Origin: a virus
Virus record (IMG/VR): IMGVR_UViG_3300010883_019551
Span: 1 to 64,000 of that record
Length of the DNA stretch: 64,000 nucleotides
Strand: one strand, 5' to 3'
Shown: positions 1 through 64,000 of the stretch, piece by piece
How positions within the stretch are numbered: position 1 is the stretch's first letter
Layout of the letters: every line of letters starts with the position of its first letter
Notes under the pieces: model-generated
What the model was told of the DNA's origin: nothing
The model's database searches: none
The model's input: only the letters and a program-made list of their open reading frames with translations
Made by a program: the position numbers and the translations under genes

Positions 1-239
<239 letters not shown>

Positions 240-247
240 GCATTCCT

Positions 248-1858
248 CTACTTCACTTTAGTAACTGAGCTCTTAAAATTGTCCAAAGATGCTTTCAATG
301 TTGAACATGCGGCTTTAAGCTGTGCTAGCGGGAAGCCTTGATTACCCACCTCTGCGCCTGCTTGATCACAAAAAGTACCCAACATATCTGCCAAGGTATC
401 GCCCATTACTGCCGGTTCCTCTGCTTTATCTCCTAAGAATATTTGACCGTCCCTTCCATCACCGATAACAATTTCTTTCGCATCAATAAGAATCTTTCCG
501 TCTGGCGTCATCAAAATAGCACATATCTTTTCGCCTTCCTCGTCTTCTCGGATTATTCTAATTGAACCGGTTTCTTTGGGACGATCCCCGTCTTCTTGAG
601 TGTGACGTGCTATGATTCTTATTTCTGTAGACTTTGTTATTATATATGGCTTCTCATCAATAGCTTTGATGCTATGATTATCAACCATGTATCCCGGGGT
701 TACATCGTCTAAAGAAAGATTTGTATCGCCATCTGTGTTCATTGACACATAAATTCGACTTGCATCATGCATAAAATCCGGGTCGCCTTCATGAGGACGA
801 TCAACACGATTAAACTTGACATCTTTTCTAACATCATCTTTCGTGTATACAGACGGATTTTTGTCCACTTCTAACATTCCCTTCGTGTTTTTTATAACAC
901 GCGGAATTGTATCGACTAGCTTGTCATCTTTAGCATCCGGATCAGGTTCTTCCAGGGGGAATCTTCCTCGACCAGCGACGATATCAATAGTTCCTGAGAA
1001 CGGTCGAAGGCCCTCGCCTTCAGGTGTATGAGCGTTGCTGCTTTCCGGTTCCTCTGGTCTTTCTTCAATAGACCATCCTCTATCTTGACCCAAGACAATA
1101 GTTGCATTATTAGACCCCTGAAGCACAAGATCTCCCGGTCGTTTTGTAAATCTAGGGACTGGTTCCATTGTAAACGACTGCCCAGATAACGACCCAGTGT
1201 ATATCATGTCAAATGGTGGGTCTGCACCTTCTTTTTCTGTAAGTGTGGTTACTGCTTCATTGTCTGGTATTCCATTGACAAAAGCCGGGGGTCCGGGCTT
1301 CTTGCCCTCGTCCTTGTAGCCTTCATCCTCGTCTGCCCCTTCATCAGTGTCATCGGATTCAGACCCTTCTTTGTCAGAAGTTGAAGCAGGAATTCCTACA
1401 TCTTGATCAAATCTTCTTTCACCGTGTGTATAATTTACGTCTTCAACATAGTCCGGTTCGGAAATTCTTGACATCCAGAAACCAATAGTCTTGGGGGCAT
1501 CGGGAGATTCTACAAAAATCCATACCTGCTCGCCTTGTTTGAGCGGCATTTGTAGGTGTGACGGAAAGAAAGGAAAACAAACTAAGTCTCCGGGGCCGGA
1601 TTTTTCTTCACCCATAGAGATTATTCTAGCAATAACCGAGTTTCTCGGAGCGAACTCTAAAATATCTGGATTGGTTAGCGAAGTCAGTATTGTTGCAAGA
1701 TCTTCATCTGTCCTAAGTGAAACATCGTTGAGCACTTCTATAACTACAGCTCGACTTAGTATGCTCAGTGGGGGCTTATCTCTTAATTGAGATATTTCGT
1801 CCCCTATGGAGGCACCGCCGGCTGATAGCTTTTCAATGGCATCAGTTCCGCCTGACAT
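248..1858 (-). CDS. Baseplate hub/spike protein, gp5-like OB-fold
   Basis: 536 aa. The N-terminal third (about residues 35-135) looks like the OB-fold of T4 gp5-type baseplate proteins: small beta strands with motifs such as RNSVIARIISMGE and GEQVWIFVES. The middle (about 155-330) is low complexity and acidic. The C-terminal part contains beta strands ending in DGKILIDAKEIVIGDG and a GDTLADMLGTF segment common in phage spike and hub proteins. In the virion it would sit at the tail tip under the tube. No lysozyme catalytic motif is evident, so unlike T4 gp5 it probably does not digest peptidoglycan. It starts at ATG 1858 and is followed by the partial Ser/Gly protein. Family assignment is by pattern, not by alignment. 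Confidence 0.6.
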   Translation of the reverse strand: MSGGTDAIEKLSAGGASIGDEISQLRDKPPLSILSRAVVIEVLNDVSLRTDEDLATILTSLTNPDILEFAPRNSVIARIISMGEEKSGPGDLVCFPFFPSHLQMPLKQGEQVWIFVESPDAPKTIGFWMSRISEPDYVEDVNYTHGERRFDQDVGIPASTSDKEGSESDDTDEGADEDEGYKDEGKKPGPPAFVNGIPDNEAVTTLTEKEGADPPFDMIYTGSLSGQSFTMEPVPRFTKRPGDLVLQGSNNATIVLGQDRGWSIEERPEEPESSNAHTPEGEGLRPFSGTIDIVAGRGRFPLEEPDPDAKDDKLVDTIPRVIKNTKGMLEVDKNPSVYTKDDVRKDVKFNRVDRPHEGDPDFMHDASRIYVSMNTDGDTNLSLDDVTPGYMVDNHSIKAIDEKPYIITKSTEIRIIARHTQEDGDRPKETGSIRIIREDEEGEKICAILMTPDGKILIDAKEIVIGDGRDGQIFLGDKAEEPAVMGDTLADMLGTFCDQAGAEVGNQGFPLAQLKAACSTLKASLDNFKSSVTKVK

Positions 1859-1861
1859 GGA

Positions 1862-2239
1862 TCACCCCTTCTTACTACTATCTATCTGATCAAATAAATC
1901 ATCGGCGTTTATATTCGACTCTTTTTCTTCAGCCTTTGATATCATCTCTGCTAATCTTAAAATTTGTTCATTTGATTTACACATTCTTTCTAAATACTTC
2001 GTTAATGTAGTACCCAAAGTGATATGCTCTGAGGTGCCTGACTGCATATGTTTCCACGCATCTGTAAACAGCATGGCAGCATTTTCTCGATCAACAACAG
2101 CATTTTCATAAATTTCCTTCCACAGAACTTTCTTTTTTTCTTCTGTAGAGCTTAGGGCATCTAAGATGTCTGAGAAAGTTTCTACTTTCTTCTTTATCAC
2201 CTCTAGCTGATCCATTACTTTTGTTACGTCTTTTGCCAT
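1862..2239 (-). CDS. Hypothetical coiled-coil protein
   Basis: 125 aa, highly charged and almost entirely helical by composition. Lys/Glu-rich heptad-like stretches lie at about residues 8-60 and 80-112, and there is no membrane segment. A good ribosome site (AGAGGT) precedes the ATG. It sits between the late sigma factor and the baseplate gene, 3 bp from the latter, so it could be a small structural or assembly protein. I do not recognise the family. Confidence 0.65.
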   Translation of the reverse strand: MAKDVTKVMDQLEVIKKKVETFSDILDALSSTEEKKKVLWKEIYENAVVDRENAAMLFTDAWKHMQSGTSEHITLGTTLTKYLERMCKSNEQILRLAEMISKAEEKESNINADDLFDQIDSSKKG

Positions 2240-2247
2240 AATACCTC

Positions 2248-3024
2248 TTAGAATAAATCAAATTTTCCGTCATGGCCGGTCAAACGTCTGTAGTGCTTTC
2301 TTATAGAAGACATTGCAACAGAAAGTTGTTTTGGACTTAGCCCTGAAATGTCTCTGACATATACTAGAACAGCCCGCTTATTTAGAAAGTCCAAATTGTC
2401 TACATTAGCAAATACTGTTCGAACAGCAGAAATACATGTCTTCTCAGTTTCGCTAGTAACAATCCCGGCGATTTCTTTTAGCAAATCTTGTATTAACTCT
2501 TTTCTATCTCTACTAATCAATATATCATCAGGAGCCGGCATTATTTGAGATGACTCATAAAGATAACGCTGTCTAGCAGTCATTCCATCTGGGTTGTCTG
2601 AGCTTACGTGGCGCTTGACTCGCTTTGTCTGTTGCCTGGATTTTATGATCAGCCAGTTTTTTGCAACAACGTTATAATACGAAAATGCCTTAGTCCCCTT
2701 TTCAGGTGACCACTTGTGAAGCGACTCATAAAGAAAAGATACACAATCTGTCTTAAGATCGCTAAATGAGTCATAGGGCGACTTGAATCCATAAACGAAT
2801 ATGAGATTTTCAACTAACTTGTCAAATGCCGGTTGGATGCCCTTGATGTATATTGCTTTTCTTTCCTCTGAATCTTCTGATTTTTGATACTCCACGATGG
2901 CTGCCTGTGTGTCCATGGTGAAATACATGTTTCGAGGGCCGGAGCCTCTCTTGCGCCTGATCTTGCGCTTAATTTTCTTGACTGTCAATTTCTTCTTCCT
3001 CCTCGTCAGCGTAAATGTCGTCAT
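2248..3024 (-). CDS. gp55: Late-transcription sigma factor, T4 gp55-like
   Basis: 258 aa from the ATG at 3022-3024; a TTG lies just upstream. T4 gp55 is a minimal sigma that directs host RNA polymerase to TATAAATA late promoters together with the sliding clamp. Here the segment around residues 85-130 (SFSDLKTDCVSFLYESLHKW, then KAFSYYNVVAKNW) matches the gp55 core, equivalent to sigma region 2. A basic linker KSRQQTKRVKRH follows. The N-terminus carries a Lys/Arg-rich extension of about 30 residues that may instead be untranslated if the internal ATG at 2926-2928 is used. The protein is longer than T4 gp55 (185 aa). Its presence agrees with the exact late-promoter sequence at 55235-55242. Confidence 0.75.
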   Translation of the reverse strand: MTTFTLTRRKKKLTVKKIKRKIRRKRGSGPRNMYFTMDTQAAIVEYQKSEDSEERKAIYIKGIQPAFDKLVENLIFVYGFKSPYDSFSDLKTDCVSFLYESLHKWSPEKGTKAFSYYNVVAKNWLIIKSRQQTKRVKRHVSSDNPDGMTARQRYLYESSQIMPAPDDILISRDRKELIQDLLKEIAGIVTSETEKTCISAVRTVFANVDNLDFLNKRAVLVYVRDISGLSPKQLSVAMSSIRKHYRRLTGHDGKFDLF

Positions 3025-3301
3025 CAATAGAGGCGCCGAGAGAATTAGCTATAGTAAGAATAGAATTCCGGGTGGTTTTAAGATCGTTTACGACCTGCCT
3101 TATCTCCGGACTATCATAAAAGAGTGGTATTTCTAAAACTTTAGAAATGGACATAACCCTTTCGTCTATCACATCAAGTGACTCCTCTACTGAATCTTGA
3201 ACTTTTAAGATTACTAGACCGAAACGTATACTAAAATAAACACCAACAACCGCTAGCGCAGCCAATGAAATAATTATCACTGTAGACGCTGTTAGACTCA
3301 T
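2969..3301 (-). CDS. Small single-pass membrane protein
   Basis: 110 aa. One hydrophobic segment spans residues 8-32 (STVIIISLAALAVVGVYF and onward), followed by a helical region with the motif RQVVNDLKTTRNSILTIANS and a very acidic tail (DEEEEEID). This is an N-in or N-out single-TM protein with a cytoplasmic-type acidic end. Its ATG overlaps the TGA of the glycosyltransferase upstream, and its 3' end overlaps the sigma-factor gene by 56 bp, so the three are translationally linked. Function unknown. Confidence 0.65.
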   Translation of the reverse strand: MSLTASTVIIISLAALAVVGVYFSIRFGLVILKVQDSVEESLDVIDERVMSISKVLEIPLFYDSPEIRQVVNDLKTTRNSILTIANSLGASIDDDIYADEEEEEIDSQEN

Positions 3302-4467
3302 ACAAATTCCTTTGCGGCTTCGTTATAGGACTCCTGTATTGCAGACGGTGAAAATTTTTCTCTAATTTTCTCTTGAAGCTCTTTAGCCCATCTTGTCGGA
3401 ATATCAGGCTTTTCATAAAACTTTCTTATCTTCTTCTTCGCGTCTTTCTCATCAACAGCTGCCCAACGCGAGCCTTCAACAAATATTTGATTATCAATTC
3501 TTGATGGGTGAATGGGTGCTAAGACATACTCTACCCCTATGAATTTGCCAAGGCCTAAAAAGTCTAGGTGTCCAGACCAGTTGGTTGCTATAACAGGAAG
3601 ACCACTAGCTGCAGCTTCTAGAAGCGGGAGGCCAAAACCTTCACCCCTGGTCAACGATATCATGCCCTTTATCTTTGGGTGCACATATAAGCGCGCTATT
3701 TCTTCTTCAGACATGTTTCCATGAAGTAGATAAATTTTTGGTCCCGGGCTGTCCCCTCTGACCTGTGTGATTAATTGAGTGAGAGTTTTAGATGTTACAG
3801 CCTTGTCTATTTTTGTTGCTCGACCAGAATTAACCTTAAGCACAATACCGACATTTTTATCACCTGCAAATTCTTCACATAACCACTTAACTGTATAGAA
3901 GAGATTTTTTCGGTCATTCTCTGGATTGTTTCCTGTGAATTGACCGAATACTAAAAAATTAAAGTCTGTTTGAAAATCAATATCTAGAGGTTTCAAATCA
4001 GGTGTATCAATTACGTTGTAATAAGACTCAGAAACAACAACAATGGGTGTGGTTAATGCTCCGGATGATAAAAGCACGTTTTTAGTGTGCTGGGATGGTA
4101 CTATGATTAAGTTCATTGAGTTACAATTCTTGATCCATGAAGAATTGCACTTGTCAGTTTCAACAGCAGCTGTGACACCCACATTAAAATTTGCTATATT
4201 TGGGTCCCACTCATTTGGAAGCTGGACCTGAAAAGACACATCATACTTTGGTGTGCCGCTCGGATCTATAGAGCGAGACATTATCTCGCCCACTAAACCC
4301 CCCTTGTCTTCTGTATTAATAAGCCAGGGCGTAGCGCCCCAGGGTAGACATTGAGCTGATACATCAAAGTCATCACGAGAAAGAGCCCATTCGAATATTT
4401 GACGAGAATGAACACCATACCCAGATAGCGTCAAAAGAGGTGCCCTAACTAAAACTTTCTTCTTCAT
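3298..4467 (-). CDS. Glycosyltransferase, GT4 family (GT-B fold)
   Basis: 389 aa, a retaining GT-B glycosyltransferase that would move a sugar from a nucleotide donor. The C-terminal Rossmann domain shows the GT4 donor-site signature TRGEGFGLPLLEAAASGLPV with the conserved E..G..LLEA pattern (about residues 272-292), preceded by a lysine-containing donor strand. The N-terminus starts with an open strand and a glycine-rich acceptor loop (LTLSGYGVHSRQIF). No signal peptide. It abuts a second GT4 gene (gap of 1 bp) and overlaps the small membrane protein by 4 bp. Donor and acceptor cannot be read from the sequence. Confidence 0.85.
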   Translation of the reverse strand: MKKKVLVRAPLLTLSGYGVHSRQIFEWALSRDDFDVSAQCLPWGATPWLINTEDKGGLVGEIMSRSIDPSGTPKYDVSFQVQLPNEWDPNIANFNVGVTAAVETDKCNSSWIKNCNSMNLIIVPSQHTKNVLLSSGALTTPIVVVSESYYNVIDTPDLKPLDIDFQTDFNFLVFGQFTGNNPENDRKNLFYTVKWLCEEFAGDKNVGIVLKVNSGRATKIDKAVTSKTLTQLITQVRGDSPGPKIYLLHGNMSEEEIARLYVHPKIKGMISLTRGEGFGLPLLEAAASGLPVIATNWSGHLDFLGLGKFIGVEYVLAPIHPSRIDNQIFVEGSRWAAVDEKDAKKKIRKFYEKPDIPTRWAKELQEKIREKFSPSAIQESYNEAAKEFV

Positions 4468-4468
4468 C

Positions 4469-5722
4469 TTATATCTCCTTGAGCACCCATGGTTTTCGCT
4501 TATCTTTCCAATTTTCTGCTAGATCTAGAAGTGACTCGTGCCAAAGGTCAATAGTTGTGTCTAGAGAAAATTCTGATTTAACGTACTCACAGGCTTTATC
4601 ACCCAGCACCTTTCTTCCTTCAGGACCCTCTTCGTACATCTGCAACAGTGCATTGGCAACAGTTTCAGCAGAGACATAGTCCTCATAAATGTATGGCACA
4701 TTTTGAGACCCTACTAGCGACTTAAATTCGACATCCAAACCAATTCCATTATGAGACCCATCTCGGTGGTCTTCAACTTGTCGCCAGAGGCCCCCTGTTT
4801 TCGCGGCGATGATAGGTGTACCTGTTTGCATAGCCTCTAATGTTGAGAGGCCAAATCCTTCGGCGTAGCTTATATTAACAACACAGTCTGAAATATTGTG
4901 GAGAATGTTCATCTTTTCAAATTCAACTCTGTCAGGAGAGAAAATGATAGACGTCTCTATTCCCAGCATTTCAGCAGTCGCGTATATGTTGGGCCCTTCC
5001 GGGTCGTCTGGTTGTGTATGAAGAAGAAGGGAGGCTTTTTGATGACCGTGCTTTTCTTGAAGTTTTTCCATAAAAAGCTTCCAAGCCCAAAGAAGATCGT
5101 TTGGTCTTTTCCTCTTGGCATTTCGGTTAACCCAAAAAGCTATAAAGTGATCAGCCCGGTCAGGAGAAACAACCTGCTTCTTAAACTCAAGCTTTTGTTC
5201 CTCGGGTATTGGAAAGAAAAGTTCATTAGGAAGCGCGTGAGGGATAAAGTTTGTTTTGTCCGGGAACATATCTCTAACAAACTTATACGTCATGTAAGAG
5301 TGGCAATTAATAAGATCGGTACTCTCATATAGCACACTATTATAAGATGGAACTGGATGATTATCCCACACGTGCCAGTATGCTATAGGGCAAACCTGAT
5401 GTATTTCATCTTCCATCTCCCACAGCCAGATAAAAAATCTAGGGTCTGTGAATAACAAAAGAATATCAGGTTTTTCTACTGCTAATGTAGTCCTTATGAG
5501 ATTAGGGTCACCAAAGCCATCAATGGGCTTGATAATAAAATCATCATTAATCGAAACAGTTCGATAGTCATTATGCTTTACAGCTGCGCCAAATTGTCTA
5601 ACAGACCAGTGCCCTGGATACTTCCTTAAGAGGCCCTCTATTAGAAATCTAGATTGACACCCTACGCCTGATGTACTCAGGGCGTGATCGGCTAGCATTA
5701 AAATTTTCTTCTTTTGAATCAT
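4469..5722 (-). CDS. Glycosyltransferase, GT4 family
   Basis: 417 aa GT-B enzyme. The N-terminal loop is LSTSGVGCQSRFLIEGL. The donor-binding motif is SYAEGFGLSTLEAMQTGTPI (about residues 280-300), with Glu and Gly as in retaining GT4 enzymes. The basic patch NRNAKRKRPNDLLWAW (about 195-210) resembles the phosphate-binding Arg/Lys region. A ribosome site AAGAAGGT precedes the ATG. It is transcribed just before the adjoining GT4 gene, and the two may add consecutive sugars. Specificity unknown. Confidence 0.85.
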   Translation of the reverse strand: MIQKKKILMLADHALSTSGVGCQSRFLIEGLLRKYPGHWSVRQFGAAVKHNDYRTVSINDDFIIKPIDGFGDPNLIRTTLAVEKPDILLLFTDPRFFIWLWEMEDEIHQVCPIAYWHVWDNHPVPSYNSVLYESTDLINCHSYMTYKFVRDMFPDKTNFIPHALPNELFFPIPEEQKLEFKKQVVSPDRADHFIAFWVNRNAKRKRPNDLLWAWKLFMEKLQEKHGHQKASLLLHTQPDDPEGPNIYATAEMLGIETSIIFSPDRVEFEKMNILHNISDCVVNISYAEGFGLSTLEAMQTGTPIIAAKTGGLWRQVEDHRDGSHNGIGLDVEFKSLVGSQNVPYIYEDYVSAETVANALLQMYEEGPEGRKVLGDKACEYVKSEFSLDTTIDLWHESLLDLAENWKDKRKPWVLKEI

Positions 5723-5809
5723 ACCTTCTTAGTCCATTTTTCGCAGCTATGGTTTCTTTAAGAATATCATAACTGTTCTGTGACAGCAGTAAAAGATATG
5801 TCAAATTCA

Positions 5810-6667
5810 TCACGTGCAATGTTCCGTGTCTTTGAAGTCACAAAACATACATGAATTTCTATTTTTAAGATTGAATTGCTTCTTAACCATTGATATCATG
5901 TTTCTCATTATTTTGAGCACCCTATCTATACTTTTTGGACCAGCAGAAACTTTCACTAACTCACAAATATTACCTGGCTTTGCTCCTCTTTTTAGCAAAA
6001 TAAAACCACATCTAATATCTTTGAGAGGGATGTCATGCTTTTTAGACCAAAAATGTTTGTACAGAATTAACTGTGCTGTCATTAAAATGTCTTGCTTCTT
6101 ATCTCTTCTCCAACCATACGACTGCGCTGTCTTCCAGTCTAAGATCCAATATTGTGCCCCAGCGCCCTTAGTTTTGGGCACTTTAATGATCGCATCTATA
6201 AACCCTTTGAATTTGACATCACTACCTTCTATATCTTCTCTCAACTCTTCCTCGGCCTTTACTACTTCCCAATTAGGGAAAGTCTCGTCTAAAAAGCCGG
6301 GGACTTCATCCCACATATTAGTGGCCCATTCGCACCATTCTTCAACAGGGGCATGTTTATACCATCCTGGCATTTTTTCATACCACTCTGGTTCTCCAAA
6401 CCCATGTTTTTCCCAAGCATCTGTGACATCCTTGAGAATCTTTTCTCGATCAATTGTTTGTGTTTCTAGTAATGTCTCACAACCTTCATGGACTGCAGTG
6501 CCGAAGTCTAAAAACGGTGAGGGCTCAAATACCCTAAGCTTGTCGACGTACAGCAACTTATGTCGCCAGGAGCACTCTTTCCAGTGCTTAACTTCTGAAA
6601 ATGAAATGTGAGACTTTCCGGTTGGTAAGGCCGGTTCTGAATTTTCTACTACACTTTTATTCTGCAT
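5810..6667 (-). CDS. PD-(D/E)XK exonuclease, RecB/Cas4-like with Fe-S cysteines
   Basis: 285 aa. The nuclease core is complete: GTAVHE (56-61), an acidic strand ending GFIDAI (D158), DWKTAQ (177-182) and a Q..LY helix (199-203). Four cysteines are placed as in Cas4/AddB-type 4Fe-4S nucleases: C32 in the first helix, then C273, C276 and C284 near the end (CMFC...C). The protein would cut or resect DNA ends in replication or recombination. It is the one clear DNA enzyme inside the left part of the sugar region, between a GT4 gene and an epimerase gene, with small gaps on both sides (87 bp and 24 bp). There is no CRISPR array or cas1/cas2 nearby, so a CRISPR adaptation role is not supported. Confidence 0.8.
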   Translation of the reverse strand: MQNKSVVENSEPALPTGKSHISFSEVKHWKECSWRHKLLYVDKLRVFEPSPFLDFGTAVHEGCETLLETQTIDREKILKDVTDAWEKHGFGEPEWYEKMPGWYKHAPVEEWCEWATNMWDEVPGFLDETFPNWEVVKAEEELREDIEGSDVKFKGFIDAIIKVPKTKGAGAQYWILDWKTAQSYGWRRDKKQDILMTAQLILYKHFWSKKHDIPLKDIRCGFILLKRGAKPGNICELVKVSAGPKSIDRVLKIMRNMISMVKKQFNLKNRNSCMFCDFKDTEHCT

Positions 6668-6688
6668 GTGCTTATTATACCACGTATT

Positions 6689-7564
6689 CTAAAAATTGAC
6701 ATTCTGAAATTGGTTTAATTTTTGTTTTATATAATCGCTTAAGTCAATAGTAGCTGACCATCCTGTGGCAGCAGATATATCAGCCACATCTGCCAGAGTT
6801 GACCAGGCCTCACCTGGGCGCTTTTCAACGTACTTGACTTCAGATTCGAACATCTTTGTCAACTCATTTATAGAGTAGTTTTTACCAGTACCCAGCTGGA
6901 ATACTTCTGAATTCCAGCTGCCCTTGGCTAGACTTTCGAAACCACTTACAATATCAGATACATGAGTGAAATCTCGCCTTTGCTCCCCTGTTCCTGTAAC
7001 TGTCAAGGGAAAACCGGCTTCACGTTGTTTTTCGAAAACACCCACAACAGTAGCATACGCTCCGGAGGTAGGTTGCCGATCTCCATACACATTGAAAAAT
7101 CTGGCAATAACTGTCGACATGCCATAGACTTTATTGTAGAGTTCACACGTTTGTTCTCCAGTATACTTTGCAAAAGCATATGGGTTGAGCATTGGGCCAG
7201 CGTACGCGGAGCTACTGCCAGCATATATGACTTTCGCGTCGCACCTTCTTGCAAACTCTAAAACATTAGAAGTGCCCATAATGTCTATAGAGAGGTATGT
7301 GAGCGGATCCTTAAAGCTGGGCTGGATTCTGGCTAGCGCAGCGAGATGATAAATCAGATCAAAAGACTCATTTGTATATTTGTATGTGTTAATATTTCTT
7401 ACGTCATCAATCCAGTAAGCTACGTCTTCGCGCATATATGATTTGCTACTAGACTCAGAGCAGAGATTGTCCATCACAGTTACATTATATCCTGCGTCTG
7501 CCAAAGAATCGACAAGATGTGATCCGACAAATCCCAAACCGCCTGTTACTAATATTTTAGTCAT
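6689..7564 (-). CDS. NAD-dependent sugar-nucleotide epimerase/dehydratase (GalE-like SDR)
   Basis: 291 aa from ATG 7564 (a GTG lies one codon upstream). Extended short-chain dehydrogenase fold: NAD motif TGGLGFVGSH (about 7-16), NLC and DVRN cofactor strands, a YAGSSSAYAGP serine region and the YAFAKYTGE Tyr-x3-Lys catalytic pair (about 128-136). The substrate side has RFFNVYGDRQP. The family interconverts or dehydrates UDP- or dTDP-sugars, and UDP-glucose or UDP-GlcNAc 4-epimerase is the nearest functional guess. It overlaps the UDP-sugar dehydrogenase gene upstream, suggesting joint action on UDP-sugars. Confidence 0.85.
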   Translation of the reverse strand: MTKILVTGGLGFVGSHLVDSLADAGYNVTVMDNLCSESSSKSYMREDVAYWIDDVRNINTYKYTNESFDLIYHLAALARIQPSFKDPLTYLSIDIMGTSNVLEFARRCDAKVIYAGSSSAYAGPMLNPYAFAKYTGEQTCELYNKVYGMSTVIARFFNVYGDRQPTSGAYATVVGVFEKQREAGFPLTVTGTGEQRRDFTHVSDIVSGFESLAKGSWNSEVFQLGTGKNYSINELTKMFESEVKYVEKRPGEAWSTLADVADISAATGWSATIDLSDYIKQKLNQFQNVNF

Positions 7565-8420
7565 CACTCACTGCCCTTCCTGACATTGACTCCCAGTCCC
7601 TGTCAGATCTCAAATAGTTGTTCTTTTCTTGAACTGACTCTAAAAGGTCAGCATCAACACTGTGCTGGGCACCATAATAAATCATGGCTGCCAGATCTTT
7701 GGGAAAGCAGTGCCCACCAAAACCAAAATCGCCATCTGGCCCTGGGACAGTCAAGTGGCTCTTGCCTATTCTGTCATCGTATAGCGCATACTCGCATATT
7801 TTATCATAGTCTACTCCGCCGGCGTTACATATTTGATACATTTCATTGGCAAATGTTACCTTGGTCGCCAAGAAGCAATTAATAAAATACTTTGTCATTT
7901 CTGCTGTTTCTCGTTTTGTAATTACAATGGGAATTGACGGAAAAGCTTTCCTAAACATGCTCTTAACTTTCTTGGCATAGTTGCATTTGACATTAACATC
8001 GCCGCCGATTATAATTCTAGTTTGATTTTTGAAGTCATCAAAAGAATTAGCCTCGGTTAAGAATTCAGGACTAAAAACTACAGGACACACTGAAGCGCAT
8101 GCATCCGCAATTCTAGAGGTTGTGCCGGGCGGAACTGTTGACTTCAAAACTAGAACTGGGCGATTCATATTCGGATCAGAGCATGCTGACTTATCAATTC
8201 CGGTGACAACAGATTCTAAAAGACGAGTATCGCATGCGCCTGACTTTCTCATGGGGGTTGGAATACAAACAAAAATAATGTCTGAGTTTCGACAAACCTC
8301 TTCATGCGTGCTATTACATTTAGATTCGTCGATATCATAAGTCAATACGGTGTGATAATCCTTAAGACCCTCTCTAATTGCTGAGCCTACAAAGCCTTGT
8401 CCTACTATGCCAACTTTCAT
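7557..8420 (-). CDS. UDP-glucose/GDP-mannose dehydrogenase family, short form
   Basis: 287 aa. NAD motif GIVGQGFVGSAI at the N-terminus, then CIPTPMRKSGACD and KSTVPPGTTSR. The middle helix TAEMTKYFINCF is typical, and the catalytic cysteine is C238 in GGHCFPKD. These enzymes oxidise a UDP-hexose twice to the uronic acid. Family members are usually 390-450 aa; this one ends soon after the catalytic cysteine and lacks most of the C-terminal UDP-binding domain. It is followed, with overlap, by the epimerase gene and preceded by a second dehydrogenase of the same shortened type. Activity may need a partner. Confidence 0.85.
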   Translation of the reverse strand: MKVGIVGQGFVGSAIREGLKDYHTVLTYDIDESKCNSTHEEVCRNSDIIFVCIPTPMRKSGACDTRLLESVVTGIDKSACSDPNMNRPVLVLKSTVPPGTTSRIADACASVCPVVFSPEFLTEANSFDDFKNQTRIIIGGDVNVKCNYAKKVKSMFRKAFPSIPIVITKRETAEMTKYFINCFLATKVTFANEMYQICNAGGVDYDKICEYALYDDRIGKSHLTVPGPDGDFGFGGHCFPKDLAAMIYYGAQHSVDADLLESVQEKNNYLRSDRDWESMSGRAVSDD

Positions 8421-9289
8421 TTCTCACCGCCCCTCGCGCGTATTCTTCTAATTCTTTCGTTAGATCTCAAAACTTCTTTTATAAGTTCTGCTGTATATCC
8501 ATGTTTTTCTGCAGTCAAAACTAGAGCATTTGTGTCTTTGGGTAAACATTTTCCGGAGAATGGAGCTTTGTTTTCTGGGAATACTGCTGTATGCATCGGA
8601 TTTATTCTGGGGTCTAAGAGCCACAGTTCTCTCACTTCATTGTAGTCAATATCCATTGCTGTGCAGATCTCACTCATTTCGTAACAGAACACTATTTTGG
8701 ATGCATAAAAAATGTTCTCCATATACTTTGCCATTTCTGCAGCATCTGATGTGGTCTGACGATATGTTTTCGTGGGTCCCACAACTGGCATATAAAGATC
8801 TACAAACGCGCTAGTATCTTTGGGTTCTCCGCCAAAAGTAAAGAACGGTGTGCACTTAACATCAGTATGAAAGTCATAGGGAGTCCAGTATGAAGACTCA
8901 CCACAATATTCAGGAGAAAATACTATTCTCTTTTGGTATAAATTTCTGAGTCTACTAGTAGTTCCAACAGAAACGGTAGACTTAATAAGGATTAGCGGCG
9001 TTTTTAGCCATTGTATGGCATCTTCTACAAGACTAGAATCACATTCTCCGGCTTGGTCTGCGGGAGTGGGAACACAAATAATTCCATAATCACATGTATT
9101 TATCTCTTCTCTTTTGACAAACGATACATTGTTGTGCGGTTCAATATCGTCAATATCGTGAAAATTAGTATCAATATCTTCCGGGTCATAAGCAGGATCA
9201 TAAACTAATACGTCATAATGACTTTGAAAAAATCTTGTCATGGCTTTTCCCACGTACCCGTAGCCAATAATTCCAATACTCTTTGTCAT
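8417..9289 (-). CDS. UDP-glucose/GDP-mannose dehydrogenase family, second short form
   Basis: 290 aa, a divergent paralogue of the next gene. NAD motif GIIGYGYVGKAM at the start, CVPTPADQAGECD, KSTVSVGTTSRL, the helix DAAEMAKYMENIF, and catalytic C248 in FSGKCLPKDTNA. Like its neighbour it stops before the C-terminal domain seen in typical 400-aa enzymes. It overlaps both neighbouring genes by 4 bp. The two short enzymes may form a heteromer or act on different UDP-sugars; the sequence cannot decide this. Confidence 0.85.
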   Translation of the reverse strand: MTKSIGIIGYGYVGKAMTRFFQSHYDVLVYDPAYDPEDIDTNFHDIDDIEPHNNVSFVKREEINTCDYGIICVPTPADQAGECDSSLVEDAIQWLKTPLILIKSTVSVGTTSRLRNLYQKRIVFSPEYCGESSYWTPYDFHTDVKCTPFFTFGGEPKDTSAFVDLYMPVVGPTKTYRQTTSDAAEMAKYMENIFYASKIVFCYEMSEICTAMDIDYNEVRELWLLDPRINPMHTAVFPENKAPFSGKCLPKDTNALVLTAEKHGYTAELIKEVLRSNERIRRIRARGGEK

Positions 9290-9930
9290 TTCTTCTCCTG
9301 AAGCATTTCATCGTACTTCTTTACTTCTTCTATATTATTCGTTCTGTTGCGACTGTGTATTCTGTAGCGATACATGGGCATTGGCAAGTGAAATAGCTTA
9401 AACTTTTTTAGAAATCTGCTAATGAGATCATGACCTTCTCGCATTTTATAGTCTTCATCATAAAAATTAATATCACATAGGGACTCGTAGGTAAACATAA
9501 CAGCACATGCTATGGGGGCTTCCTTACCCGAGCAATTTTCTACTAAAACACCCACCTCATCAACTTTATTATAGTCACATGAAATAGCCTGATAGCTTCT
9601 GTTCATGTCTAAAAATCTGGACATTGTTTCTAAGAAGTATTTAGAAACATAATCGTCGCTGTCAACACGTACAAAATATCTGCCTCTAGCAACCTTGAGA
9701 ATTTTATTGAGAGATGCTGGTAAGCCTGTATTCTTTTCATTGTTCAGTAAACGAATGTTAAGATCACTTCTCATATTATTGCAAACATCTTCGAGGCGAG
9801 TACCCGGTTCGTCATTGATAATAACTACTTCAAATTTATCTTTTGATAGCGTCTGACTAGACAGACTACGCAGGCATCTATACAACCATTCTTTCTGTTT
9901 ATAACAGCATATGCCTACTGTGATCTTCAT
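9286..9930 (-). CDS. Glycosyltransferase, GT2 family (GT-A fold)
   Basis: 214 aa, one GT-A domain. It begins with the usual strand and first Cys/Tyr loop (VGICCYKQKEWLYRCLRSL), then EVVIINDEPGT, and carries a DSDDY metal-binding motif (about residues 98-102). The C-terminal HSRNRTNN may contact the acceptor. No membrane segments, so it works at the cytoplasmic side on a soluble or lipid-linked acceptor. It overlaps the hydroxyacid dehydrogenase gene upstream by 4 bp. Confidence 0.85.
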   Translation of the reverse strand: MKITVGICCYKQKEWLYRCLRSLSSQTLSKDKFEVVIINDEPGTRLEDVCNNMRSDLNIRLLNNEKNTGLPASLNKILKVARGRYFVRVDSDDYVSKYFLETMSRFLDMNRSYQAISCDYNKVDEVGVLVENCSGKEAPIACAVMFTYESLCDINFYDEDYKMREGHDLISRFLKKFKLFHLPMPMYRYRIHSRNRTNNIEEVKKYDEMLQEKK

Positions 9931-10844
9931 ACCGATAAGGATCTCTTTGCTAAATCGAGAGTCGTCAAGAGGGCCTTTGTTTGGCTCTCTTTGGTTGCAC
10001 CTGCTATATGAGGTGTAATTACAACTCTATCTGACCTTTTTGACAATACTAAAATGGGGGACTTCTTAAGTCTGGGTATATTTTGTTCATTTCTTAGAAC
10101 ATCAGCACCATAAAGTATACCCCAGTCTTTGACTAAAGTAACTATATAGTCTTCGTCGACGACTTCGCCTCTAGAGGTGTTTACCACAACAGTCCCCGGC
10201 TTTATATTATCCCAGACTCCCGGTCTGATCATGCTCATTGTTTCACTTGTGAGAGAACAATTAATAGAAATGATATCACAATCCCCTATTTGTCTTAGAC
10301 TCTTGACTGATGTGTATGACATGTTAGTTACATAAGGATCATAGAAGCACACCTTCATTCCGAAAGTCTTTGCGTATTTTGCAACTTTTGTTCCAATTCT
10401 GCCAAGGCCTACTATTCCAATAGTCTTTCCATGGAGTTCGTGAGACCTTAAAAAGAGTTCGTTAGTATTAGATCTCCAACCGGCAGTGGCGTTTACAGCA
10501 TTGGTAAACTTTCTAGTCAAATTCATTATGTGTAGCCAGGTAAACTCTGCTGAAGCATGAATATCTTTTAGTGACTTCTTGTTGTCTAAGAGGCATACAA
10601 CACTAACCCCCTTGGCAATTAATGAGCTAACATCAATGTGGTTTGTACCGGTGGAAGGTGTGCCAACAACGGACAAATTTTTATAATCATCAAAGTAGCT
10701 TGTATCTAAAAACTCACTAGTCCCGGGATTGACAATTACAACTTGTGGATCTTCTGTACACAGGGTCATACCCTTTTCTAGAAGAATTTTGTCTAACTCT
10801 TGGTGCTCAAAAAAATTAACTGGGCATTCTAGCTTGACCCTCAT
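9927..10844 (-). CDS. D-2-hydroxyacid dehydrogenase (phosphoglycerate dehydrogenase-like)
   Basis: 305 aa. NAD(P)-binding motif GIVGLGRIGTKVAKYAKTFG (about 143-162), VNTSRGEVVDED with the catalytic Arg, and PHIAGATKES with the catalytic His near the C-terminus. The family reduces 2-keto acids or oxidises D-2-hydroxyacids. It lies between a GT2 gene and a CMP-sugar synthetase gene, so the substrate is more likely a sugar-derived keto acid than serine biosynthesis intermediates (inference). It overlaps both neighbours by 1-4 bp. Confidence 0.85.
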   Translation of the reverse strand: MRVKLECPVNFFEHQELDKILLEKGMTLCTEDPQVVIVNPGTSEFLDTSYFDDYKNLSVVGTPSTGTNHIDVSSLIAKGVSVVCLLDNKKSLKDIHASAEFTWLHIMNLTRKFTNAVNATAGWRSNTNELFLRSHELHGKTIGIVGLGRIGTKVAKYAKTFGMKVCFYDPYVTNMSYTSVKSLRQIGDCDIISINCSLTSETMSMIRPGVWDNIKPGTVVVNTSRGEVVDEDYIVTLVKDWGILYGADVLRNEQNIPRLKKSPILVLSKRSDRVVITPHIAGATKESQTKALLTTLDLAKRSLSV

Positions 10845-11542
10845 TACTTGACTCCTAACATTATTGCTTTTGCTGTTACTAAATCTATCATGGAGTCGAT
10901 ATTGACAGACACCAGTTCGTCCATGATATAGGGTCTGGACACATCTCCATTTCTAGAAAACTTTTCAACAATACAGTCTCTAGTCATAGCATAAATTGCC
11001 CCGTTTCTAATATAACAGGGCTCAAGATCCTGCCTTCTAGAGCCCTCTCCTTCAGGATGAAGACTACAAAAATCTTGTATTGTATCATCAACTATTTTCT
11101 TCATACGAACTGGATGTTTATCTTGCATTCGGCAGACAGAAATTACACTGTCAGCGCCTGTTGTCACTAATTTTTTATGTGCTTCCTTGATATGAAAAGC
11201 ACCTCTAAGCGGTGCTACACATGGAAGCTCTACAACGTAATCATATTTTTTTTCGAACAATCTTTCGCATTCCACAACAGCATGTTTTAGCGCGTCTCTA
11301 GACCATACATGATCTAGGGAGAGCTCCGGGGGTCGAGAGAACGGTACTAATGCTCCGCATTCCACAGCGACTTCAGCAATTTCTGGAGAGTCTGTGCTCA
11401 CAACAACTTCATCAAAAACGTTGCTGTCAAGTGCTGCTTTTATCGTGTAATAGATTAAGGGCATTCCATGCAGATCAATGATATTCTTTTTTGGAATTCC
11501 TTTAGACCCACCTCGGGCCAGAATTATTGCCAAAGATTTCAT
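10844..11542 (-). CDS. neuA: CMP-nonulosonate (sialic/legionaminic-type) cytidylyltransferase
   Basis: 232 aa. It shows the nucleotide-binding signature [14 protein letters not shown] (about 8-21) that defines NeuA/PseF/LegF enzymes, then [13 protein letters not shown] and the LPCVAPLR motif. It would couple CTP to a nine-carbon sugar acid to give the CMP-sugar donor. It is followed, with TTG/ATG-type overlap, by the hydroxyacid dehydrogenase and preceded by a NeuB-like synthase whose last bases overlap its start, the classical neuB-neuA pairing. Which sugar (Neu5Ac, legionaminate or pseudaminate) cannot be told. Confidence 0.85.
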
Positions 11543-12249
11543 ATAAACACTCCTGAATTTCTATAGACATGGTGCAACTGATTCCCCATATCTCTGAGCT
11601 GGATTAATTCGTCTAAGTCCATGGACCCTATATGATCGTTGCCGACCATGCTTTTATCAAGCGTAAAGTGCTTTTCAACATAGAGCGCGCCCCGGGACAC
11701 ATGATGAAGACAATTTGCTATTCCATAAGAATGATCACTTACACCGACAACTGGATACTCATACGATCGATGCTTGGCGCTCTTTTGATCGAGAATACTA
11801 GTTGGATATTTTGATACACAATTAAAGTATAATACATTTGGGCTTTCAAACGGAAGATCCGACGCATTCCAAAAGCCTAAAGAAGTAAAAGTAGGCAGTC
11901 CTGTTTTGATAATATCTTTGCAAAGATCTTGTTCTTTGACCACAGTTCTACTTGCAATCTTAAAAAAGCCTACCCCAAGATCAAGACACCACTCAAGTTT
12001 TTCCTCATCAAAAACAGATGCAAAAAACTCAATATCGTAAGCATTGCAAATGGTCTGTATGTCATACACTTGTTCATAAGTGAATTCATTTCTAGCCCGG
12101 GATGTATCGCCGAAGACCCTTACAGAATCATATAACTGAAACTTTGCAAAGTCCGCGCCACCTAAAGAAGCTTGGCGTATTAGCTCTTCTACCAGACGAA
12201 AATCACCATTATGATTGATTCCTATCTCTGCTATGATCTTAATTGACAT
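11539..12249 (-). CDS. neuB: Nonulosonate synthase, NeuB-like, lacking the SAF domain
   Basis: 236 aa. TIM-barrel synthase that condenses phosphoenolpyruvate with an N-acetylated hexosamine. Visible family motifs: [11 protein letters not shown] (5-15), [29 protein letters not shown] and [10 protein letters not shown] (about 200-209). Normal NeuB/LegI/PseI enzymes are about 340-350 aa and end with an antifreeze-like SAF domain that helps bind the sugar. That domain is absent here. The next gene is the CMP transferase with a 4-bp overlap. The protein might be a single-domain enzyme or use another protein as a lid. Confidence 0.85.
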
Positions 12250-12290
12250 ATATTCTTACCTTCTTGATTATAAACTGCAGTTGCATCGTT

Positions 12291-13562
12291 TTATTTAGAA
12301 ATTCTCATTATTATGCCTTGATGTTCTAGCACAGACGAAGCTGAGACTACTTCTTCCATTCTTATGCCGCTGCGGTTAGCAATATCTAACAGATCGTTGT
12401 GGCCATCGCTGTAACTTAGCACCCACTTAATTGCTGTTTGAGAAACTTGATTTACTCTTTGACCCCCAGTCTTTCGATAAAGACCTCGCTTCCCCAGCTG
12501 GGGCTCACATTTAGAGTATGTGTTAATATAAGTGTTGTTTTTTTCCAAGGTATCAACAAACGACAAACAAACACTAGTCATTTCCCTTAGCGAATCTTCA
12601 CTAATTACGTCAAAGTTGTCTGCAGATGTGTGATATTCTTCGAACTCCCCGGGAGGTGTTCTCATTAGAGTTACTACGGGCAAGTTAATACCTGGAGAAC
12701 AATACTGTCTTTCATCAGAGCCTATAGGAGAAAAGTCGTTTTCTTTGTACAACAAACCCATGTCATCAAGAACTATTTTCATTGCCTTGTCCGAAATAGA
12801 AGTCTTCTGGCGGCTCTTCTTGAATGTTATCGGAGCCCTATTACCGGTACACGTAAGATTAACTCCCGCTATAATTTTAGACAAGCTTTTTTCATTTTTC
12901 GAAAGCCATGTAATTGCGCCGATGGTCTCTGGGAGGAACAAAAGTCTATACGTGTGTCTGTGATTTTTATTGGCTAGCTCTTGCGCTAGCTTTATCATAA
13001 CAGAAACACTGCTTAGATTGTCGTTGCACATTGATGGATGACACACGTACGTAGAGAATATAATTTCCTTCCCGGAGGTGCCTGGAAAGACTGCCTCTGC
13101 GTATGTTAAGCTTCCATTTTTATGAGATGCATCAATATACGCACGATACTTTCCTTCTGGTAAGCTGTCTAGGGTATTCTGTGATAGGCAGAACGCCCAC
13201 GACCGGTCATAATACATTGTTCTATAGGGTATCCAGCTTGGATGATCTGGGAGGGTGTGGATATGCTCTTTGAGCAAACCTAAAGTCAGACTTGTATTAA
13301 TGCGCTTGCTATAACTCATTACATGCAGATTGTTTTCCTTAAATTGCGCTATCTTTGACCCATCTGGACAGACTATGTAGGCATCGTGAATAGCCCATTC
13401 TTCCGGTACTTCCCAGTCAAAAACTTTAGTGCCAGTTTCCACCTCATAAGTCTCTAGCGGAATGTACTTAGAAATTATTTCAAATGTCTTTCTTACACCA
13501 GTACCTGTAATAGATCTACAAATAGGGTATAGCTCTTCTATGAGCTCTAGATGACTAATCAT
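12291..13562 (-). CDS. DUF4910-type aminopeptidase-like zinc protein with C-terminal winged helix
   Basis: 423 aa from the ATG at 13560-13562, which overlaps the TGA of the FkbM gene; a GTG four codons upstream is less likely. The N-terminal part matches the DUF4910/DUF2172 aminopeptidase-like family often found in bacterial polysaccharide clusters: LYPICRSITGTGVRKT near the start, then STYVCHPSMCNDNLSS (candidate zinc His and Asp), FLPETIGAI, and GSDERQYCSPGI with a later EEYHTSADN (His). The last 70 residues look like a winged helix. The family is related to M28 peptidases but its substrate is unsettled; amide cleavage on a modified sugar is a guess. Confidence 0.7.
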   Translation of the reverse strand: MISHLELIEELYPICRSITGTGVRKTFEIISKYIPLETYEVETGTKVFDWEVPEEWAIHDAYIVCPDGSKIAQFKENNLHVMSYSKRINTSLTLGLLKEHIHTLPDHPSWIPYRTMYYDRSWAFCLSQNTLDSLPEGKYRAYIDASHKNGSLTYAEAVFPGTSGKEIIFSTYVCHPSMCNDNLSSVSVMIKLAQELANKNHRHTYRLLFLPETIGAITWLSKNEKSLSKIIAGVNLTCTGNRAPITFKKSRQKTSISDKAMKIVLDDMGLLYKENDFSPIGSDERQYCSPGINLPVVTLMRTPPGEFEEYHTSADNFDVISEDSLREMTSVCLSFVDTLEKNNTYINTYSKCEPQLGKRGLYRKTGGQRVNQVSQTAIKWVLSYSDGHNDLLDIANRSGIRMEEVVSASSVLEHQGIIMRISK

Positions 13563-14380
13563 GGGCGGCCCCACACTTCAGTTGCAGTCATCATTGTTTT
13601 GTTTCGTACTTCCCCAGAGCTAATGGTGGGAACTGATACACTGTTCTTTAATTCCACTAGACCCGCACTACTTAATGTAGACAGCGCATTTTTATACGAT
13701 CCCTCATTACACCCATCAATATCAAATCTTTGGTGGAACTCTATGATGACTAAGTCTAGACCGTTTAAGAATGATTTATTCTCTTCTAGAAATTGAAATT
13801 CTCCACCCTCGATGTCAATAATGAGAACATTAAATTTCTTCTGGTGCTTTTCTTCTAATTGCTCAACAGTAACCACGGGTAAGTGCACAAAATCAAAGTC
13901 GAATTGATTAATAGAATAGTCTTCTTTTTTTACCTCTGAATCAACCTTAGCGCAGAGGGTAGCCATTTCGTAAGCATTATGACCGAGCCCATCATTATGA
14001 ATCATTGTTGAGCCGGATTGGGGAGCTCCGGACGCTGGATAGTATTTACCGCTATGTTCTCTGAACACTAGACAATTTTCGATGGCATAAGCTGATGCGT
14101 TCTTTTCTTTATTGACACCCAATACCTTAGCTGTCACAGGATTTGCTTCTACAGCAACATGATTACTCTTGTTACTCAGCATACTATTTGCAACTGCACT
14201 TACAACTCCAATACATGCACCTAATTCTAGAATAACATCATCGGGTTTAAGATATCTTTTACACAGCTCAACCTCAGAAGATTCCCATACTCCGTACTCC
14301 AGGGCCTCTAGTGCCCTGTCAGACATCGGCATATTACATGTAGTAAATTCAAATTTACCTACTTTGAAAAACTTGTACAT
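13559..14380 (-). CDS. FkbM-family methyltransferase
   Basis: 273 aa. SAM-binding motif DVILELGACIGVVSAVA (about 52-68), VAVEANPVTAKVL as motif II, and the FkbM signature VLIIDIEGGEFQFLE (about 188-202). FkbM enzymes O-methylate sugars or small molecules. It lies next to the 2OG dioxygenase and the DUF4910 gene, so a late tailoring step on the glycan is plausible. It starts 2 bp after the dioxygenase stop. Confidence 0.85.
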   Translation of the reverse strand: MYKFFKVGKFEFTTCNMPMSDRALEALEYGVWESSEVELCKRYLKPDDVILELGACIGVVSAVANSMLSNKSNHVAVEANPVTAKVLGVNKEKNASAYAIENCLVFREHSGKYYPASGAPQSGSTMIHNDGLGHNAYEMATLCAKVDSEVKKEDYSINQFDFDFVHLPVVTVEQLEEKHQKKFNVLIIDIEGGEFQFLEENKSFLNGLDLVIIEFHQRFDIDGCNEGSYKNALSTLSSAGLVELKNSVSVPTISSGEVRNKTMMTATEVWGRP

Positions 14381-14382
14381 AA

Positions 14383-15138
14383 CTACTTCCTGTGTCTTAT
14401 TCTCGACATTCGCTTTCTTTCTCTAGCATCAAATAGATGAATGTGCTCGTTTGGCAAAAGTTGCAAACATATTGCATCTCTGTAACCCTTTTTACAATAG
14501 TTTCCCTTGTGTACGATGTTATTGTTAAAAGCAATTGTTGAGCCGGCCGGGCCTGTGAGTTTCTTTTCTCTACCCACAGTTCCCATGGGCATTAGTTTTC
14601 CGTCGGATTCTTTGAAACGTGGACCGCGTAATCCTGAGGGCTTTTTGCTAGTTGGGCATGCATTTAATTTGTGTGGTACAAACTCAACAGGATCCCACAC
14701 ACCAAAGGGCCCCTGACTTGGTCCTACATCATTTAGATAAATAAAGAGTCTGAAGTCTGCATCATGTGTGTTATCAGTGTGCCACGTTTCAGACAGCCAC
14801 ATTGTTTTATTTTTCATCTCATATGCCACATCCTCATACCCACAGCCTCTATCAGTCGCCTTAATAGTGGGGTAAAGACGATAAACTTGAGCATTTGTGA
14901 TTACACACTGATACTCTTTTGCTATTTTTTCGAAGTCAGCCCAACAAAACTGAAGATCATGGAGTTCTCTTCGTAGCTTTTGTCCTTCCCATGTGTAAGA
15001 ATCAAAATCAGTTTGATTCTCTCCTCTAGTAAACATGCTAGCAACCTGTGCTGCGTATTTTTCTGCAAACCAGGCGTATCTTGTGTCTATAAAAATCTTT
15101 GCCCTGTTAACACCTATGGGAAGTGGGGGTCTTTTCAT
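14383..15138 (-). CDS. Fe(II)/2-oxoglutarate dioxygenase, phytanoyl-CoA hydroxylase-like
   Basis: 251 aa. The iron triad is visible: H-x-D in WLSETWHTDNTH, and the distal His in NNIVHKGNY with Arg shortly after (GYRDAIC) for 2-oxoglutarate. The fold around it (RLFIYLNDVGPSQGPFGVW) is that of PhyH-like hydroxylases. Such enzymes hydroxylate sugars, lipids or amino acids. In this setting hydroxylation of a sugar or its acyl group is likely (inference). The start overlaps the end of the SIS-HAD gene by 4 bp. Confidence 0.8.
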   Translation of the reverse strand: MKRPPLPIGVNRAKIFIDTRYAWFAEKYAAQVASMFTRGENQTDFDSYTWEGQKLRRELHDLQFCWADFEKIAKEYQCVITNAQVYRLYPTIKATDRGCGYEDVAYEMKNKTMWLSETWHTDNTHDADFRLFIYLNDVGPSQGPFGVWDPVEFVPHKLNACPTSKKPSGLRGPRFKESDGKLMPMGTVGREKKLTGPAGSTIAFNNNIVHKGNYCKKGYRDAICLQLLPNEHIHLFDARERKRMSRIRHRK

Positions 15139-16130
15139 TCAGCGGGTTCCTTCTCAATAATACCTTGAGCTTCCATAGACTCAAATGCATCCACCCAGCC
15201 TGCAAATCTTATACCCTTATCATCAATATACACGCGAGCTCTTGGTTTTTCGCTAGTCACCTTGCCTACAAACTTAGCCATGTCATATTTTTCTAACCAT
15301 TCCCAGACTAATTGTGTGCCTGTTTTGCCATTGACCAAACCTCTATCAGGTTTTGACTTGCATGTATTGATGATGACTGTATAATTGTCTGAAAGTCTTT
15401 TGAGTGCTTCGTAAGCTCCCTCAATTGGCACATCATATATCGTTCCATCATAATACCCTTTAGAGCATTTATGAATAACACCGTCAAAATCGACGCTGAT
15501 GTTGACTTTCTCATCCGGATAGCTATGCTTTCTAATTTTCCCACCCTTCCAGTTGATCTTTTCTAGATCTTCTGGGGAATTCTGTCCTATCGCAGGACAC
15601 TCTTTTCCGGAGCCATGGGTTAATTCATATGTAAGTAATAAAGTTAAAACCTCAGCTGTGTGGTAGTATTCTGCTCCCAGTATAACTTTCGACAAACCGC
15701 TAATCTCAACTGGAATATCCAGTGAGGTTATCATGGCAATTTGCATTCCATGATCGTTCGCCCATTGCAGTGCCTTAAGCACATCACTGGAATTTCCTGA
15801 TGAAGATACTCCTAAGACTAAAGACTTTTTCATTTGTGACTTTGTTCTTGTGCCTGTCCTACAAAACAACCACTGTACCATCCACTGATCAAAGCTGGAG
15901 TCATTGATCAAAGACGTCGCAACAACAGCGCTTCCGGGGCACATTGCATTTTTAGTTCCATTAGAAAGGCGTGTAATATCAACAGCAGCATGGTCAGCAA
16001 CAGCTAAATTGCCACCATGTCCTAACACATAAATGTCATTGCAATTATTAAACTTTTCTTGTAGATCTTTCCAGTCTGGAGTGTTGACAACTCTTACAAA
16101 CTTTTCATCAATATTTTCGAAATTAAGCAT
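15135..16130 (-). CDS. Fusion of GmhA-like sugar-phosphate isomerase (SIS) and HAD phosphatase
   Basis: 331 aa from ATG 16130, preceded by GAGG; a TTG just upstream is less likely. Residues about 20-185 form a SIS domain like sedoheptulose-7-phosphate isomerase GmhA: YVLGHGGNLAVADHAAVDI, then LGVSSSGNSSDVLKALQWA. Residues about 215-330 are a HAD domain: ISVDFDGVIH with the DxD nucleophile pair, IINTCKS, and VYIDDKG. The fusion could supply isomerase and phosphatase steps of heptose synthesis, or arabinose-5-phosphate isomerase plus Kdo-8-phosphate phosphatase for the KdsA pathway. I do not recognise this domain pairing as a standard bacterial enzyme. Confidence 0.75.
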   Translation of the reverse strand: MLNFENIDEKFVRVVNTPDWKDLQEKFNNCNDIYVLGHGGNLAVADHAAVDITRLSNGTKNAMCPGSAVVATSLINDSSFDQWMVQWLFCRTGTRTKSQMKKSLVLGVSSSGNSSDVLKALQWANDHGMQIAMITSLDIPVEISGLSKVILGAEYYHTAEVLTLLLTYELTHGSGKECPAIGQNSPEDLEKINWKGGKIRKHSYPDEKVNISVDFDGVIHKCSKGYYDGTIYDVPIEGAYEALKRLSDNYTVIINTCKSKPDRGLVNGKTGTQLVWEWLEKYDMAKFVGKVTSEKPRARVYIDDKGIRFAGWVDAFESMEAQGIIEKEPAE

Positions 16131-16815
16131 TGTCAATTGCCTCTGTGTGTGATTCTATCATTAGCGTTGTGTCCATTCCCAATGCCAGAACTCCGTACCC
16201 ATCATATTTCGGTATCTCTCTAGCGATATCGGAAGGAATGTGTATACCCATTTTATGTTTCCCAACAGATGATACAACTTTGTCTAGATACTTGTGATAT
16301 AAATCATGATCAAACTGACCTGGGATTCCCAAGCTTGATGTTAGGTCATAAGGGCCTACGAGATAATAGTCAAAATTTCGGCTAGCAATTTGTCCTATAT
16401 TGTCGACTCCTTTCTTAGACTCAATCTGTGCTATCAATAGGGGCTTTTTTGTATCTAAAGGTTCTTGACCCCACTTATTTTGTCGAACTAGTCCCATGCC
16501 TCTTCGGCCGGTGCTTTTTTGGCTTGGGTATAAACACATGCTAGTAATTTTTTCTGCCTGAGCATGTGTCTCAACAGTAGAGAAAATAAGGCCATCAGCG
16601 CCTGAGTCTAGACAGATTCTTACCATAGTCACTGTTTCTTCCGCTAATCGAACAAAACATTTCTTTCCAGAAAGCGTCACAACTTGAATACACGATGTCA
16701 ATGTTTCATTATTAAATGACCCATGTTCTGTGTCTATTACTACTCCGTCACAATCTAAATTTGCAAGAATTTCACTTACAATAGGCGATGGTATCTGCTG
16801 CCATGTCAGTATCAT
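16123..16815 (-). CDS. HpcH/HpaI-family class II aldolase
   Basis: 230 aa. Motifs of the metal-dependent pyruvate aldolases: DGVVIDTEHGSFNNE (about 24-38), SGADGLIFSTVETHAQAEK, the RRGMG loop, LIAQIESKKGVDN (catalytic/metal Glu) and YYLVGPYDLTSSLG. The family joins or splits pyruvate and an aldehyde to give keto-deoxy sugar acids. In a cluster with KdsA- and NeuB-like enzymes it may make or break a related keto-sugar acid. It overlaps the SIS-HAD start and the DUF115 stop by a few bases. Confidence 0.85.
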   Translation of the reverse strand: MILTWQQIPSPIVSEILANLDCDGVVIDTEHGSFNNETLTSCIQVVTLSGKKCFVRLAEETVTMVRICLDSGADGLIFSTVETHAQAEKITSMCLYPSQKSTGRRGMGLVRQNKWGQEPLDTKKPLLIAQIESKKGVDNIGQIASRNFDYYLVGPYDLTSSLGIPGQFDHDLYHKYLDKVVSSVGKHKMGIHIPSDIAREIPKYDGYGVLALGMDTTLMIESHTEAIDNA

Positions 16816-17528
16816 ACAAATAACTCCTCTAGTTTTTTTCTAGGGTACACATGTAAAGCTCCTCCCACAGAGGCATTAAAAATTTTTACGCCCACATTTT
16901 CTGTCATTCTTTTCGCAAGCATATGAGCCTCATGCGAATGTATATCACCGAGTGGGTCATATTTTATAGGATTATACTTGGGGTCAAAATTTGAAGTAGT
17001 AGGCCCAAATCCTAAATCACAACCCAAAAGATATATTTCTTTGAATCCCATATAAGCTGCCAATTGTATACAAGTTAATAGAATCGTGCCCCACTTAGTT
17101 GCTGTCTCCATTGGATTATTTGACCAGTATTCATCAGGGTACGGATAACCTGCTCTTCCACCGGTGGATTTAATCATGTATACGTGATCTAATTTTTTGC
17201 AATCATTGAAAAAGCTTTTTGTTGTGCTATTGATGTCTACAGAATCGCTGTTAAAAAAGCATGGAATTTCTAGCTCGACGTTTTTATTTGCAGACAACAA
17301 CCAGTCATATCGGTAGATATCTGAGCTTACCATAACATAAAAACTGGGGTGCCAATTTCTTTTTTCGTATAGTAGGGATAATTTATTGCACCCAAATGTA
17401 TACTCATCTCGCAGAAGATCTAGATTTGTCTTGTTAAGACTTGGACCATTTCCCAGGATAAAACATCGTTCGCCTTTATGAATCCCTTTATATTCTTTTT
17501 TGTTTTTAACAATCTTCGCTTTTTTCAT
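16812..17528 (-). CDS. DUF115/GT42-like transferase (sialyltransferase-like fold)
   Basis: 238 aa from the ATG at 17526-17528, which has GAGG at a good distance; the frame stays open for 12 codons upstream. The signature is CFILGNGPSLNK (about 22-33), then FGCNKLSLL and GFKEIYLLGCDLGFGP (about 157-172). This pattern is shared by DUF115 (MptE-like) proteins, which in flagellin and glycan clusters move nonulosonic acids, and more distantly by GT42 sialyltransferases. Because it lies next to a cytidylyltransferase, transfer of a CMP-sugar is the best inference. It overlaps the cytidylyltransferase end by about 20 bp. Confidence 0.65.
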   Translation of the reverse strand: MKKAKIVKNKKEYKGIHKGERCFILGNGPSLNKTNLDLLRDEYTFGCNKLSLLYEKRNWHPSFYVMVSSDIYRYDWLLSANKNVELEIPCFFNSDSVDINSTTKSFFNDCKKLDHVYMIKSTGGRAGYPYPDEYWSNNPMETATKWGTILLTCIQLAAYMGFKEIYLLGCDLGFGPTTSNFDPKYNPIKYDPLGDIHSHEAHMLAKRMTENVGVKIFNASVGGALHVYPRKKLEELFV

Positions 17529-18228
17529 TCGTGCCCTCGATCGTCTTCCAGTACAAAATTTCACCTAAAGTGAATTGCCATTCATAGTCAATATCAAATG
17601 ATTCAAGCTCAGGAACAATATAGAGCGCAGGATCAGAATTCTTAAAAGATCCCATCCAAATATTGTCTTTGATTATATCTAGTCGACTTCCGTACATCGT
17701 ATGGGCAGCTTCATATGTCGGTGCGACTGCCTTTGTGTTCATTATAGTCTGGCCTTCTGGCCAGGGTGTTACCATACTACCCTTGTCATTCCAAAAATAG
17801 TTTCTTTTGTCAATAACAGCCATAAGACCGCGCTCTTCTTGATCTAGATAAGCTTGAAAAAATCCATCAATTGACGCTGTTTTAAGCAGAGGATTGCATG
17901 CACTTACTAATACAACATACTTGAACTTGTCCGGCAACTTATTGTGCCACTCGTATATTGTCTGGAGGCTGTTATCATTTGTAGCAGACTCCTCAGATCT
18001 TTCAAATATATTCACGCCGTGCTTGACAGCAACTTCCTTGAGCTCGTTTTCGTATACAGAAACAAAGAAATTTTCTTTTGGTATCACACTGGACGCCAAT
18101 ATTTTTTTAATGCCAATCTCAAATAAAGATGAACCGCAAAACTCTCGAAGCATTTTTCGAGGAACGCGCTCAGAACATAGACGCGCCTGGATTATTACTG
18201 CAACTTCATCTACTGATTTCACTCCCAA
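17506..18228 (-). CDS. Cytidylyltransferase, SpsF/NeuA-like
   Basis: 240 aa. Begins AVIIQARLCSERVPRKML, the SpsF-type nucleotide signature (usual form QARxxSxRLPxKxL), followed by FFVSVYENELKEVA and LVSACNPLLK. It should transfer CMP to a sugar acid. This is one of three divergent cytidylyltransferases in the cluster (others at 10844 and 19047), so at least two or three different CMP-sugars may be made. It begins just inside the end of the KdsA-like gene. Confidence 0.8.
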   Translation of the reverse strand: MGVKSVDEVAVIIQARLCSERVPRKMLREFCGSSLFEIGIKKILASSVIPKENFFVSVYENELKEVAVKHGVNIFERSEESATNDNSLQTIYEWHNKLPDKFKYVVLVSACNPLLKTASIDGFFQAYLDQEERGLMAVIDKRNYFWNDKGSMVTPWPEGQTIMNTKAVAPTYEAAHTMYGSRLDIIKDNIWMGSFKNSDPALYIVPELESFDIDYEWQFTLGEILYWKTIEGTNEKSEDC

Positions 18229-19007
18229 ACTCCTGATAATGCTGTTTTGATCTTGTCATGAGCGTTAACCAGCGTTTCAATTCTGTCAAGATTGATTTGA
18301 CAATCTCCATCGGAGACAGCGGAGGAAGGCTCAGGATGACATTCCGCAAATATTCCGTTATACTGAAACACGTCTGTTCCTAGCAAGAATCTCTCGGCAA
18401 GATCGCTGCGCCCTTGTATTCCATAAACATCTCTGCTTCTTTGGGTTGAGTGGGTGCAGTCAATAAAAACCTTATCATAGTGTTCTTGAAGTACGTCGAC
18501 AATGTCAAAGTCTACCAAGAGTTTGTGATAGCCATGCATGGTTCCACGCTCTGTAATCCATACTTCTGCATTTTCATTGGTCTCACGGACCTTATCAACA
18601 GAAACCACTAGATTATTTGGTCCTAACCACTGTCCCTTTTTAATATTGACAACATCAAAATGTCTAGCACATTCTACTACAAGATCTGTCTGACGACACA
18701 AAAATGCTGGGATTTGAATGCAATCAATAGTGCCCGCTAGCTTCTCAACTTGCCAGACCTCATGAACATCTGTGCATAGTCGAACACCAGGATGTCTATT
18801 TTTTACTTCTCTAAAGATTTCTAGACTTTCCTCTAAGCCCGGACCTCTGCCTCCATGGAGTGAGGTTCTATTGGCTTTATCAAATGATGCCTTCAAGTAC
18901 CAATCACGGCCGTTCATAACTCGAGCTAGCTCGTCAGAAACCTTGAAATAGTTCTCTCTGTTTTCTATAGAACAGGGTCCTAAAACCCATGTTGTCTCAT
19001 CTTTCAT
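18219..19007 (-). CDS. kdsA: Kdo-8-phosphate synthase-like enzyme
   Basis: 262 aa, close to the usual 280. Motifs of KdsA are clear: LGPCSIENRENY (9-20), KASFDKANRTSLHGGRGPG (about 39-57), LCTDVHE, QIPAFLCRQTDL (about 98-109), VNIKKGQWLGP and DCTHSTQ. It condenses phosphoenolpyruvate with arabinose-5-phosphate to make Kdo-8-phosphate, the precursor of the inner-core sugar Kdo. The Asn-rather-than-Cys metal position cannot be judged by eye. It is followed by the SpsF-like cytidylyltransferase with a 10-bp overlap, consistent with making CMP-Kdo or a relative. Confidence 0.85.
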   Translation of the reverse strand: MKDETTWVLGPCSIENRENYFKVSDELARVMNGRDWYLKASFDKANRTSLHGGRGPGLEESLEIFREVKNRHPGVRLCTDVHEVWQVEKLAGTIDCIQIPAFLCRQTDLVVECARHFDVVNIKKGQWLGPNNLVVSVDKVRETNENAEVWITERGTMHGYHKLLVDFDIVDVLQEHYDKVFIDCTHSTQRSRDVYGIQGRSDLAERFLLGTDVFQYNGIFAECHPEPSSAVSDGDCQINLDRIETLVNAHDKIKTALSGVWE

Positions 19008-19045
19008 CTTTAATTCCTTGTATACACATCAGTTGCGCTCATATC

Positions 19046-19051
19046 ATTATA
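19046..19051 (-). promoter_or_regulatory. Candidate -10 box upstream of the kdsA-like gene
   Basis: The 39-bp gap before the kdsA-like gene is one of the wider ones in the cluster. A perfect TATAAT overlaps the stop of the upstream gene; no convincing -35 box is present. It may be an internal promoter or chance in AT-rich DNA. Confidence 0.25.
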
Positions 19052-19706
19052 GCCTGTCTAGGCCTGCTTTGTACACTTTCACACAGGTATTCCAGTCATC
19101 TTCGTAATCAATGTCTAGAGACTCGGGAAAAGATGTCTCATAAAAGTATGGATTGTTCCCAACACGACGGCCTGTTTTCATAAATTTGTCTGCATCAAAC
19201 ATGTAAAAGAGAGAGTTTTCTCTATAAACCTCTTTCAGCTCCTGAGTTGGCAACAATATTTCTGGATCGTGGTTGTGAGGACACATAACTCCTTTTTCAT
19301 TTGTCCATAGGCGTTCTTGTATTACATCACACGCTGTGACAGAATCATGATGTGCTAGTTTAGAAATTGCAGACTTCAAAGTTTCCGGTCTTATAAAAGG
19401 ACTCGTGACATGAACCTGACAAATGGGGCCGGCTACTATGAACTGCATTATAAAATCGGTTATAAGACTACAAACAGAAATGTTATCTCCTAAAAGACTT
19501 GGGTTTCGCTCATATCCTCTTACATGGCTTAAGCTGGGATTGTCGGCGATTTCGTCTAATATCTTGTAGCTATCAGTATCAACATATACTTCAAAATCCC
19601 TAAGACGACTCAAGGTATGCACATAAAGTGGAACACCACCAAAGTCTCTAAAGTTTTTATTAGGTACTCTATTAGAATTCTCTTTTATGGGAACAAATAC
19701 CTTCAT
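19047..19706 (-). CDS. Cytidylyltransferase, NeuA/KdsB-like
   Basis: 219 aa. N-terminal motif VPIKENSNRVPNKNFRDFGG matches CMP-sugar synthetases (x-x-K-x-x-S-x-R-V-P-x-K-N). The following VYVDTDS strand and VHVTSPFIRP motif fit, and SLDIDYEDDW near the end is a typical acidic closing segment. It is 39 bp before the kdsA-like gene and overlaps the GT29-like gene by 4 bp. It probably activates the sugar used by that transferase. Substrate unknown. Confidence 0.8.
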   Translation of the reverse strand: MKVFVPIKENSNRVPNKNFRDFGGVPLYVHTLSRLRDFEVYVDTDSYKILDEIADNPSLSHVRGYERNPSLLGDNISVCSLITDFIMQFIVAGPICQVHVTSPFIRPETLKSAISKLAHHDSVTACDVIQERLWTNEKGVMCPHNHDPEILLPTQELKEVYRENSLFYMFDADKFMKTGRRVGNNPYFYETSFPESLDIDYEDDWNTCVKVYKAGLDRL

Positions 19707-20506
19707 ACATACTTTACCCGCAAGTGTTCTGGCAGGTTAACTAAATGTTCAGGTGTAACTTTGATTATTTCTTCAAGGTGATCTAATTTCAGCTTACTGG
19801 TTTCGAATACTTCCTCGGGGAATAAAAGATTTATGTCACCTACTGATGCTCTGTTGATTGCATCTTCTCTTTCTTCAACAATAGCATGAGCCATCCATGA
19901 TGAAATAGCAGCATCATGGCTAAAACCATCATATAAACTCGGAGGCTCTTCTCGATAGTAGTGAGGTCTTAGACATGATTTAGAATCGTCGCCGCCAAAG
20001 AAGCTAAAGCCGTATGTTGTTGTAGGAAGCCCAGCTGCCTTATGCCCTTCCATGGCTGTGATAACTGCCAGATATCCCGTTGTCCAATTACACACCCTTC
20101 CATCTGATCTTCGTCTAAACTGGCGCTCAGGAAGTACTCTAACTAATGACTTTTCCATGTTGAGAATTGGCGGTCCGATCTCCTTGTACACAGGGCCGTC
20201 CCTTCTAGTGGCATCCCACTTTTTCTTAATCCACACTTCTCTAAACTGGGTTCCGTCACGAAACGCTATTTCATAGTTTTTGGCTCTGGCCCAAATATCT
20301 GTCTTTGTCCCAACATACTCTTCGTAACCTTTAATTTTATAGCTATTGAGCCTAACAACTGTTCGAAATTGATCAATAATTGGGCCATACCTGTTAAGAA
20401 GCACACTTGGTGCGTTTCCGATTATTATACAACCTGATGTCAGATAGTCTAGATCTCCGCCGTATTTTTCTTCCCAGTCTTTCTTTAGTGTTTTGTAGTC
20501 TGACAT
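19703..20506 (-). CDS. GT29-like sialyltransferase
   Basis: 267 aa. It resembles the GT29 (eukaryotic-type) sialyltransferase motifs. Motif L is like CIIIGNAPSVLLN, then VVRLNSYKIKGYEEYVGTKT (about 50-69). Motif S is like NWTTGYLAVITAMEG, then YGFSFFGG (about 143-176), and a later HDAAISSWMAHAIVEE gives a His and Glu as in motifs III/VS. The family transfers sialic acid or Kdo-like sugars from CMP. There is no membrane anchor. It sits between a cytidylyltransferase and an FAD oxidoreductase gene, 1 bp from the latter. Call rests on motif pattern only. Confidence 0.7.
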   Translation of the reverse strand: MSDYKTLKKDWEEKYGGDLDYLTSGCIIIGNAPSVLLNRYGPIIDQFRTVVRLNSYKIKGYEEYVGTKTDIWARAKNYEIAFRDGTQFREVWIKKKWDATRRDGPVYKEIGPPILNMEKSLVRVLPERQFRRRSDGRVCNWTTGYLAVITAMEGHKAAGLPTTTYGFSFFGGDDSKSCLRPHYYREEPPSLYDGFSHDAAISSWMAHAIVEEREDAINRASVGDINLLFPEEVFETSKLKLDHLEEIIKVTPEHLVNLPEHLRVKYV

Positions 20507-21553
20507 TTATTCCTCGCTTAGTTTATCAATTATGTCTTTAGCAGCCATTACACATGTGTCTATCTTTCCAGAGAACACATTTATTATTTTTGGACCTGAA
20601 GATGACACGATGGTGGGTCTTCCATCAGTATCGTCCATGTTAGGTAGCACTGCTCTTACAGTGTACATGGACCCCTTGTATACCGCATCTGATAGAGAAG
20701 GGATATACTCTTTTCCCGTTTCAATAAATTTGGACCAGTTTGATTCAGCCGGATTGATAATAAACCCTCTGTTTAAGTCCTTGATCATGCTAACTGGTAC
20801 TTTGGGAAAGTGTCCTGTGTTGCTATAATGAATTGCGTGTACAACATTTCCCAAAAGAGACAGACCGCTGCGTCCGTACGGATCAACACACATAAAAGGA
20901 CCGTCCATAACAACTATGCTTTTATCCTGAATCTTACGGGGCATTTCTACCCCTATCTTTTCGCATACTTCGAACTGATAGTCAACCCTATTTTCCTCAT
21001 CTAACAGTTCATTAATATTAGCGTATGTACAGTTCAGAACAATATCAAAATTTTCAATATCCTTTTTTGTAAATTTAGTAGCCCAAAGCTTATTAACTCT
21101 AGAGCTCATGAGTCGTAGCCAACATGTATTATACACATTGTGATAGTCTAAGAGGGCTTCCCTTACTTTGACAGTCAATGCTATTTTATCATTATTTACA
21201 TGCTCAAAGTTGTCTACTACTTCATAATCTAAATTAAACGTGTCACAAAACTTGAGGTACTCATCTGGAGACACCATGCTGCCTTCATTAGAAATGCAGT
21301 AATAGTGATCATAGTCATCTACAACAGACTTCCTATACTCATCTACAAAAAAATCAATTGAATTTAGTAATGCTGTAACTGTCTCAGGACTTCTTGGATA
21401 ATGATATCCTCGGTGAAGCCTTAACTGATTTGTACGAGAGGCAGATGTCATAATGTCTTTTCTAGACTCGTAAAGGGTTACGTCATGTTTATCACTTAGC
21501 TTAAGTGCTATGGTTACCCCAAATATGCCGGCGCCGACAACAGCGATCCTCAT
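20507..21553 (-). CDS. FAD-dependent oxidoreductase (DAO family)
   Basis: 348 aa. N-terminal dinucleotide fold AVVGAGIFGVTIALKLSDKH followed by VTLYESRKD with the acidic end of the second strand. Then RTNQLRLHRGYHYPRSPET and, near the C-terminus, a PNMDDTDGRPTIV and INVFSGKIDTCVMA segment that would close the FAD site. The family oxidises amine or hydroxyl groups. It lies between a Gfo/Idh/MocA gene (4-bp overlap) and the GT29-like gene, so it likely modifies a sugar or sugar acid. Confidence 0.8.
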   Translation of the reverse strand: MRIAVVGAGIFGVTIALKLSDKHDVTLYESRKDIMTSASRTNQLRLHRGYHYPRSPETVTALLNSIDFFVDEYRKSVVDDYDHYYCISNEGSMVSPDEYLKFCDTFNLDYEVVDNFEHVNNDKIALTVKVREALLDYHNVYNTCWLRLMSSRVNKLWATKFTKKDIENFDIVLNCTYANINELLDEENRVDYQFEVCEKIGVEMPRKIQDKSIVVMDGPFMCVDPYGRSGLSLLGNVVHAIHYSNTGHFPKVPVSMIKDLNRGFIINPAESNWSKFIETGKEYIPSLSDAVYKGSMYTVRAVLPNMDDTDGRPTIVSSSGPKIINVFSGKIDTCVMAAKDIIDKLSEE

Positions 21554-22401
21554 TGTCTTACTCCGTCGATGAACTTTAATATTTTCTTAGATAAATCTAG
21601 ATTATTATAGTCCATGTTATTGTCGACTAAAGATAAAAAATTATCCCGCTGTATATCTAAAAGATTGTTGGCAGCGTTAGATGATACTTCAACTTCATCA
21701 TGCGCAAAGAATCCGGGGGTCCACATGTATAAACCGTTTTCTGTTTCATATACTACAGTCTTGTGTCTGGTTTTGCTTTTCCTATCAATATCAATTACAG
21801 CCTCGACTTCACCCATACTGAAGCTTAGAATACATGCGTCGTCTGAAATACTGCTTGATACTAAACTTTTCTCATGAAGATCCGGTGTGCCTAAGCTGTC
21901 AAAAAGTATTGATAGCTCATGACTGGCTAGATTTAAGAGAATATCATTATCAAAACTTCCCCATTTCTTCCAAACAAATGATGCCTTTTGGATCTTTGTG
22001 GTTGTCAAAGCATGCTTAAAAGACATGTAAGCAGGATCTGCAAGATACAAATAGTTTACTAGACAAACTTTATTATCTCGTGCGCATTCGATTCTTTCAA
22101 TATCTGGAACAGATGCGGCGGCCGGTTTCTCTAGCAAAATGTGCTTGTTGTGTTCTAGACACTGCACAGCAATATCTGGCAAATCGTCAATAGGCACAGC
22201 TATGACAATACAGTCAATCTCATCGTCGCCTAGTAGGTCGTCTATAGAAGAGAAAATTATATTGGGAAGTATTGTTCTTATTTTTTCTAGGTTGAGTTCA
22301 TTGCCGGCGGACACTACTCTTTTGACGTTTCTCTTTTTTGAGAAGCTTCTCGCAATATTACGCCCCCAGCGGCCAGATCCTATTATACCGACACTTTTCA
22401 T
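21550..22401 (-). CDS. Gfo/Idh/MocA-family oxidoreductase
   Basis: 283 aa. NAD(P) motif GIIGSGRWGRNIARSFSKK at the start, CIVIAVPIDDLPDIAVQCLE, and the family signature LLEKPAAASVPDIERI (about 94-109) with the catalytic Lys of EKP. It oxidises or reduces a sugar or sugar nucleotide. It overlaps the FAD oxidoreductase start by 4 bp and the GT4 stop by 1 bp. These two oxidoreductases may act in one tailoring pathway. Confidence 0.85.
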   Translation of the reverse strand: MKSVGIIGSGRWGRNIARSFSKKRNVKRVVSAGNELNLEKIRTILPNIIFSSIDDLLGDDEIDCIVIAVPIDDLPDIAVQCLEHNKHILLEKPAAASVPDIERIECARDNKVCLVNYLYLADPAYMSFKHALTTTKIQKASFVWKKWGSFDNDILLNLASHELSILFDSLGTPDLHEKSLVSSSISDDACILSFSMGEVEAVIDIDRKSKTRHKTVVYETENGLYMWTPGFFAHDEVEVSSNAANNLLDIQRDNFLSLVDNNMDYNNLDLSKKILKFIDGVRQ

Positions 22402-23315
22402 TAAAACAATTGTAACACGTGCTTGAAGTATTGGTCAATGCAATCTTCCCAATTTTTTGGCTCTAGAGCACTATTTTTTTCGAATTTGTTTTTCTTAAGT
22501 CGGTTTATAAGCTCATCGAATGATCTGTACACATGATTCTGTCCAACCATTTCAACAGCACCACCTGAATTCCACAGGGCATAAGTTGGAATTTCGCATG
22601 CGAGGCTCTCAATGATATGATTGGGTCCAGGATCGTGTCGAGAAGCAGAAATATACACGTCATAACGGGAAAGCTTTTCGCCTAAGTCCTTTCCGAATGT
22701 AGGTGGAATTATAACAGTATTTTGAAACTTTGCTTTTGTTCGACCGATATAGGTGAATGTGTAATCATTATTGACTTCTAACCACTTATCGAGCATTTGA
22801 TACACATCTTGCCCCTTGAGCGGATTATCGGACCAATGATGCGTTACTAAGTTTATTTTTCCATTATCTAATTTTGGCCTGGGACAGAAGTGTTCCTTGT
22901 TTGTCCCAGAGTACACCACATGATTTCTGAGACATCTCCAATCTTCTTTGGTATGATAGTCCATTATCCAGTTAGAGATAAACACACAAAGGTCTGTAAC
23001 CCCACTGGCGGCGGTTATCACAGGATCTATATCGTTGTCTAAACCTTTTCGTTGATCACACTCATTAATTCTATAGACAACTTTTGTTTGTGGCCGAACG
23101 GCTTTGTATTGTGCTATCTCATTAATCGATATTCCCATCTCATCATATCTTGGGTCAATCATAAAAATAAGATCAATACTTTCGTCCAGCTGATATACGG
23201 GCGTGAAGCCATACTTGGGTGCATATTTGTGGATAGCTTTAACAAAGTTGTTTCCGCCGCCCCACGGACCTTCTACCGGGTTTCTATTGATTAGTATTTT
23301 TTTGTTTCCACTCAT
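22401..23315 (-). CDS. Glycosyltransferase, GT4-like (GT-B)
   Basis: 304 aa. Starts ILINRNPVEGPWGGGNNF, a glycine-rich acceptor loop. The donor half has HHWSDNPLKGQDVYQML and a degenerate GT4 motif ISASRHDPGPNHIIESLACE (about 228-247), where Glu of HxxxE/ESLA is kept. It is shorter than the usual 370-400 aa. Its ATG lies inside the end of the preceding GT-B-like gene (overlap of about 30 bp). Donor and acceptor unknown. Confidence 0.75.
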   Translation of the reverse strand: MSGNKKILINRNPVEGPWGGGNNFVKAIHKYAPKYGFTPVYQLDESIDLIFMIDPRYDEMGISINEIAQYKAVRPQTKVVYRINECDQRKGLDNDIDPVITAASGVTDLCVFISNWIMDYHTKEDWRCLRNHVVYSGTNKEHFCPRPKLDNGKINLVTHHWSDNPLKGQDVYQMLDKWLEVNNDYTFTYIGRTKAKFQNTVIIPPTFGKDLGEKLSRYDVYISASRHDPGPNHIIESLACEIPTYALWNSGGAVEMVGQNHVYRSFDELINRLKKNKFEKNSALEPKNWEDCIDQYFKHVLQLF

Positions 23316-24504
23316 CTATTACTCCATAAACACTTTCCAAGTACAGACCGGTTGAATTAAACTCTGCAGCCCCTTCAAGTGTTTCTTTTAGAAATTTGTC
23401 TCTTTCTTCTTTTTTGTCTTCCCACTTATCCAAGACATTAAAGAAGTCCTCATGAACTGATATCGTTCCGTGATAGTTTTCAAAGTTTGCTACATTGCCC
23501 ATTTCCCTTATGATAACTGTTGGCTTGTCAACCTGTAAAGCTTTGAGACACATTGTAGAACCATAAGAAATAATACACTTTGAGTTTGATATAAGCCAAT
23601 TTTCTGCATACTCATCTGCTGTTATAACAAGCGGCATATTCGGGTCAAGTGATGCCCTGTTCTTTGTTACCATACTTTGAAGAAGGTGTACTAGAGCAGC
23701 TTCTTCTTTATTTTTTTCAGATGAGTCAATGATTCTGGGCGGGGGTTTTACCTTAAAGACGACTGGAAGTCTATAACGTTGCCACAAATCATTTATTTGT
23801 AAATTTTCAACGATAGTCATATCTGTTGTCATTCCGTCAAAGTCAACTCTATTAAGAACTATAAGAATATGAGAGTCTGTCTTTACCTCTGCTCTAATCA
23901 AATCATTTGAAGGAATTCCTGTGGTCATTATGTGATTATCAATATCATAAGCCTTGAGCCTATTTCTATCATATTCGCCGTAAATACAGAGCTTGTCATA
24001 AATTTTTCCCTGCTCTAGGGCAACAAACTTCCAAAGCCTTTCATTGTCAACATTGCCATGAATATTAGCAATTACTGGGATGTTTCTTTTTTTCATCTCT
24101 TCATAGAACGGTTCGAAAATAATCTTTGGAACTTGGTGACCTGCTGTTCTGGAGTCGTCGTATATTACACAATCAACATTAAATGTTGAAACCCTATCCA
24201 ACTCATTCACTAACGATGTTAATACATTTTCAATATCACTTTCGTACCAAATAGACACGCCTCTTTCATTAGTCACACGATTGGACCAGACTGTGTATGC
24301 ATGATCTTTGTTAAGACTATGCATTTCTTCCTTGATAACATCCACCTGGCGATTTTCGTTTATTGAATTCAAATTTGCAGCACCTAAAGCAAGAATTAAT
24401 ATATCATGAGTAATAGACAGCTGCTTAATGACGGGCATAATTCTTTCGGTGCGCCACCAATTGGTGCATAAAAATACTATACTACTTCTCATATTGGGAC
24501 TCAT
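23284..24504 (-). CDS. GT-B-like protein, tandem paralogue A
   Basis: 406 aa, possibly 402 if the second ATG (24490-24492) is used. It has two Rossmann-like halves: VIYDDSRTAG and VIANIHGNVDNERLWKF in the first, and CIISYGSTMCLKALQVDKPT (about 320-339) in the second. The last is like the phosphate-binding GS-T/S motif of CDP-glycerol and UDP-sugar GT-B transferases. It shares DDSR, IANxHGN, YGSTMC and the final NxxxLYxxxVYxVI pattern with the next gene, so the pair arose by duplication. Function in glycan transfer is inferred. Confidence 0.65.
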   Translation of the reverse strand: MSPNMRSSIVFLCTNWWRTERIMPVIKQLSITHDILILALGAANLNSINENRQVDVIKEEMHSLNKDHAYTVWSNRVTNERGVSIWYESDIENVLTSLVNELDRVSTFNVDCVIYDDSRTAGHQVPKIIFEPFYEEMKKRNIPVIANIHGNVDNERLWKFVALEQGKIYDKLCIYGEYDRNRLKAYDIDNHIMTTGIPSNDLIRAEVKTDSHILIVLNRVDFDGMTTDMTIVENLQINDLWQRYRLPVVFKVKPPPRIIDSSEKNKEEAALVHLLQSMVTKNRASLDPNMPLVITADEYAENWLISNSKCIISYGSTMCLKALQVDKPTVIIREMGNVANFENYHGTISVHEDFFNVLDKWEDKKEERDKFLKETLEGAAEFNSTGLYLESVYGVIDEWKQKNTNQ

Positions 24505-25603
24505 TAATTACATCATAAACAGCTTTCACATATAAATCTGATGCATTGCAGTCTACACCACCTGTTACAGTTCTATTAAGAAAGTCAATTCTTTCGTTCT
24601 CATACTTTTCTGGATTTAGAATGTAGTCAAAATAATCTTCGCCCATCTTTACTTTTGCGTAGTAATCATCAAAATTTCCGACGTCGCCCAACTGTTCAAA
24701 TATTATAGTAGGAATTCCTGCCTGGATTGACTTAAAGCACATTGTGGAACCGTAAGATAACACACATGCTGCAGGTTCAATCAGCTTAATATCACTCTCG
24801 ATCTTGGATATTATATTATACTCGAGTCCTTCCGGAATATTATTCTCTAGCAAAGATATCTCTTTCCGCACACTATGACCAAAGCGATGTTTAAGCTTAA
24901 AAGTTACCGGTAATTTTAGAATGTCTTGGAGTTCTAGTAGGCGCATTCTTTCTAATGTCTTCTTGTCATACAAATACCAGCTGTCTCTTTTGTGTCCAGG
25001 ATTTACAAAATTAACAATAACTAAAATTTGTTCATCTGACCTCACTATGTCAGCAGCAGCATCATTATCTGGGACACCACCTAATAAGAAGAAATCTTTC
25101 TTGGTCATGTCTACTAGATTTTGTTTTTCTTTGGGCCCGAATACAAAAAGCTTGTCAAAGAATTTTTCATGCCCGACGGTTAAAACAGCATTCCAGCGCT
25201 TTGGGTCTTCATTACCATGAGAATTAGCAATGACAGGCACACCGTGCTTTTTACACAGTCTATAAAGTTCATTGAGGCCTACTTTGTCTCTAGAATCGTC
25301 AAGTATTACAACATCAGTAAGCTTATGTGGTATGTCTTTCTTAAAGATATTGATACACTCCCCTCGTAACGCAGGTAGGCCGGCCATCGTCCTGACACCA
25401 CTTGAATTTAATACTTTGCTTATTCTGTCTTTGTTCTTTTCAATTATTTCTGTGAATCTATTAGCCTTATATGGGGTTTGATCGCTTACTTGGCCGGCAC
25501 ATATTACAATAACATCATGAGTTTCAGACATCTTGAGAACTGCTGGGAACATTCTTTCAGCATTTCTATGAATAGTTGCAATGAATACTACCTTTCTTCT
25601 CAT
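24482..25603 (-). CDS. GT-B-like protein, tandem paralogue B
   Basis: 373 aa. It shares with paralogue A the motifs VVILDDSRDKVG, PVIANSHGNEDPKRW, KLFVFGPKEK and CVLSYGSTMCFKSIQAGIPT (about 283-302). The two are too diverged to be a recent copy. Like GT-B enzymes the C-terminal half would bind the nucleotide-sugar phosphate. It is followed by paralogue A with a 23-bp overlap and lies 10 bp after the carbamoyltransferase. I cannot name the donor. Confidence 0.65.
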   Translation of the reverse strand: MRRKVVFIATIHRNAERMFPAVLKMSETHDVIVICAGQVSDQTPYKANRFTEIIEKNKDRISKVLNSSGVRTMAGLPALRGECINIFKKDIPHKLTDVVILDDSRDKVGLNELYRLCKKHGVPVIANSHGNEDPKRWNAVLTVGHEKFFDKLFVFGPKEKQNLVDMTKKDFFLLGGVPDNDAAADIVRSDEQILVIVNFVNPGHKRDSWYLYDKKTLERMRLLELQDILKLPVTFKLKHRFGHSVRKEISLLENNIPEGLEYNIISKIESDIKLIEPAACVLSYGSTMCFKSIQAGIPTIIFEQLGDVGNFDDYYAKVKMGEDYFDYILNPEKYENERIDFLNRTVTGGVDCNASDLYVKAVYDVINESQYEK

Positions 25604-25612
25604 GTAAATAAC

Positions 25613-27241
25613 CTAGCTTCTTTGAGCGATGAGATTATACTCAGGAAAGTATAGATAGTCAATTTCTGTGCCTAAAAAGCAGTTGACAGCGTGGTTGACG
25701 TCCTCACAGATAGGCTCTCTATCATTAAAGCTAGTATTTAGAATGATTGGTACACCTGACACTTCTTCCCACTTCTTGAGAAAGTTGTAATACCACTCGT
25801 TATCTTCTTTGCGGACAGTTTGAAGGCGCGCTGTGCCGTCAAAATGAACAACAGCGGGAACTTTGTCTTTTTTATCTTCTTTGAAGCTGAGCACAAATTG
25901 CATATAGGGAGATTCTTGATATTCAGTAAACCACTCACTTACTCGCTCTTCTAGAATCGATGGCGCGAAGGGCCTAAACCACTGTCTATGTTTTACCTTT
26001 TCGTTGATTATATCTTTCATGTTAGGATTCCTTGGGTCTGCTAAAATACTTCTATTTCCCAGCGCTCGGCGCCCTGATTCAGACTTTCCATGAAATACAG
26101 AGACTATATTACCCTCGGTCAGTAGTGATGTCACTCTGTCTAAAGTGCATTCCTCAAATTTAAGATCTTTGGTTTTCATGACTTCATCAAAATGTGATCT
26201 ATCCCATACTTCGCCCAAATAGGGCGTGAAGTTATGCTTCCATTCTATTCTTGGGTTACCCAAAACTTCATGCCAGACTATTTGCGCGGCTCCTAAAGTT
26301 AAACCCCCATCGTATGGAACAGGTGGTATATACACATTCTCTACTCTGTCCCCAAACCATGACTTAATTTTTCCCATTGCAACAGAATTTAGAACGACGC
26401 CGCCAGAAAGACAGATATTTTTTGTTGATGGCGATGACTGAAGTGCATAATCAATTAATTGATAGATTACTTTTTCTGTTGCCTTCTGGAGGCTGGCTGC
26501 TAAGTCAAATACATCTTGCTCAGTTTTTCTTCCAATAGCAGCCCAGGGCTCAAGATACGGATGTTTTGGGTCTCGATCAGATGTGGCGCCGACCGGCTGG
26601 TCTAACGGCTTCATCCCTGCAGGAAGTATGTCTACTGTCAACATTCTCCAAAAATCTTCTGCATATTTATCTTTATCCCCAAGTGCAGCCATGGCCATAA
26701 TAGTACCTTCTTGACCACCCTTTGGCCAACCATTCTGTAGCTTAAAAATGTATCTTGTGATTCTAGACCAAACACCTCCAATATTAACTTCATTTGGCCT
26801 GAATGTTCTGACATGCTTCATTGAATTGTCAGATCCATGCCACAAAGTACATGCAGACTCTCCTCCATTTTCATCTTCAGCTCCGCCGCCGTCCATAGTA
26901 AGGACAATAGCATCTTTAAGATTGCTAGAATAGAAGGCATTGGCAGCATGTGCCCTGTGATGAGAAACAAAATGAAATTTCCCACCATTCTTTTCAGCAG
27001 TCTGGCATGCTTTTTCGTAAGACGCTTTGTGCTCTGTTGTCTTTCTAACAGGATGTACTGACGCATAGTGAACTATTTCGTCTGCATGCTCCGGAGAACG
27101 ATCTGTTAAGAACTTGAGGGCATCGCCTGGTGGGCATTTCTCTCTATTGTACCTCTCATATTCTGCATGGATAAGAGGTTTTCCATTTTCTAGTACGGCG
27201 AAAGAGCAGTCGTGCCCACACCAAATTCCGGCAATCTTCAT
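25613..27241 (-). CDS. Carbamoyltransferase, NodU/CmcH family
   Basis: 542 aa from ATG 27241; a GTG four codons upstream sits too close to the ribosome site AGGAG. N-terminal Kae1/TsaD-like ASKHA domain: GIWCGHDCSFAV at the start, the metal-binding HHRAHAANAFY (about 94-104), and TMDGGGAEDE (about 118-127). The C-terminal YrdC-like part contains SGRRALGNRSILADPR and RPFAPSIL. These enzymes use carbamoyl phosphate and ATP to place a carbamoyl group on a sugar hydroxyl. It lies next to UDP-galactopyranose mutase, so a carbamoylated sugar in the glycan is likely. Confidence 0.9.
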   Translation of the reverse strand: MKIAGIWCGHDCSFAVLENGKPLIHAEYERYNREKCPPGDALKFLTDRSPEHADEIVHYASVHPVRKTTEHKASYEKACQTAEKNGGKFHFVSHHRAHAANAFYSSNLKDAIVLTMDGGGAEDENGGESACTLWHGSDNSMKHVRTFRPNEVNIGGVWSRITRYIFKLQNGWPKGGQEGTIMAMAALGDKDKYAEDFWRMLTVDILPAGMKPLDQPVGATSDRDPKHPYLEPWAAIGRKTEQDVFDLAASLQKATEKVIYQLIDYALQSSPSTKNICLSGGVVLNSVAMGKIKSWFGDRVENVYIPPVPYDGGLTLGAAQIVWHEVLGNPRIEWKHNFTPYLGEVWDRSHFDEVMKTKDLKFEECTLDRVTSLLTEGNIVSVFHGKSESGRRALGNRSILADPRNPNMKDIINEKVKHRQWFRPFAPSILEERVSEWFTEYQESPYMQFVLSFKEDKKDKVPAVVHFDGTARLQTVRKEDNEWYYNFLKKWEEVSGVPIILNTSFNDREPICEDVNHAVNCFLGTEIDYLYFPEYNLIAQRS

Positions 27242-27242
27242 T

Positions 27243-28349
27243 TTATTTTTCACTCCTATTTCTTATGAATTTGTTAGCTGACACTAGTGCTGATGCTATC
27301 ACCTGATCCATATCATAATACTGATACCTTGCCAGGCGGCCACCAAAAATAATGTTAGATAACTTTCTCACTTCTTTATTATACTCGTTCACTATAGAAT
27401 TGTTATGGCTATCATTGACAGGATAATATGGAATCTTATCTTTAGACCATGCAACAGGCGTTTCGTAAGTGATAACCGTATGTGGTGTCTTGACTTTTTC
27501 AAAATGCTTATGTTCTATAGATCTGGTCCAAGACACATCCTCAGAAGTGTAATTGACAACCGGAACACCTTGCACATTTTCTCTGGGTACTGTTACGTGA
27601 GAAAACTTTAATGTTCTGTACTCTAGTTCCCCATGTTTATAGTCAAAATAAGCATCCAGCGGACCTGTGTATACAACTGTTTTTGCCTTTGAAGCCCACT
27701 CTTCTTTGTTATCTAAGAAGTCAATATTAAGCTTAACGTCTATACCTTCTAATAATTTATCAAATATTTGTGTATAGCCGCCAGCTGGGATGCCACAGTA
27801 CTTATCGTTATAATAGTTTGCGTCATATGTCAAACGAAAAGGAAGGCGCTTAATAATAAAAGAAGGCAGATCTTTTGGATCTTTTCCCCACTGTTTTTTA
27901 GTATAGCCACGTATCAGTTTCTCATAGACGTCTGTACCCAGTTCAGCTAATACCCACTCTTCTAAATTCTTTGGATTTTCACATTCAATTTTTGTTTGTT
28001 CTATTTTCTCTAAAGCCTCTGCTGGTGTTGTAACACCCCACAGCTGATGAAACGTCCACATGTTGAAGGGCAAAGAATATAAGTCTCCGCGGTAGTTTGC
28101 TACAGGAGAGTAAGTAAATTGTCTAAATTCAGCAAACTGATTTACATAGTTCCAAATCTTTTCGCTGTTAGTGTGAAATATGTGTGGACCGTACTCATGT
28201 ACATTAATCCCGTTGTTATTGCTGGTATAACAATTACCCCCTATATGTGATCTTTTGTCAATAACAAGACACTTCTTTCCTGATTTTGCTGCTTCATGAG
28301 CAAAGACAGATCCAAAAAGGCCGGCACCTACAATGAGGATATCATACAT
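27243..28349 (-). CDS. glf: UDP-galactopyranose mutase
   Basis: 368 aa, the family's usual length. FAD motif LIVGAGLFGSVFAHEAAKSG at the start, then HIGGNCYT, NVHEYGPHIFHTNS, GYTKKQWGKDP and, near the end, GGRLARYQYYDMDQVI. It converts UDP-galactopyranose to UDP-galactofuranose, the donor for Galf residues in surface polymers. It needs a reduced FAD and works in the cytoplasm. The carbamoyltransferase gene follows. A galactofuranosyltransferase is probably one of the unassigned transferases nearby. Confidence 0.95.
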   Translation of the reverse strand: MYDILIVGAGLFGSVFAHEAAKSGKKCLVIDKRSHIGGNCYTSNNNGINVHEYGPHIFHTNSEKIWNYVNQFAEFRQFTYSPVANYRGDLYSLPFNMWTFHQLWGVTTPAEALEKIEQTKIECENPKNLEEWVLAELGTDVYEKLIRGYTKKQWGKDPKDLPSFIIKRLPFRLTYDANYYNDKYCGIPAGGYTQIFDKLLEGIDVKLNIDFLDNKEEWASKAKTVVYTGPLDAYFDYKHGELEYRTLKFSHVTVPRENVQGVPVVNYTSEDVSWTRSIEHKHFEKVKTPHTVITYETPVAWSKDKIPYYPVNDSHNNSIVNEYNKEVRKLSNIIFGGRLARYQYYDMDQVIASALVSANKFIRNRSEK

Positions 28350-28361
28350 GGTTACCTTCGA

Positions 28362-29444
28362 CTAGTCTGTTAACCACTCATCCATAAAATCTAGATTTTT
28401 GCTAGTTACGGGAATATCGGGAGTGGCCTGGGCCTCTATAGTAGATGACGATGCTGTGCCATCAAATAAAGTCACAGGTCCTTCACTGTATAGGGTATCC
28501 ATGTTGTTCTTTGTATCATACTTCAAAAGATCGCCGGCTGTATCACGAGAGTAATCCCAGCCAATGCCGTGGCACATATCTGTAAAAGAAATGGGTCGAC
28601 TACTTTGTTCTAGTTTAGCATGGTCTTCAAGCGATGTCATTTCATAGTAAAGCTCTTTTGTCCCAAAGGGTGGTAAATAGTGACCAACCCTATTATCACC
28701 TCTGACAATTGCATGCATACCTCGTGGATCATTCCAAACCGCAGCAAAAGAAGGGACATGTGGACAAAACATAAACTGTAAAAGATTGGATTGATATGCC
28801 TTTGCAGACATTACATCTTCAGCACTGGTAAATCCGTCGACTGTCTTCTCCTTAAGCTCAACAGGATAATTTCCTATCTTCTCAAAAAGCTTGGGACTGA
28901 ATAGACCTGTGGTTCCTAAGTGAATATTACTCATCTGCCAATACTTGCTTTCTGTAATTGGAGATCGCTGTGCCTCTGATCCTTGTACTATGTTAGACTC
29001 AACTGAGACCTTTCTGATAATATGAACAGACTGGTGTGCCTGATTAGACAGTGCAAAGTCAACAACAGATGCGGCAAATGCATGAGTATTAACAAGTTGA
29101 CTATCATCTTGCAAAAAACAGATGACCTGGTCGGGCTTGGTAGTTGCCCATGGCGTTTCCTGGTTGACCCTGGAAAGAATTTCATTTTTTCCTTTCCACT
29201 CATCATTAGAAGGATCTCTTTCAGGACGATATACTACTTCGTCTATAACCTCACATGTGTCTAGATATTCCTTCGCGCCGGGTTCTGTGGTGCCATTATC
29301 AACGTATATGACTCTGGTGTTTATCTTGTCAGAATATTGGTCCTTGAAGATTTGCAAACTTTTGAGAAGTGCTTTACTATACAAAAGCCTGTTACATGCT
29401 GTTATTCCTACTAAAAGATTAATATTTTCTGTTACACTATCCAC
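28362..29444 (-). CDS. GT-A-type glycosyltransferase
   Basis: 360 aa. N-terminal strand LLVGITACNRLLYSKALLKS, VIYVDNGTTEPGAKEY, and a metal-binding-like FLQDDSQLV (about 122-130) typical of GT2-type transferases. The middle contains WQMSNIHLGTTGLFSP and EKTVDGFTSAEDV (possible catalytic acids). The last 50 residues are Ser/Thr-rich and less conserved-looking. It is followed by glf and preceded by the cupin gene (4 bp), so it could be the Galf-adding enzyme, though this is a guess. Confidence 0.65.
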   Translation of the reverse strand: MDSVTENINLLVGITACNRLLYSKALLKSLQIFKDQYSDKINTRVIYVDNGTTEPGAKEYLDTCEVIDEVVYRPERDPSNDEWKGKNEILSRVNQETPWATTKPDQVICFLQDDSQLVNTHAFAASVVDFALSNQAHQSVHIIRKVSVESNIVQGSEAQRSPITESKYWQMSNIHLGTTGLFSPKLFEKIGNYPVELKEKTVDGFTSAEDVMSAKAYQSNLLQFMFCPHVPSFAAVWNDPRGMHAIVRGDNRVGHYLPPFGTKELYYEMTSLEDHAKLEQSSRPISFTDMCHGIGWDYSRDTAGDLLKYDTKNNMDTLYSEGPVTLFDGTASSSTIEAQATPDIPVTSKNLDFMDEWLTD

Positions 29445-29448
29445 TGTT

Positions 29449-29805
29449 CTAGTCTCCCTTGTGAATTCTTATAGAGTCTTCATCAAAATGTTGAGTTGAA
29501 AATTCGTATATTTTTGTTTCTTCCAGCGCAATCATTCTGTGCTTAAGGCCTGGGTATACATGGAATGCTTGACCGGCGCCTAGAATAATACTGTTAGCTG
29601 TATCAATATCTTCGTCATCTGAGTACAACAAATTTATCTTGCCCGAATGGACAAATAAGACCTCATCTTTGATCTTGTGATAGTGCCATGAACATTGTTT
29701 GCCCTCATCGAAGAATAGAAGTTTTCCACAATATGCTGGCTTATTTACTATCCACTTTTCGTGCCCCCAACCTTTGGTGACATACTTAATTTTTGAAATA
29801 ATCAT
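29449..29805 (-). CDS. Cupin sugar isomerase-like protein
   Basis: 118 aa from the ATG at 29803-29805, inside the end of the HAD gene; a longer frame reading through that gene is less likely. One cupin barrel: metal-site motif SWHYHKIKDEVLFVHSG (about 39-55, two His and a Glu) and GQAFHVYPGLKHRMIALE (second His). Such single-domain cupins resemble the C-terminal half of GDP-mannose pyrophosphorylase/phosphomannose isomerase and sugar 3,4-ketoisomerases. Substrate unknown. Confidence 0.75.
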   Translation of the reverse strand: MIISKIKYVTKGWGHEKWIVNKPAYCGKLLFFDEGKQCSWHYHKIKDEVLFVHSGKINLLYSDDEDIDTANSIILGAGQAFHVYPGLKHRMIALEETKIYEFSTQHFDEDSIRIHKGD

Positions 29806-30124
29806 TCGCGTTGATCGCCTTATCATCAATATAAACGTCCGCGGCCGGCTTTCCCAGAAAAAGCTGGTGATATTTTACGCCCCACTCATCTAGTTGATTT
29901 GATGTCTTCTGGTAGAATAAAGATGTTGATGCTATCTGATTTCCCGAGGTTCTACCCATTCCTCTTGCAGTGCAATAAATAATTGTATTCCCTTGATCGT
30001 ACAGAGAATTGATAGTATCGATTCTTTGTCTTATGGGATAAGCATCAGTGTAGTCGGGTGTATCTCCTTCACACTGAGTACAAATAGTACCGTCGATATC
30101 GATCACATACGTCTTAGTTTCCAT
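29786..30124 (-). CDS. Small HAD-family phosphatase
   Basis: 112 aa. The HAD motifs are compact: YVIDIDGTIC (DxD at about 9-11), IIYCTARG (motif II Thr), and VYIDDKAIN (motif IV acids) with GKPAADV before it. Such small HADs occur in capsule and heptose clusters. By position next to the HldE-like kinase it may do the GmhB step (D-glycero-beta-D-manno-heptose 1,7-bisphosphate to 1-phosphate), but motifs do not distinguish this. It overlaps the kinase end by 11 bp. Confidence 0.7.
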   Translation of the reverse strand: METKTYVIDIDGTICTQCEGDTPDYTDAYPIRQRIDTINSLYDQGNTIIYCTARGMGRTSGNQIASTSLFYQKTSNQLDEWGVKYHQLFLGKPAADVYIDDKAINANDYFKN

Positions 30125-30896
30125 TTTCTTCTATGTCCTTTTTAGTTACATTATAGACACCTAAATGTCTAACTGATATTCCTGCGCAGATATTGGCAAA
30201 CTTAATAGATTCTACCATATTTTTTGTCTCAATAAACTTTACTGATAGTGCTGCTAAGAAAGAGTCACCTGCTCCGCAAACGTCAAATACATCATGTACT
30301 TTTTTTGCCGGATACAAGCTACCTTTCCACTTTGCCCCCCTGTCGCCGAGAGTTATGATAAGCTCACAATCAGCTGGGAGGATTGACGCACGTACGTGTT
30401 CTATCTTATTGATCTTTAATATGCAGTCGCTGAAAGCTGAAAGATCACTCTTCTTGCTATCGACAAATATCGGCTTTGGTAAAATCGGAATCAGTCTAGA
30501 TAATACACTGTGTGGCAGAAATCCCTTGTTATAATCAGATATGACTGTTCCATCGAATTCGTGGGTGTTTAATACTTTGATTAGTTTATTCTGATCTATC
30601 ACATCACATTCATCGTTAGAGTCCACTCGAAGAATTTGTTGCGAAAACCTCTCGTCTAAAAATCTTTCTTTTATAATTTCTGATTCATTTGTAACACTGA
30701 CTGCCTCATAGCCCAGAGACTTTATATTAAGCGCTACATTTGCAGCCATACCCGGCTTTGTTTCTGTTTTTGTCTGAAGAAGAATTGGTACCGGAGCTTC
30801 GACGCTTAGTCGTTCACAACGGCCGAATCGATATAAGTCTAGACACGACTCACCGATTACTAGTATCTTCAATGATTTTTGTGCTTGAGTATCCAC
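30114..30896 (-). CDS. hldE: Sugar kinase, PfkB family, HldE kinase-like
   Basis: 260 aa from a GTG (30894-30896) with GGAA upstream. PfkB/ribokinase fold: VIGESCLDLYRFGRCERLS near the start, KPGMAANVALNIKSLG, and the ATP/anion-hole signature DVCGAGDSFLAAL (about 216-228, catalytic Asp). It matches the N-terminal kinase domain of HldE (D-glycero-beta-D-manno-heptose-7-phosphate kinase). In E. coli kinase and adenylyltransferase are one 477-aa protein; here they are two overlapping genes in the opposite order. Confidence 0.8.
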   Translation of the reverse strand: MDTQAQKSLKILVIGESCLDLYRFGRCERLSVEAPVPILLQTKTETKPGMAANVALNIKSLGYEAVSVTNESEIIKERFLDERFSQQILRVDSNDECDVIDQNKLIKVLNTHEFDGTVISDYNKGFLPHSVLSRLIPILPKPIFVDSKKSDLSAFSDCILKINKIEHVRASILPADCELIITLGDRGAKWKGSLYPAKKVHDVFDVCGAGDSFLAALSVKFIETKNMVESIKFANICAGISVRHLGVYNVTKKDIEENGN

Positions 30897-31242
30897 TTAT
30901 TGTTCCAAAAATCACAACCTCAGCGAGGTCATTTCCCACTACCTGTTTGGGTGTATAATCACCACCCTTTACAATTATACTTGGTTTTATTCGTTGTATT
31001 AGTTCATAAGGTGTATCTTCGTCAAATATTATGACCTCATCTACACATTTCAACTCTTCTAAAAGCACTTTTCTATCATCCTGAGAGTATATCGGGCGAG
31101 TAGGGCCTTTTAGTTTTTGAACGCTTTTGTCACTATTGATGCCTACGATAACCTTATCACCTATAGAAGCACAATGCAGCAACAATTCGATATGTCCTCT
31201 ATGAATGACATCAAAGCAACCATTTGTAAAAACTATCTTCAT
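30850..31242 (-). CDS. hldE: Heptose-1-phosphate adenylyltransferase, HldE C-domain-like
   Basis: 130 aa. Nucleotidyltransferase motif FTNGCFDVIHRGHIELL (HxGH at about 14-17), VGINSDKSVQKLKGPTRPI, and VKGGDYTPKQVVG, the HldE/RfaE second-domain signature. The final VVIFGTISGYSSTKII is typical. It would make ADP-heptose from heptose-1-phosphate. Its 3' end overlaps the kinase gene by 47 bp and its start overlaps the HldD stop by 4 bp. Confidence 0.85.
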   Translation of the reverse strand: MKIVFTNGCFDVIHRGHIELLLHCASIGDKVIVGINSDKSVQKLKGPTRPIYSQDDRKVLLEELKCVDEVIIFDEDTPYELIQRIKPSIIVKGGDYTPKQVVGNDLAEVVIFGTISGYSSTKIIEDTSNR

Positions 31243-32177
31243 TGATTCAATAGAATATTTGTGTATTCTTTTGCTGCTTCAGAAAATTCTCTAAACGGAG
31301 AAGTAAAACCCGCCCTTCTTAGATTTGTAATGTCTGCCTTTGTGTATGACTGGTATTTGTCTTTGAGTTTTTCCGGGAAAGGAACAGTTTTAATTTTAGC
31401 CTCTGTAACAGAAGATACTATTTTTGCTGCATCCATGAAAGAGTTTGTTTCACCTGATCCGCAATTATAAATCCCTACAAATTCTGATTTTCTCATGAAG
31501 TGCATGTTAATCTTGACAATATCATCAATGTGAACAAAATCTCTCAAATAATTCTCACTTCCTTCGAAGACGTTTATTGCCTTGTTTTCTATTGCCTGTC
31601 TTGTGAACTGATTTATTGGTGAAGCCATGCCCTCTTTGTGATCTTCTCCGGGGCCATAAACATTAAAATATCTTAGTCCAACAATCTGTACGTTAGAATC
31701 AAAGCTATAGTTTCTTCTAAAGTAATTGTCAAACTCGAGTTTTGATTTTCCGTATACATTAAGCGGATTTTCGCAATCCACGTCTGCTTCAAACCCTTTG
31801 TCACCCAATCCGTAAACAGCAGCAGAGGATGCATAGATCATTCTAATATCATGTTCCATACAATGATGAAATATACCCACTGATAACGTGTAATTGGTGT
31901 CCATCATTTCATCATCATCTGGGTGTGTTGTGTCAGTTATGGCCCCTTGATGAAATATCGTTTCAATGTTTCCTATATCACAGAACTTTCCATTTTTGAT
32001 GGACTCAAGACACTTATCTTTTTCGATAATATCTTTGTAGGTACAACCCACTAGATTATTTTCACTGCCGTTTTTGGGGGAGTCAATAATATAAATGTTT
32101 TTGTAGTTCAGATCATTTAGTTTGCGAACAATGTTTGATCCTACAAATCCCATTCCGCCTGTTACAATAATACTCAA
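31239..32177 (-). CDS. hldD: ADP-L-glycero-D-manno-heptose 6-epimerase
   Basis: 312 aa, the usual length. NADP motif VTGGMGFVGSNIVRKLND at the start, NLVGCTYKD, IFHQGAITDTT, YASSAAVYG, and NVYGKSKLEFD with Tyr-x3-Lys (about 139-143); RYFNVYGPGEDHK follows. It converts ADP-D,D-heptose to ADP-L,D-heptose, the donor for LPS inner-core heptose. It stands between the adenylyltransferase and a GT9 heptosyltransferase, completing an ADP-heptose arm. Confidence 0.9.
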   Translation of the reverse strand: MSIIVTGGMGFVGSNIVRKLNDLNYKNIYIIDSPKNGSENNLVGCTYKDIIEKDKCLESIKNGKFCDIGNIETIFHQGAITDTTHPDDDEMMDTNYTLSVGIFHHCMEHDIRMIYASSAAVYGLGDKGFEADVDCENPLNVYGKSKLEFDNYFRRNYSFDSNVQIVGLRYFNVYGPGEDHKEGMASPINQFTRQAIENKAINVFEGSENYLRDFVHIDDIVKINMHFMRKSEFVGIYNCGSGETNSFMDAAKIVSSVTEAKIKTVPFPEKLKDKYQSYTKADITNLRRAGFTSPFREFSEAAKEYTNILLNQ

Positions 32178-33007
32178 TTCAATTTACTCCTTACAGACTC
32201 TAGTATTTCAATTGGGTCATGTTTCTGAGCCTCTGAGTTGCAATGATGACAATGTGTCTTCATTCCACACGGTCCGTGGTTTTTACCTACCCATATGTTT
32301 GTATTTTGTGGGTAACATGTCATAGTGGGATGAATGAAGCCAGTATAGAGAATGACCGCCGGCGTGTCGACAGCATTTGCTGCATGCATTAAGCCTCCCT
32401 CAGATGAGACAAATAGGCGTGAGTGTTTAATAATCATTGCTGCTTCTCTAAAAGTTGTCTTTCCGGTTAGATTGACAACTCCTGACAGTGTTTTGTCTTT
32501 GGTCTCTCTTCCGACCTGAACTAAAATGTGGCCGTCTTTGATTAGTTCGTCTGCTACATACTGCCACTTTTCAATAGGGTACTTCTTATTAACAGTATAC
32601 TCATCATTTGATTGAGGCTCTATGACTATGTAACGTTTAAGATGATCCCAGTGTTTTCTAACACTTTGTACCTCATCATCACTAAAGTATAATTCACACT
32701 TGAGCTCCGGGTTCTTCACACCATAGAACTCACAAATTTGCTGTATTATGTGACAATCATGTCGATGTACAGCCCTTTGAGGCGTGTCTTGTTTGCAATA
32801 GTTTGTTCGAGGATTATTTAGCTGCATTGGAATAGCAGTGTTATTGTCAAATTCTTGAAGAATATACGGATTATTTTCAAATATTGGCGTTCGTACCGGC
32901 TTGATTAAATTTCCATGTTGCTCGAACGGAAATACTTTTCCGATGCCGGTCGACTGTACTAGTTCTCTAGCAACTGCAGTCCATGTAAGATAACCGCCTA
33001 ACCCCAT
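32174..33007 (-). CDS. GT9-family heptosyltransferase
   Basis: 277 aa. The N-terminus begins MGLGGYLTWTAVARELVQS (a glycine loop as in WaaC/WaaF). The donor half has IVIEPQSNDEYTVNKKYP, HILVQVGRETKD, VNLTGKTTFREAAMII and FVSSEGGLMHAANAVDTPA (about 204-222), the GT9 signature. A Cys/His-rich end (CGMKTHCHHC) may bind metal. It should transfer heptose from the ADP donor made by the next genes. Shorter than typical 320-350 aa. Overlaps both neighbours. Confidence 0.85.
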   Translation of the reverse strand: MGLGGYLTWTAVARELVQSTGIGKVFPFEQHGNLIKPVRTPIFENNPYILQEFDNNTAIPMQLNNPRTNYCKQDTPQRAVHRHDCHIIQQICEFYGVKNPELKCELYFSDDEVQSVRKHWDHLKRYIVIEPQSNDEYTVNKKYPIEKWQYVADELIKDGHILVQVGRETKDKTLSGVVNLTGKTTFREAAMIIKHSRLFVSSEGGLMHAANAVDTPAVILYTGFIHPTMTCYPQNTNIWVGKNHGPCGMKTHCHHCNSEAQKHDPIEILESVRSKLN

Positions 33008-33924
33008 TTTCCCCTCAAGACGCTTTCATATTTGTCAGCAACAATCTCTATGTTTAGATGTCTATGATCTACATCAATTATATCTGGTAAAACAACATTG
33101 GTCAAATCAATATTCGGTGGTGACGTGTAGTCTGTCAACCTATAATCGTACTCTTCTGTCTCTGGCACAATTATACCTGATGCTTTTACTATTTCTTTAG
33201 TTCCACCTGAGCTGCTACATATAACAGGACAGTTTTGTGATAGTGCCTCTACTACTACATTGGGACAATGATCTAGCCACGCTAAATGAATCATCCAGTC
33301 TGCAGCATAGAAAATTTGCAAGCACAATTCATGCGGAATATTACCCGTGTACACAATGTTTTCTTTTTTGACAATATGATCAGGGTTACTTCCCATTACA
33401 ATTAGATAACATTTCTTTTCCGGATTTTCAGATTCATATTTTAGAAATAAATCTGTGTTATCACGCAGTCTTTTCTGGCCGTGCCAATTAGAAGAACATA
33501 CAAATATAACATCATATGTGTTTCGAATATTTTTTAAGTTATCGTCAGAAACTCTGGTCTCTACAAGATCTATACCATTTGCTATGATAGAACCGGTTCT
33601 GCTTCCCCAGTGATTAAACGTCATATTTTTATCAAACTGTGTTTGCCATATTACATGGTGACAATTATCATATGACCATCTTATTCCTCTGTTCTTTGTA
33701 TGAAACTCTTCAGGGGAGAACCAAATTCCGTCTAGTCTTTGCAAAAATTTTGCACCTTTTCGTGGGTGAGAAGCAGGTTCTATAAAAGCTAAAAAAGTTT
33801 CGTAATCATCGTCGGGACCGACAAATTCGACTCCTCTTTTCTGAAGATTCAGTGCTAGGCGGTGTGCAAAAGAATTAGGACCGGATCTAGATTGGAAGTC
33901 TACATTTGAGAAATGAACCTTCAT
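32998..33924 (-). CDS. Glycosyltransferase, GT4 family
   Basis: 308 aa. Begins HFSNVDFQSRSGPNSFAHRLA, the GT4 acceptor loop. Donor half: FVCSSNWHGQKRLRDNTDLF, VYTGNIPHELCLQIFYAADW and HLAWLDHCPNVVVEALSQNC (about 216-235), where the Glu of EALS is the conserved donor residue. It overlaps the GT9 and methyltransferase genes. Specificity unknown. Confidence 0.85.
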   Translation of the reverse strand: MKVHFSNVDFQSRSGPNSFAHRLALNLQKRGVEFVGPDDDYETFLAFIEPASHPRKGAKFLQRLDGIWFSPEEFHTKNRGIRWSYDNCHHVIWQTQFDKNMTFNHWGSRTGSIIANGIDLVETRVSDDNLKNIRNTYDVIFVCSSNWHGQKRLRDNTDLFLKYESENPEKKCYLIVMGSNPDHIVKKENIVYTGNIPHELCLQIFYAADWMIHLAWLDHCPNVVVEALSQNCPVICSSSGGTKEIVKASGIIVPETEEYDYRLTDYTSPPNIDLTNVVLPDIIDVDHRHLNIEIVADKYESVLRGKWG

Positions 33925-34646
33925 GGCATTGCCGGCGAATTATAGAATTTTATAAAGAATTGAGCACTAGGGGTTTTGTTATGTTCTCCCCATAATGACT
34001 TTGATGTTCTAGAGACCTGTGTTATCTGGAATGTCTTTGAAAGCCTTTCATACGCGAACTTAGGTTTCACCACCAATGAGACTCCAAGCTCTTCCCAGAA
34101 TTCACCAGATTCAACGTAGTCAGCTTCTGGTTCGCGCTCGTTGATTGCCATGTACAGTATACCACATCCTGCAGGTTTTAACACTCTTTCGATCTGGGAA
34201 ATATAAAATTCTGCTTCTGCCCAATGAGAGAAATGTTGAAATACTATAAAACTATAGACAAAGTCAATTGAATTATCTTCAATACTTTCAATGTTATCTC
34301 GGTGAACTAGCTCAAAATTATTGCATCCCTCTCTCTTAAGAATTTCTTCGGTGCGATCAAAGCTCTCGTGGATATCAACCCCAACTACTTTCCCAAAGTA
34401 ATTGCTAGCAGCATTTAATAGACGACCGCCGCCGAATCCAATTTCTAAAGCTGTCTTATCACGAGGGTCCCCAAGGATAGAATAAAAATCAGAAGTAAAT
34501 ATTCTATGTGAAAAATCTATAAATCCATGTTTTAGAGCATTAGAAACTGAGTCATCAATGTCAAAAAAGTTGTGAAATTCAGCTTCGTTTTCTAAGACAG
34601 ACGGACCTTTTGTCCAAACATCTTTCACTCTTTTAATATCACGCAT
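33921..34646 (-). CDS. Class I SAM-dependent methyltransferase
   Basis: 241 aa. SAM motif I ALEIGFGGGRLLNAASNYFG (about 64-83), motif II VVGVDIHESF, and motif IV DFVYSFIVFQHF, then VLKPAGCGILYMA. Methyltransferase_11/25 type; likely O- or N-methylates a sugar. It is one of three methyltransferases in a row (with 34639 and 36080) near the GT2 gene. Confidence 0.85.
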   Translation of the reverse strand: MRDIKRVKDVWTKGPSVLENEAEFHNFFDIDDSVSNALKHGFIDFSHRIFTSDFYSILGDPRDKTALEIGFGGGRLLNAASNYFGKVVGVDIHESFDRTEEILKREGCNNFELVHRDNIESIEDNSIDFVYSFIVFQHFSHWAEAEFYISQIERVLKPAGCGILYMAINEREPEADYVESGEFWEELGVSLVVKPKFAYERLSKTFQITQVSRTSKSLWGEHNKTPSAQFFIKFYNSPAMP

Positions 34647-35364
34647 CTGGGTCCTTGAGATTTTCGTCAGTTAAGTGCCGATTTTTCCTTGGTGTTCCCT
34701 TTCTGCACAAAATATTGATTCTGTCTGGATTAGCTATATCTTCATGATCATCTGATGTTTCTATGACATTCCATCCTGCGATATCCAGCATTGACTTGCA
34801 TGCTAATTTAGACGGATGGAATACACATGTTTGTGCTCTGTCTGCCGGAGAGTACGGTGGGTAGTGGACTTCAATAATATTCTTGTCCATGAGCTCTTCA
34901 GTTCTAGTGGTAGAGCTTTCAAATATCATATACGCGCCGTCGGCTGCTAGATCATACAATCTTTGGAGTTGTCCCATTTGATTAATGTTGTGATAGATAA
35001 CACCGGCATAAAAAATAAGGTCGTATTTGTCTTCACTTATGTATCGATCAAAATCCTGGTAGTGTACCTCAAACTTTTCTGTCTTAACGTGTGGTATCCA
35101 CATTCTATTTTCTCTAAGATATCTTTCATTTGACCTTAGCTTATTGGGACCTTCGACGCAAGTTATACTTTTTGGCTCATGGGCATCAATCAACACAGTA
35201 TGAAGACCATGCTTCGGTCCTACTTCAAAAAAATTGCAGTCGCTACAATCAATCTCAACATTACATAATGCTCTTTGAGCAAAGATCCATGTGTCGCCGC
35301 CCTCCATCTTTTTTGTAACTTCTGCGCTGCCCTGTACAAATAGGTTGTCTTTCTCAAACTTCAT
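34639..35364 (-). CDS. Methyltransferase-like protein
   Basis: 241 aa. SAM-binding-like FFEVGPKHGLHTVLIDAHEP (about 45-64), CVEGPNKLRSNERYL as motif II, and DLIFYAGVIYHNINQMGQLQ (about 115-134) as in DUF1698/CmoB-like enzymes. It therefore belongs to the class I SAM fold, although the first glycine motif is altered (EVGPKHG). Overlaps both neighbours. Substrate unknown, probably a sugar. Confidence 0.7.
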   Translation of the reverse strand: MKFEKDNLFVQGSAEVTKKMEGGDTWIFAQRALCNVEIDCSDCNFFEVGPKHGLHTVLIDAHEPKSITCVEGPNKLRSNERYLRENRMWIPHVKTEKFEVHYQDFDRYISEDKYDLIFYAGVIYHNINQMGQLQRLYDLAADGAYMIFESSTTRTEELMDKNIIEVHYPPYSPADRAQTCVFHPSKLACKSMLDIAGWNVIETSDDHEDIANPDRINILCRKGTPRKNRHLTDENLKDPDA

Positions 35365-36083
35365 TTCACAAATCCTCGCGATCTTAGATACTCACCCTCT
35401 GTCTTCTGAAACTTGGCATCGTCAGTTTGAAATGTCAAAGGGTTCATGTCAATAGTATAGTGGTACGCAACGATAGGCTCAAAATGCCAGTTGCCGGCGG
35501 ACTGGTGTAACACGGGCAAATATATTGCTTGATCACCTATGCGCTTAAAGTACTCACCATCAGCAGACCTAAAATTTTCGTCTTTGACACGTTCTATTAC
35601 ACTCTTCTTAAATGTTTTGAAGTGTGAGCTTACCCATTGATGTTCATAGGGATTAGCATCTCTTGGTAGCGGCGCTGATATGTTTTGATTTGTAAATGCC
35701 CAACGATGTTTGGTCCACAAAACATTACATCCAGTAGTTCTGTATCTATGATCGATTATAGTTAATGCATCTGAATCGCAGAGCCAGTCATCTCCATCAA
35801 GTCGACAAACAATATCATTTGTTTCACATTCTTCGAGGGACTCTAGAATATTTCTAACTTCCCACTTCTTTTCTGTATTAGTTGTTAATGATATTTGATC
35901 GTTAGAGAGACCAAAGTTTTTCTTAAAGTGTTCTACAGCTACTCTAGTTTTATCGGTTGACATATCATCTTTGATAATGATCTTCCAATTAGGATAAGTT
36001 TGTGACCAAACAGACAATAATGTACGACTAATAGTTTCTTCTGCATTAAATGCCGGCATGATAAAGACAAACCTATTACTCAT
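35361..36083 (-). CDS. Glycosyltransferase, GT2 family
   Basis: 240 aa from the ATG at 36081-36083, which overlaps the TGA of the previous gene (ATGA). GT-A motifs: FIMPAFNAEETISRTLLSV at the start, IIIKDDMSTDKTR, CRLDGDDWLCDSDAL (about 94-108, DxDD metal site), and a C-terminal HQSAGNWHF region. An inverting transferase that uses a nucleotide sugar and divalent metal. Acceptor unknown. Confidence 0.85.
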   Translation of the reverse strand: MSNRFVFIMPAFNAEETISRTLLSVWSQTYPNWKIIIKDDMSTDKTRVAVEHFKKNFGLSNDQISLTTNTEKKWEVRNILESLEECETNDIVCRLDGDDWLCDSDALTIIDHRYRTTGCNVLWTKHRWAFTNQNISAPLPRDANPYEHQWVSSHFKTFKKSVIERVKDENFRSADGEYFKRIGDQAIYLPVLHQSAGNWHFEPIVAYHYTIDMNPLTFQTDDAKFQKTEGEYLRSRGFVK

Positions 36084-36883
36084 TTTTTCACCAAATATCT
36101 TTCGACCCATGGGCCGCCTTCATGTGTTCTATTGGAAAGAGACAAAATAATAAATCCCACATCCCGTAACATGTGTGCCATATCTCTTTCATGAAATGGA
36201 AACATATGAGCAAATTCTAATCTTGGAATTCCGGGCTCTACAGGAATTTCTACATGAAAATAAGCATCAGCATCCATGGCGTCATATACTTTCTGAAGTG
36301 CTATAAGTGGATCTGATAAGTGTTCTAGCATGTGGTAAGAAACAACTAGCGATGCACCCTTCAGATCTAGAACTTCAGAACAATTATTAAAGTCGTATTT
36401 TCGTCCATCATAGCCCATTTTTTCTGTTACACCTATGCTTAAAGGTGTCACATCATATCCCCATGCTGGTACACTGAGCTTTTCTCCATAGTGTTTCATT
36501 AGTCTCGGAACTCTAAATCCCAACTCCACAAACCCGGAATGACTTACCTTTCCAAGATTAACCTCTAAAGAGCGCCACGTGTCTTCTAGCTCATTAATTC
36601 TTACTTGATCGGCACTGTTTAGTTTCATGACTTCGTCTATCTGAGACATCACATTCTCTAAAGTGTCGTTTTCGTATATTGCTAGACTTCTAGAAGACTG
36701 TAGATCAATGTACACATCATTATCAATTCTTTCGTAGCATTGACGTGTTCCAAATGAATACTTTCGCTCAACTAGTGAGAAATTTTTGTTTGATCTAGTT
36801 TCTGACCAATTATTCTGGCCCTTGAGTGATACTAGTCTGTTAACTTCTTCTCGTAAGGACTCAAAGACTGTCTCTTTACTCAT
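36080..36883 (-). CDS. Class I SAM-dependent methyltransferase
   Basis: 267 aa. The C-terminal two thirds contain GFVELGFRVPRLMKHYG (motif I, altered), GYDVTPLSIGVTEKMGYDG and SLVVSYHMLEHLSDPLIALQ (about 181-200), the typical post-motif of Methyltransf_23 enzymes, then FHVEIPVEPG. The first 110 residues are helical and may form a dimer or acceptor-binding region. Its start lies within the end of the large bifunctional transferase gene. Confidence 0.75.
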   Translation of the reverse strand: MSKETVFESLREEVNRLVSLKGQNNWSETRSNKNFSLVERKYSFGTRQCYERIDNDVYIDLQSSRSLAIYENDTLENVMSQIDEVMKLNSADQVRINELEDTWRSLEVNLGKVSHSGFVELGFRVPRLMKHYGEKLSVPAWGYDVTPLSIGVTEKMGYDGRKYDFNNCSEVLDLKGASLVVSYHMLEHLSDPLIALQKVYDAMDADAYFHVEIPVEPGIPRLEFAHMFPFHERDMAHMLRDVGFIILSLSNRTHEGGPWVERYLVKK

Positions 36884-38804
36884 TGCTTCCGAAATCCATT
36901 ACTGATGGGTGATTCGTTTTAAGTGTTAGATGCGGTGTAGGCTTAGAGAAATCAATCGGGGCATGGAATATCCACCCACCCATTTCATTAGCTAGCTTAG
37001 CCGACAATTCTTTAATATCTTCGTCTGTAACTTCTGACCATGGACGTCCAAAGAACAAATTGTTGTCTGCAGTATCTTCTTGCTGAATATCGTACAGACT
37101 CTGCCAATGCTGTGACCAGTAGTCTCTGTAAGTTCTGATCTTTCTAGGGAGATCAAACCAAGAGTAGTGATGTACACTCGGAAGTAATTGAGTGCAATTA
37201 TCAAACCACTCTTCGTATTGATCCTTGACTTCGTTATTCCCAGCTAAGGCTTGCACTCTAGCTACATGGGTCTCGTTAGTATAGAAACTAGCATGAGGAA
37301 TTACTTCATATGTTTGATTATGGATGTAATCACACCCATCAGTTCCCATCTGTGCGTAGAGATTTCCATCAGAGTCAGTTTTCTGAAGTTGTTTTGGTAT
37401 CCCATGGGTGATATGTGGCATATTTCTGGATAATCGCCACTTCCACGGGTTGACATCCATTCTAACCTTTTCTTCGCCGCCCCAGTACTCGATCACAGGC
37501 AGTGCTATTAAATCAACTTGGCCTGGGAATGCTGAGCAGAGATTACGTATCTTATCATAATCATTCTCATGGACAACCTCATCAGCATCTTGCTGCCATA
37601 GGAAATCCATAGTGCATCTTTTTCTAGCCTCAGCCTTTTGGGCACCATCGAAGACCGCAAACCTGGGATGATCCCAGTCTCTCTCTACAAGATGCACTTT
37701 AAGCTTGTCTTCTGTTTCTGACCAAGCTTGAAGATCCTCATAAGTTCCGTCGTCTGAACCACCGTCAACAATAACTACTTCATCACAGAATCCCAAAAGA
37801 GACTTGATTGACTGTTTCCATGGGTACTGATGTCTGTTGCAGTTAAATGTCGTTGTATAACCGCTGATAGAAGGTGTCCAGTTCATGTCTTGCTTAATTG
37901 TCTCCCAAAAGCGTCCTCGCGCCGCGTAAAGATATGCCTCTGTGTCAAAAGGATCGTCGGTATTAAACCAAATTTCATCCTTGTGTTGAACATTATCATT
38001 TAGATGAAGTTCGCACCCTAGCATCTGAGCTTCAATAACCATACGTGGGCATGTATCCCAGCCGGCTGGAAGATAAACAAAACCCTGGGCTTGAACTAAC
38101 TTCTCAAGTACTTGTTCATAAGGAAGACCCCAGACAACTTCATAGTCTTTATTGGTATCTTTACACCACTGTTCAGCTGCATCGGCTCCTTTGACCCAGC
38201 TAGTTGAGCCTAAAACGATCCAACCTTTTCGCTCAACATCTTTGTATTTTTCTTTAAGAACGTTAACTGCAGCAAAATATCTGTCATCAAAGACAGAGCT
38301 GAGGACAACATTATTCTTCTCTTCTAGAAAGGGAAATGTTTTATGATAGTGGTACATCTGAGCTTCAGACATCCACCAGAGCGAACGGGCACCAAACATA
38401 AATGCAGATATCATTTTACCATGCATCGATTCATTATCATCACAAGGCTTGCCTTCGATATTCTCATGCTTCTGAGGTGATCTCCACTTGCAATACTTGT
38501 AGTCATACTCAAGCATGGAATAAGAGATATTTGCCACAATTGTCGGAATCAACTCATGTTTCATGTGTGAGTAATTACCGAAAATCCAATGACAATTTTG
38601 ACCCTCTTCAAGCAGCTCAAGAGACACATCCCTAGCTCTAAGTTTGTGAATATTAAATGGACACTTCTCAATGAGTGCCTCTGAGGTCAGCTCAGCTCCT
38701 CCTACATAGTCCTCAACGAACATGTCTGAGACGAAAACTATTTCTGTTCCATCTGGTAAGCTGGCTTCTTGTTTCTGGTCAAATGGGCTCTGATTTCCGA
38801 ACAT
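36876..38804 (-). CDS. Two-domain glycosyltransferase (GT-B plus GT2)
   Basis: 642 aa, the first gene transcribed in the sugar cluster. Residues about 20-310 form a GT-B-like unit: VSDMFVEDYVGGAELTSE, WIVLGSTSWVKGADAAEQW and FVYLPAGWDTCPRMVIEAQM (about 237-256). Residues about 318-600 form a GT2 unit: SGYTTTFNCNRHQYPWKQSI, VVIVDGGSDDGTYEDL (about 345-360) and FLWQQDADEVVHEND (metal site). The enzyme could add two sugars in sequence. A 207-bp non-coding stretch upstream contains a candidate promoter. Confidence 0.75.
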   Translation of the reverse strand: MFGNQSPFDQKQEASLPDGTEIVFVSDMFVEDYVGGAELTSEALIEKCPFNIHKLRARDVSLELLEEGQNCHWIFGNYSHMKHELIPTIVANISYSMLEYDYKYCKWRSPQKHENIEGKPCDDNESMHGKMISAFMFGARSLWWMSEAQMYHYHKTFPFLEEKNNVVLSSVFDDRYFAAVNVLKEKYKDVERKGWIVLGSTSWVKGADAAEQWCKDTNKDYEVVWGLPYEQVLEKLVQAQGFVYLPAGWDTCPRMVIEAQMLGCELHLNDNVQHKDEIWFNTDDPFDTEAYLYAARGRFWETIKQDMNWTPSISGYTTTFNCNRHQYPWKQSIKSLLGFCDEVVIVDGGSDDGTYEDLQAWSETEDKLKVHLVERDWDHPRFAVFDGAQKAEARKRCTMDFLWQQDADEVVHENDYDKIRNLCSAFPGQVDLIALPVIEYWGGEEKVRMDVNPWKWRLSRNMPHITHGIPKQLQKTDSDGNLYAQMGTDGCDYIHNQTYEVIPHASFYTNETHVARVQALAGNNEVKDQYEEWFDNCTQLLPSVHHYSWFDLPRKIRTYRDYWSQHWQSLYDIQQEDTADNNLFFGRPWSEVTDEDIKELSAKLANEMGGWIFHAPIDFSKPTPHLTLKTNHPSVMDFGSNE

Positions 38805-38830
38805 AGTATACTGTATCCTGATTCTGTTAC

Positions 38831-38850
38831 TGTCTTAAGAGAATCTATCT
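38831..38850. repeat. Intergenic repeat copy 1
   Basis: TGTCTTAAGAG followed by AATCTATCT. The same element, with two changes, is 119 bp away at 38950-38970. It contains the palindrome CTTAAG. The two copies flank the candidate promoter between the fibre genes and the sugar cluster, so they may be operator sites. Confidence 0.6.
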
Positions 38851-38914
38851 TCTTAGTTATAAGAAATAAACTGTCTCTCAGAACTGTATAAGAAGAAATA
38901 TTCTTTACTACAGA

Positions 38915-38942
38915 ATTATACACTGTCAGGAACAGGTGTAAC
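38915..38942 (-). promoter_or_regulatory. Candidate sigma70-type promoter for the sugar cluster
   Basis: On the minus strand a GTTACA box (4 of 6 to TTGACA), a 16-bp spacer and a perfect TATAAT lie about 110 bp upstream of the first sugar gene. The long leader between them contains one repeat copy. This is the widest protein-free gap in the left two thirds of the window. Confidence 0.4.
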
Positions 38943-38949
38943 CTTTCTA

Positions 38950-38970
38950 TGTCTTAAGAGTATTCTATCT
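38950..38970. repeat. Intergenic repeat copy 2
   Basis: TGTCTTAAGAG followed by TATTCTATCT, the second copy of the element at 38831-38850 in the same direction. It lies just upstream of the candidate -35 box as read on the minus strand. Confidence 0.6.
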
Positions 38971-39011
38971 AATCTATTATATTAATAGAGCGAGAGGTTC
39001 AGTATGAGAGA

Positions 39012-42000
39012 TTAGCCACAGTAAATGTAACCATAGATACCTGATGCTTCGCCCTCAGAATCAAATGTAACATCTTGCATTGCTTTTGCAACTGTATATG
39101 AATGCATCAGATCATCATCTTGCTTCATGAGATGACCCGGGGTTGAGCTAGTGCAGAGAAGATCTCCTGTCTCAATAGTACCGCCTTCATTACAAACTTT
39201 GAATCCCTGTATATCTGTAGCATAATTTACTGATTCATCAGGGCTTTCATGCTGACGACTGTCGCCTAAGGATATTACCTTCCAAACCTTCGCATATTCA
39301 GAGTGTATATCCCAATTGTCATTCTCGTCTCGGGCAGCTTGATCATATAAATTACCCAGAGAATCGCGCCATTTTTTCGAAAACTCTTTGCTATAAGGAT
39401 CCTCCGCAGCTTCCCAGTCCTCTATAGAGTCGTATATCGGCCCATTAGTATGGGGCACTTGATATTTTCCAATATGCTCAGACTCTGAGTCGAAAATGAC
39501 CTCAGGTTGTGGCTGAATACCAAAGACACGATTAAAACCATTACCACCAATGTCTTCTGATTTATGATCGCAGAGGCGATACCAAGCAATTCCTGCTACA
39601 TTTTTTTGCTTAGGAGCTGATGATTTTTTCAGTTTGCCGTCGGTTAAAACTAGACAGTCACCCTTCTCAATTGAAGGAGCTTCGACGCCGTCTACTTTAT
39701 ACTGATGTCCATCTGAGAAGAACGCGTCCTCAGTAATGTTTCCATCTAATTGTAAACATGTGGCGTCAGTTGTCGCACGAAATACGGCTGCTTTATCATT
39801 CACCGTACTACCGGCAGGTGTTGCATATATTTGTACTCTAGTCGCGTGGGTGGAGTTATTAACCCAGGACTCATCTGCCACACACTCAACCGCACCAACT
39901 CCATAATAAGTGGAGCTTTCGGCACCTTGAAATATCATTCGACCAAGCTGGTTACCGCTGACGAGGGTACTGTCTTGTCTTCTAAGTACGAAATCAGCAG
40001 CCGATCCGTAATTGACATAGGGTCTTGTTTCAAGATAAAGACCGTTTGCACCAATTACAATGTTGGCATCTCCGCCAGAGCCCGCGAATATACTTCTATT
40101 GGACGACATGTCCAGAAACCTTAAAGTCCTGGCACCTCCGGGAGCACTGATTGTAATACCCTCAGCGGCATCATCGCTAGCATTCATCTCTAACTCAACA
40201 TGTCCGTATCCTCTATTAGCGGCCGCATCACCGATCATAGCGCCGCCCTGGACATGGAGGGCATTGAATGTCTTATCTGCCCATATCCCAGTCACATCAG
40301 TACCATTAGATGTTATACTAGCGGCCCATGACTGTCCAGTTTGAATAGCCCAACCTTCTGAGTTAGCCCCTATGTTGTTGAGCGCGTAACCTTCGGGATT
40401 TGTACCTCCGAGGATAGAAACCCAGCATTTAGCGCCAATATTAGTAGACTGAACCCATAGAGATGCAGCATCGGCGGTAGCATCGAAAGAAAGCGTAACA
40501 TTTGAAGGTGACCAGGCACCGATGTCGTCGTGGGATGATAATAATTCTACAGTAACATCACAGTCAGATGTATTTGCATTTCCGGAGCTATCGCCGCTGA
40601 GTCTAACATAAGCAATATATGTCTCTGTGGCCGCCCGAGCAGTATCTCCCAAATAAGTCTGATGTATTAGGAACGTTGTTTGATTGGTACCGTAAGTTAT
40701 GCTATTGAATGCATTTGCTATAGACGCAACTTTAATCCATTGGTCGTCGCTGCCGCTGTCATATCCCGGCTCACCCACTAGAACAGAATTTGACTTGTTA
40801 AGTCCTTTAACTATCTCAACATATCCCCCGTCCGAGATGTTGATTGCGTCATCTCCATCAGTAAATTCCAGACCGATTGTTTTAACTTTTCCAGAGACAG
40901 AAAGATCTGTGCCATCAAAAGTAAGACTAGACTCAGCATTCATAGCGTCAGCACTAGTTGCTGTTATGATTCTGTTGTTTGCACCGTTGGTCAAGAAGTC
41001 AGAGACATCGACAGCTAATGCATTTCCCGAAAGATCTAGTCCAGAACCTGCTGTTCGCGCCGGTATTACAGCACCATCAACATATGCCTTAATTGACTGC
41101 TGTGTCGCTAGCGATGTGGCGCTGTTCGAATCCATTGCATCTTCGTCTAAGACACCTGCCACTGTAGTACTAGATCCGATTTGTAAAGTACCGTCAAACT
41201 GTAAGTTGCCGCTCTCGTCCAGATCTAATATTGTAGCATCAGCACCGTTCTTAATCAAAAATTCTGCTGTGCCATTGTTGTCTGTGTCTAGATTAACAAT
41301 AACATGGTGAGGAGAATCCAACTCTAGTGTCTGTCCAGCTGCAGCTTTGAAGTGCCCGTCTCCAACAGTTATGTTGGTGCCTACTGTAAGGGCAGTAAAT
41401 TGTGGGCTAGCATCAGTAGTCACGTCCTGATTGATATTTGAGTCTGCCTCGATGTTCAATGAACCTGCAACTGTTAGTGTCTTATTAGCGTTGACATCAA
41501 TCTTTAACTCACTGCCATCTGGCGCTTTAAGGTCCCAGTTACCCCGATCGTCATCTGCAACTCTAATGTATCCGGTGATAGAACCGTTTTCTTCAATGTC
41601 TAGTCCGGCTCCAGCACCAGAAGCGGCGCCGCCGCCGTCATTGATAACAATGTTTTTATCTTTGACCAGTAAGTTAGTTGTATTAACTGTTGTTGTTGTA
41701 CCTTCAATTGTCAGATCACCGGTTATTCTAGCATTACCAGTGACATCTAAACTATGACCAGGTGTTGCTGTTCCAATCCCTACCAAACCATCATGAGTAA
41801 TACGCATGCGCTCGGTAAGTCCGTCATCACCTGCGTCGTTTGTGGCAAATGTTAGGTTAGCATCATGGTTGGCCGGGTTTGTGCTAGCAGATGTGTCCCG
41901 CTCTACACGTATGGCAGCACCAATGGAGTCCTCATCTGCCTCAGAAGATACATCGAAGGCAATACCCGCGAACGAATTCACTGTGGTTGAGAGATTCTTG

Positions 42001-43475
42001 AGGAACAGAGTAAAATCCTGTAGCTGATTGTCTGCCCCGGCGACGGTAGTCTCAGTGTGTTCTATGTGCACTCTAGAGGCCGGCCTGTTATTAGCCCAGA
42101 TAGACGAGTCAAACCCCAGACCAATCCGATCGAAGTATCCATCAACATAGAACATATGAGTATCTTCACCCGACTCTATCCTGAAGTCGAATTCCCGCTC
42201 GCTCCCCTCGTTAAAAATCACATCGGAGGTGCTGTTCGTACAGTCGATTCTCATTGCATCAATATTACTGCCATTTTGGTTTGTCTTGAATATGAGGCTC
42301 TTTTGTGAAGTCAGGTTTTGTACTGTCCAATCTCCACTATTATCCTGCTTAAAGTCGAGGGGAGTTGTGCCATCATCTTTGAAAGTGATATTAGCGCCGG
42401 CTGCGTCCAGTATGATATCAGCAGCAGAATCGATTGTAAGATCCCCGGATGTGTTTTTAATATGATTACCGACAACTGTTAGATCGCCTTGAATTGAAGC
42501 ATTCTGATCTGCATCAACTGTTATAACAAGTTCATTGTCAACGTTATAGATACGGTTGTTGCCAAGTATTAGGTTGTTGCCAATCGTAACGTTATCTGAG
42601 GTATCTAGCGTGATCGCTGTGCCACCGTCTGATGCTTTTATGGTGTTACTACCAATAGTAACGCTTCCGTCCATCTGAACGTTACCAGATTCATCGACCT
42701 CAAACTTAGAAGTTTCAGAGTTATTCCAGACGACGAACTTATTGGTACCGTCATTATCTTGATCAAGCTGAACAATGACATTGGCATCAGATCTAATTCT
42801 TAAGTTTGCATCTGTGGGTCCGTAAATGTCGCCACCGTCAACATGCAGATCACCTGCAACAGTTACATTTGTGGGAAAACTTAAGGATATGCTTCCTTCT
42901 CCTAAAGTTACATCAATCTCATTTGATGTGCCGGTGATTGCTGCATTTTCCCATCGGGACTGATTGTTATCCCATACTAGTACATGTCCAGCAGCTTTAG
43001 TTACATCTGCTGTATTGACATTTCCAATCTCGCTAAGTGTATCCGGTGTCGAGGCATCAACATAAGCCTTGATGCTTTGCTGTGTAGCTAAAGCAATTGC
43101 ACTGTTGGTTGACATGTTGTCTTCGTCTAGAATCCCGTTACATAATGAGCCAGTGCCTATCTTAAGATTTCCGGAAACAAACAGGTCTGATGCTGCGTAT
43201 GCATCGCCCATAATTTTTGCTTCACCAGAACCAGAAAGATGAATAGCAATTGCTCCGCCCTCGTCCTTAATGTCTTTACCACCTACCTGTATATCACCCG
43301 TGAGTGTAAGATTGGGCATGTCAACAGAACCAGAAACTGATATGTCCCCAGAGACATAAAGATCGTTGCCAACCGTTAAGTCACCGAAGACCTGGTCGAC
43401 TAATCCATCGACATCTAAGCTGCCGGAGATGTGGGCAGAGCCCGTAACCATTAATGTGCTGGTATAAATTCCCAT
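39012..43475 (-). CDS. Large tail-fibre/virion protein with beta repeats
   Basis: 1487 aa. It is built of short beta-strand repeats typical of trimeric phage fibres, for example GDLTVGNDLYVSGDISVSGS near the start and DLTIEGTTTTVNTTNLLVKD (about 587-606), the latter shared with the 2183-aa neighbour. Two repeated blocks contain AIALATQQSIKAYVDAST and SATSLATQQSIKAYVDGA. The last 150 residues form a distinct domain with TGDLLCTSSTPGHLMKQ, DDDLMHSYTVAKA and IYGYIYCG, as in fibre C-termini that fold or self-process. There is no transmembrane or signal segment. It should lie at the virion surface and bind the host. Confidence 0.8.
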   Translation of the reverse strand: MGIYTSTLMVTGSAHISGSLDVDGLVDQVFGDLTVGNDLYVSGDISVSGSVDMPNLTLTGDIQVGGKDIKDEGGAIAIHLSGSGEAKIMGDAYAASDLFVSGNLKIGTGSLCNGILDEDNMSTNSAIALATQQSIKAYVDASTPDTLSEIGNVNTADVTKAAGHVLVWDNNQSRWENAAITGTSNEIDVTLGEGSISLSFPTNVTVAGDLHVDGGDIYGPTDANLRIRSDANVIVQLDQDNDGTNKFVVWNNSETSKFEVDESGNVQMDGSVTIGSNTIKASDGGTAITLDTSDNVTIGNNLILGNNRIYNVDNELVITVDADQNASIQGDLTVVGNHIKNTSGDLTIDSAADIILDAAGANITFKDDGTTPLDFKQDNSGDWTVQNLTSQKSLIFKTNQNGSNIDAMRIDCTNSTSDVIFNEGSEREFDFRIESGEDTHMFYVDGYFDRIGLGFDSSIWANNRPASRVHIEHTETTVAGADNQLQDFTLFLKNLSTTVNSFAGIAFDVSSEADEDSIGAAIRVERDTSASTNPANHDANLTFATNDAGDDGLTERMRITHDGLVGIGTATPGHSLDVTGNARITGDLTIEGTTTTVNTTNLLVKDKNIVINDGGGAASGAGAGLDIEENGSITGYIRVADDDRGNWDLKAPDGSELKIDVNANKTLTVAGSLNIEADSNINQDVTTDASPQFTALTVGTNITVGDGHFKAAAGQTLELDSPHHVIVNLDTDNNGTAEFLIKNGADATILDLDESGNLQFDGTLQIGSSTTVAGVLDEDAMDSNSATSLATQQSIKAYVDGAVIPARTAGSGLDLSGNALAVDVSDFLTNGANNRIITATSADAMNAESSLTFDGTDLSVSGKVKTIGLEFTDGDDAINISDGGYVEIVKGLNKSNSVLVGEPGYDSGSDDQWIKVASIANAFNSITYGTNQTTFLIHQTYLGDTARAATETYIAYVRLSGDSSGNANTSDCDVTVELLSSHDDIGAWSPSNVTLSFDATADAASLWVQSTNIGAKCWVSILGGTNPEGYALNNIGANSEGWAIQTGQSWAASITSNGTDVTGIWADKTFNALHVQGGAMIGDAAANRGYGHVELEMNASDDAAEGITISAPGGARTLRFLDMSSNRSIFAGSGGDANIVIGANGLYLETRPYVNYGSAADFVLRRQDSTLVSGNQLGRMIFQGAESSTYYGVGAVECVADESWVNNSTHATRVQIYATPAGSTVNDKAAVFRATTDATCLQLDGNITEDAFFSDGHQYKVDGVEAPSIEKGDCLVLTDGKLKKSSAPKQKNVAGIAWYRLCDHKSEDIGGNGFNRVFGIQPQPEVIFDSESEHIGKYQVPHTNGPIYDSIEDWEAAEDPYSKEFSKKWRDSLGNLYDQAARDENDNWDIHSEYAKVWKVISLGDSRQHESPDESVNYATDIQGFKVCNEGGTIETGDLLCTSSTPGHLMKQDDDLMHSYTVAKAMQDVTFDSEGEASGIYGYIYCG

Positions 43476-46400
43476 TATTCACTCTCCTCTATTGGTTCAA
43501 GCATCATCTTAAATTTCTTTCCTGTTGTGTTGTTAATAACACAAAGATAGTCAGCTTCCTCAACAATAGTCCAATCACCTTTGTCATTTTTGAGATTCAA
43601 GTCACCGGTGTAAATATTTCGGAACCGAGATGATTCAGACCCTAAATCGTAAGTGTTGTTAGTCGCTGGAAGAATGTGCCCGGTAAACTGATGAGCGGCA
43701 TCTGCATTACTATTTACGTAATTAATAACTGTTGTATTCGGAGAGCTAATATAGCGTGACGTTCCGCCAAACTCCAAGTTTTTGGTAGCAGCCATCCTTA
43801 ACGACGCGTTATTTCCCTGAAGCCTCATAACTTCTGTTGGAGTACCGCCGTCGTTAACACCAAAAATGATGTTCCCATCAGAGACTTCACCCAGTATCGA
43901 TACTAAGCTACTATTGGCAGCCTTAGTAATATCATATCCAGGGAGTATTGAGAATACGTCTACACCCGAATTATTCTTTCCAATTAGAGGTGCTTGATAG
44001 CCTACCGCTTCGAAGGAAGCAGATAGAGCATATTGTACAGTACCAGGTGCTGCTCCCCAAGAATTAAATCTTGCGCCTGCGACCAGTGATCCGGACGCAA
44101 CAACATCGCCACCAAACGCGGCGACCTTAGTGTCTGATGAAGAGCCTCTATCAATGGTACCGGAGACATAAAAGTAGATGTCACTTGCAACTTGTTCCGC
44201 ATATTGATTAGCAGAACTTAGTGAGAACGATCCCGTGCTTCTAATTTTAAGAGTATCAGGTGACTGAGTTGCTAGCATCTCGAATGCTGTGCTAATAGCA
44301 CCTATCGAGGAAAGATCTGTTAGAGTTTTTACGCCCCCTGTAGCTGTATCTCTAAATGTAAGATCATTACTTACGCGTTGGATATAATTGTTGGCATCAC
44401 CAAATCTGATGTAGCTATTTGTCTGTAGGTCTAGATTAGTAAGTGCTAGCGCGTTAGGCGTTAATGTTCCACTAACAAAAACATCTCCCGAGTAATAAGT
44501 CTCTTCGGATTCAACATTCAATAAGTGCGATGCAAGTATTAGGTCATTTTGCTTACCCGAAACAGTAGAGTTTGAGAGTGAAACGTTAGCGCTTCCGAAC
44601 CGTACTTGTTTTCCGGGTGCCACCTTGAGTGCAGAAACATCTCCGTCAAGCCTCATAACCTCTGTCATGGTCCCGCCGTCGTTCACCATGAAGATCATGT
44701 CTTTGTCGGAAACAGAAGAAGAGAGATATAAATCAGAAGATCTGCTTCTAATAGAACCTATCTCAGTACCGCTATCTTTAAGAACCCAGTTACCTAAATC
44801 AGAGTCTAACCAGATATCTGACTCTGAATCTAGAATAACAAAACCACCCTTAGCTGTTAGACCAACTCCATCGCCCTCAATCTTTTCACCATCATTTCCA
44901 AACGTAAGGCCGATACTAGTAGGAATATTAATGTTTGCTGCGGCTGTCAGGTTAATGTCGGCGCCGGCAATCGTCAAATTAGTTCCATCGCCCTCGATCT
45001 TCTCACCATCGTTACCGAATGTAAGACCAATGTTAGCTGGGATATTAATGTCACCCCCTGCACCAACACCAAAGTGAATATCAGTTCCGTCTCCGTAGAT
45101 ATGCTCTTCAGCTGTACCAAGTTGTATTTGCTTACTACCTGAAATGGCAAGGGCTGAGGTGCTGCCATCGAGCCTGAATATCTCTGTCATGGCGCCGGCG
45201 TCATTCACCATAAAGATCATGTCTTTATTTTGCTGTGAAGAAGAAAGATATAGATTGCCTGCTCTGCTTCTAATAGACCCAAGCTCATACGACCCATCTT
45301 GAAATACCCAGTTGCCCGAATCAGAGTTCAACCAGATATCTGACTCTGAATCTAGAATAACAAAACCACCCTTAGCGGTCAATCCAAATCCGTCGCCTTC
45401 AATCTTCTCACCATCGTTACCAAACGTGAGACCTATTTCTGATGGGATGTTGATATCACCACCCACCTCAATAACAAAATCAAGCTCAGATGCAGAAACT
45501 ATTAACTTGGTTCCGTCGCCTTCAATCTTCTCACCATCGTTACCGAATGTAAGACCAATGTTAGCTGGAACGTTGATGTCTCCTCCGGCTCCGACTGTGA
45601 TCGTTAGATCTGTCCCATCAGACTCAATCTTTTCTCCGCCGCCCATGAGGATTCCGACATTAGCAGGAATCACCACATCTTCTGTCGCAGTGAGATTAAT
45701 ATTGTTTCCGGATATTGTTAAGTCTGTGCCATCACCTGATATTTTCTCCCCATCGTTTCCAAATGTTACACCAATGCCAGAAGGTATGTTGACATTAGCT
45801 TCTGCAGTTAGATTAATGTCACCTCCCTGAATTGTCAGATTTGTTCCGTCACCCGAAATATTCTCGCCGTCGTTACCGAAAGTCAAACCAATATTGGCCG
45901 GAATGTTTATATCCCCACCCGCTCCGACACCAAAGTGAATATCAGTTCCGTCTCCGTAGATATGCTCTTCAGCAGCTCCAAGCTGCAATTGTTTGCTGGC
46001 AGCGATCTTCAATGCTGAAACATCACCATCTAGTCTAAAGACCTCAGTTGGTGTGCCTCCATCATTCACCATAAAGATCATGTCTTTGTCTGAAACAGAA
46101 GCTGACAGATACATGTCGCCTGCAACGCCCTGTATCTTTCCGTATTCCGACAACGATCCTGATGCGAAGATAACTTCTCCGGAGTCCGGACGGAGCTTCA
46201 AGTAACCCATGGTTTCAAAGTCTACGCCAGAGTGATCACCATTCCATGTTTTGTTGAGATTCAGCCGCGCGTTGAGCACACCATTTCTCAAGAAGTCGAT
46301 ATCAGAACCAGCAGCATCGAGAATAATGTCTCCCCCAGAATCGAGCGTAATTTTTCCAGCTGCGTCGATCTCTAGATTATTACTTCCGTCTACTTCGATT

Positions 46401-49400
46401 TTGTTGGTGTCAGCACCGAATGTAAGACCAATTTGAGAAGGAATATTAATGTCTGCCTCTGCAGTTAGATTAATGTCTCCTCCCTGAATTGTCAGATTCG
46501 TTCCATTGCCTTCGATCTTCTCACCATCAGCACCAAACGTGAGACCAATGTTAGCTGGGATGTTAATATCACCTCCGGACGCTAAGCCGAAGTTAATGTC
46601 ATCGCCATCGCCGTAGATGTGCTCAGCACCGTCGTCATATAGATCAACCCGCCTTACTCGAACTGTACCAGGGTTACCAGAAAAGACCTCAGATGCATTG
46701 GTGGCATCAGGAATAAAAGTAAAGACACCACCCGAATCATCGTAACCCATGAAACCGGTCTTGCCGGCGGATCCATTATGCCAGTGGAATTCAATACCAC
46801 GATCCTTGTTATCATCAGATCCGGACGCTAGCTCTCCACCAATAACAATGACAGGATCATCAACACTAATTGTTGTGCTGTTAACTGTTGTTGTTGTGCC
46901 GTTGACTGTGAGGTCACCTTGAACTGTAAGGTTGTCGTTAACCGTAGTCTCTGACGTCGCATGACCAATGCTGATTGCTGTTCCTGATGTGGCGCCTACA
47001 ATAACTCTTGCTACACCGGCTCCAGCGTTGGAAGCATCAATCGTAAGATTCTTTGTGCTGCCGTGATTCGCCGCCATTGTCAAGTTAACTGAGTCAGCCG
47101 CATCTAGAGATAGAGTTGAAGTCCCGTCTATAGTAATAGCCCCGGACGCGTCAATGTCTAGAGCAACAGCATCGAAGTCTACATTACCAGATCCGTCATA
47201 AGCCAGCGCTTCAGTATCATCTCCAATAGATGCCCCGGCGTCACCACTGATTACGATCGTAGACGTGCTGTCCACAGTAACTGCACCAGAAGCATCAATA
47301 TCCAGTGAGGTTGAGTTCATGTCGACAGGAGCAGCTGTTGTTGCACCTATCTGAATAATAGCTGCGCTATCAATCGCCACAGCACCCACAGCGTCAATAT
47401 CAATTGTGCCTGCAGTTGCATTAAGTTTCAATGCCGATGCACCGGCACCCGCTGATGTAAGACGAAGTTCCTGTGTACTGCCACCAGCCACCGCGATGTC
47501 TAAGTCTTTTCCTGAAGCTGTAACGGTAATATTTGAGTCGTCAACAGCGTCTATAGATAATGTACTACCACCAAGAATATCGATTGCGCCCGACGCGTCA
47601 ATGTCCAATGTAACAGCATCGAAGTCTACATTACCAGATCCGTCGTAAGAAAGGCCTTCAGTATCATCGCTAAGAGTCGCGCCTCCATCGCCACTAATTA
47701 CGATAGTAGATGTGCTATCCATGGTGATTGCGCCCGACGCGTCAATGTCCAATGTTGTTGAGTCAATATCAATAGGTGTGTCTGTTTCAGTACCAATGTA
47801 GACTCCGGCAGATCCGTCTAAGTTTAGGCGACCTGCGTCTGCATCGATGTCGATCACTCCTTGCGCATCGAGAACTATGTTTCCATCTGCAATTACATTA
47901 AAGTGCGCAGATGCAGCATCATCATCTATTGTTGTGAATGTTGTGACACCGTGTTGTTCTATTTTAATTTCTAGCTTGTCGCCTGTGTCTTGATCATCAT
48001 GCAATGTAAGCTTTGTATTATCAACATCAAAGTCGAAGATCGTGTCAGTGGCATCGCTCATTACAACGTTACCGCCGTCGGCACTTAGATGAATATTTCT
48101 ACCAGCGTCTAGTGTAATACCACCAGCATCAGCTTGAACAAGCACAGCCGCGACGCTGGCGCCAGCATCTTCAGCACCTTGAGTATTTTTAACAGTGATT
48201 CTTTCTGAAGTTCCGGCGTTTGTAGTGATATTGATCGCGCCAGTGTTGTTAAACGTCGAGTCTAGACTTAAAGGTCCAGCAGTATCAACTGAAATTCCCG
48301 TTGTTCCGGCATCAATGTTTATTCCACCGGCAGCATTCGATGCGTTAATAGTGATAGCATTTATATCAGCTTCGCCGGCACCGATATTAACTGATCCGGC
48401 TGTGTTGACAATATCAATATCTTCACTGGCTGCACCAGCAGCTAATATATCAATACCACCAGCAGCAGCATTTATTGTAATAGCATCAGGTTCGTTTTCT
48501 GTTGATAAGAGATTAATCCCCGTATTAGAAACTAAGTCTAAGTTTTCCCCTGATGCTCCTCCAGCAACTGTAATATCAATACCACCCGCTGTGGCACTTA
48601 TTTGCAAAGCATCAGCAGCTGTTCCAGCAGATGACAAGATTAAACTAGCATCAACACCGGCGTCCATTGCTATGGTGAAATCACCATCAGCAGTAGCAGT
48701 ATGACTGATATTTGAAGCGCCTCCTGCTGAGTCAACAGAAAGAGTTCCCTCTGTATCTAGCGTTACGTTACCCGCTGCATTGATATCAAGTGTCGATGAC
48801 TCCATAACAACTGGGACATCTGCCTCAACTCCGATATTGATTCCGGTTGAACCATCTAGACTTAGTGCACCTGCATTCGCATCAATGTCAACGGCACCGT
48901 CTGCAACAACGGTAAAGTCAGCTGCCCCTGCTGCAGCGTCTACAGTTGTAATTGTTAAATCACCATTTGTACCGACGCCCAACGTGGAGTAATCATCTGC
49001 ATTATTAGAAAGCTTAAGCTGCACTGTGGATCCGTAGACTTCTAGTAAAGAATCAGGATCTGCAACACCTATACCCACTTTGCCGCTGTCTAGAATTCGC
49101 ATTCTTTCTGTAGACGCAGTGTCATCAGCTTGACCAATTGGTGATGTTACAAAGACAAGATCTGTTCCCTTAGCAGTAGAGCTGTGAGCCTCCGCCGCGT
49201 AGGCAATAATAGCTGCACCTGCTTCTGTAACAGAGTTAGGTACATTTCCATCTTCGCTATCAAATCCAATCCCGCCTAGAATGTCCCCGTCAACCGTTTC
49301 TCGATCAGCTCTGACAATCATAATACCGTTATCATTAGCAGATCCCGAAACCATTACCTGGAGTCTATTACTGGGAGAGTTTGTCCCTAACCCGATTCTA

Positions 49401-50026
49401 TCTGAGCTAGCATCTACAAAGAACGTGTACGGCTTAGTCGATGTATGAATTACAAAGTCATTTCCAGGAACAGGAGTTCCACCAGCTCCGGATCCAGCGC
49501 CGCCAATAGTTGTGTAATGTGTTGTTCCGCTAGAAATATTAAATACTGCGCCTTGATTGACATGAAGCGATCCTGAGATGTGTGCCCTATGAGGCACCAT
49601 AAGGTCGCCTCGAACGGCTTCATCGACTTGCATGACCTGACGTTCAGCATACAATGTTCCGGAGATTACAACATCTCCACCGAATAGAACAACTTTACCG
49701 CCGTGATAGTCATCTTCAAGTGCCCGGCCTGGTGAGCCAGGATGAGATCCCGTTAGAACTCTGTGAAAATTATTTCCAGCTGTTCCATCATAATATCCCC
49801 ACTGAGGGTGAGACTGCGCGCCGGAAACAAACATCCATACGTCTTTTCCCACGTTATTAAGCATGGAAGGTTCTAGTGTTCCGTCGTATTTTTGAGTTCC
49901 GCCACTGTTAACTGCATGTCGATGGTCATATACAGCTAGCCCTAGATAAGGAGTTCCAGCTGCGATACCACCCGATCCAATTAACTTGGATGTTCTTATC
50001 TGTTTGCTTCTAAAGTCTTTTGCCAT
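43475..50026 (-). CDS. Giant modular fibre-like virion protein
   Basis: 2183 aa, the largest gene. The head (1-200) has a globular part, KQIRTSKLIGSGGIAAGTPY, then GDVVISGTLYAERQ. Residues about 330-1050 repeat Asp/Ala/Ile/Gly units of the type ITIDASNAAGGINIDAG. Residues about 1110-1660 contain many copies of a module with IGLTFGNDGEKIEGDGTNLT, each copy about 40-50 residues. The tail (about 2040-2183) includes NTYDLGSESSRFRNIYTG, a signature often found next to fibre chaperone ends. Strong repeat structure suggests a long triple-stranded beta fibre. It shares the TTTTVNST block with the next fibre gene and overlaps its start by 1 bp. Confidence 0.8.
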   Translation of the reverse strand: MAKDFRSKQIRTSKLIGSGGIAAGTPYLGLAVYDHRHAVNSGGTQKYDGTLEPSMLNNVGKDVWMFVSGAQSHPQWGYYDGTAGNNFHRVLTGSHPGSPGRALEDDYHGGKVVLFGGDVVISGTLYAERQVMQVDEAVRGDLMVPHRAHISGSLHVNQGAVFNISSGTTHYTTIGGAGSGAGGTPVPGNDFVIHTSTKPYTFFVDASSDRIGLGTNSPSNRLQVMVSGSANDNGIMIVRADRETVDGDILGGIGFDSEDGNVPNSVTEAGAAIIAYAAEAHSSTAKGTDLVFVTSPIGQADDTASTERMRILDSGKVGIGVADPDSLLEVYGSTVQLKLSNNADDYSTLGVGTNGDLTITTVDAAAGAADFTVVADGAVDIDANAGALSLDGSTGINIGVEADVPVVMESSTLDINAAGNVTLDTEGTLSVDSAGGASNISHTATADGDFTIAMDAGVDASLILSSAGTAADALQISATAGGIDITVAGGASGENLDLVSNTGINLLSTENEPDAITINAAAGGIDILAAGAASEDIDIVNTAGSVNIGAGEADINAITINASNAAGGINIDAGTTGISVDTAGPLSLDSTFNNTGAINITTNAGTSERITVKNTQGAEDAGASVAAVLVQADAGGITLDAGRNIHLSADGGNVVMSDATDTIFDFDVDNTKLTLHDDQDTGDKLEIKIEQHGVTTFTTIDDDAASAHFNVIADGNIVLDAQGVIDIDADAGRLNLDGSAGVYIGTETDTPIDIDSTTLDIDASGAITMDSTSTIVISGDGGATLSDDTEGLSYDGSGNVDFDAVTLDIDASGAIDILGGSTLSIDAVDDSNITVTASGKDLDIAVAGGSTQELRLTSAGAGASALKLNATAGTIDIDAVGAVAIDSAAIIQIGATTAAPVDMNSTSLDIDASGAVTVDSTSTIVISGDAGASIGDDTEALAYDGSGNVDFDAVALDIDASGAITIDGTSTLSLDAADSVNLTMAANHGSTKNLTIDASNAGAGVARVIVGATSGTAISIGHATSETTVNDNLTVQGDLTVNGTTTTVNSTTISVDDPVIVIGGELASGSDDNKDRGIEFHWHNGSAGKTGFMGYDDSGGVFTFIPDATNASEVFSGNPGTVRVRRVDLYDDGAEHIYGDGDDINFGLASGGDINIPANIGLTFGADGEKIEGNGTNLTIQGGDINLTAEADINIPSQIGLTFGADTNKIEVDGSNNLEIDAAGKITLDSGGDIILDAAGSDIDFLRNGVLNARLNLNKTWNGDHSGVDFETMGYLKLRPDSGEVIFASGSLSEYGKIQGVAGDMYLSASVSDKDMIFMVNDGGTPTEVFRLDGDVSALKIAASKQLQLGAAEEHIYGDGTDIHFGVGAGGDINIPANIGLTFGNDGENISGDGTNLTIQGGDINLTAEANVNIPSGIGVTFGNDGEKISGDGTDLTISGNNINLTATEDVVIPANVGILMGGGEKIESDGTDLTITVGAGGDINVPANIGLTFGNDGEKIEGDGTKLIVSASELDFVIEVGGDINIPSEIGLTFGNDGEKIEGDGFGLTAKGGFVILDSESDIWLNSDSGNWVFQDGSYELGSIRSRAGNLYLSSSQQNKDMIFMVNDAGAMTEIFRLDGSTSALAISGSKQIQLGTAEEHIYGDGTDIHFGVGAGGDINIPANIGLTFGNDGEKIEGDGTNLTIAGADINLTAAANINIPTSIGLTFGNDGEKIEGDGVGLTAKGGFVILDSESDIWLDSDLGNWVLKDSGTEIGSIRSRSSDLYLSSSVSDKDMIFMVNDGGTMTEVMRLDGDVSALKVAPGKQVRFGSANVSLSNSTVSGKQNDLILASHLLNVESEETYYSGDVFVSGTLTPNALALTNLDLQTNSYIRFGDANNYIQRVSNDLTFRDTATGGVKTLTDLSSIGAISTAFEMLATQSPDTLKIRSTGSFSLSSANQYAEQVASDIYFYVSGTIDRGSSSDTKVAAFGGDVVASGSLVAGARFNSWGAAPGTVQYALSASFEAVGYQAPLIGKNNSGVDVFSILPGYDITKAANSSLVSILGEVSDGNIIFGVNDGGTPTEVMRLQGNNASLRMAATKNLEFGGTSRYISSPNTTVINYVNSNADAAHQFTGHILPATNNTYDLGSESSRFRNIYTGDLNLKNDKGDWTIVEEADYLCVINNTTGKKFKMMLEPIEESE
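45066..45112. repeat. 47-bp exact DNA repeat in fibre gene, copy 1
   Basis: This stretch is identical to 45927-45973, 861 bp away. Other long near-identical stretches in the same gene include 44808-44853 against 45330-45375. DNA-level identity, beyond protein similarity, implies recent duplication or gene conversion among modules. Confidence 0.85.
45927..45973. repeat. 47-bp exact DNA repeat in fibre gene, copy 2
   Basis: Second copy of the 45066-45112 element, in the same reading frame and orientation. Confidence 0.85.
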
Positions 50027-50036
50027 TTTTAGCTCC

Positions 50037-50318
50037 CTAAACTCTCTCTAGAATTTGGCCCATTGCTTGGTAATTAAACGTGATCAAAGGTTCTGAAGAT
50101 ATTGTTACAACCCACTGCCCTGTACTTTTTGAGACACTCTTTATAATAACATTTGCATTACCAAAAGCATCTGCAGCCGCTGTACTATCCGCATCACCCT
50201 GCCCAATTACAGTAATGATTGGAGGGTAGTAGTATTGACCCGTAAGTGTTACCTGTCCCACTCCAGTCGCGTCTGTTGACCCGTTTCCCGTTTCCATTGA
50301 AAAGTTCGTAAGTCTCAT
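50037..50318 (-). CDS. Small virion-like beta protein
   Basis: 93 aa, beta-rich with repeated Gly, Thr and Asp: TGVGQVTLTGQYYYPPIITVIGQGDADS, given here only as its features. It contains SVSKSTGQWVVTISSEP and no membrane segment. It lies between two structural-type genes, 10 bp before the giant fibre gene, so it is probably a small tail or fibre accessory protein. Family not recognised. Confidence 0.6.
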   Translation of the reverse strand: MRLTNFSMETGNGSTDATGVGQVTLTGQYYYPPIITVIGQGDADSTAAADAFGNANVIIKSVSKSTGQWVVTISSEPLITFNYQAMGQILERV

Positions 50319-50662
50319 TATTGATCCATAAGAATTGCATGCACCGCCACTTTGCCCGTGAAGGCGTCAGAGGCCCCGATCACGACGTGAGTTCGTGCGA
50401 CCTGCTTTACATAAATATTGACGTTCTGTGTATCTCCGGTATCTCCTTCATTTACAATGAGGGCACATGTCACGCTTGGAGACCCGGAGAACGCCGATTC
50501 ATAATTGTGTGTAACTTCATCTACATTATCGAATGTTACTTCAAAAACTTCCAGCTCGAATCTTTGATTACTATAAAGCTGTGTTTTGGGCAGATGTCTA
50601 GTATATGGATATTTTTTTGAAAGACGCGCAGCGTCTCTAACCTTTAGCTTAAGTGTAGCCAT
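50318..50662 (-). CDS. Small virion-associated protein
   Basis: 114 aa. The N-terminus is basic (LKLKVRDAARLSKKYPYTRH), the rest beta-rich with a closing FTGKVAVHAILMDQ. The C-terminal strand pattern (VKQVARTHVVIGASDAFTGK) recalls small beta-sandwich proteins found beside phage fibres. It is the first gene of the fibre operon, 80 bp downstream of phoH, with a TATAAATC box in between. Function unknown. Confidence 0.6.
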   Translation of the reverse strand: MATLKLKVRDAARLSKKYPYTRHLPKTQLYSNQRFELEVFEVTFDNVDEVTHNYESAFSGSPSVTCALIVNEGDTGDTQNVNIYVKQVARTHVVIGASDAFTGKVAVHAILMDQ

Positions 50663-50742
50663 GCATATTCTCCAGCACAGTGATCCTATGCTAAATATGC
50701 ATCTACTGAGGCAGGGTTAGATCAGAGATTCGTAAAGTCTTC

Positions 50743-50750
50743 GATTTATA
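50743..50750 (-). promoter_or_regulatory. Candidate T4-type late promoter TATAAATC
   Basis: One mismatch to the T4 late consensus TATAAATA. It overlaps the phoH stop and lies about 80 bp upstream of the first fibre-operon gene. The same octamer also occurs at 52432-52439 in a place that cannot be a late promoter for these genes, so the match alone is weak. Confidence 0.35.
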
Positions 50751-52053
50751 GCGTCTTGCTAGCAAGAGTTGCCAGCCTAGATCTTTCTCCCTTGGAGAGA
50801 TGTACATGACATGTAAGATCACTGTCACGAAGCTTATCAATTATTATTGACAAACCATTTGATCTGCTATTAATATAGGGAGTGTCTACCTGGTCTGTGT
50901 CACCCATTAATACAACTTTAGAATTTTCGCCTAGTCTGGTGACAATTGTCTTGAGCTCGTGGATCGTAGCATTTTGAGCTTCGTCTACAATCAAAAATGC
51001 GTTATTAAAAGTTCTGCCTCTAATAAAGCTTAGGGGTGCAATTTCAATTTGTCCTCGCTCTATCATAGTATTAAAGTAAGATAGATCCTTAAAAGCATGT
51101 CTAAAGTTGTCCACTAAGGGTGCCATCCATGGAGCCATTTTTTCTTGTAAATCGCCAGGCAAGAAACCCAGGTCTCTTCCGACCGGTTGGATAGATCGTG
51201 TAACAACAATTCTATCACAAATCCCTTCGTTCAAAGCATTGAGCGCACTCAGTAGAGTTAAAAATGTTTTTCCTGAGCCTGCGATGCCTGTTAAACAAAC
51301 TAGTGGAATGTCAGGATCAGTTAGCGCTGAAAGCGCAAAGTGTTGTTCCTTATTACGTGGATTAACAGGCGCAGCAGAGAATTTCCCGCGGGGGACAGAT
51401 TTTATTAGACACGAATTTTTGTATGTTGCCAAGACTGAACCGCCTCCGTTACCGGTAACAACAACAGAGCAGTTCTCATAAAGGCTAAACTTCTGTACTT
51501 CTTCCTCCATGATATCGACGGTATTATTCTCATGAAGTTCAGTGACCCTATTATCTTCAATCATAATTGCCAGTACAGATCCTTCATCTTCTGTAAGCTT
51601 TGATGTAAGATGATCCTTATAGTAGTCTTCTGCGGAAATCCCTAGAGCATCACACTTGACCCTCAAGTTAATATCCTTGGTGATGACCTTAACCTTCTTC
51701 GAAGAGTCCTCAGATTTAACGCAGAGGGCTACAGAGATGATTCTATTATCGCCCTGTCCAACATCAAGTCCCAAGTCTTTGGCTGGCTGAAGATTTTCTT
51801 GCGTCAGAATCTTAATAGTCTGATCTCTATCTTCTAATAGCACACCCTCGTCGAGGCGCCCTAAACTTCTAAGATTATCTAGAAATCTATTAACATACCG
51901 AGCTGACTCTCCCAAAAGTCCCGGAGCTTCTTTTTTCCGATCCAGCTCATCTAAAACAGTAAAGGGTAGTATTACATCATTGCCCGGGAAGGAATGAATC
52001 GACTCCTTGTCGTATAAAAGAACTGACGTATCTAGTATAAGTGATTTTCTCAA
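50746..52053 (-). CDS. phoH: PIN-PhoH fusion ATPase (PhoH2 type)
   Basis: 435 aa from a TTG at 52051-52053, chosen because AGGAG lies 5 bp upstream. Residues 1-140 form a PIN nuclease domain (DTSVLLYD at the start, conserved DELDRK and DGxR-like acids). Residues about 240-430 form the PhoH ATPase with Walker A GIAGSGKT (256-263) and Walker B LIVDEAQNAT. The fusion is the PhoH2/YlaK arrangement, an RNA helicase/ribonuclease. PhoH genes are common in marine phages. It faces the small sigma-region-4 gene across a 96-bp divergent gap. Confidence 0.9.
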   Translation of the reverse strand: MRKSLILDTSVLLYDKESIHSFPGNDVILPFTVLDELDRKKEAPGLLGESARYVNRFLDNLRSLGRLDEGVLLEDRDQTIKILTQENLQPAKDLGLDVGQGDNRIISVALCVKSEDSSKKVKVITKDINLRVKCDALGISAEDYYKDHLTSKLTEDEGSVLAIMIEDNRVTELHENNTVDIMEEEVQKFSLYENCSVVVTGNGGGSVLATYKNSCLIKSVPRGKFSAAPVNPRNKEQHFALSALTDPDIPLVCLTGIAGSGKTFLTLLSALNALNEGICDRIVVTRSIQPVGRDLGFLPGDLQEKMAPWMAPLVDNFRHAFKDLSYFNTMIERGQIEIAPLSFIRGRTFNNAFLIVDEAQNATIHELKTIVTRLGENSKVVLMGDTDQVDTPYINSRSNGLSIIIDKLRDSDLTCHVHLSKGERSRLATLASKTL

Positions 52054-52149
52054 TGAGGCTCCTATGCTCTGTATACTCTAATCTTTTCTAGTAAATGTGT
52101 ACATGTTAATTACTCAGCGTACGTTTTCATTAAGTAAGTAGGCGAATAA

Positions 52150-52440
52150 ATGAGTGATAATTTGTTAGATGATAAAGAGACAGAAGACAAAGTTTTAGAA
52201 GGAACAACGTGTTTTAAGGAACATAAAGCTTCCGGGCAAGCCTGTAACAAAACAAGCTGCCGTTATTGGATTGACTATGATAAAAGCCACAACTGTACCA
52301 TGATTGCTGCTGATAAAGGTCCTATGACGCTGCAAGAGATCGGCGACATATTTGGTGTCACAAGAATGAGAATATGTCAAATAGAAAAATCTGTGCTGAA
52401 GAAACTTTGTTCTAGAACTGTCGACTTATCTGATTTATAA
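52150..52440 (+). CDS. Cys-rich protein with sigma70 region-4 helix-turn-helix
   Basis: 96 aa, the only clear plus-strand gene in the window. Residues 20-50 contain four Cys (CFKEH.., AC, SC, NC), suggesting a small zinc site. Residues about 58-88 contain MTLQEIGDIFGVTRMRICQI, the region-4 -35-recognition helix. The protein is too small to be a full sigma factor; it may be a regulator that binds DNA alone or replaces region 4 in late transcription. A TAGG ribosome site precedes the ATG. Its stop overlaps the end of the convergent FtsZ-like gene. Confidence 0.75.
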   Translation: MSDNLLDDKETEDKVLEGTTCFKEHKASGQACNKTSCRYWIDYDKSHNCTMIAADKGPMTLQEIGDIFGVTRMRICQIEKSVLKKLCSRTVDLSDL

Positions 52441-53640
52441 ACCGCCCATAAGGGTTATAGCAATAAGTCCTGGAAGTCTATCTTTAACATAGACTCCGGA
52501 GAAGAGTGTGTTTGCCCTGCCGCCAACATATGAGAATGCTGACTCCAGTCTTCTACTTACTTCTGGATCATTTGCCATATCGTTATCAACAACTAAAAGC
52601 AATACACCTGTTTCGGAATTACCGGTAGGTGACGGACAAGGTGAAGATCTTAGGCAACCCTGATATACCAGCGAGCCCAAATCATTTCTAGTTACGTCTC
52701 TAACTACTGTACTTCCTACGACCATGCGACCATCAGTACTTAGACAGCGCTCTAGATCTTTAGAGTCGAATGTTTGGATAGGCGAATGCTCTGATGCTAG
52801 CTTGAAAATTTGTGATAGAAGCTTGGCAAAGTTTTTATTCGCTGATGGGAACATGTTCATCATCCCCACCTTTCCTCTTAGCAACTGTAATTGCTTTTCG
52901 TTATCAATGATAATATGAGGATGACTAGAAACATCAGCCTTTAATGAGTCAAAGTTTCTCTTAATTGTAGGATTAAGAAGCTCTTGAGCTGTAGGCTTGG
53001 TTACTATATAAACAACCTTGCCGGCTGCCTCTATAGACTCAAGATATCTTGAAAGCGATCCGTGTAAGCTATGACATGCGCTTCCTGTTCCTCCACCTCC
53101 ACCGGCGAGGACAAAGAGCCAATCAACTTTTCCAAGGCGCGTTCTAACAGCATCTTCTACCATCGTGCTTTGTTCGCCAAGAATCTTTTTGCCTAAGTCA
53201 ATATCTTTCCCCACACCGTCTGCGCCTGGTACTACCAAAACATTGGCTTCCTCGACACCAACCGGCTGGTCCTTTTCTGTTGTATTAACCAACAAGGTTT
53301 TCGAAAACCCTAAGTCTAGAAATGCTTTAGCTAGTTTTCCACCGCCTCCGCCAACTCCAACAAATCCAGCTAAAATTGCGCTTTTAGCACTATTCTCTGG
53401 AAGAAGTCTTTCATCTGCTGCCGCCGGCGCATCATCATATGCTTCGACGAAATCAAAATCGTCTGCATCGTTGATGTAAGTGTCGTCGTCATTTCCACCA
53501 TGGTCGTTTGACATTGTCTTATCTCCTACAAGTCTATTATCGTTAGAATCTTCTACTGGAATCTGTTTCGAAACTTTCTGTTTCGATTTCATCGGTCCGG
53601 GCGGTATTTTTCCCACCAAGCTGTATGTGCTTGACCCCAT
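52435..53640 (-). CDS. FtsZ/tubulin-like GTPase
   Basis: 401 aa from ATG 53640 with GGGAG upstream. The first 85 residues are acidic and disordered. The GTPase domain has T1 loop GFVGVGGGGGKLAKAF (about 92-107), T4 loop LAGGGGGTGSA (178-188, the tubulin/FtsZ signature G-G-G-T-G-S/T), then VTKPTAQELLNP. A T7-like loop FDSKDLER (291-298) offers two Asp. The C-terminal domain (345-398) follows FtsZ: GVLLLVVDNDMAND, AFSYVGGRANTLFSGVYVK, PGLIAITLMGG. It would polymerise with GTP. Phage tubulins (PhuZ, TubZ) are known, but this one is closer to FtsZ in its C-terminal motif pattern. The gene sits just downstream of the tmRNA. Confidence 0.75.
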   Translation of the reverse strand: MGSSTYSLVGKIPPGPMKSKQKVSKQIPVEDSNDNRLVGDKTMSNDHGGNDDDTYINDADDFDFVEAYDDAPAAADERLLPENSAKSAILAGFVGVGGGGGKLAKAFLDLGFSKTLLVNTTEKDQPVGVEEANVLVVPGADGVGKDIDLGKKILGEQSTMVEDAVRTRLGKVDWLFVLAGGGGGTGSACHSLHGSLSRYLESIEAAGKVVYIVTKPTAQELLNPTIKRNFDSLKADVSSHPHIIIDNEKQLQLLRGKVGMMNMFPSANKNFAKLLSQIFKLASEHSPIQTFDSKDLERCLSTDGRMVVGSTVVRDVTRNDLGSLVYQGCLRSSPCPSPTGNSETGVLLLVVDNDMANDPEVSRRLESAFSYVGGRANTLFSGVYVKDRLPGLIAITLMGGL

Positions 53641-53662
53641 TCATTAGACTCCCTATCTTTAG

Positions 53663-53674
53663 ATGATTAATCAT
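53663..53674. promoter_or_regulatory. Perfect 12-bp palindrome ATGATTAATCAT
   Basis: A self-complementary site in the leader of the FtsZ-like gene, 8 bp downstream of a perfect TATAAT (53682-53687, minus strand). Its place just after a -10 box suggests an operator, but no repressor is identified. Confidence 0.3.
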
Positions 53675-53681
53675 ATAGCTA

Positions 53682-53687
53682 ATTATA
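53682..53687 (-). promoter_or_regulatory. Candidate -10 box for the FtsZ-like gene
   Basis: Perfect TATAAT in the 68-bp gap between the tmRNA 3' end and the FtsZ-like gene. A -35 box is not clear (CATTAC at 17 bp is a poor match). The gene might also be read from upstream through the tmRNA. Confidence 0.3.
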
Positions 53688-53708
53688 CTCTTGGCTGTGT
53701 TTAAGTAA

Positions 53709-54071
53709 TGGTGGAGGCGGCGGGAGTCGAACCCGCGTCCAAAATGTTTAGCATATCAGGTCATTCACAAGCTTATCTGACTTATTCCCAAATCAAAAAG
53801 GTATCTACAAATTTTCCCATTTCCTATGTAGACTTGGAAATCCACCTATTACAAATAGGGTAACCATTTTGGTCTTGTTTATTTCGATGGGACCAACCAC
53901 TTATCCTAAATTGGTTAGACGGCTTTAGGAAACCACCCGATTAAGCTGCTAGAGCGTATTCGTAATTGTCATTGTTGGCAATTAAATTGTTGTAACACTG
54001 TCAAGCCATGCGTTACCGTTGGCTGCTTGCACCCTCAAGACCTTGCACCCTGTCGAGACCGTTTCGCCCCC
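53709..54071 (-). ncRNA. ssrA: Transfer-messenger RNA (tmRNA), one-piece
   Basis: 363 nt including an encoded 3' CCA. The 5' end GGGGGCG pairs with CGCCTCC near the 3' end to form the tRNA acceptor stem, and the G3-U70 wobble pair that fixes alanine identity is kept. The T arm GGGTTCGACTCCC is clear. The tag frame lies in the middle. tmRNA with SmpB rescues stalled ribosomes and tags the protein for proteolysis. It is a single continuous molecule, not the two-piece form of most alphaproteobacteria. It begins 8 nt after the stop of the histone-like gene and is likely cut from the same transcript. Confidence 0.93.
53941..53979 (-). other. tmRNA tag-peptide reading frame
   Basis: From the resume codon GCC to TAA the frame reads ANNDNYEYALAA. 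The LAA end is the standard ClpXP degradation signal. The tag is longer by two residues than the common ANDENYALAA and has an extra YE pair. Confidence 0.9.
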
Positions 54072-54079
54072 GTTATTAA

Positions 54080-54268
54080 CTAATCCTTTCTATCTTTTTC
54101 TTCCTTAATTGTTGCCTTAACAAGAGATGCAGACGCATTCTTTAACGCTCGCAAACCCTTCCGTGCTCTAACACCCGCCGAGGCGTTACCGCCGGCATTC
54201 TTATGTACATCTAGATCTAAGCTTTCAATTAGAACCTTGATTTCATTCCACTGGTCCAATACAGACAT
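54080..54268 (-). CDS. Histone H1-like (Hc1-type) DNA-binding protein
   Basis: 62 aa. The core GGNASAGVRARKGLRALK (about 26-43) is the hallmark of bacterial histone-H1-like Hc1 proteins, which bind and compact DNA. Lys and Arg are spread through the second half, and there are no acidic patches there. It lies directly upstream of the tmRNA gene in the transcription direction. In a phage it could pack genome DNA or help silence the host chromosome. Confidence 0.7.
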   Translation of the reverse strand: MSVLDQWNEIKVLIESLDLDVHKNAGGNASAGVRARKGLRALKNASASLVKATIKEEKDRKD

Positions 54269-54279
54269 GTTTTTTCTCC

Positions 54280-54525
54280 TTAAATGTCAGTAATTAAGCC
54301 GCCACTTTTTGGTTTTTCAACGCTGTGGTCGGTATTAATACACTCAACTATTGATATCATAGTCTCGCGGTCTTCTAGCTCCATTGCTAAAATTTCTATA
54401 ATCTTGATAATTTGACTTTGTGATACGCCATATTTCAAGATCTCCTGAACAATCTCTCTACAAACTACGTTTTCTAACGTTGCTGTTTGTTGAACAGGTT
54501 GTATTTCCTCTGCTTTGCTGTTCAC
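54280..54525 (-). CDS. Hypothetical protein
   Basis: 81 aa, mostly helical: VVCREIVQEILKYGVSQSQIIKIIEILAMELEDRET, noted here as an amphipathic core at about residues 20-56. No membrane segment or metal motif. It overlaps the start of the neighbouring Cys-rich gene by 1 bp and precedes the histone-like gene. Unknown function. Confidence 0.6.
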   Translation of the reverse strand: MNSKAEEIQPVQQTATLENVVCREIVQEILKYGVSQSQIIKIIEILAMELEDRETMISIVECINTDHSVEKPKSGGLITDI

Positions 54526-54986
54526 TATACGCTCTCGCTTATGATGTAATTTTCAATCATTATTGAATCTTCACCATTCAACCTTAAAACCTTGCCCTGG
54601 ACTTCATCGTTCATCGTGTCTCGAGTCATAACAACAGTTTGCCCCCATAGCTGATTCAGATATATAAACAAAACATTCTCCCAAATCGGAAGATCACAAT
54701 CATAACTCTCTAAAATTTCTCTAAGATCTACTGGGAGCCCTCTTCGAATTTCGCTTACTGTTGTGACAGTATTGAGTTCATCTTTTCCTGTGATCATTTC
54801 TGATTTGCAAATATCATATACTTTATGCACAGCACCACAATTATTACATTGAACATACTTGGGTATAACAGTATCACTGTCATCAATCACAGAAAACACA
54901 ATGAACTTGTGAAATACAGGATCTTTTCTTCCTCTATACTGAGGTAACATGCAATGACACTGAAGTAGGTGCTGTTGTCCTCGCAT
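54525..54986 (-). CDS. Hypothetical zinc-site protein
   Basis: 153 aa. It has a CHC pair near residue 10 and a CNNC knuckle (about 47-50), plus a later Cys, which could bind zinc. The middle reads KYVQCNNCGAVHKVYDICKS. The rest is a mixed alpha/beta fold with VVMTRD and EDSIMIENYI near the end. It is 4 bp after a helical gene and overlaps the next by 1 bp. Function not recognised. Confidence 0.65.
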   Translation of the reverse strand: MRGQQHLLQCHCMLPQYRGRKDPVFHKFIVFSVIDDSDTVIPKYVQCNNCGAVHKVYDICKSEMITGKDELNTVTTVSEIRRGLPVDLREILESYDCDLPIWENVLFIYLNQLWGQTVVMTRDTMNDEVQGKVLRLNGEDSIMIENYIISESV

Positions 54987-54990
54987 TACC

Positions 54991-55209
54991 CTAGCCTTCG
55001 TTTTTTACAATTTTCTGAAGCATTGGAATAGAGCTAGAAAATGTTGCATCAAGCGCAGCATTGACATGCTGCATAACTAAAGCAAGATCTTCATCGCTTA
55101 TCTCCAATTCGTTTCCGTTCCTAGCCTCAAGCAACCCGCTGGCTACTTTTGTCTTAGCAACTTCCATTATGTCTAGGGTCGCTCGACCCACTTTTGTTTC
55201 AAGTGACAT
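54991..55209 (-). CDS. Hypothetical protein under a late promoter
   Basis: 72 aa, helical and weakly charged: SLETKVGRATLDIMEVAKTK, then LEISDEDLALVMQHVNAALD. No membrane segment or known motif. It starts 26 bp downstream of the TATAAATA box at 55235-55242, so it should be a late gene, possibly a small virion component. Its ATG is preceded by AGGAG. Confidence 0.6.
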   Translation of the reverse strand: MSLETKVGRATLDIMEVAKTKVASGLLEARNGNELEISDEDLALVMQHVNAALDATFSSSIPMLQKIVKNEG

Positions 55210-55234
55210 GTTTATCTCCTTTGATAGCTGTAGG

Positions 55235-55242
55235 TATTTATA
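55235..55242 (-). promoter_or_regulatory. T4-type late promoter, exact TATAAATA
   Basis: The full T4 late consensus octamer occurs on the minus strand 26 bp upstream of the 72-aa gene, in a 61-bp gap. With a gp55-type sigma factor encoded in the same window, it is a good candidate for a late start site. Confidence 0.7.
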
Positions 55243-55270
55243 CAGCGAGGCAACCGACTAAGTAAAATTA

Positions 55271-55762
55271 CTATTTCGCATGCCAATCAGCGACACTCGT
55301 CGCTGCCCATGAATCGGGCTTAGCAACAAACTCAACGCCGACAGCACAGGCCCAGTTTCTAATAGTTCTAGTAAATTTAGTTGTTGGGTATCTTTCGTCT
55401 GTGTTAGTGTCAGAGTGCATAACAATTTTTCTATTGGGAAACTTGGTGTATATCTCTTGTGCCATGGCAATGGATCTTGCTGCTTCTTCCATTATTCTAT
55501 CTGCTAAATTGGTAAATTTTCTATTGGGTGTTTCTCTGGAAAAATAATAGAAAGCTCCATGACCTTGCTCGTATAAACAAATGACAGTTGCAAAAACATG
55601 GTTACCATTAGTCCCTTTCTTTATATGAGAGTCAGTACCAATATGAATAGAATGAAAGTTATTCTTTGCAATGACCTTGATGATATCTTCTAACGACAGT
55701 ACGTTGTCTTTAGACGGGGATCTCCATTGGTTTCTCCACCTTGTCTTTTTATCATCCTTCAT
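55271..55762 (-). CDS. RNase H-fold protein, YkuK/DUF458-like
   Basis: 163 aa from ATG 55762; a TTG one codon upstream is less likely. HIGTDSHIKKG (about 36-46), IVMHSDTNTDERYPTTKF (about 113-130) and FVAKPDSWAATSVADWHAK near the end match YkuK, an RNase H-like family of uncertain role. The Asp residues in TDSH and SDTN could bind metal. It overlaps the end of the chaperonin gene. A nuclease or repair role is possible. Confidence 0.75.
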   Translation of the reverse strand: MKDDKKTRWRNQWRSPSKDNVLSLEDIIKVIAKNNFHSIHIGTDSHIKKGTNGNHVFATVICLYEQGHGAFYYFSRETPNRKFTNLADRIMEEAARSIAMAQEIYTKFPNRKIVMHSDTNTDERYPTTKFTRTIRNWACAVGVEFVAKPDSWAATSVADWHAK

Positions 55763-57185
55763 CAATCATTAACCATGCACCTATTTTATTCATCATCACT
55801 GCATTTGCAATTCCAACTCTGAAGGCACATGCCATGCCCGGCGGAGAGAAACTAGTAATGTTTGAATCTATAAGTTTGCTAAGTACTCGGTCTGTTATGG
55901 GATCTATTTTTTGTTCTCTACACTTTCGCAGATTTGTTAGGCCGTAACGGGATGCTTGGCTATACATTCTTATGATTGTAGATATTCGATCTTGTCTAAT
56001 GCCACGTGATGATCCATGCTCTTTACCCAGGGTTATCGTCACACCTGAAGACATTAAGGAAAATATTCTTTCTTGTAATATTGATCGCTGCTCCCTAAGA
56101 CTCTCTTCAACACCCTGGCTCTGCTCCGGTGTAAAATCGCCAGTCTCATCCTCAGAATTTCTAAACGTTGCAGATAATTTATTTTGGATATTGTTTTTGT
56201 GAGATGTCACTCGCCCAGCAGCGCCCCGGTTCTCTATGGAGATTTCTTTAGGTGTAATACGGATATGATCAACTGATTTCAAATCATCCCACTCAATAGT
56301 GCTTATGAGTTCGCCCTTAAGGGAGGAAACAACATCACACCTACTACATACAGCAATGTCTACTAACTGATTAATTCCTCTAATGTCATAGGGTACTATA
56401 ACGGGAATAACATTTAGCCTGCCCTTAGAATGATTCACAGCTAGAGTATTAGTGACATCATCGTTAAAGCCTCTAGCAAATATTACAGCAGATTGCCCGG
56501 TTCTGAAGGACTGGTCCATAATATTATGAATTTCAGAGACTGACTCAACAATTCCGTCGATGCATACAATCTTAGATTTGTACAAAGAAACCAGCGATGT
56601 TTCTGCAGCTGACCAGAATAAGTCGCTTGAAGTAACTTTTATCACATACCCACTAGTGGAAGCAATCACTGTATGGATTCCAACTTCATCTAGTAAGTTG
56701 GCACTCGATGTCCCAGCCATTTCCAGAGTATTCTTAACAATCTCTATTTCGTATTTAGACCCAACAATTTGTTCAATAGACTCAAAGATATCTTGACTGC
56801 TGACACGCCTCGAGTTTATGCCGATCGATCTGTTTAATTTCGAATAGTCATACGAAGAACGTACGTTCATTAATTTATTTTTCTGAAATGATTTGCTAGA
56901 CTCGAGGAGGGCCAACAATGATATGATCCCAGACCCAGCCCATAGTCCTTCTGATGTCACCACTGTGTTAATCAATAGGTTTCTAAGGGTCTGATTCTTC
57001 GAATCATTAGGGATCAATTCTGTGATTACCCTTAGCACATCTCCGGGCAGCGCTTGAATTACTTTTTCACCATACAAAAAAGAAAGTTGATGACGCAGTA
57101 TGCCATCAACTTTCCCCTGTGTTTCATTGAGAAGTAATCTTATATTTTGGTCTATCTCACTTCGGAGTAATACTGATGTCGACAT
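55752..57185 (-). CDS. Divergent GroEL-like chaperonin, apparently without ATPase residues
   Basis: 477 aa against about 545 for GroEL. The apical domain is recognisable at residues 205-320: GIVESVSEIHNIMD, SAVIFARGFNDDVTNTLAVN, LNVIPVIVPYDIRGINQLVD, then an acidic/hydrophobic strand HIRITPKEISIE. N- and C-terminal equatorial parts also align by pattern. But the catalytic GDGTTT of GroEL reads AGSGIIS (83-89), and the RVEDAL Asp region reads RISTII (400-405); both Asp are missing. It may be a passive holdase or an inactive subunit mixed with host GroEL. Viral GroEL-like proteins are known in large phages. Confidence 0.7.
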   Translation of the reverse strand: MSTSVLLRSEIDQNIRLLLNETQGKVDGILRHQLSFLYGEKVIQALPGDVLRVITELIPNDSKNQTLRNLLINTVVTSEGLWAGSGIISLLALLESSKSFQKNKLMNVRSSYDYSKLNRSIGINSRRVSSQDIFESIEQIVGSKYEIEIVKNTLEMAGTSSANLLDEVGIHTVIASTSGYVIKVTSSDLFWSAAETSLVSLYKSKIVCIDGIVESVSEIHNIMDQSFRTGQSAVIFARGFNDDVTNTLAVNHSKGRLNVIPVIVPYDIRGINQLVDIAVCSRCDVVSSLKGELISTIEWDDLKSVDHIRITPKEISIENRGAAGRVTSHKNNIQNKLSATFRNSEDETGDFTPEQSQGVEESLREQRSILQERIFSLMSSGVTITLGKEHGSSRGIRQDRISTIIRMYSQASRYGLTNLRKCREQKIDPITDRVLSKLIDSNITSFSPPGMACAFRVGIANAVMMNKIGAWLMIDEG

Positions 57186-57195
57186 AAAACCGACC

Positions 57196-57459
57196 TTAGT
57201 TCAAGTCAGTGTTACTATTTCGACCAGAACTTCCTAGTGCGTTTAGGAATTTACCGATTGCTTCACCGGCATCTGTAATTGACTGAGCTGTGCCTTCAAT
57301 TGTTTTTGCCTGCTCTTGCTTTGCTTGCTGTTCTAGGCCGAGCCTCATTATTGCACCGAGTATTCCTAAACTAAAGAATACCCATCCTGGAATTATCTGA
57401 CCACCAACCAATAATATAGCTGATGACAATGTTAACACTTCTGGCATTTGAATCTTCAT
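57196..57459 (-). CDS. Small membrane protein
   Basis: 87 aa. A hydrophobic region at about residues 8-40 (LSSAILLVGGQIIPGWVFFS, LGILGAIMR) can form one long or two short membrane spans. A soluble helix with KQEQAKTIEGTAQSI follows and the end is polar. Holins have this size and shape, but there is no lysozyme gene beside it, so holin is only a possibility. Located between prkA-type and chaperonin genes. Confidence 0.6.
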   Translation of the reverse strand: MKIQMPEVLTLSSAILLVGGQIIPGWVFFSLGILGAIMRLGLEQQAKQEQAKTIEGTAQSITDAGEAIGKFLNALGSSGRNSNTDLN

Positions 57460-57470
57460 GAAATCTCCTT

Positions 57471-59408
57471 TTAGCTATCACGCCACAGATTATTACTGGC
57501 ATAAGTTAAAATCTCTTCTGCAGAGTCTGCATTATACCCGTACTCATCAATCATAACCTGCACCATGTCACTGTATTTCTTTTGTTGATCATCATCTCTA
57601 GTCTTAGACTTTGTGACGATTCGTGCCATGTCTTTGACAGATGAGATAAGATACGATTCAATTGCTTCCTTGAGCGGCTCATACGATGTGTAATCAACTG
57701 TGTCATTTCTTCTCATTCTAGCAAACATGTAAGCTGTAACATCACTTCTGAATCCGTCTCTAGCTGATCCTGTGATTCCGATCTGTTCTTCGATTGACTT
57801 CATGAAGTTTTCGTCGGGTTCCATTTCCTGCTTAGTGATCTGATCTTTAAGCTTCTGACGTGTTGTGTAAGCTTCTGCATTATCTAGATACGCATCAAAC
57901 AAGGACTGGGCTTGCTCTTCATAAGCAGTAATAAACGCCTTGGCAATTTCTGTCTCAAGAATTTTAAGGTATTCTTCTCTTACTACCTGTTGAATAAGCT
58001 GTAAGCATGTTTCCTTAAAGTCCTCATCTATTAATTGCTCTTTGATCTGCTTTCTGAGAGAGTTAATAATAGATACCGGCGTGATAATATTTTTTTCTGC
58101 GTCTGACAAAGCATTGTCGATGGCCTTCATAATAAATCTCGTTGAGATTCCGGACATACCTTCGTTTGGTGCTTCCTCTCTAAGATCTCGAATATCAACC
58201 TTCTTTACACGCCCCTTTTCAATAACATCATCGCCGTTATAAATTTTCATCTTTGTCAAAATATCACACTTTTGTGATTGCTTAAGACGAGACATAACAG
58301 AGAACATTGATGCAACACGAAGTGTGTGAGGTGCGATATGTGAAGTGAAGTCTGATCTACCGAGAATTTTCTCATAGATCCGCATTTCCTGATCTAGCTC
58401 TAGAACATACGGGACATTAATCTTTACCACACGGTCTAGAATAGCCTCGTTGGTGTGTTCGCTCTGAAATCTATTCCACTCTGACTCATTACAGTGGGCC
58501 AGAATGACCCCATCAAAGTGAAGCATATCATGCTTACCGGGACAGGGAACTCTCTTTTCCTGCGTTGCTGTAATAATAGTATGGAGAAATTCAATTTCAT
58601 TTTTGAATACTTCAACTAGCTCAACAATACCTCGATTACCGATATTGAACGCGCCTGTCAAGGAGAGGACACGTGGGTCGTCTTCTGAATATCGATCCAG
58701 CTTGGAGATATCTTCTGAGCCGATTAGAACACCGACATCTTGGCTGTTAGCATCCATAGGTGGAACTGATGCAATTCCACGACGTCCTCGCTGGGAAAAC
58801 GTGGACTCAACGACAGTATACTCTTCGTACTTTCCTTCAAGCTCATGCATTAACTTGTGGCGCGCAATAGGACTAATATCGCCCTCGATCTTTGTGCCAA
58901 GTGCCTCTTCAAATTTCCCGCGTAAGCCTCGAGGAATCAACTGCAAGGGTTCACCTCGTTGTGGGTCACCTTCAAGATGGTAATACGACAGTTGTTCTAT
59001 AGACTCCTTAATATGTTCTGTTAATGCAGATTTTCCAGCACCAACAGGACCCATTAAAAGAATAACCTGGCGTGATTCTTCGCCTCTTTTAGCCGCTGAC
59101 TTGAGAAACCTCATTATCTTTGCGATGACTCGCTCATGACCAAAAAATTCGGTTTGGAAATAATCGTAAATCTTGATGTTGTCACCATCAAATATTTTAT
59201 TTTTACGAATATCAGACTCAGGCATTGTCTCCATACCATAATCCATAATGGCATGATATAGGCGCTTATGCGCTAGTTTAGTGATACTAGGATCTTCCTT
59301 GACCAAGTCAAAATAGTCTAGAAGCGTTCCCTTGAACTTTTGCTTCTTTTTCTTACTTCTCTGAGTCTTTATCAGATCTAAAAATTCATTTTTCTTCTTA
59401 GTAGCCAT
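57471..59408 (-). CDS. prkA: PrkA-family serine protein kinase
   Basis: 645 aa, the usual length. AAA-type part with Walker A GPVGAGKS (120-127), SIARHKL-like middle, and VLIGSEDISKLDRYSEDDPR, as in YeaG/PrkA. The C-terminal third is helical with an uncertain kinase-like region. PrkA enzymes act in stress and sporulation pathways and often sit beside yeaH and spoVR, exactly as here: SpoVR and YeaH genes lie directly upstream in the operon. A good ribosome site lies in the 18-bp gap before it. Confidence 0.9.
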   Translation of the reverse strand: MATKKKNEFLDLIKTQRSKKKKQKFKGTLLDYFDLVKEDPSITKLAHKRLYHAIMDYGMETMPESDIRKNKIFDGDNIKIYDYFQTEFFGHERVIAKIMRFLKSAAKRGEESRQVILLMGPVGAGKSALTEHIKESIEQLSYYHLEGDPQRGEPLQLIPRGLRGKFEEALGTKIEGDISPIARHKLMHELEGKYEEYTVVESTFSQRGRRGIASVPPMDANSQDVGVLIGSEDISKLDRYSEDDPRVLSLTGAFNIGNRGIVELVEVFKNEIEFLHTIITATQEKRVPCPGKHDMLHFDGVILAHCNESEWNRFQSEHTNEAILDRVVKINVPYVLELDQEMRIYEKILGRSDFTSHIAPHTLRVASMFSVMSRLKQSQKCDILTKMKIYNGDDVIEKGRVKKVDIRDLREEAPNEGMSGISTRFIMKAIDNALSDAEKNIITPVSIINSLRKQIKEQLIDEDFKETCLQLIQQVVREEYLKILETEIAKAFITAYEEQAQSLFDAYLDNAEAYTTRQKLKDQITKQEMEPDENFMKSIEEQIGITGSARDGFRSDVTAYMFARMRRNDTVDYTSYEPLKEAIESYLISSVKDMARIVTKSKTRDDDQQKKYSDMVQVMIDEYGYNADSAEEILTYASNNLWRDS

Positions 59409-59426
59409 GTTTATGGTTCTCCGATT

Positions 59427-60737
59427 TTATATTTCCCAAATGTCACCTTCGACTTCAGTATATAGTTTGACAACGTCACCCCAAAGATGACTAATATGAA
59501 GCACAACTTCATCAGCATGCCCCAAATCTATGTCTCTTCCATCGTGATCGTGTCTTAATACTAATACATTCCCATCCTCTACATCGTCTACGTAAATAAC
59601 AGGTATCCCGTTTGTTCCAACTTGTGAAATAAGATCATCTCTAACCTTTTTCCACCCGCCTTCGTCGGAGATGTCTGTTATCTCAAGCTGCTCCTTGTTC
59701 TTAGCGTAGCTAAACAATCCTAAATCGTAACAGTCTTCTTGTGTAAGGTATTGTCGTAAAAAAGAGACATCATGTGCTGTTTCTCTTGCAAGAAAACATT
59801 CTTCTATACCATGCCTCTCTTCGATACGCTTGAACATTTCGAAGCCAAGGTGATAAGGATTTAAGCCGCCGATATGAGGGCGAACAACTTGATTGTGACT
59901 CTTAAGAAACGGGATATGGTACTCTTGAGGTAACTCTAGTTTGTGCATAAGGCGATAGTGCCAAAACGATGCCCACCCTTCATTCATAATTTTAGTTTGC
60001 ATTTGGGGAATGAAGTACTTTGCTTGGTCTCTGCATATTTCTATTACATCCTGTGTCCAAGGCTCTAGCTTCGCATGATTATTAACAAACTCTAGTACAT
60101 CATAATTGGGCTCTAGAGGCACTTTGTTAATATCAAATTCTGAATAAATTCCGTCCTCATCGTTGTTTATTATATCAACGTACTTCTGTCTTATCTGTTT
60201 TTCTGTCTGTTTCATGAAAGGATAGCGATCAGTTTGAAACTGTACAGCATGACATGCGTCAAGAATTTTTTCTACTTTTTCAATACCAATGTTGGGATTC
60301 TCTACATACTTTTGAATTCGTTTCTTACCATTTCGAAATCTCTGTATAACAGTACCAGCTCTAGTATCTTGGAACATCCTGTTGTTCTTAAAGAAGTCAG
60401 AATGTCCCACACAGTGACACATGATAAGAAGCTGTAGGTATGCTGGGTTTTCTCTCATTAGATAGGCGATGGATGGGTCGCTGTTAATAATGAGTTCGTA
60501 TGGAAGACCTTCCTGGCCCAGATTATATTTTTGATGTGTTACTTCAAATGTCTTGCCATGTGACCAGTGACCATAATGAGATGGCATGCCATGATACGAC
60601 ATATGACCAATCATACTATAGTAATCACAAATTTCATAATTGATAGGATACCAATCAAGACCTTCTGACTGTGCCAGGTCAATAATCTTGTCATCCCATT
60701 CTGTAAGAAAATCTGTATTCCAGTCTACATTAAACAT
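59427..60737 (-). CDS. spoVR: SpoVR-family protein
   Basis: 436 aa. Family marks: YEICDYYSMIGHMSYHGMPS (about 49-68), SHYGHWSHGK, GLPYELIINSDPSIAYL, and NEGWASFWHYRLMHKLELP (about 249-267). SpoVR in Bacillus affects spore cortex; in proteobacteria it is part of the yeaG-yeaH-ycgB stress group. It lies 1 bp after the yeaH-type gene and 18 bp before prkA. Its chemical role is still uncertain in the family. Confidence 0.92.
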   Translation of the reverse strand: MFNVDWNTDFLTEWDDKIIDLAQSEGLDWYPINYEICDYYSMIGHMSYHGMPSHYGHWSHGKTFEVTHQKYNLGQEGLPYELIINSDPSIAYLMRENPAYLQLLIMCHCVGHSDFFKNNRMFQDTRAGTVIQRFRNGKKRIQKYVENPNIGIEKVEKILDACHAVQFQTDRYPFMKQTEKQIRQKYVDIINNDEDGIYSEFDINKVPLEPNYDVLEFVNNHAKLEPWTQDVIEICRDQAKYFIPQMQTKIMNEGWASFWHYRLMHKLELPQEYHIPFLKSHNQVVRPHIGGLNPYHLGFEMFKRIEERHGIEECFLARETAHDVSFLRQYLTQEDCYDLGLFSYAKNKEQLEITDISDEGGWKKVRDDLISQVGTNGIPVIYVDDVEDGNVLVLRHDHDGRDIDLGHADEVVLHISHLWGDVVKLYTEVEGDIWEI

Positions 60738-60738
60738 T

Positions 60739-61938
60739 TTATGCGGATCCCGCCGGAATTGCTACTCTTTTACCAAGTAGTTTCTTGAATGCCGGCCAGA
60801 TGTCTTCCTTCTGATGAATCTTTACAATCTTAAGACGCTTGTCTTTAATTGTTTCATAAGTCGACGACATTCTTGATCCCTCAGATATCCACTTAAGTCT
60901 GTCTGAATCCGGCTCAATTTCACAATAGCCAAACAGCTGACATTTTTCTTTAATTGTCTCTGCTATTTTAATAGTTGCTGGTAGATCTGATGGCCAGTTA
61001 TCCCCATCTGAGCACTGGAAAAGATAAACGTTCCATGCAGAAGGATGATATCTCTTGTCAATAATTTCATTGACTTTCTCCAGACCTGATGAAACTATGG
61101 TGCCCCCACTATTCCCTCTTCTAAAGAATCTGTCTTCATCAACTTCGTAAGCAGAAGTATCATGTGCAACAAATACTACTTCACAATTTTCGTACCGGTT
61201 ATTGATAAAGTGATAAAGAAGAAAGTAAAAGCTTCGGGCTAAAAATTTCTTATGCTGGGTCATTGAACCAGAGATATCCATTAAAAAGAAGATAACAGCG
61301 TTAGAGGATTCTTTGAGTGTCTTTTTTATGTGACGATATTTGAGGTCATTTTGATTGAATAGAAATCTTTCTCCATCATCTTCGCCGCCCTCTTCAATCC
61401 TTCTTTTTTCCGCTGCCTTCTTTCTCCTGATCCTATTGACCGCAGTCTTTTTCTTATCAAGGCGAGGCCGTATTCCATCATTACGATAACCGTGTCTTTT
61501 CCATTTCTCTCCGGTCACGTTTGTGATTGACTTTCTCTCTAAGTCCGGAAGCTCTAGATCATTAAAAAGATAGTATGTCAACTCCTCAAGCGTAATTTCT
61601 ACTTCGTAGTATTCTTCACCTTGCTCATCGCCTGCCTGATTACCTTGACCTTGCTGACGCTGCTGAGCATCTCCTATCTTTTGTCCACGCTTAATATCTT
61701 TGCCTGGAGCAGACCCTACTTTTTTATTTTGATTGTTATCGCCGTAGACAAATCGGTACTCTTTGATTCCTCGAACTGGGATCTTAATCTTCTTCTTGCC
61801 GTCCTGGCCAATAATAGACTCTTCAGCAACAATACTGTGTACACCATCCTTGATGGCTTCTTCTATTTTTTTGTTATGCCGACGTCGGTCAGATGCCGAT
61901 CTGTCTGCGTTTGTATTGTGTTCTCTGAAAATGGACAT
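60739..61938 (-). CDS. yeaH: YeaH/DUF444 protein with von Willebrand A domain
   Basis: 399 aa. The first 200 residues are basic and low complexity, with an EEYYEVEITLEEL segment and a linker rich in Gln and Gly (about 90-110). The VWA domain follows: FFLMDISGSMTQHKKFLARS (about 217-236) with the MIDAS D-x-S-x-S, and GNSGGTIVSSGLEK. It is a DUF444 protein, the usual partner of PrkA (YeaG). First gene of the trio. Confidence 0.92.
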   Translation of the reverse strand: MSIFREHNTNADRSASDRRRHNKKIEEAIKDGVHSIVAEESIIGQDGKKKIKIPVRGIKEYRFVYGDNNQNKKVGSAPGKDIKRGQKIGDAQQRQQGQGNQAGDEQGEEYYEVEITLEELTYYLFNDLELPDLERKSITNVTGEKWKRHGYRNDGIRPRLDKKKTAVNRIRRKKAAEKRRIEEGGEDDGERFLFNQNDLKYRHIKKTLKESSNAVIFFLMDISGSMTQHKKFLARSFYFLLYHFINNRYENCEVVFVAHDTSAYEVDEDRFFRRGNSGGTIVSSGLEKVNEIIDKRYHPSAWNVYLFQCSDGDNWPSDLPATIKIAETIKEKCQLFGYCEIEPDSDRLKWISEGSRMSSTYETIKDKRLKIVKIHQKEDIWPAFKKLLGKRVAIPAGSA

Positions 61939-61982
61939 AATTCTACTCTAAGTATGGTCTGGGATTTGCTGCAGTAAATCTC

Positions 61983-62981
61983 TTATGTATCATTAACGAC
62001 ACTCCTTGCCCACAATATTGCCGGCTTGAGGTAATCATAAACGCGGTTCTCCATGAAGTCCCAATCAACCCATGCAGCAGCATGATGTTCAAAGACTCCA
62101 GTGTGAGGATTTTTCTTAACTGCTGGGTCCTGTGTTGTTTCTGCAATGTATACTGTAATATTAGCTTTACCAGAAATTAATTTGGGCTCTTTACCCCATC
62201 TAAAATTAAGTTCTGAGATATCGGCTTCTTCTAGAGTTTCTCTGAGAGCTGTTGAGAAAGTGTCTTCCCCTTCTTCAATGCCGCCCTTAGGGATATCATA
62301 CTTGCCATAAAGTCTAAGACCCAGAACTTTCCATTCTTCGTCTATTCTTTTGACGACAACCACGCCGGCGCCATCAGGCAAGTTATTTTTTGTGATCTTT
62401 ACAGACATCTTGTCTTCCCTTAGAATTGTCCTGATGATCTTCTTCAAGTAAGAAAAAGATTCAGCAACTAGCGTTGATTGAAATTTGATACCAGAGTCAT
62501 CTACAACTCTTTTAATAGCACGTATATTGTTAGCATTGTCTTCATAGACATGCACTAAATCATAGTCGCCTGTCTTAATTCGACTCATGACATACTTTGC
62601 CTTTACCATTGGGTTTGAGTCACCGACAGCCTGGATATCAATACCGGTAAGACCTTGATCTTGAAGATACATTCTGACCGGTTTATCTGCAGCCCGGGCA
62701 GTAAGAATTACTATGTTCTCAACCCCATGCTTAGCTATAGCATTATTCAATGCGCCAAAAGTGCTATCGATAGGCTCAGCGCCAGGAGGATATGAATCAA
62801 ATTCGGCGTAGTCGAATTCATCATCGCGCTCCGCAGTGTACTCAGCATACTCTTCAGTACTCAGCATCTCTTCGGATCCGTCGCTGTGAATTACCCTAAC
62901 ACGCGCTGTTGATTTAATCAACGTGTCGTCAAAGTCAAATATCGATAGTACATTTCCCAAATCTTTCCATCCTACTGACAA
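61983..62981 (-). CDS. HAD-phosphatase/Nudix hydrolase fusion
   Basis: 332 aa from a TTG (62979-62981); another TTG at 62958-62960, with AGGA upstream, is also possible, and no ATG fits. Residues about 10-180 form a HAD domain: LSIFDFDDTLIKS (DxD), VILTARAADKP, and VYEDNANNIRAI. Residues about 190-330 form a Nudix domain with the box GGIEEGE(x7)RETLEEADI, where the usual final Gly is Asp. The pair might clean up phosphorylated and diphosphate nucleosides or NAD-related compounds. It overlaps the nucleotidyltransferase gene by 47 bp. Confidence 0.75.
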   Translation of the reverse strand: MSVGWKDLGNVLSIFDFDDTLIKSTARVRVIHSDGSEEMLSTEEYAEYTAERDDEFDYAEFDSYPPGAEPIDSTFGALNNAIAKHGVENIVILTARAADKPVRMYLQDQGLTGIDIQAVGDSNPMVKAKYVMSRIKTGDYDLVHVYEDNANNIRAIKRVVDDSGIKFQSTLVAESFSYLKKIIRTILREDKMSVKITKNNLPDGAGVVVVKRIDEEWKVLGLRLYGKYDIPKGGIEEGEDTFSTALRETLEEADISELNFRWGKEPKLISGKANITVYIAETTQDPAVKKNPHTGVFEHHAAAWVDWDFMENRVYDYLKPAILWARSVVNDT

Positions 62982-63459
62982 GAGAAGAGCTGCTTTGAAC
63001 CTTGCTGCCTCCTACATTAAATAGGACCTCACACTTAATAACATCACATACTTTAGATTCAGGCACATTTTCGAAAGAATCTCGGTCACCGCCCTTGCAA
63101 AAAAAGTCAGGAGAGAGAATTTCTAATGCACCGCACACAGTTTGACTTTCATCATTCCAAAGTACTGCAAAGTCTACGCTACGGAATCCAGAAATGATCT
63201 CTAGACGTTCTTTCTCATCCATGAAGGCAAACCCCTTCTTCCGTTCTAAGAACCCATCTCCGTTAACTATGATCACTGTAAGGGCATCCTCATGGCGGTT
63301 CCAAGAAATACTACGCATTTCATCGAAACATCTTAAGTGTCCCACGTGTACAGGATCAAACCCACCGGATGTAGCAAATATCTTTTTGCCCGGATGCCAC
63401 TTGTTCAAATGTGCCTTAAAGCGTTCGATATCTGTAAACCCTTTTATTTCTTGAGACAT
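62935..63459 (-). CDS. HxGH nucleotidyltransferase (RfaE2/TagD-like)
   Basis: 174 aa. GGFDPVHVGHLRCFDEM (HVGH at about 38-41) is the nucleotide-binding motif, and MDEKERLEIISGFRSVD is typical of the family. VNGDGFLERKKG and GGSKVQSSSSLV close it. It should join AMP or CMP to a phosphate group. The beside-Nudix arrangement recalls NMN adenylyltransferase/Nudix NAD-salvage pairs in some phages, but the motifs look closer to the RfaE2 group, so substrate is open. It overlaps the helicase end by 16 bp. Confidence 0.75.
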   Translation of the reverse strand: MSQEIKGFTDIERFKAHLNKWHPGKKIFATSGGFDPVHVGHLRCFDEMRSISWNRHEDALTVIIVNGDGFLERKKGFAFMDEKERLEIISGFRSVDFAVLWNDESQTVCGALEILSPDFFCKGGDRDSFENVPESKVCDVIKCEVLFNVGGSKVQSSSSLVSRMERFGKCTIDI

Positions 63460-64000
63460 GATTGAAATCCCTCTGGAAAGTATTGTTTATTTCTAGAGTA
63501 GAAGTAGCCAAAGTCTGAGTCTAAAATGTAGGTAACCGCGTGGTCATGATCGCTTCTTACACTTCGTCCGACTGCTTGCACAATTGTCTTTGCAGTCTGG
63601 AGAGGATACCACCACTTCCATTTATGCATGCGCTTTTTGACCAGCTTATCACCAAGATATGGATAGGGTACTTTGCATACTACTTGAAATCTACTTGCTT
63701 CGTCTACTAAGTCCACACCCTCTGTCATCGAAGGCGAAAGCAAAACAGTGGGCTTCTTTGACGTCAGATGTTTCTTAAGCACTTCTTCTCTGTTGGTCGA
63801 GTCATGAATAAGAATTCGTCCGGACTTGATATTGCGCTTAAGATAGTTTGCGATTTTATAAGAATGAGCATGAATGATACCCTTTTCATTCTCGTGTTGT
63901 TCTAGAATGCTCTCAATTGCCTGGGCTAGTTTTGGTAGAGTTTTGTCAATTTCTTTGTAAGACATCTTTCCGATAGCAAAAGAAAGAATGGGTCGATTCT
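63444..64000 (-). CDS. C-terminal part of a DinG/Rad3-like helicase (partial)
   Basis: The frame is open to the right edge, so the start lies outside the window; at least 185 codons are present. The visible part is the second helicase domain: GIIHAHSYKIANYLKRNI (motif IV region), TVLLSPSMTEGVDLVDE (motif V), and AKTIVQAVGRSVRSDHDHA (motif VI, with the arginines of Q-x-x-GR-x-x-R). It resembles superfamily 2 XPD/DinG-type DNA helicases. The iron-sulphur domain, if any, is out of view. Confidence 0.8.
   Translation of the reverse strand, partial: NRPILSFAIGKMSYKEIDKTLPKLAQAIESILEQHENEKGIIHAHSYKIANYLKRNIKSGRILIHDSTNREEVLKKHLTSKKPTVLLSPSMTEGVDLVDEASRFQVVCKVPYPYLGDKLVKKRMHKWKWWYPLQTAKTIVQAVGRSVRSDHDHAVTYILDSDFGYFYSRNKQYFPEGFQSCLKK

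Follow-up and report, generated by a model that had tools for sequence, protein, structure and literature searches.

The window analysed here, 64,000 nucleotides long, comes from a 79.7-kb contig, a fragment of a T4-type phage whose relatives reach up to 255 kb. Positions 3298-38804 of the window are occupied by an island of 40 open reading frames, all on the minus strand and packed at a coding density of about 1.00, and at most junctions neighbouring genes share between a few and 59 bases. Nearly all of these frames encode nucleotide-sugar synthesis, glycosyl transfer or tailoring, so the run of more than 30 consecutive one-strand sugar genes in the original prediction was correctly placed. 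Families were assigned with Pfam and NCBIfam profiles, with equivalog cut-offs where given; four genes also found in all relatives are referred to as bookends.

3298-4467, minus: bookend GT4 glycosyltransferase A, kept in all relatives (Pfam PF00534)
4469-5722, minus: bookend GT4 glycosyltransferase B, kept in all relatives (Pfam PF00534)
5810-6667, minus: bookend PD-(D/E)XK nuclease, kept in all relatives (Pfam PF12705, E 1.5e-20); a non-sugar gene inside the island
6689-7567, minus: NAD-dependent sugar epimerase/dehydratase (Pfam PF01370, E 5e-44)
7557-8420, minus: nucleotide-sugar dehydrogenase, UDP-Glc DH type (TIGR03026, over cut-off)
8417-9289, minus: nucleotide-sugar dehydrogenase-like (Pfam PF00984)
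9286-9930, minus: GT2 glycosyltransferase (Pfam PF00535, E 4e-21)
9927-10844, minus: D-2-hydroxyacid dehydrogenase (Pfam PF02826)
10844-11542, minus: CMP-nonulosonate cytidylyltransferase-like, PseF-like (TIGR03584, E 2e-45, below cut-off)
11539-12249, minus: NeuB-type nonulosonate synthase, short (Pfam PF03102, E 3e-32; PDB sialic acid synthase, E 1e-22)
12291-13574, minus: DUF4910/DUF2172 M28-like peptidase-fold protein (Pfam PF16254, E 8e-99)
13559-14380, minus: FkbM methyltransferase (TIGR01444, over cut-off)
14383-15138, minus: no family (no Pfam match), conserved in relative G001
15135-16136, minus: GmhA-like phosphoheptose isomerase (SIS) with a C-terminal extension, possibly a HAD phosphatase (PDB phosphoheptose isomerases, E 1e-4; TIGR00441, E 1e-8)
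16123-16815, minus: HpcH/HpaI aldolase (Pfam PF03328)
16812-17564, minus: MptE-like protein, possible Maf-type CMP-sugar transferase (Pfam PF01973, E 4e-12)
17506-18228, minus: CMP-sugar (Kdo/nonulosonate) cytidylyltransferase (Pfam PF02348)
18219-19007, minus: KdsA, Kdo-8-phosphate synthase (NF003543, 244.4 bits against an equivalog cut-off of 242)
19047-19706, minus: CMP-sugar cytidylyltransferase (Pfam PF02348)
19703-20506, minus: GT29 sialyltransferase-motif protein (Pfam PF00777, E 4e-11; PDB 6apj, E 3e-4)
20507-21553, minus: FAD-dependent oxidoreductase (Pfam PF01266)
21550-22401, minus: GFO/IDH/MocA oxidoreductase (Pfam PF01408)
22401-23315, minus: GT4-like glycosyltransferase (Pfam PF13692, weak)
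23284-24504, minus: no family
24482-25603, minus: no family; 41% to an island gene of relative G003
25613-27253, minus: carbamoyltransferase (Pfam PF16861, E 9e-64)
27243-28349, minus: UDP-galactopyranose mutase (TIGR00031, over cut-off)
28362-29444, minus: no family
29449-29829, minus: cupin (Pfam PF07883)
29786-30124, minus: capsule-type HAD phosphatase (TIGR01689, E 6e-12, below cut-off)
30114-30896, minus: HldE kinase half (TIGR02198, E 9e-45, below cut-off)
30850-31242, minus: HldE adenylyltransferase half (TIGR02199, E 8e-47, below cut-off)
31239-32177, minus: HldD, ADP-heptose 6-epimerase (TIGR02197, 330 bits against a cut-off of 274.6)
32174-33007, minus: GT9 heptosyltransferase-like (Pfam PF01075; TIGR02195, E 1e-11; TibC model, E 9e-6)
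32998-33924, minus: GT4 glycosyltransferase (Pfam PF13692)
33921-34646, minus: SAM methyltransferase
34639-35364, minus: SAM methyltransferase-like
35361-36110, minus: GT2 glycosyltransferase (Pfam PF00535, E 2e-17)
36080-36883, minus: SAM methyltransferase-like
36876-38804, minus: bookend two-domain glycosyltransferase of about 640 aa, Rossmann N half and GT2 core, in 9/9 complete islands

The island is bounded on one side by fibre-like genes and on the other by a block homologous to the baseplate region of Flavobacterium phage immuto:

248-1858, minus: conserved baseplate-region protein (immuto homologue beside the immuto baseplate block, E 5e-10), in 10/10 island-bearing relatives
1862-2239, minus: small conserved flank protein
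2248-3027, minus: conserved flank protein (immuto homologue, E 9e-32)
2969-3301, minus: small flank protein with an N-terminal TM-like segment
39012-50026, minus: two long fibre-like genes, 1487 and 2183 aa
50746-52053, minus: PhoH (phrog_2765, E 6e-97)

Both flanks are genuinely phage, as originally proposed, and recur in independent contigs. The long pair at 39012-50026 probably encodes fibres, judging by size, variability and weak similarity to structural proteins of Pelagibacter phages. The label of gp55 late sigma factor given to the gene at 2248-3027 was dropped: the protein is conserved, but Pfam, PHROG and PDB profile searches gave no significant match, nor did an hhalign comparison with T4 gp55 (E=0.4). 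That the lineage is one of large T4-type phages follows from a syntenic 242-kb relative, G008, in which PHROG matches mark a T4-type terminase, portal, prohead protease and major capsid protein; none of these was identified in the window's own partial contig. A DNA-level search of phages with positions 1-20000 returned no match. With the UDP-galactopyranose mutase as a donor probe against 84,980 species genomes, the best match reached 59% and matches were scattered over Clostridia, Bacteroidota, Bacilli and spirochaetes, a pattern that reveals neither a recent donor nor a host.

All four arms named in the original prediction (nonulosonate, Kdo, heptose and Galf) are represented by families, with KdsA, HldD and UDP-galactopyranose mutase scoring over their NCBIfam cut-offs and three genes belonging to the CTP_transf_3 family. 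The ADP-heptose pathway is complete (GmhA, HldE kinase and adenylyltransferase, phosphatase, HldD), only HldD exceeding its equivalog cut-off and the others falling below theirs; its phosphatase step would be carried out by the gene at 29786 or by the C-terminal part of that at 15135. The nonulosonate arm has a synthase and a CMP-transferase, but no recognisable upstream steps of the PseB/C/H or NeuC type in the island. As read from these families, the cassettes of the window would make ADP-heptose, CMP-Kdo, a CMP-nonulosonate-type sugar, UDP-Galf and a uronic acid, and would transfer, methylate, oxidise and carbamoylate them. A Maf-type transferase beside nonulosonate genes would mark a cytosolic protein glycosylation island of the flagellin type; for the MptE-like protein, the best PDB match was 5mu5 (Maf) at a non-significant E of 0.6, and AlphaFold models of two sequences had a mean pLDDT of 34, too poor for fold comparison. 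The bookend glycosyltransferase of about 640 aa has no match among 50,697 phage records; in a structural comparison of its AlphaFold model (mean pLDDT 59), Foldseek matched only the common GT2 core, with the peptide S-glycosyltransferase SunS ranked first.

The flippase Wzx (PF01943), the polymerase Wzy (PF04932) and the initiating transferases WbaP/WecA (PF02397, PF00953) are absent from all 16 contigs searched, while 9-13 control genomes were positive in these searches (13 for Wzx, 9 for Wzy). Hydropathy revealed no multi-TM protein in the island, bearing out the earlier remark that wzx/wzy-like proteins are missing. The locus thus has none of the three components of a Wzx/Wzy-type O-antigen or capsule locus. 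The step from this absence to a protein- or core-linked glycan fits the data across the lineage, but would hold for a virion protein and the core of host LPS alike.

What generally characterizes this locus is the constancy of its frame. An island of 7.9-36.1 kb lies in the same place, between the fibre-like genes and the baseplate-type block, in nine independent contigs. Pooled, the nine islands hold 256 genes in 148 families; four families occur in 9/9 (the two GT4s, the PD-(D/E)XK nuclease and the two-domain glycosyltransferase of about 640 aa), and 110/148 are confined to a single contig. The shared slot, the universal families and the private majority point to a fixed locus with exchangeable cassettes. 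UDP-glucose dehydrogenase and epimerase, also considered as core genes, were rejected, as they are missing from some islands. All 27 genes common to the window and G001, on the island side and in the flank, gave pN/pS values of 0.06-0.28, alike for island and flank genes, in a comparison in which synonymous sites are mostly saturated. Such strong purifying selection argues that the island is not filler, and we are highly confident that it is real and functional. The fixed locus with its bookends, the selection and the cultured relatives described below are additions to the original prediction.

Large sugar clusters of T4-like marine phages are already known, and the island is a variant of them: the large phage-borne heteropolysaccharide pathway stands, but calling it unusual overlooks P-SSM2, S-SSM7 and the pelagimyophages. 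The host recognition cluster (HRC) of pelagimyophages and cyanomyophages, with a mean of 44.6 kb, is a non-syntenic part of the structural region that combines tail fibres with glycosyltransferases and includes LPS-type genes such as rfaE and UDP-glucose dehydrogenase (PMC7029224). The island resembles it as a large hypervariable stretch in the structural region of a T4-like marine phage, with glycosyltransferases and likely fibres, yet it belongs to another phage lineage, consists almost entirely of sugar genes, has fixed bookends (nuclease, GT4 pair, the glycosyltransferase of about 640 aa) and adjoins a baseplate-type block; the HRC sits between VrlC and the neck gene gp14. HRC hosts are SAR11 or picocyanobacteria; here, the fibre-like genes match Pelagibacter phages only weakly. 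P-SSM2 carries 24 LPS genes, and in S-SSM7 and P-SSM2 such clusters account for 72-85% of the additional genome (PMC2984593, PMC3037559). The clusters of P-SSM2, S-SSM7 and S-SM2 are likewise large and T4-like, one of P-SSM2 lying near phoH as here; they differ in that the island has the unmatched bookend glycosyltransferase and demonstrated selection. Synechococcus phage S-SCSM2R (PQ898602, 244 kb) shares KdsA/KdsB and many glycosyltransferases, but its sugar genes are interspersed with photosynthesis genes, its KdsA is 39% identical and the bookend glycosyltransferases are unmatched. The moraphages, too, are large phages of aquatic habitats, and their core genome includes four groups of glycosyltransferases, but they are mostly freshwater with predicted Bacteroidota hosts, and the accessible part of their description mentions no sugar island (PMC12619734). 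The nuclease-GT4-GT4 anchor is kept in cultured phages with smaller sugar clusters: in immuto (MW353176) and Microcystis phage Mel-JY01 (PP395634), nuclease, GT4 B and GT4 A are followed by sugar genes as in the island, but these number about 10, heptose and Kdo arms are not annotated, and in immuto 20-40 kb separate them from the genes for fibres and baseplate.

What we find, then, is an exchangeable, functional glycan-synthesis island at a fixed tail/baseplate slot in a large T4-type marine phage lineage. Its product is most probably a changeable glycan on the virion or on the infected cell. Where would the glycan be built? We favour glycosylation of virion proteins in the cytoplasm over remodelling of host LPS, although the sequence does not decide the acceptor. 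The four conserved genes frame an interior swapped cassette by cassette; the conserved glycosyltransferases may make common first or core steps, and the transferases would use phage structural proteins (fibres or baseplate) as direct acceptors of the growing glycan, so that virions would wear a variable, serotype-like coat. The lack of Wzx, Wzy, WbaP, WecA and any multi-TM protein fits assembly on a cytoplasmic acceptor. We also counted in support the shared slot in nine contigs, the T4-type genes of G008, the purifying selection, the location between fibre-like genes and baseplate-type block, the retention of nuclease and GT4 pair beside sugar genes in cultured phages, and the virion glycoproteins detected in the T4-like jumbo phage XacN1 (PMC5852040). 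Counted against it were the distant sugar genes of immuto, which show that adjacency to fibre and baseplate genes is no general rule, the restriction of the Foldseek matches of the glycosyltransferase of about 640 aa to the common GT2 core, and a promoter observation: the strand-specific motif ATA[CTG]TTA[TA], a candidate late promoter that precedes portal, sheath and other genes (104/580 upstream regions, against 19 on the reverse strand and about 22 in shuffles), was not seen by eye upstream of the island in the nine contigs. Taken whole, acceptor included, this statement stands at close to an even chance.

Host LPS remodelling is a serious possibility, if on balance an improbable one. Here, phage transferases would lengthen the lipid A-core or the O-chain, or cap it, at the inner membrane face for export by host MsbA or the O-antigen machinery, blocking superinfection or freeing progeny from receptor-laden debris. 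Heptose, Kdo and GT9 enzymes are characteristic of the LPS core, and host MsbA alone would suffice to export it, which counts against the virion; the island has genes for ADP-heptose, CMP-Kdo and UDP-Galf and a GT9 heptosyltransferase-like gene, and core extension makes a phage flippase unnecessary. Pfam scans of the island, however, gave no family match for a WaaA-type or KpsC/S-type Kdo transferase, the lipid-linked steps are not encoded, and Gram-negative hosts using heptose and Kdo would already make both, so that the phage pathways would presumably be redundant unless the host lacks them. Remodelling is also the published reading of the pelagimyophage and P-SSM2 clusters (PMC7029224, PMC2984593).

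It is very unlikely that the sugars instead modify phage DNA, as glycosylated hypermodified bases against restriction: the interior varies almost completely between relatives, and to our knowledge nonulosonate, Kdo, heptose and methyl or carbamoyl tailoring do not occur on DNA, even though phage glycosyltransferases are known to act on it (PMC12619734). As the contig is partial, genes for base modification may lie elsewhere in the genome. Non-functional stuffer DNA, left open as the role of cyanophage LPS clusters (PMC3037559), would suit the very variable content and size, but is contradicted by the selection test as well as by intact frames, dense coding and conserved bookends, and we consider it extremely improbable. 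A host/phage chimera, named originally as what could undo the finding, we discount almost entirely: the sugar genes look bacterial by family but nothing supports a chimera, nine independent contigs keep the island with both flanks, and 27 genes are collinear with G001.

Finally, we would like to place virion glycosylation in a broader context. By analogy with bacterial O-antigen switching, the island might be a phage-owned serotype locus, whose exchangeable cassettes would furnish the fibres or baseplate of each virus with a heteroglycan coat of its own, assembled without a lipid carrier; this we regard as an unlikely but distinct prospect. Published work had not settled whether the large LPS clusters of T4-like marine phages have a function (PMC3037559); the pN/pS values speak for one, at least within the present lineage. 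The bookends are the genes to delete first, and as the anchor genes are present in a cultured marine Flavobacterium phage, the question of the acceptor, virion or host surface, is open to a bench test.

The sugar block on the minus strand (3298-38804) belongs to a phage genome. Scanning IMG/VR with the PrkA-like protein and the protein encoded at 2248 returned 46 and 24 loci, respectively, from many different samples, and in many contigs the two genes keep a constant order at a spacing of 24-50 kb. The relatives that we read are 235-255 kb long; T4-type terminase, portal, protease and capsid genes were identified in one of these related uncultured phage contigs, G008, whose portal is 42-44% identical to those of Microcystis phage Mel-JY01 (PP395634) and Flavobacterium phage immuto (MW353176) over ~55-65% of the length. 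In addition, 248-3027 and the genes coming after it in relatives are homologous to and collinear with an immuto block reaching an annotated baseplate wedge gene (E 5e-105). Together, these three observations establish the block as phage-borne, bearing out the phage flanks named in the original prediction; the recurrence of the flank order across samples also rules out a chimera of host and phage contigs.

The underlying IMG/VR record spans 79,699 bases, and a DNA-level search with the first 20 kb of the window gave no match among known phages. Nearly all genes lie on the minus strand. From the right end, transcription would pass DUF444, SpoVR and PrkA/YeaG, a GroEL-like gene, a tmRNA, an FtsZ-like GTPase and PhoH, then two very long fibre-like genes, the sugar block and a short conserved block (248-3301). 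The features beside the island are:

57471-61938, minus strand: consecutive PrkA/YeaG, SpoVR and DUF444 genes, conserved across the lineage
55752-57185, minus strand: diverged GroEL-like protein (PHROG chaperonin, E 1e-11; no Pfam match)
53709-54071, minus strand: one-piece tmRNA (Rfam RF00023, 116.8 bits), tag ANNDNYEYALAA
52435-53640, minus strand: FtsZ/tubulin-superfamily GTPase (GGGGGTGS motif; profile against FtsZ structures, E 5e-9)
52150-52440, plus strand: 96-aa ORF, rare on this strand, a candidate sigma region 4 HTH by by-eye resemblance

PrkA also occurs in Thermus phages and ~600-kb uncultured phages. The tmRNAs of G002, G004, G008, G009, G013 and G021 lie near the same neighbours and have different tags, the GTPase is 61-80% conserved among relatives, and the 96-aa ORF, in the gap between the PhoH and FtsZ-like genes, is kept in six contigs.

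More than 30 consecutive one-strand sugar genes had been predicted, and the block indeed holds 40 ORFs, mostly of sugar families (Pfam, NCBIfam), at a coding density of ~1.00 with most neighbours overlapping. Besides transferases (GT1/GT4, GT2, GT9, GT29-type), carbamoyltransferase and several methyltransferases, Pfam assigns epimerases, UDP-Galp mutase, nucleotide-sugar dehydrogenases, PfkB kinase, NeuB, a KdsA-type synthase, CTP_transf_like and three CTP_transf_3; KdsA, HldD, UDP-Galp mutase, FkbM and nucleotide-sugar dehydrogenase exceed curated NCBIfam cut-offs. Every step of the heptose arm is present by family (GmhA-like isomerase, split HldE, capsule-type phosphatase, HldD, GT9 transferase). 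Gene order makes the MptE-like 16812 and the GT29-motif 19703 possible CMP-sugar transferases, as they adjoin the CMP-sugar synthetase genes 17506 and 19047, respectively.

Across the nine contigs with a whole island, the ends are fixed while interior cassettes are replaced. The smallest island (G021) spans 7.9 kb with 7 genes and the largest (G008) 36.1 kb with 40; that of the window measures 35.5 kb and also has 40 genes. Gene direction is uniform within each island. Only 4 of 148 families (blastp E<1e-30, 60% coverage) occur in all nine: 3298 (GT4 A), 4469 (GT4 B), 5810 (PD-(D/E)XK nuclease) and 36876 (two-domain GT, ~640 aa); 110 are confined to one island. From the flank to 23315 the window is collinear with G001; G003 and G008 both have its heptose/carbamoyl cassette, and G008 also has an oxidoreductase cassette in common with it. 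Among the genes of other islands are those for sulfotransferase, sulfatase, DegT aminotransferase, NTP-transferase and radical SAM with B12 domain. The island genes are in use rather than filler, since pN/pS is 0.06-0.28 in each of the 27 genes shared with G001, with synonymous sites mostly saturated; the range is alike for island and flank genes.

The GT4 pair appears to predate the surrounding island. In immuto, nuclease, GT4 B and GT4 A precede ~10 sugar genes; in Mel-JY01 the order is nuclease, GuaB, a split GT4 B and GT4 A, with sugar genes behind them. A 484-kb uncultured phage (LR756508.1 285432-326742) combines nuclease and GT4 B with a NeuB cluster, and in Rhodothermus phage RM378 the GT4 pair stands alone, with ribonucleotide reductase after it. 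In the 484-kb phage, NeuB lies with GT29-motif proteins ~16 kb beyond nuclease and GT4, another anchored sugar cluster.

Where, then, does the glycan go? The predicted lack of wzx/wzy-like multi-TM proteins was confirmed: island proteins show at most one TM-like segment each, and profile searches of 16 contigs found no Wzx, Wzy, WbaP or WecA (9 to 13 of 14 control genomes scored), an absence firmest for the islands themselves, as the contigs are fragments. Both cytoplasmic assembly on protein and lipid A-core extension at the inner membrane face fit. We rank a virion protein first as acceptor, on which the transferases would assemble the glycan in the cytoplasm. Remodelling of host LPS by lipid A-core extension comes close behind: the island sugars are LPS-like, and related phage clusters have been read in this way (PMC7029224, PMC2984593). 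However, the island encodes no lipid-linked step, and it brings whole heptose and Kdo pathways, which a Gram-negative host using these sugars would already have. The virion protein is further preferred because the island sits among fibre-like and baseplate-type genes and because virion glycoproteins were reported for the T4-like jumbo phage XacN1 (PMC5852040). A strand-specific motif, ATA[CTG]TTA[TA], lies 10-50 bases 5' of portal, sheath and other genes (G002, G003, G007, G008 and others) and is a candidate late promoter of the lineage; none was seen, by eye, upstream of the island in nine contigs.

The near-complete sugar pathway had been called unusual. Its breadth stands, but large sugar clusters are already known in T4-like marine phages. 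New here are the lineage and its bookended locus of exchange, together with the breadth of the pathway, the absence of export genes throughout the lineage and the evidence of selection.
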